DNA from: Membranipora membranacea | Taxonomy: Eukaryota > Bryozoa > Gymnolaemata > Cheilostomatida > Membraniporidae | Direction of reading: 5' to 3' | Assembly (NCBI GenBank): GCA_914767715.1 | Contig: OU612070.1 | Coordinates: 16,511,501 to 16,571,500 of the forward strand | DNA length: 60,000 bases | Shown: in pieces, positions 1-60,000 of the stretch | Position numbering within the stretch: position 1 is the first letter of the stretch | Layout: every line of letters starts with the position of its first letter | Notes under the pieces: generated by a model | What the model saw: only the letters and a program-made list of their open reading frames with translations | What the model was told of the DNA's origin: nothing | Database searches by the model: none | Position numbers and translations under genes: made by a program

Positions 1-23
1 TATCCTTTCAAATTTACTTTTAG

Positions 24-2557
24 GTTGCAGGTCTTATGCAGCAATATGTTGAGCTTGAGGAAAATCTGAGAGAACTCAGAAATCAATCAAGAATTGAGGT
101 GATAAGTTTCCGTGATGATGAGATCGGAAGTCTCCTGGATAAGCTCAGCAGACAAGTAGCTAGGATCGATACCAGACTTTACACCTATCATGAGGTAGCT
201 ACTAGGTAGAATATCTATTCGGATCGGTTATCATCTTGTTTCATATTGCCATTGTTACGTTGATAAGTATCACTGAGACCTTCACCTGTAGCTGAAGAAG
301 TATTCCAAAATCCAATTTGTTTTGGCATAGAAATTAATTTTTCTGTTTCACATGCCTATGATTATAGCTTTAATGGCTCGATTGATCATGATTCAAAATG
401 AGCTGAATTTGCAAGTTGCCTGTTTTAGTCTGTCCTGTCGGCCTGTGGAGTTGCACTTTCCTATAATATAACCCCCTACAGTATTTGAAACGTATAAATA
501 TCTTTTCATGGTTTTTTTCCTGTGTATGTAATTGTCTTGTACTTGAGTAGGAGGTGGCTCAGTTGGTTAGTGTGCCGGTCCTTCAGCATGCAAGTGGTGA
601 AGGTTGTGGTTCAAATCCCACTGCAGTCCATCGACTAGTGGGGTTTTGTTGGGCCCCTGGTGCGCTCCGACCTGCCTGCAAACTTGGCGCAGACATTGCA
701 GCCTCGCCATTAAGGCAACTAATAATGGAATGTCTGAATCGTCTTCGTTCTGACCCCTCACTGATGTAAGCTCCATTCTCAGCCTTTCTTGTATTCTACC
801 AGGTAGATGTGGCAGGTGGATACAAAGAGACAGAGAAACTTATAAATGAACTGATGAATATGAAGATCCCTCAATATAAACCTTCATCTAATCATGTCCA
901 GCTCTCTGATACAGGTATTTAATATCTCCTGATTTAGTTATCAAAATCTCTATTCTATTCTTTATTACTGGAACACCGTAAATGTGCTGCTTTGTATCAC
1001 AATAACAGTTTCATATTTCGATTTTAAAACTTCTCTATCACTCAGAAACATCCTTCTTATCTCATTCGATATTATCTTACTGTACTGTAAATATAGAACA
1101 TTGCGTATGGGATAGATATTCATTGGATATTGTCCACCTTTCTTTGCCTACCTTCCCCTTGCTGCATGAATCACTGTAAGTTTTCAATTACTGTTATCAA
1201 TCTATCGCTGCTGACTCTGCGGAACGAAGCTACGTATGATTAAGCTGTTTTATTTTCAGATTGTGGTGATGTTCAGCTTGCTGTCGAGATAAAACAATCA
1301 TCTCGAATACTGGTGGATCTGCCCTTCTTAGCTTATAACAATCCTCCAACTTCTATGAAAATACTCAGTACTGTCCAACTCCCCTCCTGTGTCCACTCTG
1401 TTACTAAATACCAGAATTTAATTTATGCTGGTCTGGAAAATAGCAAACTCATGAGGGTCACTGAACCTGTTAATACCAGCTCACCGTCTGAGTTTGTGAA
1501 AAATGTTGGGGGGTATGTATCCAGTGCCCATGTTTATAATAATGAGCTGTATGTATTATCACAAAATGCCAGTAAGGTTTATGTGTATGACTTACAGGGT
1601 AAACTAAAGAGGTCCTGGTCCCATAACAGTAACAGTAATGGCTTTAATAAGCTCAGAGTAGTAAACGAGAAGGTGGTTGTCCCAGCTTCTCAATCTCTAA
1701 CCGTTTATACTCTTCAAGGTCAGCTAATAAAACAGATCATATGTCCTGATATGTCAACATACCATAAAGCATTAGCTGTATGCGGGGATGACTCTGTTAT
1801 CTTAACTGACTGTGGTACAAACAGTGTACTCAGAGTGAACCTAGACAGTGGGAAGGTGATGTGGACATCTAAACATGTAAACCAACCACTAGGAGTCGTC
1901 TGTTACAATGACAGATATGTACTCGTGTCAAACTATAACACAGAAACTAAGATATGGATACTGGATGTGGATACAGGTATATTCATAATATTTGCATGAT
2001 TTATATACACTTTATATATTGGTAAATGACAGAGCTATTATTTATTGGCATATCTTTTGTGCTCAATTAAATTTGTGAGAGAAACCAGTTCTATCTTGGC
2101 CCAACTGTTCCTTTCCTTCACTCAGCATTCAGTCAATGATAATGCGAGTTGGGATTTCTTCAGCTAAGGTTGTTTTGCGAAAAAAGATTATGATGTTGTA
2201 TCATCAATTAGTATGTAAATATATGATAAATTTTAGTTTGCTGATCAAGTTGTAGATTTGTATAACATGTATGATTAATATGGAATGCAAAATCATGGTC
2301 TACTCGCGGAATATACCACTGTCTAAATCCTGGCGTGTCTTGTGAACTTTTTTTAATGTTTTAATGAAACAGACAAAAAACTCCTTTATGTTGATTTCTT
2401 GTTGGATTTCCATTTTTCAGCTGAGAAAGTAGGTGAGCTCCGCGGCCAGACAGATGAGAGCTGTGATCACTTTGACCTGGATATTGATGGTGACACTCTT
2501 ATTATTGCTAAATACGATCTAAACTCAATACAGTGCTATGAGCTGATCACAGAATAG
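24..2557 (+). CDS. T1: TRIM-type RING/B-box beta-propeller protein, 3' part
   Basis: The 5' end lies outside the window. Exons present, joined by consensus GT/AG sites, are 24-194 (coiled coil), 803-914, 1260-1976 (most of the propeller) and 2421-2557 (last blade, stop TAG at 2555-2557). Phases are 0, 1, 1 and match the complete copies. The last coiled-coil exon carries QQYVELEENLRELRNQ. The propeller exon shows repeated strand pairs such as VHSVTKYQNLIYAG, VYNNELYVL and RYVLVSN, typical of a six-bladed NHL-like fold. The propeller exon is 6 bp shorter than in T2 (VVVPASQSL against VVVPDGATQSL). Exon 8 starts with A where the other copies have G. The frame is open. By family this would be the substrate-recognition half of a ubiquitin E3 ligase in the cytoplasm. 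Domain class is well supported; the target is unknown. Confidence 0.85.
551..775 (+). repeat. tRNA-derived SINE, family A, in T1 intron
   Basis: A pol III A box (TGGCTCAGTTGG) and B box (GGTTCAAATCC) are spaced as in a tRNA and followed by a non-tRNA body of about 150 bp. It lies in the intron between T1 coding exons 5 and 6 at the same site as in T2 and T4, so it predates those duplications. The acceptor stem does not pair convincingly, so this is a SINE head and not a tRNA gene. Its right end is not sharply defined. Confidence 0.8.
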
Positions 2558-4620
2558 GTAACTAGTGATCCACTCTGTTCTTGGTTCTCTCCATCAGTTC
2601 CGGTCAATGATATGAATTTATGGATCAGTGGTAAATTACATAGCTTGGCTATTAGTGGGAATATGCCATCCGTATAAAGCTTTGTGTCAGGGTCTAAAGA
2701 AAGCTATAAATCTGGAAGCTTTTACGTGATGCATTGATTGACGTCCCAGTAACGACATTCAAAAACTCAGGCAAGCTGCTTGACAGAAGTTTACAAGTGT
2801 CCGCTATTCTAGTTTCTGAACTTATGGACCAATCAGAGATTAATAATGCGGTCCAGCATACATGAATAGCCATACGCTGGCTCAGGGTCAGATATGTACT
2901 CCTCACCCATCCTCATATATCAGTGGATCTGGTTGTAATATAAGGTCTAGCGGTACAAGTTTGAAGGTGTGTTTTCCTCTACTGTTTTATCACCCATATT
3001 TCTCTCTGGCTCTCTGTTCATCCTCTTTTCTGAATGATGTTTTCCCGTGTCTTTATTAATAGATGAATCTTTAAAACACTATCCAAATCGCAAGTATGAA
3101 ATAAATAGGCAGTGCGAAATATGTTTTATAGTGAAAGGAGTTTTTTTGTAGTTTTTGAATACAAGCTTCAAATAACCGTTTTTTTTTGCTTTGTACAAGA
3201 TTATCTCTGTTTAATATTTTATATCCTTAATTACATTTTGATTTCGGGTGTTTCGTTGCCTTGCTCAATGTACAGATGATGATTTCTGTTGTCAGCTACC
3301 ATGTTTATTCTACATTATTAAAATCTATCCTAACAGGATTATTTCGAGCATGAGTTTTATTGGGATTAACCTAGTTCTCCAACTATTAACATATGGTCAG
3401 AGATCAAATACACTGAAGTTTAATATGGTTGCTGGTGGTTGCACACCATAATCAACCAGATAAACAAAAAAAAGATATATTTTCTATAAAATAACCACTC
3501 GATTTAATGTTAATCATTCTGATCAAGCCTCAAGAGGTGCGACTGATAAGTATCCAGTCATTCTACCTAAAAATGATGCTTCACCCATCTCCTGTCAATA
3601 TATGCTGACCCCCATGTCTCTACCGTATAAACATCTCCTCTATGGGCGATTGCTTCCTCTTCCATTCAGATAGGACGACTCTTATATTTTGTTTTGTAGC
3701 AGCTATCTTACTGGATTAGTTTTAATCACGTATGTTTATAGCCGTAAGTAGGATTCATTATCTCAAGATCCTTTTTAACAGAATTACAGAATCTTCACAC
3801 AGTGCTGTTGCCAAATCCAAACAGATGCGCTCTCTGCTTTATGCGGCTTGTTTGGGTTCTCAGCCTGCCAGCCCAACTTTAGTGAGCAAATTCACGGCAT
3901 AACGCTGCAAAAAACTCGCAATTACAACCTTGATCTTGGTATTATGTAATCAGATCATCATATCTAGTTAATTTCATCGGCATCATTACTTTTCTATGTC
4001 AGACATTCAAGTCTGGTCTTGGGTTTGTGATCACAATATGCTGTGTCATGCTGAGCTGCTCTGTGAGGTCACACCTCACCCAATACTACTATTCACTGCG
4101 CTGTTTTTCAACCCCTTTTTGTGCAAAAGCTCTTCAAAGGCTTTACCACCAGCACTGACGTATTCACACCTCTCCCATACATTTTTGCACAACACTTTCA
4201 GTACTTTATCATGCCTAAACATGTATCTATCGAGTCTGATTGAAAATTAGACAATGCATGCCGTAATGAGTTCAGATCTGTAAATGAGAGTGAAGGGCAG
4301 TATAACCTGACTGTACAGATTCCATATTGAGCTAAACTAGCATACGATATAACCAGATAGAGAGTCAGTAGCAACAAGGGCTGCATACAAATGTTGACGA
4401 ATCTTTACTTACATTGTCTGATAGATTATCTTGTTGGGTACACCAAGGAGTTAAAGACTTGTCTTAAACTCCTTGGGTACGCAGAGAGAACCTTTATAAG
4501 AAGTTTTTTCCTCAATGCGCGTGATAAGACAACTCAAAAATTATATTCGCCTATAACTTGTTTGAAATTTTGACTGCTCATCTCAAGACTATTTTTGTAA
4601 CTGAAAATATATCAGTTACA
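2558..4620. repeat. T 3' block, copy 1 (segmental duplication)
   Basis: This stretch follows the T1 stop and recurs after T2 and T4 in nearly the same form. It holds short open frames that look partly exonic but no convincing gene. A region near 3251-3451 reads as cysteine-rich (CTDDDFCCQLPC), and the probable splice acceptor before it (ttccag in the other copies) is ttcggg here. The candidate terminal exon seen at 17880-18004 is represented only by its last 63 bases (4267-4329), because about 310 bp are missing. A hairpin lies at 4437-4480 (arms ACCAAGGAGTT and AACTCCTTGGGT). Confidence 0.55.
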
Positions 4621-5355
4621 TCTCGCCATCTTTCCACCTCTGATTACCCAGTAAAATCGGCCTCGTACTATAGCCCAGTGTAAAAGTAACTTTACTTTAA
4701 GATCTGTATCTCAAACTAATTCAAGCTAAGTTAGTAGAAACAAAACTAATGTAAACCCCCCCCCCTCTCCTCAAAAAATAGCATACTGATTTTCCACTGC
4801 TGCTATCGGTGGAGTAATCCCACCATGTCCATACAGCTAGATCTCAAGTTAGCATGAAACCTGGGATAATTGTTTATTATGTTTTTTAATTATTTTTAAT
4901 TTTCTTTTATTTTTCAATTTTTTAAAATTTTTTTCAATTATATTTTATTTTCTTTTATTTTTTAAATGAATGAATGTTTTCAATATATTTATGAAGATTA
5001 ACAGGAGGAAGGGGCAGATCACACACTCTATACTAGTGATACGGAAAGAAAAAAGTGGAATAAACCAAGGTTGTCAAAGGACACAATATAACATAATCAG
5101 GCCTTGATATAAAGCAATGTCTTAAGCTATTGTTTTGACACTTGAATTTTTTGTCCACTTCACCATATCACAACATCGATCTCAGCCTGAGCTTTAGTTC
5201 CTGATAATAGAAACACAACTCAGATATAGAGTTAATCATCCTTGTGAGCCAATACGAGGATAAATATCCAAGTATTATCTGTAAAAAAGGTAGCCCATCA
5301 CATGAGAATTACCAAAGTATCAAACATGACATGACCTATATCATCACTACCATAA
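4621..5355. other. AT-rich non-coding tract
   Basis: No gene is seen. The stretch has a short poly-C run near 4756-4766 and a long T/A-rich low-complexity section near 4860-4980 made of TTTTATTTT-like runs. The same tract recurs at 18487-19240, 21985-22732 and 51060-51820, always to the left of an M gene. Confidence 0.6.
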
Positions 5356-5575
5356 TGTTGAGGTTGCTCAGTTGGTTAGAGCGGCGTTCTTCAGCGTGCA
5401 AGTGTTGAAGCCCTGGGATAGAATCCCACTGCAGTCCACTCACTACAAGGGTTGTTGGATACCAACCTGCCTTCAAACTGAGAGCAAAATTGGCGCAGAA
5501 ATTGCAGCCTTGCCCTTTCTCTTGACCCCCATCTAGCCATCCATTCTGGTGGTAAGTGACGAAACCATGTGATTT
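5356..5575 (+). repeat. tRNA-derived SINE, family B
   Basis: The A box (TTGCTCAGTTGGTTAGAGC) and a B-box-like GATAGAATCC (GGTTAGAATCC in the other copies) are followed by a body that shares the CCTGCCTTCAAACTGAGAG and TTGGCGCAGAAATTGCAGCC segments with family A. Family A and B are therefore related subfamilies. Copies of B lie at 19242, 22733 and 51819, each about 0.5 kb beyond the 3' end of an M gene. Confidence 0.75.
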
Positions 5576-5899
5576 TACCAAACATTTTCAACTAACATTT
5601 TTAATCAACATCAAACTTCCAACACAACAGCCCTCTTAAAAAGATAAATTCAATACATTGTTAACTATTGCGCATGGTTTTATATGAACGAGTGATAGAA
5701 CTCTCGTAACCTGTGACCAATATTAGCAAGATTCTCAATATGAATGAGAGGACACTTATGAAAAACATAAGTAGTATATGAAATAAAGCCTCTTCTAAAA
5801 ATAGAGAATGAGGCTAAATCTTATAATGGCGTTTTTCAAGAAGAGCTTACTTTTTGTAACAACGCTGAGTGAAAATAAAGTTTAAAACTGTAATAACTG
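5576..5899. other. 3' flank of M1, no gene seen
   Basis: About 320 bp of AT-rich sequence lies between the SINE and the M1 stop codon. On the minus strand this would be the M1 3' UTR and downstream region; TTTATTTT-type signals are present but no single polyadenylation site stands out. Confidence 0.4.
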
Positions 5900-6691
5900 C
5901 TACAATAGAGGCACACTTTTAGTTCTTTTCAGGCGGCTCAAATGAGGCCTCTGCTGGTTGTATGACTCCTCAAATCTTCGGACTGTCAGAGCCACACTGA
6001 CTCGTCGGGGATTATCTACTGGTGTATTGACAGGTGATGCTGAGCGAGCATCAGTATCATCAGTATGTGCCCCCCTGAGTCTTGCCCCCAGCCCGGCGGC
6101 CCCCCGTCCAGTCTCATCATTGTCCGTCAATGTTTCATCATCTGTTGGCTTGTTAACACACAAAGGGATTTCTTCGTATGTCGGTTCTTTAGTACTGGCT
6201 ATCGAAGAAAGGCTAATCTTCATGGAGAGACTTCCACTGGTACTAACTGGTAGGGCACTTTCTTCATCACTCTTTAATGAACCAGGTGTTGCGTATGAAC
6301 CAGGCTTTGAGTTGTCCGAGAAGCGATGACTATCTGCAAAGTACAAAGATCATGACAAGCTCACCGGTTTATAATTGTTTATAAGGTCCTGTTGACAAGC
6401 TACAGGGTTGGGGGTTGCTACGTTGGCTGTATGACCCGTTGGAAATTGTAACATAATTCTTTCTCTTACGTGGCGTGGCTTGTTTGATGTAATAAATAAC
6501 TACCTTTTTTTTATAGAAAGACATTAAATTAAATAATGGAGCCTCAATTTGAAGAGAATTTGTTGAAAACGGTTTGTTGATCTGTATAACGACCGTGGAC
6601 AATATCTCACCTTCAGTCCAATCTTCCGCCAGCTGGTTTGCGCGCCTCACCACAATAGGAGTGATAGATTGATTTGATGTTTCATAAAATT
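5900..6691 (-). pseudogene. M1: 3' half of M gene (exons 3-4 only)
   Basis: Exon 3 (6611-6691) and exon 4 (5900-6333) match M3 in phase and splice sites (acceptor cttccag, donor ggtgag, acceptor tttgcag), with a stop at 5900-5902. The frame is open and keeps TYEEIPL and the basic tail LKRTKS. Exons 1 and 2, which hold the start codon and polyproline run in M3, are absent: sequence to the right runs straight through the site where M3 has its 2.4 kb 5' segment. The copy therefore lacks its start and is probably non-functional unless another first exon is used. Confidence 0.65.
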
Positions 6692-6716
6692 CTGGAAGAG
6701 AATCAGAAGATGTCAT

Positions 6717-8209
6717 AACACTTCATTATTGGAACTTTGTTGCTTGACCGGGCATTGTGAAATCACCGCAAGGCACTCGGAAAGAGTTGCCTTTGGGTAG
6801 ACAACTCCCAGCTGCGAGCAACTAAATATGTGTGTATGCACATGGGTGTGCATGGTAGATTTGTCCCTAACTCCTTGATGAGAACGATGACCTTTGGTTT
6901 GGTGGCCCTTTCTTATATCATTGTAAAGCTCATAATCAGACTAAGGGAACCAAAGGGACCTTGCGTGCACCAAACTTGCCAACAACTATAATTTTATAAA
7001 AATTCCAGAATTCTTGGTTGACTATTGGGTAATTCCTTGCATAAAGCGGAAGCAGAAGAGCACAGGAGATAATGGGGCGATATGAGGCATGCCCAACAAA
7101 AATTGGGATAGGATATGATTTCTAAGCTTACAGCCTTTATACAGACTCCCATCAGCTTGCAAGTTTATAATTGAACAACAAGATGAAAGAGCAACATTTG
7201 TGAATCAATTTCTTCAGCCCTCATAATAGTAGAAATGAGAATGTGGGCCATTTGAAACAACCCGCTGAATAACAACATGAATTTAGAGTACTCTTATTAT
7301 TGGAAAAAGTAGAACATTTTATGGCTGCTGATTACCCAGTCTGCTGCATAGACTCACATCACAGAGTTAGTTAGTTATGATCATTTGCTGAGGTAGTATG
7401 GGTGATTTGTACCTCACAAATAGAGACATTGACATTCAGAAAATGGTATAACAGCACTCTTTGATCTGCTCTCTGGCAAATGTTGCTGAACTCGCTGACG
7501 CAGCATGTTGACGTAGGGCAGGGCGCATGCAGAAGTGTAGCGATGATTGTTAATAGTGAAATGGTCGATGACTGGGAAAAAACTGCTTATGTCTATAGTT
7601 TTTATGTTAGGGTATGTTATGTAATTATGTTTTGATTTTGGTGATTACTGCCAATCCTGTCATTGTCTAATTTTTGGTAATTATGCAAGACCCGCAAAAC
7701 AACACCCTAGATATTATTGTTCCCAGCAAGATATTCTGCTAACAATTATATCAACACATCGCGACTGCCTTGTGAGAATGGTGCCATCTGACAAACTGCC
7801 TGTCTATTAATTCGTTGAAATCTCTCTTTCCTCTCAGCAAATTGTCAATGCTGTCTGTTTTGACATCAACAGTCACTTCTGGCTAGAGAATAAAAACCTT
7901 AATGAAAACAAACGATTCTTAACTGAGAAACGTTTACTCGATGTTTTGTTGTTAATTCGGCATCATTCATTCAAAATAGCAGCACAACCTGAGTGATTTG
8001 CCTCCAACAATTGGTGTTGAAGTTTATCGGTAGAAGCAGCTGATAACTTTATCTCCGAAGTTGGAAGGCGCCAAGTTTTCTAGCCTCAGGCCCTAGCTGT
8101 CAGTTTAATCCGCACTCACAGCGTAATGATCGACCTTCTGAACCTGAATAATCTTATTTACTTCTATAATCCGTAGTTTTATGTTGGCATGATAATTTAT
8201 TTTTGACAG
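6717..8209. other. Spacer between M1 and S1
   Basis: No gene is recognised in about 1.5 kb. It carries one copy of the AGGGAACCAAAGGGACC segment that is duplicated around the 5' half of M3. No upstream half of the FN3 domain could be found here, so the S1 exons have no visible 5' partner in this block. Confidence 0.5.
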
Positions 8210-9618
<1,409 letters not shown>

Positions 9619-11336
9619 GCTCCCAGTCTAAGCTAGTCAATTTTTACCGGAATACCTCTCTTAACAAAAAAAGTTTTTTTTTATAAACAGAGCCCATGTA
9701 AATTTCAGTTTGATGTAGCTCAAAGTTTCGCTCATCTTACACTTATACTTTTTGTGTCCACTATTGTCTGTGTTATTAGGGATAGCAGACAGCTTATTGC
9801 CTTGAAGAAAGCACCAAAACATTGCTGAAACTTCATGTTTTTCTCACAATATTTACTGTGTTACTTCTGACTTCATTTTTTAAGTCCTGTCTATAACCCT
9901 CTTTTTGTACTTTTTTGATTATTTTCTGTTAAACTAGTTATTACAGTCTAGTTATAGTTTTACATCACTGTATTATTACACTCACTTTTTGAAGATGGGA
10001 GATATTTGTCAAAAAACTTATTTATTTTGAATTTTTGTAGTTTAGTATTTATTACTATATTTTGACCAGTTTCAAACAAGAAACATTGACTGTCTGTCTC
10101 TGGAAATACCATAAAAATATGGTTTGCATGCTGTGGTAAATGAATAAAACATACACATATAATAGTTCAAATCTGTTTGAATATTTTGGTAAGCCTTGAT
10201 ATTGTGGCATTGTAATGTTCTGAATCCAAGCTGGTGTTCTGCCTTTCAAAGTTAACTTGAAACATATGTGGAGCTGTTACAGTATCAATAGTAATAAAAT
10301 GACCGAATGTTAAGAGTAAGGTATTAAGAACATGGGACAAGAATTCAATGAGGCATATTTACAAACATATATAATAAAAAATTATCATCACTATTATAAT
10401 GAGCAGCAATGAGTAGAGGTCTGACAGGGTGAGCTGTGAATCAATATATATCCCTGGATGCATGATGTTGCTACCAATTCTTCCGTTTACTAGCCACCAT
10501 CATATACTACAGTTTTTTTCAAGTTGTCCTCCCTTCATGCCCAGGGGCATCACTCTACAATCCCCAATTTATATCACGCTTGCGCATTGATCAGAGGAAA
10601 TCATTTGGGAGAAGTGAAACTTCAGGAGAGAGAAGGCGGATTTATAGTGAACAAGCAGAGTTGTGACTGCATATACAGAAATTTCTCCAGACAGGCAAGT
10701 ACCCAAGTATCTAACACCTTGGACTGTCTGTTGTATTTCATATAGTATGAACTAGCCATAAAATGATGGCAATGCAGCTTGTTTGCAGTTATTTAATGCT
10801 TTGGCTCACTGTTTATATACAACTGACCGACCATTGGTTGGTTGGTTGGTTGGGAAGGAGTTCATCCTAAAAGTCCTGGCATTATATACACAATAAAGGT
10901 TAGCTGTGAAGTTCTTAGGCTTGTATGTCCCATAAGCACACTTATGGCAAGATGAGTGAGCCAAGCGATGTACTATGGTTGCTCACTATATTGTTATCTT
11001 CATTGTGGTAGTAGTATAAAAAAAACTGGTAAAGCTTAGGACATTAGTGAGGCAAATATTGGTTTCTATACACAGGGCTCTCACGTACCAGCATGGCTGC
11101 AGCACCCACCAATGTGTACCACCACCAAAACAAAAAATTTTGAAGATGCACTCCCCTGTGTCCAGGATATCATCCACCCATTTAGGCAGGATAAGAAACA
11201 GGATATGGATATGGATGGCTGAGACCATGGACATGGAAAAAATACAGGCTTGCAAGCCCTTGCACATTTTTGCCTCCATAGCAGACAGCCAGTGGAGAAA
11301 AACATGATTTCATTGATATATTTTTAGGTCCCGCAA
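9619..11336. other. Spacer between S1 and T2, including T2 upstream region
   Basis: This holds the S1 3' UTR region (AATAAA-type signals near 10142 and 10294) and the T2 upstream region. No gene is seen. The site GGGAGAAG at 10607-10614 is the empty form of the place where a P-type element sits at 37368-41523 and 57182-57277. The small ORF found upstream of T3-T5 starts here at 11093 but is frameshifted by an 8-bp deletion and stops after 16 codons. Confidence 0.5.
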
Positions 11337-14300
11337 ATGATGGCAGAAGCAGAATCAAAAGAAGAAGGATTTCTAGAGTGTGGATTATGTTTTGAAAATG
11401 ATCCACTCAAGCGATTACCCTGCAATCCTGGTCACATATATTGTGTAACTTGTCTGACCAAAGTCTCCGAAGTGACTCAGATTATCAAATGTCCGCTGTG
11501 CAGGTAACCTATTGTGTTAACATAGTTGTGCTCATTGCATAGCTGCCCGCACATAATCAATAGTCGCCACTTGTCAAAACTGATAATCATGAGTTTAGGA
11601 CACAAATTGGAGATGGTATGACCAAGTAATAAAAAGGCATAATAACAAAGTTTTATCTAGTAAATGTGAATGCGAAACTCGGCCAAAGATGTAGAGGAAT
11701 TATCACCTCTCTCCGCTTTCACTCCTTGAATCAATTAATTATAGCACTGGTCTACTTCGGCACCCAAGAGTTGCAGATCCTGATTTCATATCTTTGACCT
11801 GCAACAAAGTCACAAGTAAAACTATTATCTTATTCTTGGGTTTATGTGCAGAAGACCAAATTTTTTCAAACTATGCTATTTCTGTACACAAGCAATGTTT
11901 GCCACATGCTGACTCTTGAAACGTCTTAGCGTCGTGAGCAGGAGATGCTTTAATTTGATAGAGCACCAGCAGTCGTCAGCGCACAAGTTCTCTTGCTGTC
12001 ACATCTCTTTGAAGTGCTCTGAACATTGGGCGTTGTTGAAGCCAACGATGTTACGTGAGAGATGGCAACAGGGGATGTGGTTGAAGATAGATTTGTTCAA
12101 GCGACAACTCATTCAAATACCTGATGATACATGCTGATGATTAATAGCACAACTTCAACCAGTTATGTTCTTGAAAGTGACTTGCACAATTATGCTTCAT
12201 TTTTAGAACTGTGTTTGATGAAGGTATAGATGACATCCCATCAGCAGGTGCTCCACTAGATAAGTTTCTGTGCTGTGATGTTTGTATGAGAAAAGATGAC
12301 AAGAGAAGACTGGCTCAGATTTACTGTGTGGTCTGCCAGAAAAAGTTTTGTACTCCTCATGAAAAGGTACAGATCATTTTCAAGATTTGAATGTATGCTA
12401 GACTGTCAAAGCAACCATAGTTTGGTAGGCGTACGCTCATTAGCCCGGGTACAATGTAATAATCTTCTTAGTATCATGCATTCTTGCTTATTGGTTGTAC
12501 ATATTCTATAACAATTGTTGTGAAGCGTAAGCCGCACTACCATGATGCTGTTTTCAAATAGTTTATTTTCCTTCTATCAAAGAGTCATAACGATGCACTG
12601 GATGACCACATGCGTATCAGAATGGATGAGTATAAGAAAGATTGGAGAAAAATGGAGACAAGATTCTGTGAGAAACACTCAAAGAAACCCTACTCCATAA
12701 CTTGTGTGAAATGCCCCAGATTATTTTGTGCGGATTGTATAGACCAATTGGAAACCTGCTCTGATGGTTAGTAGCCAGAATCATTTATCTCAGATACGTC
12801 ACAACCTTCCTTCTTGTCTTAAAGTAAACCCCAAGTCATATTATCCAAAATATCAAAGCAGTGCAATCTTCTAAATTATTATTTGATAAACCGATATATT
12901 GTAATAAACGACAGTAACCTTCTGGCACCTCCCCATATTTGGTACTATTTGAAAGATATCAGTTTGAGTCTTTGTCTCTAAGCCTGGAATGAAGTACCCT
13001 CTCCATGTATATTTTGATAAATATCTTATATAGGTGACAGGCACGAGCTGAAGTCAATATCAAACATGGTCGCAAAGCTCATCGACATGGTAAATGAGAA
13101 GAAGGTATGGATATTCGATAAGGAGGAGCACCTGTTAGGAATGTCTAAACAGCTGAGAGCTGTCATATCAGACTGGGATACAGAAACTCAAGAGTTGGTT
13201 GACAAGCTACATAACGCCAGAGATAAACAAGTATGTAGAATTCTATGACAAACATTTCCGGATGCAGGAGGACAGCTCCTAGTTATACGTTGTTACTAGT
13301 CGGACCGATCATATAGCAGTTATTATGGATTTGATTCTTATGGAACATGTAGCAATAGGATAGGAGCATAGGAGCATAATGTTCTTACTTCGACTAGGTT
13401 ATTATAAAGAAAACTTGATAGCTGTGATTGAGCTCACAAGCTAGAACACAGAATAAAACAATTAAAATGTGGAAAGGGAGTCTTATAGTAATTAATTAGT
13501 AAAATTAATGTGTTGATACAGATCTAATATAGAATCAACGAAGGATGATCACATCAGGTACAAGCGATTCATATCCTTTCACATTTACTTTTAGGTTGCA
13601 GGTCTTATGCAGCAATATGTTGAGCTTGAGGAACATCTGATAGAACTCAGAAATCAATCTAGAATTGAGGTGACAAGTTTCCTGGATGATGAGATCGGAA
13701 GTCTCCTGGATAAGCTCAGCAGACAAGTAGCTAGGATCGATACCAGACTTTACACCTATCATGAGGTAGCTACTAGGTAGAATATCTATTCGGATCGGTT
13801 ATCATCTTGTTTCATATTGCCATTGTTACGTTGATAAGTGTCACTGAGACCTTCACCTGTCGCTGAAGAAGTAATCGAAAATCCAATTTGTTTTGGCATA
13901 GAAATTAATTTTTTTGTTTCACATGCCTATGATTATAGCTTTAATGGCTCGATTGATCATGATTCAAAATGAGCTGAATTTGCAAGTTGCCTGTTTTAGT
14001 CTGTCCTGTCGGCCTGTGGAGTTGCACTTTCCTATAATATAACCCCTACAGTATTTGAAACGTATAAATATCTTTGCATGGTTTTTTTCCTGTGTATGTA
14101 ATTGTCTTGTACTTGAGTAGGAGGTGGCTCAGTTGGTTAGAGTGCCGGTCCTTCAGCATGCAAGTGGTGAAGGTCGTGGTTCAAATCCCACTGCGGTCCA
14201 TCGACTAGTGGGGTTTTGTTGGGCCCCTGGTGTGCTCCGACCTGCCTGCAAACTTGGCGCAGACATTGCAGCCTCGCCATTAAGGCAACTAATAATGGAA

Positions 14301-16102
14301 TGTCTGAATCGTCTTCGTTCTGACCCCTCACTGATGTAAGCTCCATTCTCAGCCTTTCTTGTATTCTACCAGGTAGATGTGGCAGATGGATACAAAGAGA
14401 CAGAGAAACTTATAAATGAACTGATGAATATGAAGATCCCTCAATATAAACCTTCATCTAATCATGTCCAGCTCTCTGATACAGGTATTTAATATCTCCT
14501 GATTTAGTTATCAAAATCTCTATTCTATTCTTTATTACTGGAACACCGTAAATTTGCTGCTTTGTATCACGTTATCATAGTTTCATATTTCGATATTAAA
14601 ACTTCTTTATCACTCAGAATCATCCTTCTTATCTTATTCATTATTATCCTCCTGTACTGTAAATATAGAACAATTCGTATTGGATAACTATTTACCAGAT
14701 GTTGTCCATTTTCCTTTACCTACCTCCCCTTGCTGCATGAATTGCTGTTGTCAATTACTGTTATCAATCCATCGCTACTAACTCTGCGGAATGAAGCTAT
14801 GAATGATGTGTCTGATTTCATTTTCAGATTGTTGCGATGTTCAGCTTGCTGTCGAGATAACACAATCATCCCGAATTCTGGTGGATCTGCCCCTCTTAGC
14901 CAATCATGATCCTCCAACTTCTATGAAAATACTCAGTACTGTCCAACTCCCCTCCCGTGTCCACTCTGTCACTAAATACCAGAATCTAATTTATGCTGGT
15001 CTGGAAAATAACAAACTCATGAGGGTCACTGAACCTGTTAATACCAGCTCACCGTCTGAGTTTGTGAAAAATGTTGGGGGTTTTGTATCCAGTGCCCATG
15101 TGTATAATAATGAGCTGTATGTATTATCACATAATGCCAGTAAGGTTTATGTGTATGACTTAAATGGTAAACTAAAGAGGTCCTGGTCCCATAACAGTAA
15201 CAGTGGTAACTTTAGTAAGCTTAGAGTAGTAAATGAGAAGGTGGTTGTTCCAGATGGAGCTACTCAATCTCTAACCGTTTATACTCTTCAAGGTCAGCTT
15301 ATAAAACAGATCAAATGTCCTGGTATGTCAACACACTATAAAGCATTAGCTGTATGCGGAGATGACTCTGTTATCTTTACTGACTGTGGTACAAACAGTG
15401 TACTCAGAGTGAACCTAGACAGTGGGAAGGTGATGTGGACATCTAAACATGTAAACCAGCCACAAGGCGTCGTCTGCTACAAGGACAGATACGTACTCGT
15501 GTCAAACTGTAACACAGAAACTACGATATGGATGCTGGATGTGGATACAGGTATATTCATAATATTTGCATTATTTATATACATTTTGTACAATGGTAAA
15601 TGACAGAGCTATTATTTATTGCGACCTCTCTTTTGCTCAATTAAATTTGTGAGAGAAACAAGTTCTATCTTGGCCTAACTTTTCCTGTCCTTCACTCAAC
15701 CAAGGGTCTCTAACTCCTTGACTCAACATTCAGTCAATGATCATGCGAATTAGGATTTCTTCAGCTAAGGTTGTTTTGATATAAAGATTATGATATTGTA
15801 TCATCGGTTATTATATAAATATGTGTCAAATTTTATTTTGCCGATCAACTTGTGGAGTATGTCACTGTCTTAATCCTGGCTTTACTTGTGAAACAGAAAA
15901 ATATTCCTAAAATAGACACTGATTTCTCCTTTATTTTGATTTCTCAATGAATTTTTATTTTACAGGTGAGAAAGTTGGTGAGCTCTGCGGCCAGACAGGG
16001 GGGAGATGTCATCACTTTGACCTGGATATTGATGGTGACACTCTTATTATTGCTAAATACAATCTACACTCAATACAGTGCTATGAGCTGATCACAGAAT
16101 AG
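11337..16102 (+). CDS. T2: complete TRIM-type RING/B-box beta-propeller protein
   Basis: Eight coding exons join in frame to 616 aa: 11337-11503, 12207-12366, 12583-12766, 13034-13230, 13595-13765, 14373-14484, 14828-15550 and 15966-16102. Residues 15-55 form a C3HC4 RING (C15, C18, C29, H33, C36, C39, C52, C55). Residues 78-107 form B-box 1 (C79, C82, C96, C99, C104, H107). Residues 138-161 form B-box 2 (C138, H141, C150, C153, C158, C161). A coiled coil follows (about 172-325), then a six-bladed NHL-like propeller (about 331-616). The start is the first of two ATGs, three bases after CGC, close to an acceptor-like TTTTTAG, so a non-coding first exon is likely. The layout matches TRIM proteins with an NHL-type C-terminus; the expected role is a ubiquitin E3 ligase whose propeller binds target protein or RNA. 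Confidence 0.88.
14121..14345 (+). repeat. tRNA-derived SINE, family A, in T2 intron
   Basis: The A box TGGCTCAGTTGGTTAGAG and B box GGTTCAAATCC are intact, making this the best-preserved pol III promoter among the family A copies. It lies in the intron before coding exon 6, at the same site as the T1 copy. Confidence 0.8.
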
Positions 16103-17879
16103 GTAACTAGTGATCCACTCTGTTCTTGGTTCTCTCCATCAGTTCTGGTCAATGATATGAATTTATGGATCAGTGGTAAATTACAGAGCTTGGCTATATG
16201 TGGAGATATGCCATCAGTATAAAGCTTTGTGTCAGGATCTAAAGAAAGCTATAAATCTGGAAGCTTTTACGTGATGCATTGATTGACGTCCCAGTAACAA
16301 CATTCAAAAAATATAAGGTCTAGCGGTACAAGTTTGAAGGTGTGTTTTCCTCTACTGTGTTATCACCCATATTTCTCTCTGACTCTCTGTTCATCCTCTT
16401 TTCTGAATGATGTTTTCCCGTGTCTTTATTAATAGATGAATCTTTAAAACACTATCCAAATCGCAAGTATGAAATAAATAGGCAGTGCGAAATATGTTTT
16501 ATAGTGAAAGGAGTTTTTTTGTAGTTTTTAAACACAAGCTTCAAATAACCAATTATTTTTGCTTTGTACTAGAGTATCTCTATTTAATATTTTATATCCT
16601 TAATTACGTTTTGGTTTCCAGTGTTTCGTTGCGTTGCTCAATGTACAGATGATGATTTCTGTTGTCAGCTACCATGTTTATTCTACATTATTAAAATCTA
16701 TCCTAACAGGATTATTTCGAGCATGAGTTTTATTGGGATTAACCTAGTTCCCCAACTATTAACATATGGTCAGAGATCAAATACACTGAAGTTTAATATG
16801 GTTGCTGGTGGTTGCACACCATAATCAACAGATAAACAAAAAAAAGGATATATTTTCTATAAAATAACCACTTGATTTAATGTTAATCATTCTGATCAAG
16901 CCTCAAGAGGTGCGACTGATAATTATCGAGTCATTCTACCTAAAAATGATACTTCACCCATCTCCTGTCAATATATGCTGACCCCCATGTCTCTACCGTA
17001 TAAACATCTCCTCTATGGGCAATTGCTTCCTCTTTCATTCAGATAGGACGACTCTTATATTTTGTTTTGGAGCAGCTATCTTACTGGATTAGTTTTAATC
17101 ACGTATGTTTATAGCCGTAAGTAGGATTCATTATCTCAAGATCCTTTTTAACAGAATTACAGAATCTTCACACAGTGATGTTGCCAAATCCAAACAGAAG
17201 CGCTCTCTGCTTTGTGTGGCTTGTTTGAGTTCTCAGCCTGCCAGCCCAACTTTAGTGAGCAAATTCACGGCATAACGCTGCGAAAAACTCGCAATAACAA
17301 CCTTCATCGTGGCATTATGTAATCAGATCATCATATCTAGTTAATTTCATCAGTATAATTGCTTTTCTATGTCAGACATTCAAGTCTGATCTTGGGTTTG
17401 TGATCACAATATGCTGTGTCATGCTGAGCTGCTCTGTGAGGTCACACCTCACCCACTACTACTATTTACTGCGCTGTTTTTCAACCCCTTTTTGTGCAAA
17501 AGCTCTTCAAAGGCTTCACCACCAGCATTGACGTATTCACACCTCTCCCATACATTTTTGCAGAACACCTTCAGTACTTTATTATGCCTAAACATGTATC
17601 TACCGAGTCTGATTGAAAATTAGACAATACATGCCGTAATGTACGAAACACCATTGTATAAAAAACACATATGATAGATTTTAAAAATAGTTATATCGAT
17701 GGACTGTATACATGCTACATTTGCTACATATGTATATTGTTAATGGATTTATAATTGAGCGCCTTGATTAGCGTTTCAATTGTAATAATTTATAATGCGT
17801 AAAAACATCATAATATATGTATAAGGTTTTAGGTAACAGTGCACAACTGACATACAATATATATATTCATTCTGTCAAG
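16103..17879. repeat. T 3' block, copy 2
   Basis: This corresponds to 2558-4250 and 47129-49212. About 220 bp present in the other two are missing here near 16306, just after GACGTCCCAGTAAC. The cysteine-rich frame at 16621-16824 keeps a clean ttccag acceptor in front of it (16615-16620). No complete gene is recognised. Confidence 0.5.
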
Positions 17880-18004
17880 GGGTTGATTCTACACATCTTG
17901 AAATGGCTACAAGTGGTGATAAAACTTCAATGGACGTATCTGAGTTCAGATCTGTATATGAGAGTGAAGGGCAGTATAACCTGACTGTACAGATTCCATA
18001 TTGA
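17880..18004 (+). other. Candidate terminal coding exon of unknown gene
   Basis: An acceptor-like TGTCAAG precedes an open frame ending in TGA that encodes about 40 aa, including EMATSGDKTSMDVSEF and YNLTVQIPY. Codon choice resembles the real exons, and a copy with few changes lies at 49213-49337. No upstream exon or family could be assigned. It may be the last exon of a gene lost from the array. Confidence 0.35.
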
Positions 18005-19241
18005 GCTAAACTAGCCTACGATATAACCAGATAGAGAGTCAGTAGCAACAAGAGCTTCGTACAAATGTTGATGAATCTTTACTTACATTGTCTGATAGAT
18101 TATCTTGTTGGGTACACCAAGGAGTTAAAGAGTTGTCTTTAACTCCTTGGGTACACAGAGAATACCTTTATAAGGAGTTGTTTCCTCAATGCGCGTGAAA
18201 AGACAACTCCAAATCGCCTATAACTTGTTCGAAATTTCGACTGCTCATCTCAAGTTAGACTTTTTTTTGGAAAATATATCAGTTACCAAATGTTGAAAAT
18301 CAAGAAATGTATCGATTGGGTCAATTCAAATTCATGATGACACCCTGAGGGTTACTTCCTTATTATTAACAGAGTATAAGGGATTTGTTTATTTCTAATG
18401 GGTACGGTTTAACCAACTAGCATGTTACTAAGTGAAACAATTTTTTGAGCAATTTCATCAGGATAATTATAGCATTCCTTTTCAAGGACGCTAACCGATC
18501 ACGCCATCTCACCATCTTTCCACCTCCGATTACCCAGTAAAATCGGCCTCGTACTATAGCCCAGTGTAAAAGTAACTTTACTTTAAGATCTGTATCTCAA
18601 ACTAATTCAAGCTAAGTTAGTAGAAACAAAACTAATGTAAACCCCCCCCTCCTCAAAAAATAGCATACTGATTTTCCACTGCTGCTATCGGTGGAGTAAT
18701 CCTACCATGTCCATACAGCTAGATCTCAAGTTAACATGAAACCTGGGATAATTGTTTTTTATTTTTTTTAATTATTTTGAATTTTCCTTTATTTTTTCTA
18801 GTTTTTAATTTTTTTCAATGATATTTTATCTTCTTTTACTTTTTAAATGAATGAATGTTTTCAATATATTTATGAAGATTAACAGGAGGATGGGGGCAAA
18901 TCACGCACTCTATACTAGTGATACGGAAAGAAAATAATGGAATAAACCAAGGTTGTCAAAGGACACAATATAACATAATCAGGCCTTGATATTAGGCAAT
19001 GACTAAAGCTATTGTTTTAACACTTGAATTTTTTGTCCACTTCACCATATCACAACATCGATCTCAGCCTGAGCTTTAGTTCCTGATAATAGAAGCGCAA
19101 CTCAGATAAAGAGTTAATCATCCTTGTGAGCCAATACGAGGATAAACATCCAAGTGTTATCTGTAAGAAAGGTAGCCCAACACATGAGAATTACCAAAGT
19201 ATCAAACATGACATGACCTATATCATCACTACCGTAATGTT
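18005..19241. other. Spacer and AT-rich tract left of M2
   Basis: A hairpin lies at 18112-18154 (arms CCAAGGAGTTAAAGA and TCTTTAACTCCTTGG, the most complete pairing of the three copies). It is followed by about 230 bp shared with 49560-49800 and the AT-rich tract. No gene is seen. Confidence 0.5.
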
Positions 19242-19460
19242 GAGGTTGCTCAGTTGGTTAGAGCGGCGTTCTTCAGCGTGCAAGTGTTGAAGCCCTGGGT
19301 TAGAATCCCACTGCAGTCCACTCACTACAAGGGTTGTTGGATACCAACCTGCCTTTTCACTGAGAGCAAAATTGGCACAGAAATTGCAGCCTTACCCTTT
19401 CTCTTGACCCCCATCTAGCCATCCATTCTAGTGGTAAGTGACGAAACTATGTGATTCTAC
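19242..19460 (+). repeat. tRNA-derived SINE, family B
   Basis: Same element and position relative to the M gene as at 5356. The B box reads GGTTAGAATCC. Confidence 0.75.
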
Positions 19461-19865
19461 CAAACATTTTTAACCAACATTTTTAATCAACATCAAACTT
19501 CCAACACAACAGCCCTCTTAAAAAGATAAATTCAATACATTGTTAACTATTGTGCATGGTTTTATATGAACGCGTGATAGTGATAGAACTCTCATAACCC
19601 GTGACCAATATTAGCAAGATTCTCAATATGAATGAGAGGACACTTATGAAAAACATAAGTAGTATATAAAATAAAGCCTCTTCTAAAAATAGAGAATGAG
19701 TTTAAATCTTATAATGGCGTTTTTTAAGAAGAGCTTACTTTTTGTAACAACGCTGAGTGAAAATAAAGTTTAAAACTATAATTACCGCTACAATAGAGGC
19801 ACACTTTTAGTTCTTTTCAGGCGCCTCAAATGAGGCCTCTGCTGGTTGTATGACTCCTCAAATCT

Positions 19866-20578
19866 TTAGACTGTCAGAGCCACACTGACTCGTCGGGGAT
19901 TATCTACTGGTGTATTGACAGGTGATGCTGAGCGAGCATCAGTATCATCAGTCTGTGCCCCCCAGAGTCTTGCCCCCAGCCCGGCGGCCCCCCGACCAGT
20001 CTCAGCATTGTCCGTCAATGTTTCATCATCTGTTGGCTTGTTAACACGCAAAGGGATTTCTTCGTATGTCGGTTCTTTAGTACTGGCTGTCGAAGAAAGG
20101 CTAATCTCCATGGAGAGACTTTCACTGGTACTAACTGGTCGGGCACTTTCTTCATCACTCTTTAATGAACCAGGTGTTGCGTATGAACCAGACCATGAGT
20201 TTTCCGAGAAGCAATGACTATCTGCAAAGTACAAAGATCATGACAAGCTCACCAGTTTATAATCGTTTATAAGGTCCTGTTGACAAGCTACAGGGTTGGG
20301 GGTTGCTACGTTGGCTGTATGACCCGTTGGAAATTGTAACATAATTCTTTCTCTTACGTGGCGTGGCTTGTTGTATGTAATAAATAACTACCTTTTTTTA
20401 TAGAAAGACATTAAATTAAATAATGGAGTTTCAATTTGAAGCGAATTTGTTGAAAATGGTTTGTTGATCTGTATAACGACAGTGGACAATATCTCACCTT
20501 CAGTCCAATCTTCCGCCAGCTGGTTTGCGCGCCTCACCACAATAGGAGTGATAGATTGATTTGATGTGTTATAAAATT
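19866..20578 (-). pseudogene. M2: M gene exons 3-4 with premature stop
   Basis: Exon 3 is 20498-20578 and exon 4 begins at 20221. The frame matches M3 until a TAA at 19866-19868 replaces the CGA (Arg) codon of the other copies. This removes the last 23 residues, including the basic RTKS tail. The YEEI motif remains. Exons 1 and 2 are absent: sequence similarity breaks at about 20661 into an unrelated spacer. Probably a dead copy. Confidence 0.7.
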
Positions 20579-20660
20579 CTGGAAGAGAATCAGAAGATGT
20601 CATAACACTTCATTATTGGAACTTTGTTGCTTGACCGGGCATTGTGAAATCACCGCAAGG

Positions 20661-21985
20661 CACTGAGTTTAGTACCTGATGGAAGAAATGTTTCGCAAGA
20701 ATTCTGGCTGAATAATCATCCGAATTATATTTTGTCTTTTCCTCATGCAGAAGGTGCAATCTGCTATTAATCAATGGCCATCAATGAGAAGTTGTTTGAA
20801 ACCTTGGTTGCCCTTTAAGGTTGGTTAAATTAGAGATCCTCATAGCTGAGGTCAGGTTTTTTCAGCCTTGATAGCTGATAGTAGATAGTGCAATTACAAC
20901 CAAACTCCTATCTTTAGTTTATCATTTAATGAAAAGGATATTTTACTATCAGGGTTCATTAGGACCCTATGATCCTTTGCTGCTACAATTATTGTTAAAA
21001 AAGTTCATCAGGGTGCTTTGGTCACTGGGCGCAGGCCCCAGAGAAACTAAAGAAAAAGGTTTGTATAAATTTGTGATGACGACGACGTCGATGCCGACGA
21101 CGATGCCAATGCCGACGACGACAATGAATGCTATGCAATTAATTTTCATGTTTTTTTTTGTACCTCAGATCTTATTTGTGCATTTTATAATTAGTATCTT
21201 GATGGACAATTTAAAGTTATCCCAAACAACCAATTACGTCAAGCAGTCGTTACACCGTGCTATGTCCTGCTTTGAGCAGATTGAACCATGCACAAGCATT
21301 AGCTCCAATTATGTTCCTGATTTTTTATATCATTAACATAAATAAATGTGTGGCAACCAACCATGGGCCTTGGCAGCCTTTCCGGATTACATCCTATTGA
21401 TCTGAACGGCCAGACGGGTTCTGCGATCCCTTCTAAAGGACAAAGGTGATAGACTCACTCACAAGCGTGGCAGAATATTGATGTACAGGGTAATTGCCAC
21501 TTTCAACCCTTGACCCTTGACCTCATTGTTACGGGGGGGGGGGGGGGGGGCTTCACAAACCAAGTATGATGTTGATATTGAAGCCTGACATTGGTGTTTT
21601 CTCCATGCCTGGCGAGTTTGGAGATGCAAACTTGTACAGAAGAAAGCACTGGCATGTCATACAGCACCTCATAATTAATTTCTGGCATACATTTTTCGGA
21701 ATTTGTCCATTATTGAGGTCATATAAGCACAAAAGAAGCAGCACAACTGCAGGTACTGGTATATGTAATTTCAATATTTTCTAGCTGAAGTTGCACTGCT
21801 TCCTTCATTTTACTCATAAGCTTAAGCAGGTAATCTAGGAACTTCTTTAATTTGGAGTGTTGTTGAGCACATGCAGATATAGGAGAGGTATACACCTGAG
21901 GGTGATTGGTCTGGAAGAATCAAGCTTGAAAGACTCGAACACTCAAATCCTGCAGCACTTATCGACAGCCACTGAGTATCAAGGA
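20661..21985. other. Spacer inserted between M2 and M3 blocks
   Basis: From about 20816 this block matches 49905-51060. It contains a GACGACG-rich simple repeat (about 21076-21130) and an 18-base G run (21533-21550) that is only GGAGG at the matching place after T4. Hydrophobic short frames here come from reading the simple repeat and are not supported as genes. Confidence 0.55.
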
Positions 21986-22732
21986 TGCTAACCGATCACG
22001 CCATCTTGCCATCTTTCCACCTCCGATTACCCAGTAAAATCGGCCTCGTACTATAGCCCAGTGTAAAAGTAACTTTACTTTAAGATCTATATCTCAAACT
22101 AATTCAAGCTAAGTTAGTAGAAACAAAACTAATGTAAACCCCCCTCCTCAAAAAATTGCATACTGATATTCCACTGCTGCTATCGGTGGAGTAATCCCAC
22201 CATGTCCATACAGCTAGATCTCAAGTTAGCATGAAACCTGGGATAACCGTTTTTTATTTTTTTTAATTATTTTGAATTTTCCTTTATTTTTTCTAATTTT
22301 TTTAATTTTTTCAATTATATTTTATTTTCTTTTATTTTTTAAATGAATGAATGTTTTCAATATATTTATGAAGATTAACAGGAGGAAGGGGCGGATCACA
22401 CACTCTACTAGTGATACGGAAAGAAAACAATGGAATAAACCAAGGTCGTCACAGGACACAATATAACATAATCAGGCCTTGATATAACGCAATGACTTAA
22501 GCTATTGTTTTAACACTTAAATTTTTTGTCCACTTCACCATATCACAACATCGATCTCAGCCTGAGCTTTAGTTCCTGATAATAGAAGCGCAACTCAGAT
22601 AAAGAGTTAATCATCCTTGTGAGCCAATACGAGGATGTATATCCAAGTGTTATCTGTAAGAAAGGTAGCCCAACACATGAGAATTACCAAAGTATCAAAC
22701 ATGACATGACCTATATCATCACTACCTTAATG
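21986..22732. repeat. AT-rich tract, second copy in this unit
   Basis: This repeats 18487-19240 with few changes and starts the additional M block, which is present only after T2. Confidence 0.55.
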
Positions 22733-22950
22733 TTGAGGTTGCTCAGTTGGTTAGAGCGGCGTTCTTCAGCGTGCAAGTGTTGAAGCTCTGGGTTAGAATC
22801 CCACTGCAGTCCACTCACTACAAGGGTTGTTGGATACCAACCTGCCTTCAAACTGAGAGAAAAAATGGCGCAGAAATTGCAGCCTTGCCCTTTCTCTTGA
22901 CCCCCATCTAGCCATCCATTCTGGTGGTAAGTGACGAAACCATGTGATTT
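22733..22950 (+). repeat. tRNA-derived SINE, family B
   Basis: The A box and B box (GGTTAGAATCC) are present, and the position is the same relative to M3 as for the other family B copies. Confidence 0.75.
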
Positions 22951-23274
22951 TACCAAACATTTTTAACCAACATTTTTAATCAACATCAAACTTCCAACAC
23001 AACAGCCCTCTTAAAAAGATAAATTCAATACATTGTTAACTATTGTGCATGGTTTTATATGAACGAGTGATAAAACTCTCATAACCTGTGACCAATATTA
23101 GCAAGATTCTCAATATGAATGAGAGGACACTTATATAAAACATAAGTAGTATATAAAATAAAGCCTCTTCTAAAAATAGAGAATGAGGTTAAATCTTATA
23201 ATGGCGTTTTTTAAGAAGAGCTTACTTTTTGTAACAACGCTGAGTGAAAATAAAGTTTTAAACTGTAATAACCG

Positions 23275-26200
23275 CTACAATAGAGGCACACTTTTAGTTC
23301 TTTTCAGGGGCCTCAAATGAGGCCTCTGCTGGTTGTATGACTCCTCAAATCTTCGGACTGTCAGAGCCACACTGACTCGTCGGGGATTATCTACTGGTGT
23401 ATTGACAGGTGATGCTGAGCGAGCATCAGTATCATCAGTCTGTGCCCCCCAGAGTCTTGCCCCCAGCCCGGCGGCCCCCCGTCCAGTCTCATCGTTGTCC
23501 GTCAATGTTTCATCATCTGTTGGCTTGTTAACACGCAAAGGGATTTCTTCGTATGTCGGTTCTTTAGTAAAAGCTGTCGAAGAAAGGCTAATCTCCATGG
23601 AGAGACTTTCGCTGGTACTAACTTGTCGGGCACTTTCTTCATCACTCTTTAATGAACCAGGTGTTGCGTATGAACCAGACTTTGAGTTTTCCGAGAAGCG
23701 ATGACTATCTACAAAGTATAAAGATCATGACAAGCTCACCGGTTTATAATGGTTTATAAGGTCCTGTTGACAAGCTACATGGTTGGGGGTTGCTACGTTG
23801 GCTGTATGACCCGTTGGAAATTGTAACATAATTCTTTCTCTTACGTGGCGTGGCTTGTTTGATGTAATAAATAACTACCTTTTTTTATAGAAAGACATTA
23901 AATTAAATTATGGAGCCTCGATTTGAAGAGAATTTGTTTAAAACGGTTTGTTGATCTGTATAACGACAGTGGACAATATCTCACCTTCAGTCCAATCTTC
24001 CGCCAGCTGGTTTGCGCGCCTCACCACAATAGGAGTGATAGATTGATTTGATGTGTTATAAAATTCTGGAAGAGAAGCAGAAGATGTCATAACACTTCAT
24101 TATTGGAACTTTGTTGCTTGACCGGGCATTGTGAAATCACCGCAAGGCACTTGGAAAGAGTTGCCTTTGGGTAGACAGCTCCCAGCTGCGAGCAACTAAA
24201 TACGTGTGTATGCACATGGGTGATGAGAACGATGACCTATTGTTTGGTTTCCCTTTCTTATATCATTGTAAAGCTCATAATCAGACTAAGGGAACCAAAG
24301 GGACCTTGCATGCACCAAACTTGCCAACAACTATAATTTTATAAGAATTCCAGAATTCTTGCGGTGACTATTGGGTAATTCAGAATTTATCTCCCCTGCA
24401 TAAAGCGGAAGCAGAAGAGCACAGGAGATAATGGGGCAATATGAGGCATGCCCAACAAAAATTGGGAGCTATCATCCAAAAATGCCTTGCAAGATCGCTT
24501 AAGATAGGATATGATTTCTAAGCTTACTGCGTTTATACAGACTCCGAGCCTATGGTTGACAACTACTCAAAAAAAAATTCATTTTGCAAAAAATTCTTAA
24601 AATTGCTGAGAATTTGTCAGTTTCTTTAGAACCTACAAGGTTGCATAACTTTTTGAGCTCTTTAAATGACATATGGTGACCCTGCACTTGTCATTTCTGT
24701 TTTTTATTGAGAGCAATACATCAGTGGTGGCCGATCGGTTTCATTTCAGAAATCTTATCAACTATACACCATATGGTACACATAGACTTGATAATAATTA
24801 ATAAATTAATAAAATTAATAAATAATTATTAAGTCTATGGTGGTACATTATCATATATTTACCTCCATCCAGGACAGCATCACTGTAGTTTTGATTGTTA
24901 TTACAATCTGGATTCTTAGTACGGCTATGTAGCTCTGATCTCAATCCTACAAAATTTGCGATAATAGATAACAATGCATAACCAATGAACTAAACCTTAG
25001 TTCATTGGCATAACTATGATACCAACACCGACAAGTTAGGACAGACAAGCAGACACTGGTAATTAGTCTAAGATCGATCATTTCAAATATTCCCGATAAG
25101 GATGTTATATCATTGAGCGATATGAAGACCGCACTGATATATCATATGGATGAGAGGTACTTTTCTGACCCTGAGCAGGAGTATGGATAATTCACGTATG
25201 GTTGCTTGACCTTATTCTCATCTTTGATGGGTCCACAAGTTCAGAATCTATTCTAGCTGACCCTGGTAAACCTTTGTCAACCAGCTTGCCTGTGTTTTTG
25301 AAGGTTGTTACTGGGACGTCAATCAATGCATAACGTGAAAGCTTCCAGATTTATAGTTTTATTTAGATACTGACAATAAGCTTTATACTGATAGCATATC
25401 TCCACATATAGCCAAGCTCTGTATTTTACCACTGATCCATAAATTCAAATCAATGGGAGACGGCATTAAGTTATGGCTTAGTGTATTGTATAGTTTAACC
25501 TCAACTCGCATTCACCAAACCTGACATTTCATGAAGGTGATCTGCTCTCAGCTGTTCCATTTTGTTTTCCACATCCATTAAATGTTTTGTTATTAAGACC
25601 ATCTCATAAACCAGCTCTAAAATAAACCAACGTTCTATCATTTTTGAAACATACAATGTTTTTTTAGCCCACTTCTGCAAACTAAATCACCATCATTGAT
25701 CATGTAAAGCTGCTGACAATTCATGCTTAATGATCGGATTCAACAAAATCTAACAAACTACTCTTCTACACATTAAACTCCATACCTGGAAAAGCATAAT
25801 TTGCTATTTTTTGACAAACAAAGGCCTGCTAAAAAATAGCCAGTCACTAGGTAGTAGCCATTGAATTCCATACCTGGAATAGCATCATTAACTTTCTTAT
25901 GTCAAACAATGGGCTCACAAAAAAGCCAGTTCCTGGAAGTATCTTAGGAAAGCACAAATTAACGACGTTGAAGGCATTTTATTACTGTTTGCAACATTGT
26001 AAGCAAGTCAATTTCCCAGGCTATATTATTCGTGCTAGTAGGAACAGCCAATCAAATCTATGGCAGATGAGTCCATGTGTTGCGCGTTCTAATTGTATGA
26101 TGTTATGATATTATTTCCATTACACGAGAAGAATTTAATTCAGTGCTAGTAGCATTCTAGGAGCGCCCAGTCGCCGATATCATCGGCGCTAAAGATATTT

Positions 26201-26623
26201 ATTACCGTTTACAATTTTGCAAACAAGATTGTTTCCGAGGCTATATTATCACGCTAGTAGGAACAGCCAATCAGATTGATGTTACAGCAGTGTAGAGTGT
26301 TTTAACAGTATAAGGTTATGTTCATATTTCCATTCCATGAGAAGCATTTAATTCAGTGCCTCCACACATTCAACAAAAATATCAAAGCATATTATAAGTG
26401 ACAGTAACTTACTTGAATCCACACCACACACTCTGTTCTTAAGAGCTTCTAGTCTCGTAGTGTCAGGACCAGTGATTCTGATTATTGGTTGGGGTGGGGG
26501 TGGAGGTTGAGCCGACTTCACAGTTGGTAAAGGCATCTCTGTCTCATCAACATGGTTTGACAATGTATCTGAATAAGATTTAACATTTGAACTTTGAACT
26601 TTGAATTTGTTATAAGTAGCCAT
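23275..26623 (-). CDS. M3: complete M gene, putative SH2/SH3-docking adaptor
   Basis: Four exons join in frame to 269 aa: exon 1 26413-26623 (ATG at 26621-26623), exon 2 24863-24946, exon 3 23985-24065, exon 4 23275-23708. All junctions are phase 1 with good sites (donors AAgtaagt, GAGgtaaat, GAAGgtgaga; acceptors ttttgtag, cttccag, tttgtag). There is no signal peptide, membrane segment or known fold; the protein looks disordered and rich in Ser, Thr and Pro. Visible motifs are a five-proline run at 40-44 followed by QP (SH3-ligand type), EPTYEEIPL around Tyr178 (matches the pYEEI consensus for Src-family SH2 domains), an acidic DDETLTDNDE stretch, and a basic LKRTKS tail. I do not recognise a family. 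A cytoplasmic signalling adaptor is an inference from the motifs. Confidence 0.65.
24292..24545. repeat. Left member of direct repeat flanking M exons 1-2
   Basis: About 250 bp from AACCAAAGGGACCTTGC to TTTATACAGACTCC recur at 26693-26932. M1 and M4 contain this segment only once, and lack everything that lies between the two copies here. Confidence 0.75.
24781..24839. mobile_element. Short MITE, CATAGACTT ends, 8-bp target duplication
   Basis: A 59-bp AT-rich element with inverted ends CATAGACTT and AAGTCTATG can fold along nearly its full length. It is flanked by ATGGTACA (24773-24780) and GTGGTACA (24840-24847), an 8-bp target duplication with one difference. It lies in M3 intron 2. Confidence 0.6.
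24982..25008. repeat. Perfect short hairpin in M3 intron 1
   Basis: Arms CCAATGAACTAA and TTAGTTCATTGG are separated by three bases. No terminator or transposon context was identified. Confidence 0.5.
25125..25447 (-). repeat. Inverted, diverged copy of part of the T 3' block
   Basis: Read on the minus strand, this matches about 2607-2935 in order: GAATTTATGGATCAGTGGTAA, then GACGTCCCAGTAAC-like sequence, then GCTCAGGGTCAGA. It is visibly more diverged than the direct copies, so it is older. It lies in M3 intron 1. Confidence 0.65.
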
Positions 26624-28050
26624 GTAGTTAAAGAGCTCTAACTCCGGTGGTTCAGCGGCATTACATTATCATCTCTGATGATGAGGATAAGGGGACCAAA
26701 GGGACCTTGCGTGCACCAAACTTGCCAACAACTATAATTTTATAAGAACTCCAGAATTCTTGCGGTGACTATTGGGTAATTCCTTGCATAAAGCGGAAGC
26801 AGAAGAGCACAGAAGATAATGGGGCGATATGAGGCATGCCCAACAAAAATTGGAGCTATCATCCAAAAACGCCTTGCAAGATCGCTTAAGATAGGATATG
26901 ATTTCTAAGCTTACAGCCTTTATACAGACTCCCATCAGCTTGCAAGTTTATAATTGAAGAACAAGATGAAAGAGCAACATTTGTGAATCAATTTCTCAAG
27001 TCCTCATAATAGTAGAAATGAGAATGTGGGTTCAGCCATTTGAAACAACCCGCTGAATAACAACATGAATTTAGAGTACCCTTATTATTGGAAAAGTAGA
27101 ACATTTTATGGCTGCTGATTACCCAGTCTGCTGCATAGACTCACATCACAGAGGCAGCAGATAAAAGGATTATGAGCTCGACTATTAACACCTACTGGGC
27201 TGATCATACGTGTCGGGCCTTTGATCTCTAGTTAGTTATGATCATTTGCTGAGGTAGTATGGGTAATTTGTACCTCACAAATAGAGACATTGACATTCAG
27301 AAAAAGGTATAACAGCACTCTTTGATCTGTTCTCTGGCAAATGCTGCTGAACTCGCTGACGCAGCATGCTGACGTAGGGTAGAGCTCATGCAGACGTGTA
27401 GCGATGATCATTAATAGTGAAATGGTCGATGACTGGGAAAAAACTGCTGATGTCTGTAGTTTCCATTATGTTTTGAATTTGGTGATCACTGCCAACAAAG
27501 TCATTGTCTAATTTTTGGTAATTATGCAAGACCCGCAAAACAACACCCTAGATATTTTTGTTCCCAGCAAGATATTCTGCTAACAATTATATCAACACAT
27601 CGCAACTGCCTTGTGAGAATGGTGCCATCTGACAAACTGCCTGTCTATTAATTCGTTGAAATCTCTCTTTCCTCTCAACAAATTGTCAATGCTGTCTGTT
27701 TTGACATCAACAGTCACTTCTGGCTAGAGAAAAAAAACCTTAATGAAAACAATCGATTCTTAACTGAGAAACGTTTACTCCATGTTTTGTTGTTAATTCA
27801 GCATCATTCATTCAAAATAGCAGCACAACCTGAGTGATTTGCCTCCAACAATTGGTGTTGAAGTTTATCGGTAGAAGCAGCTGATAACTTCATCTCCGAA
27901 GTTGGAAGGCGCCAAGTTTTCTAGCCTCAGGCCCTAGCTGTCAGTTTAATCCGCACTCACAGCGTAATGATCGACCTTCTGAACCTGAATAATCTTATTT
28001 ACTTCTATAATCCGTATTTTTATGTTGGCATTATAATTTATTTTTGACAG
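26624..28050. other. Spacer between M3 start and S2
   Basis: This contains the presumed M3 promoter and, at 26693-26932, the right member of the direct repeat. No gene is seen. The rest matches 6940-8209 and 53400-54774. Confidence 0.5.
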
Positions 28051-29444
<1,394 letters not shown>

Positions 29445-30925
29445 GCTCCCAGTCTAAGCTAGTCAATTTTTGCCGTAATACCTCTCTTAACAAAAAAAGT
29501 TTTTTTTATAAACAGAGCCCATGTAAATTTCAGTTTGATGTAGCTCAAAGTTTCGCTCATCTTACACTTACATTTTTTGTGTCCACTATTGTCTGTGTTA
29601 TTAGGGATAGAAGACAGCTTATTGCCTTGAAGAAAGCACCAAAACATTGCTGAAACTTCATGTTTTTCTCACAATATTTACTGTGTTACTTCTGACTTCA
29701 TTTTTTAAGTCCTGTCTATAACACTCTTTTTGTACTTTTTTGATTATTTTCTGTTAAACTAGTTATTACAGTCTAGTTATAGTTTTACATCACTGTATTA
29801 TTACACTCACTTCTTGAAGGTGGGAGATATTTGTCAAAAAACTTATTTATTTTCAATCTCTGTAGTTTAGTATTTATTACTATATTTTGACCAGTTTCAA
29901 ACAAGAAACATTGACTGTCTGTCTCTGGAAATACCATAAAAATATGGTTTGCATGCTGTGGTAAATGAATAAAACATACACATATAATAGTTCAAATCTG
30001 TTTGAATATTTTGGTAAGCCTTGATATTGTTGCAATGTAATGTTCTGAATCCAAGCTGGTGTTCTGCCTTTCAAAGTGAACTTGAAACATTGTGGAGCTG
30101 TTACAGTATCAATAGTAATAAAATGACTGGATGTTTAGAGTAAGGTATTAAGAACATGCGACAAGAATTCAATGAGGCATATTTACAAACATATATAATA
30201 ATAAATTATCATCACTATTATAATGAGTAGCAATGAGTAGAGGTCTGACAGGGTGAGCTTTGAATCAATATATATCCCTTGATGCATGATGTTGCTACCA
30301 AATCTTCCGTTTACTAGCCACTATCATATACTACAGTTCTTTTTCAAGTTGTCTTTCCTTCATGCCCAGGGGCATCACTCTACAATCCCCAATTTATATC
30401 ACGCTTGCGTATTGATCAGAGGAAATCAGATGGGAGAAGTGAAACTTCAGGAGAGAGAAGGCGGATATATAATGAACAAGCAGAGTTGTGACTGCATATA
30501 AAGAAACTATTTCTCCGGACAGGCAAGTACCCAAGTATCTAACACCTTGGACTGTCTGTTGTATTTCATATTTATAGTATGAACTAGCCATAAAAGGATG
30601 GCAATGCAGCTTGTTTGCAGTTATTTAAGCTTGGGCTCACTGTTTATATACAACTGACCGACCATTGGACGTGATTGGTTGGTTGGGAAGGAGTTCATCC
30701 TAAAAGTCCTGGCATTGTATACACAATAAAGTTTAGCTGTGAAGTTCTTAGGCTTGTATGTCCCATAAGCACACTTATGGCAAGATTAGTGAGCCAAACG
30801 ATGTACTATGGTTGCTCACTATATTGTTATCTTCATTGTGGTAGTAGTATACAAAAAACTGGTAAAGCTTAGGACATTAGTGAGGTAAATATTGGTTTCT
30901 ATACACAGGGCTCTCACGTACCAGC
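29445..30925. other. Spacer between S2 and T3
   Basis: S2 3' UTR region and upstream sequence matching 9619-11090. The empty transposon site GGGAGAAG lies at 30432-30439. No gene is seen. Confidence 0.5.
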
Positions 30926-31063
30926 ATGGCTGCATGGGTGCAGCACCCACCAATGTGTACCACCACCAAAATAGAAAATTTTGTAGATGCACTCCCCTGT
31001 GTCCAGGATATCATCCACCCATTTAGGCAGGATAGGAAACAGGCTATGGATATGGATGGCTGA
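30926..31063 (+). CDS. Small ORF (45 aa) upstream of T3
   Basis: ATG to TGA encodes 45 aa, including MAAWVQHPPMCTTTK and ending RKQAMDMDG. It lies 120 bp upstream of the T3 start and is kept in length upstream of T4 and T5 with four residue changes, but is frameshifted upstream of T2. It could be an upstream ORF in the T leader, part of an upstream exon, or chance. Confidence 0.3.
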   Translation: MAAWVQHPPMCTTTKIENFVDALPCVQDIIHPFRQDRKQAMDMDG

Positions 31064-31183
31064 TACCATGGACATGGAAAAAATACAGGCTTGCAAGCCC
31101 CTGCGGCACATGTTTGCTTCCATAGCTGACAGCCAGTGGAGAAAAACATGATTTCCTTGATATATTTTTAGGTCCCGCAAAAG

Positions 31184-34100
31184 ATGGCAGCAGCAGAATC
31201 AAAAGAAGAAGGATTTCTAGAGTGTGGATTATGTTTTGAAAATGATCCACTCAAGCGATTACCCTGCAATCCTGGTCACATATATTGTGTAACTTGTCTG
31301 ACCAAAGACTCCGAAGTGACTCAGATTATCAAATGTCCGCTGTGCAGGTAACCTATTGTGTTAACATGGTTGTGCTCATTGCATAGCTGCACGCACCTAA
31401 TCAATAGCTGCCACTTATCAAAACTGATAATCATGAGTTTAGGACAAAAATTGGAGATGGTACAACCAAGGAATAAAAAGGCATAACAACTAAGTTTTAT
31501 CTAGTAAATGTGAATACGAAGCTTGGCCAAAAATTTAGAGGAATTATCACCTCTCCCCGCTTTCTCGTTGAATCAATTAATTGGGGCACTGGTCTAGTTC
31601 GGCACACAAGAGTTGCAGATCCTAGTTATCATATCTTTGACCTGCAAAAAAGTTAGAAGTAAAACTATTATCTCATTCTTGGGTTTATGTGCAGAAGACC
31701 AAAATTTTTAAAACTATGCTATTTCTGCACAGTAAGCAATGTTTGCCACATGCTGACTCTTGAAACGTCTTAGCGATGTGGGTAGGAGATGCTTTAAATT
31801 GATAGAGCACCAGCAGTCGTCAGCGCACAAGTCCTCTTGCTGTCACATCTCTTGCTGTCACATCTCTATGAAATGCTCTGAACATCGGGCGTTGTTGAAG
31901 CCACTGATGTTACGTAAGAGATGGCAACAGGGGATGTGGTGGAAGATAGATTTGTTCAAGCGACAACTCATTCAAATACCTGATGATACATGATGATGAT
32001 TAATAGCACAACTTCAACCAGTTATGTTCTTGAAAGTGACTAGCACAATTATGCTTCATTTTTAGAACTGTGTTCGATGAAGGTATAGATGACATCCCAT
32101 CAGCAGGTGCTCCACTAGATAAGTTTCTGTGCTGTGATGTTTGTATGAGAAAAAATGACAAGAGAAGACTGGCTCAGATTTACTGTGTGGTCTGCCAAAA
32201 AAAGTTTTGTACTCCTCATGAAAAGGTACAGATCATTTTCAAGATTTGAATGTATGCTAGACTGTCAAAGCAATCATACACTCATAAACAAGCATAAATG
32301 AAATACCTCTGCTGGTGGCCATTTGTTGTATTCATTGAACTTTGTTGACACCCTAAAAGTCATGCCTATGAATTCTCACCCCATAGTTTGGTAGGCGTAC
32401 GCTCATTAGCCCGGGTACAATGTAATAATCTTCTTAGTATCATGCATTCTTGCTTATTGGTTGTACATATTCTATAATAATTGTTGTGAAGCGTAAGCCG
32501 CACTACCATGATGCTGTTTTCAAATAGTTTATCTTCCTTCTATCAAAGAGTCATAACGATGCACTGGATGACCACATGCGTATCAGAATGGATGAGTATA
32601 AGAAAGATTGGAGAAAAGTGGAGACAAGATACTGTGAGAAACACTCAAAGAAACCCTACTCCATAACTTGTGTAAAATGCCCCAGATTATTTTGTGGGGA
32701 TTGTTTCGACCAATTGGAAACCTGCTCTGATGGTTAGTGGGTAGAATCATTTATCTCAGATACGGAACAAACTTCCTTCTTGTCTTGAAATAAACCCAAG
32801 TCATATAATCAAAAATATCGGAGCAGTGTAATTTTCTAAATTAATATTTGATAAACCGATATATATTGTAATAAATGACAGTAAACTTCTTACACCTCCC
32901 CATATTTGGTACTATTTGAAAGCTCTCAGTTTAAGTCTTTGTCTCTGAGCCTGGAATGAAGTACCCTCTCCATGTATATTTTGATAAATATCTTATATAG
33001 GTGACAGGCACGAGCTGAGGTCAATATCAAACGTGGTTGCAAAGCTAATCGAGATGGTTAATGAGAAGACGGTATGGATCTTTGATAAGGAGGAGCACCT
33101 GTTAGGAATGTCCAAACAGCTGACAGCTGTCATATCAGACTGGGATACAGAAACTCAAGAGTTGATTGACAAGCTACATAACGCCAGAGATAAACAAGTA
33201 TGTAGAATTCTATGACAAACATTTCCGGGTGCAGGAGGACAGCTCCTAGTTATACGTTGTTACTAGTCAGACCGATCATATAGCAGTTATTATGGATTTG
33301 ATTCTTAGGGAACATAGTAGCAATAGGATAGGAGCATAGGAGCATAATGCGATTCATATCCTTTCACATTTGCTTTTAGGTTGCAGGTCTTATGCAGCAA
33401 TATGTTGAGCTTGAGGAACATCTGATAGAACTCAGAAATCAATCCAGAATTGAGGTGACAAGTTTCCTGGATGATGAGATCGGAAGTCTCCTGGATAAGC
33501 TCAGCAGACAAGTAGCTAGGATCGATACCAGACTTTTCACCTATCATGAGGTAGCTACTAGGTAGAATATCTATTCGGATTGGCTATCATCTTGTTTCAT
33601 ATTGCCATCGTTACCCTGAAATATATCACTGAGACCTTCATCTGTAGCTGAAAAAGTATTCGAAAATCCAATTTGTTTTGGCATAGAAAATAATTTTTCA
33701 GTTTCATACTCCCATGATTATAGCTTTAATGGCTCGATTGGTCATGATTCAAAATGAGCTGAATTTGCAAGTTGCCTGTTTTAGTCTGTCCTTTAAGTCC
33801 TGGGCTGTGGAGTTGCACTATCCTATAATATAACCCCCTACAGGGGTTTGGTTGGGCCCCCTGGTGTGCTCCAACCTGCCTGCAAACAGAGAGTAACTTG
33901 GCGCAAACATTGCAGCCTCGCCATTAAGGCAACTTACCGATTAAGCTTCGTTCTCAGCCATTCTTACATTCTACCAGGTTGATGTGGCAGATGGATACAA
34001 AGAGACAGAGAAACTTGTAGAAGAACTGATGAATATGAAGATCCCTCAATATAAACCTTCATCAAATCCTGTCCAGCTCTCTGATAACGGTATCTCCTGA

Positions 34101-35733
34101 TTTATTTATCAAAAATCTCTATTCTTTTCTATTCTATATTATTGAAACACCGTAAATGTACTGCTTCGTATCACGATAACAGTTTCATAATTTGAAATTT
34201 AAACTTCTTTATCACTCAGTAACATCTTTCTTATCTCGTTCAATATTATCTTACTGTACTGTAAATGTAGAGCATTTTGTATGGGAAAGGTTTTCATCGG
34301 ATATTGTCCATCTTTCTTTACCTACCTCCCCTTGCTGCATGAATCACTGTTGTCAATTAATGTTATCAATCCATCGCTGCTAACTTTGCGGAATGAAGCT
34401 ATAAATGATGTGTCTGATTTCATTTTCAGATTGTTGCGATGTTAAGCTTGCTGTCGAGATAACACAATCATCTCGCCAGCAGATGGATCTGCCCCTCTTA
34501 GCCAATCACGATCCTCCGACTTCTATGAAAATACTCAGTACTGTCACACTCCCCTCCTTTGTCCACTCTGTTACTAAATACCAGAATTTAATTTATGCTG
34601 GTCTGGGAAATAGCAAACTCATGAGGGTCACTGAACCTGTTAATACCAGCTCACCGTCTGAGTTTGTGAATGTTGGGGGTTATGTATCCAGTGCACAAGT
34701 ATACAATAATGAGCTATATGTGTTATCACATACTACCAGTAAGGTTTATGTGTATGACTTAGATGGTAAACTAAAGAGGTCCTGGTCCCATAACAGTAAC
34801 AGTAGTAACTTTAATAAGCTCAGAGTAGTAAACGAGAAGGTGGTTGTCCCAGATGGAGCTATTCAATCTCTAACCGTTTATACTCTTCAAGGTCAGCTTA
34901 TAAAACAGATCAAATGTCCTGGTATGTCAACCTACTGGAAATCATTAGCTGTATGTGGAGATAACTCTGTTATCTTATCTGACTGGGGTACAAACAGTGT
35001 ACTCAGAGTGAACATAGACAGTGGAGAGGTGATGTGGACATCTAACCATGTAATCCAGCCACAAGGCGTCGTCTGCTACAAGGACCGATATGTACTCGTG
35101 TCAAACAATAACGCAGAAACTAAGATATGGATGCTGGATGTGGATACAGGTATATTCATAATATTTGCATGATTTATATACACTTTGTATATGGGTAAAT
35201 AACAGAGCTATTATTTATTGCGACCTCTTTTGTGCTCAATTAAATTTGTGAGAGAAACCAGTTCTATCTTGGCCTAACTGTTCCTATCCTTCATTCAACA
35301 TTCAGTCATTGATAATGCGAGTTGGGATTTCCTCAGCTATGGTAGTTTTGCGAAAAAAGATTATGATATTGTATCATCAAATTTTTAGTATGTAAATACA
35401 TGATCAATTTTAGTTTGTTGATCAAGTTGTAGATTTGTGTAACATGTATGACTAATATGGAATGCAAAATCATGGTCTACTCGCGGAATATACCACTGTC
35501 TAAATCCTGGCGTGTCTTGTGAACTTTTTTCAATGTTGTAATGAAACAGCCAAAAAGTCCTTTATGTTGATTTCTCATTGGATTTCCATTTTTCAGGTGA
35601 GAAAGTTGGTGAGCTCCGCGGCCAGACAGGGAGGAACTGTAGTCATTTTGACCTGGATATTGATGGTGACACTCTTATTATTGCTAAATGCGATCTAAAG
35701 TCAATACAGTGCTATGAGCTGATCACAGAATAG
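31184..35733 (+). CDS. T3: complete TRIM-type RING/B-box beta-propeller protein
   Basis: Eight exons encode 614 aa: 31184-31347, 32066-32225, 32549-32732, 33001-33197, 33380-33550, 33978-34089, 34430-35149 and 35597-35733. The first of the two ATGs found in T2 is changed to AAG, so this copy starts one codon later (MAAAESKEEG). All RING and B-box metal ligands are kept; B-box 2 reads FCGDCFDQ. The propeller differs from T2 mainly at loop sites, for example STYWKS against STHYKA, SDWGTNS against TDCGTNS, and GRNCSHF against GGRCHHF. Introns before exons 5 and 6 are shorter than in T2. In the latter the SINE head is deleted. The downstream block is heavily reduced. Confidence 0.87.
33835..33960 (+). 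repeat. Truncated SINE, family A, lacking its tRNA head
   Basis: Only the body remains (from TTTGGTTGGGCC). It joins directly to CCCCTACAGGGG, so about 300 bp including both pol III boxes are gone. It keeps AACAGAGAGTAACTTGGCGC, a segment like that of family B and missing from the other family A copies, which suggests an older body sequence. Confidence 0.65.
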
Positions 35734-36372
<639 letters not shown>

Positions 36373-37367
36373 GCTCCCAGTCTAAGCTAGTCAATTTTTA
36401 CCGTAATACCTCTCTTAACAACAAAAGTTTTTTTGATAAACAGAGCCCATGTAAATTTCAGTTTGATGTAGCTCAAAGTTTCGCTCATCTTACACTTATA
36501 TTTTTTGTGTCCACTATTGTCTGTGTTATTAGGGATAGCAGACAGCTTATTGCCTTGAAGAAAGCACCAAAACATTGCTGAAACATGTTTTTCTCACAAT
36601 ATTTACTGTGTTACTTCTGACTTCATTTTTTAAGTCCTGTCTATAACACTCTTTTTGTACTTTTTTGATTATTTTCTGTTAAACTAGTTATTACAGTCTA
36701 GTTATAGTTTTACATCACTGTATTATTACACTCACTTCTTGAAGATGGGAGATATTTGTCAAAAAACTTATTTATTTTGAATCTTTGTAGTTTAGTATTT
36801 ATTAGTATATTTTGACCAGTTTCAAACAAGAACCATTGACTGTCTGTCTCTGGAAATACCATACAAATATGGTTTGCATGCTGTGGTAAATGAATAAAAC
36901 ATACACATATAATAGTTCAAATATGTTTGAATATTTTGGTAAGCCTTGATATTGTTGCAATGTAATGTTCTGAATCCAAGCTGGTGTTCTGCCTTTCAAA
37001 GTGAACTTGAAACATATGTGGAGCTGTTACAGTATCAATAGTAATAAAATGACCGGATGTTTTGAGTAAGGTATTAAGAACATGCGACAAGAATTCAATG
37101 AGGCATATTTACAAACATATATAATAATGAATTATCATCACTATTATAATGAGTAGCAATGAGTAGAGGTCTGACAGGGTGAGCTGTGAATCAATATAAT
37201 ATATCCCTGGATGCATGATGTTGCTACCAATTCTTCCATTTACTAGCCACTATCATATACTACAGTTTTTTTCAAGTTGTCTTCCCTTCATGCCCAGGGG
37301 CATCACTCTACAATCCCCAATTTATATCACGCTTGTGCATTGATCAGAGGAAATCAGTTGAGAGAAG
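36373..37367. other. S3 downstream spacer
   Basis: This matches 9619-10606 and 56196-57181 and holds no gene. The last 150 bp are identical by eye to those before the hairpin element at 57182, pointing to a recent common origin. Confidence 0.55.
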
Positions 37368-37469
37368 CATAAGGCCGAGTGACTTTGATACTATTGATAT
37401 TTAAATGTTTTTATCGACACGCCAGGTTTTTCTTAGGCATGGAAATCCAACAAGCGCTTTAAAGTTATA

Positions 37470-37711
37470 CAGGGGGGTCTTAGAAACAGCCAAAATCACA
37501 ATTTGATCGCTCACTCCCTGAGTGAGTGATACCTGCTAGGCTCTCACTTTCAGATTGCTCACTCACTTGATGGAACTATATACATTCAGAGTGAACGATT
37601 TGAGAGCGATTTTGTCTAATTGAAAGACCAAGTGAGAGATAATTTTGGAGCGATGTGATAGTGATAACTTGCTTTAGTAAAGGATCGCTCTCTAATTGAA
37701 AGACCCCCCTG
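37470..37711. mobile_element. MITE with CAGGGGGGTCTT ends
   Basis: A 242-bp element has perfect 12-bp inverted ends (CAGGGGGGTCTT and AAGACCCCCCTG) and internal GCTCACTC/GAGTGAGTG palindromes. No clear target duplication is seen. It is nested inside the larger transposon region and appears nowhere else in the window. Confidence 0.6.
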
Positions 37712-37770
37712 ATTAGAAATCTAAATCATAGCTTGAATACATATATCACAGTATTTCTCTGATGTTACAG

Positions 37771-38339
37771 TTCATCGAACACTGGCTAACTCAATTGGAG
37801 GACAAAGTAAATGGTGTCGACATCACGGATGCAGATAGGTCAAAATGTCCGCTTTGCATTCAGACAAGAATCAGCTGGAGAATCACTTGTAAGTACACTT
37901 TACAATGTGATGCAAAATCTGTGATATTGATCAAGATTGTGGAATTCAAGATCTACATAGAATGCCATTTTGCACATACTTCTTCTCACCTAGTCGGCTG
38001 TATCCTTAGCACATACTATATTAGGCTAAATTCAAGTCTAGCTCAACATCTTTACTTTATTATAGACTCCCACCTCAAATAACCAAGATTAAGTGTGAGC
38101 TATCATTACGTCATTATAATATTCCTACAGGTCACTCCTTCTTAGCGCTCACTAAGGAGTTTTTGACTGAGAAATCGGTTTGTCAAGATAGCTTGGAGCA
38201 GTACTTTGGTCACCAAAGAGCCAAAACTGGCAGTAACAATGCTCCAACTATGAGCGAGTTTCTAAATACAGCCAGGATACTGACAGTGACACAAGAGGCT
38301 GAATGTACTATATCCAAAGGGAACTACACTAAACTTTAA
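37771..38339 (+). pseudogene. P-element/THAP9-type transposase, C-terminal fragment
   Basis: Two exons, 37771-37888 and 38131-38339, join in phase 1 across good GT/AG sites to about 109 aa ending in TAA. The second exon carries SLEQYFGHQRAKTGSNNAPT, close to the conserved EYFG-x-QR...G-x-NDNPT region of P-element and THAP9 transposases. The first carries FIEHWLTQLEDKV and RISWRITCHSF, which match the segment before it in that family. No THAP zinc finger or catalytic core is present, and the left end of the element is only 400 bp away, so the gene is truncated. The CPLC in exon 1 is not a RING. Confidence 0.65.
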
Positions 38340-40313
38340 AAAGACACTATGGTGATCTCTGAAGAGCCAATGGAAAATGGAAGTTGACAAAGGAAATGAG
38401 TCATGAGTTTTTGTTAACCATTGTTGGGCTGAGAATGTAAAGTATTACATAGCAATAGTATTTGAATAAAATTGCAGAAGTAAAATTACATAAAAGAGAC
38501 TTAGAAAAAATTAGATACAGATTTTCCTGAAACCACAAGATCAGTTTGATTCTTTTATTGTAAACTCTGTCTAAAAACTGACAGAAGGATTTTTTCTTCT
38601 TATTGCTGTCTATTTATTGTTTACATTTATTTATAAATGCCACACACCTCACTCTGGAAAACTTTTGCACTACCTTATGAAATAAATCAAAGGCTTCAGA
38701 ACTTGGTATGTTACAATCTACTGTGAGCCTTGTCAGAGTGCATAATAGAGTCCATGACAAGATCTCTTACGTTGCAATTACTGCTCACATTGGAAAGAGT
38801 GGCAGATGAAAGAGAATCAAGCGCAATGAATAATGTAGAAAGCTGGCTGATACATATGTAAGTGCACCACGACCTAGAGGCAAAGAATTTCCCCCTATTA
38901 GACTAGCGAGAGAGTTCCCCCTGAGGTAGAGTTGAGTTGAGGTACTGCTTGCTTGCTCAGGATATTTCTGTTGTGCAGCCTGCAAAAGAGACATCTTATA
39001 TTGGTTTGAGTAAGATTAAAGCCATTAATACACAAATTGGTTTTATCACAATAAGAACTTGTGGTTATGGAGACAAACTAAATTTTAACTTAAAGTAAGT
39101 TAAGTAAAGTTAAATGTTGCATAGCCGACCTCTGTGCTTCAATTCATAAATTAGCCCTTCAAAAGTATTGGGTTGATATTCCTAAGATCGTTTTGGGTTG
39201 TTGAATGAAAAACTTACGGCTTGCAGCGGGTATAGTCTTCAGCCTCAAAATGTTGAGCGCAATATGCCTTCTACTGAGCATTCCATTCACGTATGTGTTG
39301 ACTAGGTCTTGCCTCACGACAGCTTTTAACCAATTCAATCCCCTATAACATTCCAAAAATAGGTGTGAATAATCAGGGCCATTGTACATATTAACGTTGA
39401 GCAATGATTACACAGGCTGACTTGATGGATTGTAAATTTGTAGCATTTGCTCACTACATTTACAACCTATAACCTTCTGTAAGTTCATCAGAATCATCTC
39501 TAGTTGGTTTATTATTATTGTATAACTAGTAGGGTCAGTGCATTGCTGTAGTAACCTGAAATACATGGCCAAATATCATTCATTCCTATCTGTATCTATC
39601 AAACCCATTCTTATTGAAATACACAGACAAGGGGCAGGGCACTGTCTGTAGACAGTTCCCAGCCGGCACAACTGTATCTAAACTATGTTGAAAAGATGTT
39701 TACCTTAGAGGCTGAACTACGTCTGCCTAATGTGGCAATCTGTCACGCTATTATATGTTGGAATGGTGCATTTTAGTAGATATTGTTACGATATATAAAC
39801 TGCCTCTGCTACACATCTAACTAGAGGCTTGTATATATAGTAACCATGCGTTTTCTAGACAGCAAATTGATACACAATATTTCATACCTCAGTATATAAT
39901 TCATTTTAATTACGATTTATTAGATTTAATATCAATAAGCATTTAGGAGGGTGTTTTACTCATACTGATTCAGTCCACTGTGGATGTTGAGTAATAGGCC
40001 CATTAGAACTCCACTAGTATAGGGTAAGTCATTAAGTCATTTGCAGGGTAACTCTTGAAACTTATTTCGAATACAATCTGGTTCAACTTTATTCGCAAAT
40101 AACATTAAGTGGTGCTTAATACAGATAATTTAAACCCTGACTATTTATTAAACTATTTCAAAATACTGACATGTATTAATGTTTTAAAGTTATTGAATAA
40201 TTGTTTATTTAAATAATTATATTGCACTGTTGTGTTGTCACAAGGGCTTACCAAACGTTAGCAGCTTACCAGGGGAGATAAATGCAAGTAATGTATACAA
40301 AGTCAACAGCTAC
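38340..40313. other. Inner part of the transposon region, no gene assigned
   Basis: AATAAA signals follow the transposase stop (38466, 38681). Two minus-strand open frames (38785-38994 and 39159-39404) have splice-like edges (an acceptor cttttgcag and a donor gtaagt) but join out of frame. No gene is called. Confidence 0.4.
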
Positions 40314-40881
40314 GCAGTCATAAACGCATCGTTCCCATGCAGTTTAGAGACTAGATTTGATTTTTAGAAAATGGAATACAACAGTCCAAATAGAATTGCA
40401 CACAATTTGGAGCCACACAGAGTGTTAGCAAACAAATCGCAATTGCGAGTAATTTGCAAGAATACTGGCATCATATGGGAAAAAAATGCTTTGCAAAGCA
40501 TTTTTTTCCCATATGATGCCAGTATTCTTGCAAATTACTCTCTAGTAAAGTAGCTGTAGTTACTGCGCAGTTACCATATTGGAAAAAAACTGTGTTGCTT
40601 TGTATGTACCATTTATGCCTCTACGTGGTCATGAACGCATCATTCACATGCGGTCTAGAGACTAGATTTGATTTTAAGAAAATGGAATAAAACAGTGCAA
40701 AATAGAATTGTACACAATTTGGAGCCACACAGAGTGTAAGCAAACAAATGGCAAAGCATTTTATCACATATGATGCCAGTATTATTGCAAATTACTCTCT
40801 AGTAAAGTGGCTGTAGTTACTGCGCAGTTACCATATTGGAAAAAACTGTGTTGCTTTGTATGCACCATTTATGCATCTACA
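40314..40881. repeat. Tandem duplication of about 300 bp
   Basis: Copy A (40314-40625) and copy B (40626-40881) share the order GGTCATGAACGC-like, TTTGGAGCCACACAGAGTG, ATGATGCCAGTATT and GTTACTGCGCAGTTACC. Copy B is shorter because it has only one arm of the palindrome found in copy A. Confidence 0.7.
40447..40540. repeat. Perfect 94-bp palindrome without spacer
   Basis: The arms run 40447-40493 and 40494-40540 and are exact reverse complements over 47 bases, centred on GCTTTG|CAAAGC. The outer ends are GAGTAATTTGC and GCAAATTACTC. There is no loop. Confidence 0.95.
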
Positions 40882-41523
40882 AGATATTGAATGTTAAATG
40901 TGTACCATGCAACACAGAAACAATCCAATTGCGACATTGGAAACATGTTGCCGCATACAATGTGCCCGCTGGGTTACCCCTCGGCCTCTGGTTGAGACAG
41001 GCTAAGAGAAAGAAAGCATGGGTCATATATGTCTTCAATAACCTTAAACAAGGGATACTAAAGCAATGATGAAATTTTGATATCTTGGAGAGCAAGTGCT
41101 ACTCCTATCTAGGTAGATGCAATGTGATTTACCTGACTCTATCTTTTCTAGGTACTAAAAACCATCAAACCATCTCCAAAACACCCGTCTGCTATTTTCT
41201 TTCTTCTAGTTTGAGTGCTGTGCAGCAGAAAATACTTGCTTTTGTGTGATTGGTTCATTAAACTCCAGTCACAGCTATTCTTATTATTACTACAATGGCT
41301 GTACAGTGCTATTTTTTTCAGGTTACACCTGATTGGTCAATTCTGAGCTGGCCCATATTCTGCCTGCTTATATATAGATAAAGGGACAGTAGAAGCTTAG
41401 GACTGCGTAAGCTTTGGTTGAGAGAAGCATAAGGCCACGTGACTTTGATATAGCCTGTGATTTTTGTCCACCCCCACCCACTGACACAAATCACAGGCTA
41501 TATCAAAGTCACATGGCCTTATG

Positions 41524-42004
41524 AGGAGAAGTGAAACTTCAGGAGAGAGAAGGCGGATGTATATTGAACAAGCAGAGTTGTGACTGCATATAAAGAAACT
41601 ATTTCTCCAGACAGGCAAGTACCCAAGTATCTAACACCTTGGACTGTCTGTTGTATTTCATATAGTATGAACTGGCCATAAAATGATGGCAATGCAGCTT
41701 GTTTGCAGTTATTTAATGCTTGGGCTCACTGTTTATATACAACTGACCAACCATTGGTTGTTTGGGAAGGAGTTCATCCTAAAAGTCCTGGCATTGTATA
41801 CACAATAAAGTTTAGCTGTGAAGTTCTTAGGCTTGTATGTCCCATAAGCACACTTATGGCAAGATTAGTGAGCCAAGCGATGTACTATGGTTGCTCACTA
41901 TATTGTTGTCTTCATTGTGGTAGTAGTATACAAAAAACTGGTAAAGCTTAGGACATCAGTGAGGTAAATATTGGTTTCTATACACAGGGCTCTCACATAC
42001 CAGC
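41524..42004. other. T4 upstream spacer
   Basis: This matches 10615-11090 and 57278-57757. No gene is seen. It presumably contains the T4 promoter. Confidence 0.45.
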
Positions 42005-42142
42005 ATGGCTGCATGGGTGCAGCACCCACCAATGTGTACCACCACCAAATTAGAAAATTTTGAAGATGCACTCCCCTGTGTCCAGGATATCATCTACCCA
42101 TTTAGGCAGGATAGGAAACAGGCTATGGATATGGATGGCTGA
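42005..42142 (+). CDS. Small ORF (45 aa) upstream of T4
   Basis: Same length and frame as at 30926-31063, with LENFEDALPC for IENFVDALPC and IIYPF for IIHPF. It ends 117 bp before the T4 ATG. Function unknown, possibly an upstream ORF. Confidence 0.3.
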   Translation: MAAWVQHPPMCTTTKLENFEDALPCVQDIIYPFRQDRKQAMDMDG

Positions 42143-42259
42143 TACCATGGACATGGAAAATATACAGGCTTGCAAGCCCCTGCGGCACATGTTTGCTTCC
42201 ATAGCTGACAGCCAGTGGAGAAAAACATGATTTCCCTGATATATTTTTAGTTCCCGCAA

Positions 42260-45200
42260 ATGATGGCAGAAGCAGAATCAGAATCAAAAGAAGAAGGATT
42301 TCTAGAGTGTGGATTATGTTTTGAAAATGATCCGCTCAAGCGATTACCCTGCAATCCTGGTCACATATATTGTGTAACTTGTCTGACCAAAGACTCCGAA
42401 GTGACTCAGATTATCAAATGTCCGCTGTGCAGGTAACCTATTGTGTTAACATAGTTGTGCTCATTGCATAGCTGCACGCACATAATCAATAGTCGCCACT
42501 TGTCAAAACTGATAATCATGAGTTAAGGACACAAATTGGAGATAGTACAAGCAAGGAATAAAAAGGCATAACAACAAAGTTTTATCTAGTAAATGCGAAA
42601 ATGAAGCTTGGCCAAAGATTTAGAGGAATTATCACCTCTCTCCGCTTTCACTCCTTGAATCAATTAATTAGGGCACTGGTCTACTTCGGCACACAAGAGT
42701 TGCAGATCCTGATTTCATTTCTTTGACCTGCAACAAGTCACAAGTAAAACTATTATCTTATTCTTAGGTTTGTCTTCAGAAGACCCAATATTATACAACT
42801 ATAATATTTCTGCACACAAGCCATGTTTGCCACATGCTGACTCTTGAAACGTCTTAGCGTCGTGGGTAGGAGATGCTTTAAGTTGATAGAGCACCAGCAG
42901 TCGTCAGCGCACAAGTTCTCTTGCTGTCACATCTCTATGAAGATATGGCAACAAGGGATGTGGTGGAAGATAGATTTGTTCAAGCGACAACTCATTCAAA
43001 TACCTGATGATACACGATGATGAATAATAGCACAACTTCAACCAGTTATGTTCTTGAAAGTGACTAGCACAATTATGCTTCATTTTTAGAACTGTGTTCG
43101 ATGAAGGTATAGATGACATCCCATCAGCAGGTGCTCCACTAGATAAGTTTCTGTGCTGTGATGTTTGTATGAGAAAAGATGACAAGAGAAGACTGGCTCA
43201 GATTTACTGTGTGGTCTGCCAAAAAAAGTTTTGTACTCCTCACGAAAAGGTACAGATCATTTTCAAGATTTGAACAGGGTTGGGGCTTGAATGTACACTA
43301 GACTGTCAGTGGCAAAGTAAACTCACTCTCACAAACAAGCATACATGAAATACCTCTGCTGGTGGCCATTTGTTGTATTCATTGGACTTTGTTGACACCC
43401 TAAAAGCCATACCTATAAATCCTCATCCATAGTTTGGTAGGCTTATGCTCTTTAGCCTAGGTACAACGTAATAATTTTGCTGGTATCATGCATTTCGCTT
43501 TTCTGCTTTCTATAACAATTGTTGTGAAGCATAAGCCGCACTACCAAATAGTTTTTTTTCTTCTTTCAAAGAGTCATAACGATGCACTGGATGACCACAT
43601 GCGTATTAGAATGGATGAGTATAAGAAATATTGGAGAAAAATGGAGATAAGATACTGTGAGAAACACTCAAAGAAACCCTACTCCATAACTTGTGTGAAA
43701 TGCCCCAGATTATTTTGTCTGGATTGTATCGATCAATTAGAAACTTGCTCTGGTGGTAAGTAGGTAGCATCATTTACATGTATATCAGATACAACACAAC
43801 CTTCCTCCTTGTCTTAAAGTAAACCCTAAGTTATATCATCCAAAATATCAGAGCAGTGCAAACTTCTAAATTATTATTTGATAAACCGATATATTGTAAT
43901 AAACGACAGTAAACTTCTGACACCTCCCAATATTTGGTATTATTTAAAAGATATCAGTTTGAGTGTTTGTCTCTAAGCCTGGAATGAAGTACCCTCTCCA
44001 TGTATATTTTGATAAATATCTTAAATAGGTGACAGACACGAGCTGAGGTCAATATCAAACATGGTCGCAAAGCTCATCGACATGGTTAATGAGAAGAAGG
44101 TATGGATATTCGATAAGGAGGAGCACCTGTTAGGAATGTCTAAACAGCTGACAGCTGTCATATCAGACTGGGATACAGAACCTCAAGAGTTGGTTGACAA
44201 GCTACATAACGCCAGAGATAAACAAGTATATAGAATTCTATGACAAACATTTCCGGGTGCAGGAGGACAGCTCCTAGTTATACGTTGTTACTAGTCAGAC
44301 CGATCATATAGCAGTTATTATGGATTTGATTCTTAGGGAACATAGTAGCAATAGGATAGGAGCATAGGAGCATAATGTTCTTACTTCGACTAGGTTATTA
44401 TAAAGAAAACTTGGTAACTGTGATTGAGCTCACAAGCTAGAACACAGAATAAAACAATTAAAGTGTGGAAAGGGAGTCTTATAGTAATTGATTAATAAAA
44501 TTAATGTGTTGATACAGATCTAATATAGAATCAACAAAGGCTGATCACATCAGGTACAGGTACAAGCGATTCATATCCTTTCACATTTACTTTTAGGTTG
44601 CAGGTCTTATGCAGCAATATGTTGAGCTTGAGGAAAATCTGAGAGAACTCAGAAATCAATCCAGAATTGAGGTGACAAGTTTCCTGGATGATGAGATCGG
44701 AAGTCTCCTGGATAAGCTCAGCAGACAAGTAGCTAGGATAGATACCCGACTTTACACCTATCATGAGGTACCTACTAGGTAGAATATCTATTCGGATCGG
44801 TTATCATCTTGTTTCATATTGCCATTGTTACGTTGATAAGTATCACTGAGACCTTCACCTGTAGCTGAAGAAGTAATCGAAAATCCAATTTGTTTTGGCA
44901 TAGAAATTAATTTTTCTGTTTCACATGCCTATGATTATAGCTTTAATGGCTCGATTGATCACGATTCAAAATGAGCTGAATTTGCAAGTTGCCTGTTTTA
45001 GTCTGTCCTGTCGGCCTGTGGAGTTGCACTTTCCTATAATATAACCCCTACAGTATTTGAAACGTATAAATATATTTTCATGGTTTTTTTCCTGTGTATG
45101 TGATTGTCTTGTACTTGAGTAGGAGGTGGCTCAGTTGGTTAGAGTGCCGGTCCTTCAGCATGCAAGTGGTGAAGGGCGTGGTTCAAATCCCACTGCGGTC

Positions 45201-47128
45201 CATCGACTAGTGGGGTTTTGTTGGGCCCCTGGTGTGCTCCGACCTGCCTGCAAACTTGGCGCAGACATTGCAGCCTCGCCATTAAGGCAACTAATAATGG
45301 AATGTCTGAATCGTCTTCGTTCTGACCCCTCACTGATGTAAGCTCCATTCTCAGCCTTTCTTGTATTCTACCAGGTAGATGTGGCAGATGGATACAAAGA
45401 GACAGAGAAACTTATAAATGAACTGATGATTATGAAGATCCCTCAATATAAACCTTCATCTAATCATGTCCAGCTCTCTGATACAGGTATTTAATATCTC
45501 CTGATTTAGTTATCAAAATCTATATTCTATTCTTTATTACTGGAACACCGTAAATGTGCTGCTTTGTATCACGTTAACAGTTTCATATTTCGATTTTAAA
45601 ACTTCTTTATCACTCAGAAACATCCTTCTTATCTCGTTCATTATTATCATACTGTACTGTAAATATAGAACATTTCGTATTGGATAACTATTTACCGGAT
45701 GTTGTCCATTTTTCTTTACCTACCTCCCCTTGCCGCATGGATCACTGTTGTCAATTACTGTTATCAATCCATCGCTGCTAACTCTGCGGAATGAAGCTAT
45801 GAATGATGTTTCTGATTTCATTTTTAGATTGTTGCGATGTTCAGCCTGCTGTCAAGATAATACAATCATCTCGACAGCTGATGGATCTGCCCCTCTTAGC
45901 TTATAACAATCCTCCGACTTCTATGAAACCACTCAGTACTGTCCAACTCTCCTCCTTTGTCCACTCTGTTACTAAATACCAGAATTCAATTTATGCTGGT
46001 CTGGAAAATAGCAAGCTCATGAGGGTCACAGAACCTGCTAATACCGGCTCCCCGACTGAGTTTGTGAATGTTGGGGGTTATGTATCTAGTGCACAAGTGT
46101 ATAATAATGAGCTATATGTATTATCACATAATGCCAGAAAGGTTTATGTGTATGACTTACAGGGTAAACTAAAGAGGTCCTGGTCCCATAACAGTAACAG
46201 TAGTATCTTTAATAAGCTCAGAGTAGTAAACGAGAAGGTGGTTGTCCCAGATGGAGCTTCTCAATCTCTAACTGTTTATACTCTTCAAGGTCAGCTTATA
46301 AAACAGATCAAATGTCCTGGTATGTCAACAAACGATAAAGCATTAGCTGTATGCGGAGATGACTCTGTTATCTTAACTGACCGAGTTACAAACAGTGTAC
46401 TCAGAGTGAACCTAGACAGTGGGAAGGTGATGTGGACATCTAAACATGTAATCCAGCCACAAGGCGTCGTCTGCTACAAGGACAGATACGTACTCGTGTC
46501 AAACTGTAACACAGAAACTACGATATGGATGCTGGATGTGGATACAGGTATATTCATAATACTTGCATGATTTACATACACTTTATATATTGGTAAATGA
46601 CAGAGCTATAATTTATTGGTATATCTTTTGTGCTCAATTAAATTTGTGAGAGAAACCCGTTCTATTTTGGCCCAACTGTTCCTTTCCTTCACTCAGCATT
46701 CAGTCAATGATAATGCGAGTTGGGATTTCTTCAGCTAAGGTTGTTTTGCGAAAAAAGATTATGATATTGTATCATCAATTAGTATGTAAATATATGATAA
46801 ATTTTAGTTTGCTGATCAAGTTGTAGATTTGTATAACATGTATGACTAATATGGAATGCAAAATCATGGTCTACTCGCGGAATATACCACTGTCTAAATC
46901 CTGGCGTGTCTTGTGAACTTTTTTTAATGTTTTAATGAAACAGACAAAAAACTCCTTTATGTTGATTTCTCGTTGGATTTCCATTTTTCAGGTAAGAAAG
47001 TAGGTGAGCTCTGCGGCCAGACAGATTGGAGCTGTTATCACTTTGACCTGGATATTGATGGTGACACTCTTATTATTGCTAAATACACTCTAAAGTCAAT
47101 ACAGTGCTATGAGCTGATCACAGAATAG
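42260..47128 (+). CDS. T4: complete TRIM-type RING/B-box beta-propeller protein
   Basis: Eight exons encode 617 aa: 42260-42432, 43090-43249, 43572-43755, 44029-44225, 44597-44767, 45375-45486, 45828-46547 and 46992-47128. The N-terminus has a duplicated Glu-Ser (AESESKEEG), the only length change in the RING exon. RING, both B-boxes and the coiled coil are otherwise like T2. Propeller loop sites differ: STNDKA, TDRVTNS, GQTDWSCYHF and AKYTLKS. The first bases of exon 8 read GTAAGA, which itself resembles a donor site directly after the acceptor CAG. The gene sits between a 4.2 kb transposon region and the 3' block. Confidence 0.88.
45123..45345 (+). repeat. tRNA-derived SINE, family A, in T4 intron
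   Basis: A and B boxes are intact, and the insertion site is the same as in T1 and T2. Confidence 0.8.
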
Positions 47129-49212
47129 GTAACTAGTGATCCACTCTGTTCTTGGTTCTTTCAATCAGTTCCGGTCAATGATATGAATTTATGGATCAGT
47201 GGTAGATTACATAGCGTGGCTATTTGTGGGGATATGCCATCAGTATAAAGCTTTGTGTCATGATCTAAAGAAAGCTATAAATCTGGAAGCTTTTATGTGA
47301 TGCATTGATTGACGTCCCAGTAACAATATTCTAAAACTCAGGCAAGCTGCTTGACAGAAGTTTACAAGTGTCAGCTATTCTAGTTTCTGAACTTATGGAC
47401 CAATCAGAGATGAATAATGCGGTCAAGCATACATGAATAGCCATACGCTGGCTCAGGGTCAGATATGTACTCCTCACCCATCCTCATATATCAGTGGTTC
47501 TGGTTGTAATATAAGGTCTAGCGGTACAAGTTTGAAGGTGTGTTTTCCTTTACTGTGTTATCAGCATAGATTTAAAAACAGTACTGTTTTTAAATCTACT
47601 GTACTATTTAAATCTACTGTTTTTAAATCTACTATACTGTTTTAAAATCTCAATCTACTGTACTGTTTTTAAATCTATGGTTATCACCCAAATTTCTCTC
47701 TGACTTTCTGTTCATCCTCTTTTCTAAAGGATGTCTTCCCGTGTCTTTATTAATAGATGAATCTCTAAAACACTATCCAAATTGCAAGTATGAAATAAAT
47801 AGGCAGTGCGAAATATGTTTTATAGTGAAAGGAGTTTTTTGTAATTTTTGAACACAAGCTTCAAATAACCATATTTTTTGCTTTGTACAAGAGTATCTCT
47901 GTTTAATTTTTTATATCCTTAATTACATTTTGATTTCCAGTGTTTCGTTGCCATGCTCAATTCAATGTACAGATGATGATTTCTGTTGTCAGCTACCATG
48001 TTTATTCTACATTATTAAAATCTATCCTAACAGGATTATTTCGAGCATGAGTTTGATTGGGATTAACCTAGTTCTCCAACTATTAACATATGGTCAGAGA
48101 TCAAATACACTGAAGTTTAATATGGTTGCTGCTGGTTGCACACCATAATCAACCAGATAAACAAAAAAAGATATATTTTCTATAAAATAACCTCTCGATT
48201 TAATGTTAATCATACTGATCAAGCCTCAAGAGGTGCGACTGATAAGTATCCAGTCATTCTACCTAAAAATGATACTTCACCCATCTCCTGTCAATATATG
48301 CTGACCCCCATGTCTCTACCGTATAAACATCTCCTCTATGGGCAATTGCTTCCTCTTTCATTCAGATAGGACGACTCTTATATTTTGTTTTGTAGCAGCT
48401 ATCTTACTGGATTAGTTTTAATCACATATGTTTATAGCCATAAGTAGGATTCATTATCTCAAGATCCTTTTTAACAAAATTACAGAATCTTCACACAGTG
48501 CTGTTGCCAAATCCAAACAGATGCGCTTTCTGCTTTGTGTGGCTTGTTTGAGTTCTCAGCCTGCCAGCCCAACTTTAGGGAGCAATTTCACGGCATAACG
48601 CTGCGAAAAACTCGCAATAACAACCTTGATATTGGCATTATGTAATCACATGATCATATCTAGTTAATTCCATCAGTATAATTGCTTTTCTATGTCAGAC
48701 ATTCAAGTCTGGTCTCGGGTTTGTGATCACAATATGCTGTGTCATGCTGAGCTGCTCTGTGAGATCACACCTCACCCACTACTACTATTCACTGCGCTGT
48801 TTTTCAACCCCTTTTTGTGCAAAAGATTTTCAAAGTCTTCACCACCAGCATTGACGTATTCACACCTCTCCCATACATTTTTGCACAACACTTTCAGTAC
48901 TTTATTATGCCTAAACATGTATCTACGGAGTCTGATTGAAAATTAGGCAATGCATGCCGTAATGTACCCTAGACCAAACACCATTGTATAAAAAACACGT
49001 ATGATAGGTTTTAACAATAGTTATATCAATGGACTATATACATGTTACATTTGTTACGTATGTATATTGTTAATGGATTTATAATTGAGCGCCTTGAATT
49101 GATTAGCGTTTCAATTGTAATAATTTATAATGTGTAAAAACATCATAATATATGTATAAGGTTTTAGGTAACAGTGCACAACTGACATACAATATATATT
49201 CATTCTGTCAAG
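47129..49212. repeat. T 3' block, copy 3
   Basis: The longest form of the block. It carries the 115-bp MITE at 47565-47679 and the cysteine-rich frame near 47940-48148 with a ttccag acceptor in front. The frame start differs from the other copies by a small insertion (TCAATTCAATG). A frame at 48150-48369 (SRFNVNHTDQASRGATDKYP) is open here. No gene can be assembled. Confidence 0.5.
47565..47679. mobile_element. 115-bp MITE with 19-bp TIRs and 8-bp target duplication
   Basis: The ends CATAGATTTAAAAACAGTA and TACTGTTTTTAAATCTATG are perfect inverted repeats. Flanks are GTTATCAG (47557-47564) and GTTATCAC (47680-47687), while T1 and T2 have the site once. The inside is made of repeated AAATCTACTGT. 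Unique to the T4 unit, so it inserted after duplication. Confidence 0.8.
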
Positions 49213-49337
49213 GGGTTGATTCTATACATCTTGAAATGGCTACAAGTGGTGCTAAAACTTCAATGGACGTATCTGAGTTCAGATCTGTATATGAGAGTGA
49301 AGGGCAGTATAACCTGACTGTACAGATTCCATATTGA
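49213..49337 (+). other. Candidate terminal coding exon, second copy
   Basis: Same 40-aa frame as at 17880-18004, ending YNLTVQIPY and TGA, with STHLE changed to SIHLE and SGDKT to SGAKT. The preceding TGTCAAG acceptor is kept. Confidence 0.35.
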
Positions 49338-51818
49338 GCTAAACTAGCATACGATATAAACAGATAGAGAGTCCAAATGTTCGTACAAATGTTGATGAAT
49401 CCTTACTTACAATGTCTGATAGATTATCTTGTTGGGTACACCAAGGAGTTAAATACTTGTCTAAAACTTCTTGGGTACACAGAGAGAGCCTTTATAAGGA
49501 GTGTTTGCCTCAATGCGCGTGAAAAGACAACTCAAAAATTATAATCGCCTTGTTCGAAATTTTGACTGCTCATCTCAATTTAGACTATTTTTTGGAAAAT
49601 ATATCAGTTACCAAATGTTGAAAATCAAGAAATGTATCCATTGGGTCAATTCCAATTCATGATGACACCCTGAGGGTTACTTCCTTATTATTAACATAGT
49701 ATAAGGGATTTGTTTATTTCTAACGGGTACGGTTTACACAACTAGCATGTTACTAAGTGAAAAACTTTTTCGGGAATTTCATCAGGATAATTATAGCATT
49801 TCTTTTCCTTACAATTTCAGCAGATCATACTGCAATCTCACACCACAGGTAACTGCTGGCCTCTTCCCAGACTTCATCTTGGCTGTGACATGATAAAATT
49901 GTTTAAGGTTGGTTAAATTCGGGATCCTCATATTTGAGGTCAGGTTTTTTCAGCCTTTATAGCTGATAGTAGATAGTGCAATTACAACCAAACTCCTATC
50001 TTTAGTTTATCATTTATTAAAAAGGATATTTTACTATCAGGGTTCATTAGGACCCTATGATCCTTTGCTGCTACAATTATTGTTAAAAAAGTTCATCAGG
50101 GTGCTTTGGTCACTGGGCGCAGGCCCCAGATAAACTAAAGAAAAAGGTTTGTATAAATTTGTGATGACGACGACGTCGATGCCGACGACGATGCCGATGC
50201 CGACGACGACAATGAATGCTATGCAATTAATTTTCATGTTTTTTTTGTACCTCAGATCTTATTTGTGCAATTTATAGTTAGTATCTTGATGGACAAATTA
50301 AAGTTATCCCAAACAAACAATTACGTCAAGCAGTCGTCACACCGTGCTATGTCCTGCTTTGATCAGATTGAACCATGCACAAACATTAGCTCCAATTATG
50401 TTCCTGATTTTTTATATCATCAACATAAATAAATGTGTGGCAACCAACCATGGGCTTTGGCAGCCTTTCCGGATTACATCCTATTGATCTGAACGGCCAG
50501 AAGGGTTCTCCGATCCCTTCTAAAGGACAAAGGTGATAGACTAACTCACAAACAGTGGCAGAATATTGATGTACAGGGTAATTGCCACTTTCAACCCTTG
50601 ACCCTTGACCTCATTGTTACGGAGGCCTCACAAACCAAGTATGATGTTGATTTTGAAGCCTGACATTGGTGTTTTCTCCATGCCTGGCGAGTTTGGAGAT
50701 GCAAACTTATACAGAAGAAAGCACTGGCATGTCATACAGCGACTCATAAATAATTTCTGGCAAACATTTTTTCGGAATTTGTCCATTATTGAGGTCATAT
50801 AAACACAAAAGAAGCAGCACAACTGCAGGTACTGTTGTATGTAATTTCAATATTTTCTAGCTGAAGTTGCACTGCTTCCTTCGTTTTACTCATAAGCTTA
50901 AGCAGGTAATCTAGGAGGTTCTTTAATTTGAAGTGTTGTTGAGCACATGCAGATATAAGAGAGGTATACACCTGAGGGTGATTGGGCTGGAAGAATCAAA
51001 CTTGAAAGACTCGAACACTCAAATCCTGCAGCACTTATCGACAGCCACTGAGTATCAAGGACGCTAACCGATCACGCCATCTTGCCATCTTGCCACCTCC
51101 GATTACCCAGTAAAATCGGCCTCGTACTACAGCCCAGTGAAAAAGTAACTTTACTTTAAGATCTGTAACTCAAACTAATTCAAGCTAAGTTAGTAGAAAC
51201 AAAACTAATGTAGCCCCCCCCCTCCCATCCTCAAAAAATAGCATACTGATTTTCCACTGCTGCTATCGGTGGGGTAATCCCACCATGTCCATACAGCTAG
51301 ATCTCAAGTTAGCATGAAACCTGGGATAATTGTTATTTATTTTTTTTAATTATTTTTAATTTTCCTTTATTTTTTCTATTTTTTTTCATTTTTTCAATTA
51401 TATTTTATTTTCTTTTATTTTTTAAATGCATGAATGTTTTCAATATATTTATGAAGATTAACAGAAGGAAGGGGCGGATCACACACTCTATACTAGTGAT
51501 ACGGAAAGAAAATAATGGAATAAACCAAGGTTGTCAAAGGACACAATATAACATAATCAGGCCTTGATATAAAGCAATGACTTAAGCTATTGTTTTAACA
51601 CTTGAATTTTTTGTCCACTTCACCAAATCACAACATCGATCTCAGCCTGAGCTTTAGTTCCTGATAATAGAAGAGCAACTCAGATGAAGAATTAATTATC
51701 CTTGTGAGCCAATACGAGGATAAATATCCAAGTGTTATCTGTAAGAAAGGTAGCCGACCGCATGAGAATTACCAAAGTATCAAACATGACATGACCTATA
51801 TCATCACTACCTTAATGT
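49338..51818. other. Spacer and AT-rich tract left of M4
   Basis: A hairpin like that at 18112 lies near 49436-49479. 49905-51060 match the spacer at 20816-21985, including the GACGACG repeat (about 50165-50212), and 51060-51818 are the AT-rich tract. No gene is seen. Confidence 0.5.
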
Positions 51819-52040
51819 TGAGGTTGCTCAGTTGGTTAGAGCGGCGTTCTTCAGCGTGCAAGTGTTGAAGCTCTGGGATAGAATCCCTCTGCAGTCCACT
51901 CACTACAAGGGTTGTTGGATACCAACCTGCCTTCAAACTGAGAGCAAAATTGGCGCAGAAATTGCAGCCTTGCCCTTTCTCTTGACCCCCATTTAGCCAT
52001 CCATTCTGGTGGTAAGTGACGAAACCATGTGATTTTACCA
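51819..52040 (+). repeat. tRNA-derived SINE, family B
   Basis: Fourth family B copy, in the same place relative to M4. The B box has changed to GGGATAGAATCC, as in the copy at 5356. Confidence 0.75.
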
Positions 52041-52359
52041 AACATTTTTAACCAACATTTTTAATCAACATCAAACTTCCAACAAAACAGCCCTCTTAAA
52101 AAGATAAATTCAATATATTGTTAACTATTGTGCATGGTTTTATATGATCGAGTGATAAAACTCTCAGAACCTGTGACCAATATTAGCAAGATTCTCAATA
52201 TGAATGAGAGGACACTTATATAAAACATAAGTAGTATATAAAATAAAGCCTCTTCTAAAAATAGAGAATGAGGTTAAATCTTATAATGGCGTTTTTTAAG
52301 AAGAGCTTACTTTTTGTAACAACGCTGAGTGAAAATAAAGTTTAAAACTGTAATAACCG

Positions 52360-53150
52360 CTACAATAGAGGCACACTTTTAGTTCTTTTTAGGCGCCTCA
52401 AATGAGGCCTCTGCTGGTTGTATGACTCTTCAAATCTTTGGACTGTCGGAGCCACACTGACTCGTCGGGGATTATCTACTGGTGTATTGACAGGTGATGC
52501 TGAGCGAGCATCAGTATCATCAGTCTGCGCCCCCCTGAGTCTTGCCCCCAGCCCGGCGGCCCCCCGTCCAGTCTCATCGTTGTCCGTCAATGTTTCATCA
52601 TCTGTTGGCTTGTTAACATGCAAAGGGATTTCTTCGTATGTCGGTTCTTTAGTACTGGCTGTCGAAGAAAGGCTAATCTTCATGAAGAGACTTTCACTGG
52701 TACTAACTGGTAGTGCACTTTCTTCATCACTCTTTAATGAACCAGGTGTTGCGTATGAACTAGGCTTGGAGTTGTCTGAGAAGCGATGACTATCTGCAAA
52801 GTATAAAGATCATGACAAGCTCACTGGTTTATAATTGTTTATAAGGTCCTGTTGACAAGCTACAGGGTTGGGGGTTGCTGTGTTAGCTGTATGACCCGTT
52901 AGAAATTGTAACATAATTCTTTCTCTTACGTGGTGTGGCTTGTTTGATGTAATAAATAACTACCCTTCTTTACAGAAAGACATTAAATTAAATAATGGAG
53001 CCGCAATTTGAAGAGAATTTGTTGAAAACGGTTTATTGATCTGTATAACGACAGTGGACAATATCTCACCTTCAGTCCAATCTTCCGCCAGCTGGTTTGC
53101 GCGCCTCGCCACAATTGGAGTGATAGATTGATTTGATGTTTCATAAAATT
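52360..53150 (-). pseudogene. M4: 3' half of M gene (exons 3-4 only)
   Basis: Exon 3 (53070-53150) and exon 4 (52360-52793) are open and keep TYEEIPL and the LKRTKS tail. Changes include VAPTVQRF for VALTVRRF. As in M1, exons 1 and 2 are missing because the direct-repeat segment occurs only once upstream, so no start codon is available. Confidence 0.65.
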
Positions 53151-54774
53151 CTGGAAGAGAATCAGAAGATGTCTTAACACTTCATTATTGGAACTTTGTT
53201 GCTTGACCGGGCATTGTGAAATCACCGCAAGGCACTTGGAAAGAGTTGCCTTTGGGTAGACAACTCCCAGCTGCGAGCAACTAAATACGTGTGTTTGCAC
53301 ATGGGTGTGCATGGTAGATTTGTCTCTAACTCCTTGATGAGAACGATGACCTTTGGTTTGGTTTCCCTTTCTCATATCATTGTAAAGCTCATAATCAGAC
53401 TAAGGGAACCAAAGGGACCTTGCGTGCACCAAACTTGCCAACAACTATAATTTTATAAGAACTCCAGAATTCTTGCGGTGACTATTGGGTAATTCCTTGC
53501 ATAAAGCGGAAGCACAAGAGCACAGAAGATAATGGGGCGATATGAGGCATGCCCAACAAAAATTGGGAGCTATCATCCAAAAACGCCTTGCAAGATCGCT
53601 TAAGATAGGATATGATTTCTAAGCTTACAGCCTTTATACAGACTCCCATCAGCTTGCAAGTCTATAATTGAAGAACAAAATGAAAGAGCAACATTTGTGA
53701 ATCAATTTCTCCAGCCCTCATAATAGTAGAAATGAGAATGTGGGTTCAGCCATTTGAAACAACCCGCTGAATAACAACATGAATTTAGAGTACTCTTATT
53801 ATTGGAAAAGGTAGAACATTTTATGGCTGCTGATTACCCAGTCTGCTGCATAGACTCACATCACAGAGGCAGCAGATAAAAGGATTATGAGCTCGACTAT
53901 TAACACCTACTGGGCTGATCATACGTGTCGGGCCTTTGATCTCTAGTTAGTTATGATCATCTGCTGAGGTAGTATGGGTGATTTGTACCTCACAAATAGA
54001 GACATTGACATTCAGAAAAAGGTATAACGGCACTCTTTGATCTGCTCTCTGGCAAATGTTGCTGAACTCGCTGACGCAGCATGCTGACGTAGGGCAGGGC
54101 GCATGCAGAAGTGTAGCGATGATTGTTAATAGTGAAATGGTCGATGACTGGGAACAAACTGCTTATGTCTATAGTTGTTATGTTATGTAATTATGTTTTG
54201 AATTTGGTGATTACTGCCAATCCAGTCATTGTCTAATTTTTGGTAATTATGCAAGACCCGCAAAACAACACCCTAGATATTATTGTTCCCAGCAAGATAT
54301 TCTGCTAACAATTATATCAACACATCGCGACTGCCTTGTGAGAATGGTGCCATCTGACAAACTGCCTGTCTAGAAATTCGTTGAAATCTCCCTTTCCTCT
54401 CAGCAAATTGTCAATGCTGTCTGTTTTGACAACAACAGTCACTTCTGGCTAGAGAAAAAAACCTTAATGAAAACAAACGCTTCTTAACTGATAAACATTT
54501 ACTCCATGTTTTGTTGTTAATTCAGCATCATTCATTCAAAATAGCAGCACAACCTGAGTGATTTGCCTCCAACAATTGGTGTTGAAGTTTATCAGTAGAA
54601 GCAGCTGATAACTTTATCTCCGAAGTTGGAAGGCGCCAAATTTTCTAGCCTCAGGCCCTAGCTGTCAGTTTAATCCGCACTCACAGCGTAATGACCGACC
54701 TTCTGAACCTGAATAATCTTATTTACTTCTATAATCCGTATTTTTATGTTGGCATGATAATTTAGTTTTGACAG
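53151..54774. other. Spacer between M4 and S4
   Basis: This matches 6717-8209 and 26693-28050. It holds no gene. Confidence 0.5.
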
Positions 54775-56195
<1,421 letters not shown>

Positions 56196-57757
56196 GCTCC
56201 CAGTCTAAGCTAGTCAATTCTTACCGTAATACCTCTCTTAACAAAAAAAGTTTTTTTTATAAACAGAGCCCATGTAAATTTCAGTTTGATGTAGCTCAAA
56301 GTTTCGCTCATCTTACACTTATATTTTTTGTGTCCACTATTGTCTGTGTTATTAGGGATAGCAGACAGCTTATTGCCTTGAAGAAAGCACCAAAACATTG
56401 CTGAAACTTCATGTTTTTCTCACAATATTTACTGTGTTACGTCTGACTTCATTTTTTAAGTCCTCTTTTTGTACTTTTTTGATTATTTTCTGTTAAACTA
56501 GTTGTTACAGTCTAGTTATAGTTTTACATCACTGTATTATTACACTCACTTCTTGAAGATGGGAGATATTTGTCAAAAAACTTATTTATTTTGAATCTTT
56601 GTAGTTTAGTATTTATTACTATATTTTGACCAGTTTCAAACAAAAAACATTGACTGTCTGTCTCTGGAAATACCATAAAAATATGGTTTGCATGCTGTGG
56701 TAAATGAATAAAACATACACATATAATAGTTCAAATATGTTTGAATATTTTGGTAAGCCTTGATATTGTTGCAATGTAATGTTCTGAATCCAAGCTGGTG
56801 TTCTGCCTTTCAAAGTGAACTTGAAACATATGTGGAGCTGTTACAGTATCAATAGTAATAAAATGACCGGATGTTTTGAGTAAGGTATTAAGAACATGCG
56901 ACAAGAATTCAATGAGGCATATTTACAAACATATATAATAATGAATTATCATCACTATTATAATGAGTAGCAATGAGTAGAGGTCTGACAGGGTGAGCTG
57001 TGAATCAATATAATATATCCCTGGATGCATGATGTTGCTACCAATTCTTCCATTTACTAGCCACTATCATATACTACAGTTTTTTTCAAGTTGTCTTCCC
57101 TTCATGCCCAGGGGCATCACTCTACAATCCCCAATTTATATCACGCTTGTGCATTGATCAGAGGAAATCAGTTGAGAGAAGCATAAGGCCACGTGACTTT
57201 GATATAGCCTGTGATTTTTGTCCAGCCCCACCCACTGACACAAATCACAGGCTATATCAAAGTCACATGGCCTTATGGGGAGAAGTGAAACTTCAGGAGA
57301 GAGAAGGCGGATGTTTATTGAACAAGCAGAGTTGTGACTGCATATAAAGAAACTATTTCTCCAGACAGGCAAGTACCCAAGTATCTAACACCTTGGACTG
57401 TCTGTTGTATTTCATATAGTATGAACTGGCCATAAAATGATGGCAATGCAGCTTGTTTGCAGTTATTTAATGCTTGGGCTCACTGTTTATATACAACTGA
57501 CCAACCATTGGTTGTTTGGGAAGGAGTTCATCCTAAAAGTCCTGGCATTGTATACACAATAAAGTTTAGCTGTGAAGTTCTTAGGCTTGTATGTCCCATA
57601 AGCACACTTATGGCAAGATTAGTGAGCCAAGCGATGTACTATGGTTGCTCACTATATTGTTGTCTTCATTGTGGTAGTAGTATACAAAAACTGGTAAAGC
57701 TTAGGACATCAGTGAGGTAAATATTGGTTTCTATACACAGGACTCTCACATACCAGC
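56196..57757. other. Spacer between S4 and T5
   Basis: S4 3' UTR region and T5 upstream region; no gene. It includes the hairpin element at 57182-57277. Confidence 0.5.
57182..57277. mobile_element. 96-bp P-type hairpin element
   Basis: It starts CATAAGGCCACGTGACTTTG and ends with the reverse complement, with one mismatch in the outer 20 bp. Near-perfect arms of about 43 bases flank a GCCCCACCC-like centre. It is flanked by GAGAGAAG and GGGAGAAG, against one GGGAGAAG in the T2 and T3 units. The same hairpin forms the right end of the region at 37368-41523. Confidence 0.8.
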
Positions 57758-57895
57758 ATGGCTGCATGGGTGCAGCACCCACCAATGTGTACCACCACCA
57801 AATTAGAAAATTTTGAAGATGCACTCCCCTGTGTCCAGGATATCATCTACCCATTTAGGCAGGATAGGAAACAGGCTATGGATATGGATGGCTGA
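57758..57895 (+). CDS. Small ORF (45 aa) upstream of T5
   Basis: Identical in deduced sequence to the one upstream of T4 and of the same length as the T3 one. It ends 117 bp before the T5 ATG. Confidence 0.3.
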   Translation: MAAWVQHPPMCTTTKLENFEDALPCVQDIIYPFRQDRKQAMDMDG

Positions 57896-58012
57896 TACCA
57901 TGGACATGGAAAATATACAGGCTTGCAAGCCCCTGCGGCACATGTTTGCTTCCATAGCTGACAGCCAGTAGAGAAAAACATGATTTCCCTGATATATTTT
58001 TAGTTCCCGCAA

Positions 58013-59991
58013 ATGATGGCAGAAGCAGAATCAAAAGAAGAAGGATTTCTAGAGTGTGGATTATGTTTTGAAAATAATCCGCTCAAGCGATTACCCTGCA
58101 ATCCTGGTCACATATATTGTGTAACTTGTCTGACCAAAGACTCCGAAGTGACTCAGATTATCAAATGTCCGCTGTGCAGGTAACCTATTGTGTTAACATA
58201 GTTGTGCTCATTGCATAGCTGCACGCACATAATCATTAGTCGCCACTTGTCAAAACTGATAATCATGAGTTAAGGACAAAAATTGGAGATAGTACAAGCA
58301 AGGAATAAAAAGGCATAACAACAAAGTTTTATCTAGTAAGTGCGAAAACGAAGCTTGGCCAAAGATTTAGAGGAATTATCACCTCTCTCCGCTTTCACTC
58401 CTTGAATCAATTAATTAGGGCACTGGTCTACTTCGGCACACAAGAGTTGCAGATCCTGATTTCATTTCTTTGACCTGCAACAAGTCACAAGTAAAACTAT
58501 TATCTTACTCTTAGGTTTGTCTTCAGAAGACCCAATATTATACAACTATAATATTTCTGCACACAAGCCATGTTTGCCACATGCTGACTCTTGAAACGTC
58601 TTAGCGTCGTGGGTAGGAGATGCTTTAATTTGATAGAGCACCAGCAGTCGTCAGCGCACAAGTTCTCTTGCTGTCACATCTCTATGAAGATATGGCAACA
58701 AGGGATGTGGTGGAAGATAGATTTGTTCAAGCGACAACTCACTCAAATACCTGATGATACACGATGATGATTAATAGCACAACTTCAACCAGTCATGTTC
58801 TTGAAAGTGACTAGCACAATTATGCTTCATTTTTAGAACTGTGTTCGATGAAGGTATAGATGACATCCCATCAGCAGGTGCTCCACTAGATAAGTCTCTG
58901 TGCTGTGATGTTTGTATGAGAAAAGATGACAAGAGAAGACTGGCTCAGATTTACTGTGTGGTCTGCCAAAAAAAGTTTTGTACTCCTCATGAAAAGGTAC
59001 AGATCATTTTCAAGATTTGAACAGGGTTGGGGCTTGGATGTACGCTAGACTGTCAGTGGAAAAGTAAACATACACTCACAAACAAGCATAAATGAAATAC
59101 CTCTGCTGGTGGCCATTTGTTGTATTCATTGAACTTTGTTGACACCCTAAAAGTCATACCTATGAATTCTCACCCCATAGTTTGGTAGGCGTACGCTCAT
59201 TAGCCCGGGTACAATGTAATAATCTTCTTAGTATCATGCATTCTTGCTTATTGGTTGTACATATTCTATAACAATTGTTGTGCAGCGTAAGCCGCGCTAC
59301 CATGATGCTGTTTTCAAATAGTTTATTTTCATTCTATCAAAGAGTCATAACGATGCACTGGATGACCACATGCGTATTAGAATGGATGAGTATAAGAAAG
59401 ATTGGAGAAAAATGGAGACAAGATACTGTGAGAAACACTCAAAGAAACCCTACTCCATAACTTGTGTAAAATGCCCCAGATTATTTTGTGGGGATTGTTT
59501 CGACCAATTGGAAGCCTGCTCTGATGGTTAGTGGGTAGAATCATTTATCTCAGATACGGAACAAACTTCCTTCTTGTCTTGAAATAAACCCAAGTCATAT
59601 AATCAAAAATATCGGAGCAGTGTAATTTTCTAAATTAATATTTGATAAACCGACATATATTGTAATAAATGACAGTAAACTTCTTACACCTCCCCATATT
59701 TGGTACTATTTGAAAGCTCTCAGTTTTAGTCTTTGTCTCTGGGCCTGGAATGAAGTATCCTCTCCATGTATACTTTGATAAATATCTTATTTAGGTGACA
59801 GGCACGAGCTGAGGTCAATATCAAACGTGGTTGCAAAGCTGATCGAGATGGTTAATGAGAAGAAGGTATGGATCTTCGATAAGGAGGAGCACCTGTTAGG
59901 AATGTCCAAACAGCTGACAGCTGTCATATCAGACTGGGATACAGAAACTCAAGAGTTGATTGACAAGCTACATAACGCCAGAGATAAACAA
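58013..59991 (+). CDS. T5: TRIM-type RING/B-box protein, 5' part
   Basis: The window ends inside the gene. Exons 58013-58179 (RING), 58837-58996 (B-box 1), 59343-59526 (B-box 2) and 59795-59991 (first coiled-coil exon) are open and have the standard phases. Changes against T4 include FENNPL for FENDPL in the RING and KSLCC for KFLCC before B-box 1. All metal ligands are kept. The B-box 2 exon reads FCGDCFDQLEACSD, like T3. The remaining coiled coil and the propeller lie to the right of the window. Confidence 0.85.
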
Positions 59992-60000
59992 GTATGTAGA

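Follow-up and report, generated by a model that had tools for sequence, protein, structure and literature searches.

Which process has made the gene copies of this locus differ from each other, and does it act on one face of the propeller that they encode? The window (the whole stretch of 60,000 nucleotides of Membranipora membranacea DNA that was analysed) carries five copies, T1 to T5, all on the forward strand. T2 (11337..16102), delimited by blastn between copies, exon borders, a Pfam search and its open frame, is a complete gene whose eight exons are predicted to encode, in this order, RING, B-boxes, coiled coil and propeller. The other copies were delimited by blastn to T2, exon borders and open frames. 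T3 (31181..35733), which starts at the position of the second ATG of T2, and T4 (42260..47128) are also complete. T1 (25..2557) is present as exons 5-8 (coiled coil and propeller), its exons 1-4 being upstream of the window start, and T5 (58013..59991) as exons 1-4; the nearest downstream exon 7, located 1.6 kb beyond the window (locus L004), was taken as T5's own. T1-T4 are copies of this eight-exon gene, and their frames are open. Furthermore, the 339 Mb host genome contains at least 151 matches to the propeller exon (exon 7). T1-T5 are members of a large, tandemly amplified RING/B-box/coiled-coil (RBCC) family with a C-terminal propeller.

The putative RING of T2 matches zf-RING_2 (E 5e-4) and zf-RING_5 (E 8e-4), both under the Pfam curated cut-offs, and shows by eye the Cys/His spacing C-x2-C ... 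C-x3-H-x2-C-x2-C ... C-x2-C. A putative B-box (zf-B_box, E 0.0085, under the curated cut-off) covers residues 136-163, and another Cys/His-rich box, the first in order, is recognizable by eye in exon 2. The putative coiled-coil exons 4-6 are conserved in sequence among copies. T2 has no Pfam match to filamin or to SPRY, and thus does not show the C-terminal B30.2/SPRY of the finTRIM/B30.2 TRIMs; separate neighbouring exons, which are not part of T2, carry PRY matches. The HET-D/HET-E family is marked by HET and NACHT domains; at E up to 1, T2 matches ten Pfam families, and neither of these two is one of them.

Exon 7 of T2 (14828..15550) encodes a 34-codon linker, then a first strand presumed to complete blade 6, then blades 1-4 and, of blade 5, strands A-C, according to an AlphaFold2 model with blades of four strands. 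This model covers exon 7 only, was built from four close sequences and is of moderate confidence (pLDDT 76.2, pTM 0.77). Exon 8 (15966..16102), delimited by blastn, supplies the strand D that blade 5 still lacks, followed by blade 6, and runs to the stop codon; its loop classes, like the first strand (codons 35-40), were set by hand from the repeat register. With the exon-7 model, Foldseek places BRAT best (1.1e-10), followed by TRIM3 (3.9e-10), and the best solved matches of the propeller sequence profile are BRAT (2.3e-8), Mei-P26 (5.4e-5), TRIM3 (8.2e-5) and TRIM2 (6e-4). In a VIA-align fold comparison, the 50 matches listed are WD40, YncE and other propellers. Since the fold by itself cannot separate NHL from WD40 or YncE, the link to TRIM-NHL proteins rests on the sequence profile. 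The domain is predicted to be a six-bladed propeller, with the sixth blade placed by register, related to the NHL domains that characterize TRIM subfamily C. The Pfam NHL repeat is absent from the seven families matching T2 exon 7 and from the 25 shown out of 31 families matching 19 members, the other six matching at most one member each, and PQQ_2 matches 19/19 of these members. The T2 propeller region, searched against a protein database, gave 1242 candidates, none at E 0.001, hence no named relatives.

It had been predicted from the sequence that T1, T2, T3 and T4 differ at corresponding loop sites of successive blades. All the residue strings given in the original prediction are present (in the order T1-T4): S-x-VHSV with C, R, F, F; SNS-xx-F with NG, GN, SN, SI; MST-xx-K with YH, HY, YW, ND; TD-xx-TN with CG, CG, WG, RV (SD in T3); HV-x-QP with N, N, I, I; GQT-xxx-C-x-HF with DES/D, GGR/H, GRN/S, DWS/Y; and AK-xx-L-x-SI with YD/N, YN/H, CD/K, YT/K. 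When the D-A and B-C loops, which lie on one face of the propeller, are taken from the predicted structure as a top-loop class and compared with the rest of the propeller, amino acids vary at 28/66 top-loop codons versus 21/184 others (Fisher p 3e-7), and at 7/42 codons of the opposite loops (p 0.006 against the top). Codons with at least three residues number 12/66 and 2/184, respectively, whereas synonymously variable codons show no bias (6/66 versus 22/184, p 0.65). Variable sites are thus concentrated on one face of the modelled propeller. Variation also extends beyond the sites listed initially, to position 85, the B-C loops of blade 2 (101-104) and blade 3 (145, plus an indel of two codons at 142-143) and some strand and bottom-loop sites such as 112. 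In addition, 13 of the 34 linker codons are variable.

The diversifying selection proposed for this face is supported by a top-loop dN/dS above 1, rather than near or below 1, both in T1-T4 and in larger sets. In T1-T4, partition ML gave an omega of 1.68-1.79 under three topologies (p 0.009-0.019); pairwise dN/dS over the whole exon 7 is below 1 (0.47-0.79), only the top class exceeding 1. For the larger sets, 70 loci were grouped, single or very divergent ones (L059-L062) being excluded, and copies with a stop codon in exon 7 (L017, L030, L048, L051), with a broken exon 8 frame (L020) or with codons identical to those of another copy (L008, L013, L016, L037) were left out of the tests. Intact copies of three groups were analysed, under a model without recombination: C6 (n=16), C2 (n=14) and C11 (n=9, including L042, itself located on contig C2). 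Their top-loop dN/dS reaches 2.16 (p 1e-10), 1.46 (p 1e-4) and 2.35 (p 3e-8), respectively, versus 0.34-0.43 for the rest of the propeller and 0.31-0.37 for the opposite-face loops. M2a beats M1a in every set tested. The tree-free dN_top/dS of C2 is 1.26 [0.88-1.79], an interval that includes 1, and group C7, with older copies (dS 0.42), has a dN_top/dS of 0.68 [0.46-0.98]. The linker omega, about 1.5 in T1-T4, is not above 1 in C6, C2 and C11 (0.99, 0.32 and 0.33); therefore, the linker is not counted in the selected surface. As for the N-terminal part, which had been described as fixed, the B-box and coiled-coil exons agree with this description (omega 0.17-0.52 in the larger groups). The RING/B-box part of T1 lies outside the window and cannot be judged, and the RING exon is so invariant that no rate is obtainable: from four sequences, omega is 1.02 and does not differ from 1 (p 0.98). 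Hence, several gene clusters show positive selection at corresponding positions, and the B-box/coiled-coil exons and framework strands are under purifying selection.

The hot spots, mapped here on T2 (forward strand) from selection and variability rankings, comprise one D-A and one B-C loop per blade. Those of the D-A loops are codons 42-45 entering blade 1, with the start of strand A (14953..14964), codon 85 entering blade 2 (15082..15084; posterior >0.9 in C6, C2 and C11), codons 126-127 entering blade 3 (15205..15210), 169-170 entering blade 4 (15334..15339), 209-210 entering blade 5 (15454..15459) and 251-255 entering blade 6 (15998..16012). Those of the B-C loops are codons 59-61 in blade 1 (15004..15012), 101-104 in blade 2 (15130..15141), a weaker one at 144-145 in blade 3 (15259..15264; 145 selected in C6, 144 among the 30 most variable), 186 in blade 4 (15385..15387; selection in C6 and C11, variability), 227-229 in blade 5 (15508..15516) and 271-274 in blade 6, with the first residue of strand C (16058..16069). 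Site posteriors are naive empirical Bayes values from custom code (not PAML or FUBAR). Entropy autocorrelation along the propeller peaks at a lag of 42-43, i.e. one blade, and all but one of the 20 propeller sites with the highest variability belong to the top loops; a few selected sites, such as 112 and 247, lie elsewhere. Codons 44, 211 and 228, located between hot spots, are invariant (entropy zero) within each of C6, C2 and C11. The variability ranking within the top class is common to the clusters (rho 0.50 for C6-C2, 0.67 for C6-C11 and 0.77 for C2-C11; 0.24-0.77 over all 15 group pairs). Once identical sequences are removed, 16/16, 14/14, 9/9, 5/5 and 7/8 copies have their own hot-spot string, and N, S, H, Y and D predominate at the 23 positions that we picked as hot spots.

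Could the top loops simply tolerate change, without any selection for difference? Loops in general do so, and neither the C7 value nor the tree-free C2 interval lies above 1. Moreover, among 160 data sets simulated on mosaic trees with the loops relaxed to omega 1, 110 have at least 28 variable top codons (mean 29.5) and five reach an omega_top of at least 1.68. Since relaxed loops give as many variable top codons, the count of 28 by itself does not show selection. However, an M2a LRT of at least 23.8 was obtained in 0/160 simulations and at least 12 top codons with three residues in 2/160: the signal of T1-T4 beyond relaxed loops is repeated change at the same codons, not the number of variable codons. 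Relaxed constraint, which is also at odds with omega_top above 1 in T1-T4, C6, C2 and C11, with the constrained opposite loops and with the fixed residues interleaved with hot spots, is therefore very improbable. In one of six pairs inspected (L033/L039), the differences also peak in three exon-7 bins (35, 26 and 19 per ~250), above all 12 other bins (0-16). A statistical artefact, produced among paralogues by recombination, gene conversion or multi-nucleotide mutation, is scarcely more credible, even though recombination is real. The copies are recombinant mosaics that have exchanged blocks: divergence between T2 and T3 is 0.074, 0.005 and 0.097 in introns 1-3, that between T1 and T4 is 0.017, 0.103 and 0.021 in introns 5-7, the near-site incompatibility test gives p 0.001 in 3/3 clusters (all codons), and L002 and L003 differ by one mismatch over 2.25 kb at the start, by 16, 6 and 16 per 250 further on, and beyond that no longer align well. 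Intron 7 of T2 diverges by about 0.21 from each other copy, a value that may partly reflect poor alignment (up to 33% in windows) and that is not used as evidence here. Multi-nucleotide differences affect 12/28 variable top codons versus 4/21 elsewhere in T1-T4, and counting such changes once gives a dN_top/dS of 1.48 [0.91-2.46]. Nevertheless, with a double-substitution parameter omega_top stays at 1.71-1.80 (p 0.019-0.031) and M2a remains significant, mosaic simulations fail to reproduce the M2a signal, and the concentration on one face and its recurrence in other clusters need no tree.

Two other explanations accept the selection and differ in what is recognized. Neofunctionalisation for different endogenous targets (e.g. 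RNAs or developmental substrates) rather than foreign or selfish molecules is rather unlikely, yet deserves serious consideration: BRAT and Mei-P26, the solved proteins closest in sequence, use the same face to bind RNA, and a passage of PMC5908797 describes the NHL domain as rapidly evolving RNA recognition. In the T family, hot spots 210 and 227 occupy the places of F916 and N933, two RNA contacts of BRAT (codon 227 being the residue directly after the block aligned with BRAT), and hot spot 169-170 adjoins that of a third, R875 (codon 171), in line with a ligand-binding top face. However, the contact residues are not kept in T2 (Lys 171, Gln 210, Cys 227), two of the three positions (210, 227) are among the most variable propeller sites, the R875 position lying between hot spots, and a near-unique hot-spot string per copy, together with very recent duplicates, suits an arms race better than stable roles. 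A function in mating, allorecognition or gamete self/non-self recognition, as for fungal HET-D/HET-E, would fit the selected loop classes, which are the same as those reported in part of PMC1805685 for HET-E, but T2 has no HET or NACHT match and its RBCC module would rather suggest cytosolic ligase work; we regard such a function as improbable.

We therefore favor, with a probability of about 0.7, an inherited recognition repertoire in which a constant ligase-type module is combined with a hypervariable top face. Since neofunctionalisation and allorecognition share all of it but the foreign or selfish ligands, its less certain step, these odds overlap with theirs. The top face formed by the D-A and B-C loops would be the ligand-binding surface, each copy would bind a different, probably protein, ligand, and the N-terminal module would ubiquitinate this ligand or signal from it. 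The pressure may come from fast-changing foreign or selfish proteins, and new specificities would arise by tandem duplication, hot-spot change and block recombination between copies. On balance, we lean slightly towards a broader proposal: on a TRIM-NHL-like scaffold, this animal would have evolved an inherited repertoire of perhaps more than 100 intracellular recognition ubiquitin ligases. Their paratope would be a ring to which each blade contributes one D-A and one B-C site, about a dozen in all; the repertoire would have converged with fungal HET propellers, and new tandem duplicates and blocks exchanged between copies would keep renewing it. How antibody-less invertebrates recognize fast-changing molecules inside cells is largely open, and this family makes the question testable: to a fixed module of ubiquitin-ligase type it adds a hypervariable surface with clear bounds, it comes in dozens of natural variants, and the hot spots name the residues to swap and the assay to read.

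Several known systems share parts of this organization. FinTRIMs are an amplified TRIM set with a changed selective regime in loops. Like these and other B30.2/SPRY TRIM repertoires, the T family is an amplified TRIM-type gene set, but they use B30.2/SPRY for recognition instead of a propeller. The F-box/MATH ligase adapters of nematodes and plants are also large E3 adapter families with positive selection in the substrate-binding domain; unlike the T family, they are adapters of multi-subunit ligases and lack the RBCC module. TRIM amplification in fish is mentioned in a passage of PMC3503706, which also lists TRIM2, TRIM3, TRIM32, TRIM45, TRIM56, TRIM71, Mei-P26, Brat and others in TRIM subfamily C. 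The T family has the predicted RING, B-boxes, coiled coil, propeller order of these TRIM-NHL proteins, but is strongly tandem-amplified and hypervariable on the face that BRAT uses for RNA. T2 has no Pfam NHL-repeat match, much as TRIM56, described likewise in part of PMC2533329. A close parallel in selection is fungal: PMC1805685 reports that in each WD40 repeat of HET-E pairs of residues on the top platform, in the D-A loop and the B-C turn, are under positive selection, and that HET-D/HET-E/NWD family members of Podospora anserina exchange repeats. In the T family, selection similarly falls mainly on the D-A and B-C loops, blade after blade, and pairs such as 43/45, 210/212 and 227/229 likewise flank a residue that C6, C2 and C11 keep fixed. 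However, the HET proteins are fungal, NLR-type and exchange units among near-identical WD40 repeats, whereas the T family consists of animal RBCC proteins with diverged blades and a propeller nearest to TRIM-NHL, diversified by whole-gene tandem copies. We found no report of an animal TRIM-NHL-like family with such a hypervariable propeller face in the open-licence literature. The T family suggests that, in fungi and in animals, hypervariable recognition has drawn on equivalent loop positions of different propellers, a logic already published for fungal HET proteins and apparently new in its animal, TRIM-NHL-like form.

The window (C6:16511501-16571500 in a host genome of 339 Mb and 18 contigs) contains four tandem copies that hold the propeller exons 7-8 (T1-T4) and a fifth copy, T5, that comprises exons 1-4. 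The T2 product combines a RING, a B-box-like domain and coiled-coil exons with a C-terminal propeller, the RING and B-box matches lying under the curated cut-offs. The exon borders of T2 are AG/GT, and those of T1 and T3-T5 agree with them over eight flanking bases; two codons of the exon-3 block and three of the exon-5 block of the pairwise exon comparison are now read as intron. The reading frame of exons 7-8 is open in all four copies.

Other repeated sequences lie between these copies. The same strand carries exons that match PRY (E 3e-6 and 5e-6 for the two scanned) at 8526-9410, 28436-29400 and 55093-55977, each block being preceded by an exon that looks FN3-like by eye. Together they resemble TRIM9-type 3' exons, so that two TRIM-type genes, or parts of such genes, belong to the amplified unit. 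Another block occurs four times with 94-96% identity (4619-7108, 18482-20664, 21979-24222 and 51055-53568) and includes a minus-strand open frame at 5900-6346 and 19866-20234. A Pfam scan of one copy gave nothing above chance, and the block possibly corresponds to exons of a minus-strand gene. Furthermore, similar tRNA-like stretches (TCAGTTGGTTAGAG...) located in an intron and in spacers (around 14120-14200, 19240-19320 and 22730-22810) look, by eye, like a SINE.

Every residue string on which the original prediction of hypervariable propeller loops was based is present in T1-T4. Structural classes were set blind to variability from an AlphaFold2 model of T2 exon 7 (pLDDT 76.2, pTM 0.77), while the repeat register supplied those of exon 8 and of the first strand. 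The D-A and B-C loops of a propeller share one face, called top here. Variable amino acids affect 15/42 D-A and 13/24 B-C positions, against 2/15 A-B and 5/27 C-D positions in the bottom loops and 14/142 in strands; the linker has 13/34. Variation is thus concentrated at matching loops of the blades, as had been proposed (top versus rest of the propeller, p 3e-7; versus bottom loops, p 0.006). Codons with three or more residues show the same bias (12/66 in top loops versus 2/184 in the rest of the propeller), and synonymous variation does not differ between the two. When the class mask was slid round the propeller, no other shift matched the 28 variable top codons, the best (26) being a shift of one.

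Pairwise dN/dS among T1-T4 is 0.47-0.79 for the whole exon 7 and 0.97 or more for exon 8. Our own codon model, in which top loops, rest and linker each have an omega of their own, gave on the three possible trees 1.68-1.79 for top loops and 0.33-0.35 for the rest; equality of the two (LRT 47-50) and a top omega of 1 (p 0.009-0.019) were both rejected, and M2a was better than M1a (LRT 24-28). These results hold with a double-substitution parameter (p 0.019-0.031; M2a p below 3e-5). Relaxed constraint was simulated 160 times with a top-loop omega of 1 on mosaic trees. Since 110 of these simulations gave at least 28 variable top codons, that number taken alone is no evidence for selection. However, none reached an M2a LRT of 23.8, only five and two reached a top omega of 1.68 and 1.79, respectively, and two contained at least 12 top codons with three residues. 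Mean top-loop dN is also 1.9 times mean intron divergence (1.28-2.64), or 1.55 times (1.06-2.07) when multi-nucleotide changes are counted once; relative to propeller dS, the corresponding ratios are 1.72 (1.02-2.87) and 1.48 (0.91-2.46).

The family extends far beyond the window: a search of the host genome with T2 exon 7 gave at least 151 matches (150 of 398 candidates scored), clustered on C6, C2, C11, C10, C7, C8 and other contigs. Seventy loci were taken, 66 of which were placed in six groups; five broken copies and identical duplicates were left out before omega tests. Positive selection on top loops is recovered in C6 (n=16; omega top/rest/linker 2.16/0.43/0.99; top=1 rejected at 1e-10), C2 (n=14; 1.46/0.34/0.32; 1e-4) and C11 (n=9; 2.35/0.40/0.33; 3e-8), with M2a LRTs of 159.5, 148.0 and 102.6 and 23, 18 and 14 sites of posterior >0.9, including 19, 13 and 12 top sites, respectively. 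Tree-free dN_top/dS is 1.87 [1.24-2.84] in C6, 2.38 [1.53-3.73] in C11, 1.72 [1.14-2.67] in C10 (n=5) and 1.26 [0.88-1.79] in C2. C7 is an exception (0.68 [0.46-0.98], n=8), with older copies (dS 0.42); this may reflect saturation, an episode further back in time or another regime. C6 (support 0.79), C11, C10 and C7 each form one clade in the copy tree. C2 does not exclude C6, hence these two groups are not independent.

The predicted constancy of the N-terminal part is supported in the window by exons 1-4 (omega 0.35) and less firmly by exons 5-6 (0.37, p 0.056 versus 1), the RING exon alone having too few changes for an estimate. The B-box/coiled-coil exons are also constrained in the larger sets: across C6, omega is 0.27 for exons 2-4 (n=10: six fetched copies and T2-T5) and 0.52 for exons 5-6 (p 0.056, n=17), and it is 0.19 in C2 (n=12) and 0.17 in C11 (n=8). 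Exons 5 and 6 lie beside exon 7 in 20/21 and 21/21 cases in C6, 15/16 and 15/16 in C2, and 10/11 and 10/11 in C11.

Divergence between copies is mosaic: 0.074, 0.005 and 0.097 in introns 1-3 of T2-T3, and 0.017, 0.103 and 0.021 in introns 5-7 of the pair T1-T4. Two exon-7 loci 179 kb apart, L002 and L003, have one mismatch over their first 2.25 kb, exon 7 included, then 16, 6 and 16 mismatches per 250 before good alignment ends; this abrupt change is a recombination border. Site compatibility is higher for near than for far sites in 3/3 clusters (p 0.001, all codons) and in 2/3 without top codons (C11, p 0.10). Within each of four pairs of copies, exons 7+8 are identical, and 3.7 kb of sequence shows 2 to 9 differences. 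Together, these data indicate that copies have recently been duplicated in tandem and have recently recombined with one another. In one of six pairs profiled, L033 and L039, exon 7 has diverged beyond all flanking bins, the reverse of the usual pattern. Turnover also includes pseudogenes, 5/66 grouped copies (L017, L020, L030, L048 and L051) having a stop in exon 7 or a broken frame in exon 8.

Averaged over C6, C2 and C11, 19 of the 20 and 25 of the 30 most variable propeller sites belong to top loops, in agreement with the single variable face originally predicted. Each blade has one D-A and one B-C hot spot, the B-C spot of blade 3 being weak, and entropy is autocorrelated at a lag of 42-43, the blade length (r 0.37-0.41). 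Hot spots 43/45, 210/212 and 227/229 (T2 propeller codons) form pairs two apart around a zero-entropy residue; 253/255 is less clean (entropy 1.29 between), and 85/87 is not such a pair. N, S, H, Y and D make up most of the residues at the 23 positions taken as hot spots.

By sequence profile, the best solved relatives of the propeller are BRAT, Mei-P26, TRIM3 and TRIM2. F916, N933 and R875 are among the RNA contacts of BRAT (PMC13245067). F916 aligns with position 210 and R875 with 171, adjoining hot spots 169-170, whereas N933, the residue right after the aligned block, falls at 227. Therefore, hypervariable positions are the same as, or next to, those at which a relative contacts its ligand. 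Since they are not conserved for RNA, the hypervariable face would be expected to bind a different ligand, probably a protein.

The hypervariable propeller face of this family is real, not ordinary and testable. In the sections consulted of studies on TRIM evolution, one (PMC2533329) names the filamin-related subgroup as the sole TRIM expansion among its invertebrates, i.e. fly, worm and Ciona, and another (PMC3503706) mentions that SPRY TRIMs amplified fast in fish and that animal TRIMs in general show tandem expansions; these sections do not describe positive selection on a TRIM propeller. For fungal HET-D/HET-E, the part consulted of PMC1805685 describes an interaction platform on which selected pairs occupy the b-c turn and the loop leading from a strand d into the following strand a, and members of the family exchange sequence. 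The T family repeats this arrangement of selected loop pairs, platform and exchange but, unlike HET-D/HET-E, consists of RBCC proteins with a TRIM-NHL-like propeller. Hence, the principle is already known from fungi, and its variant in an animal RBCC family is, as far as the literature was searched, new.
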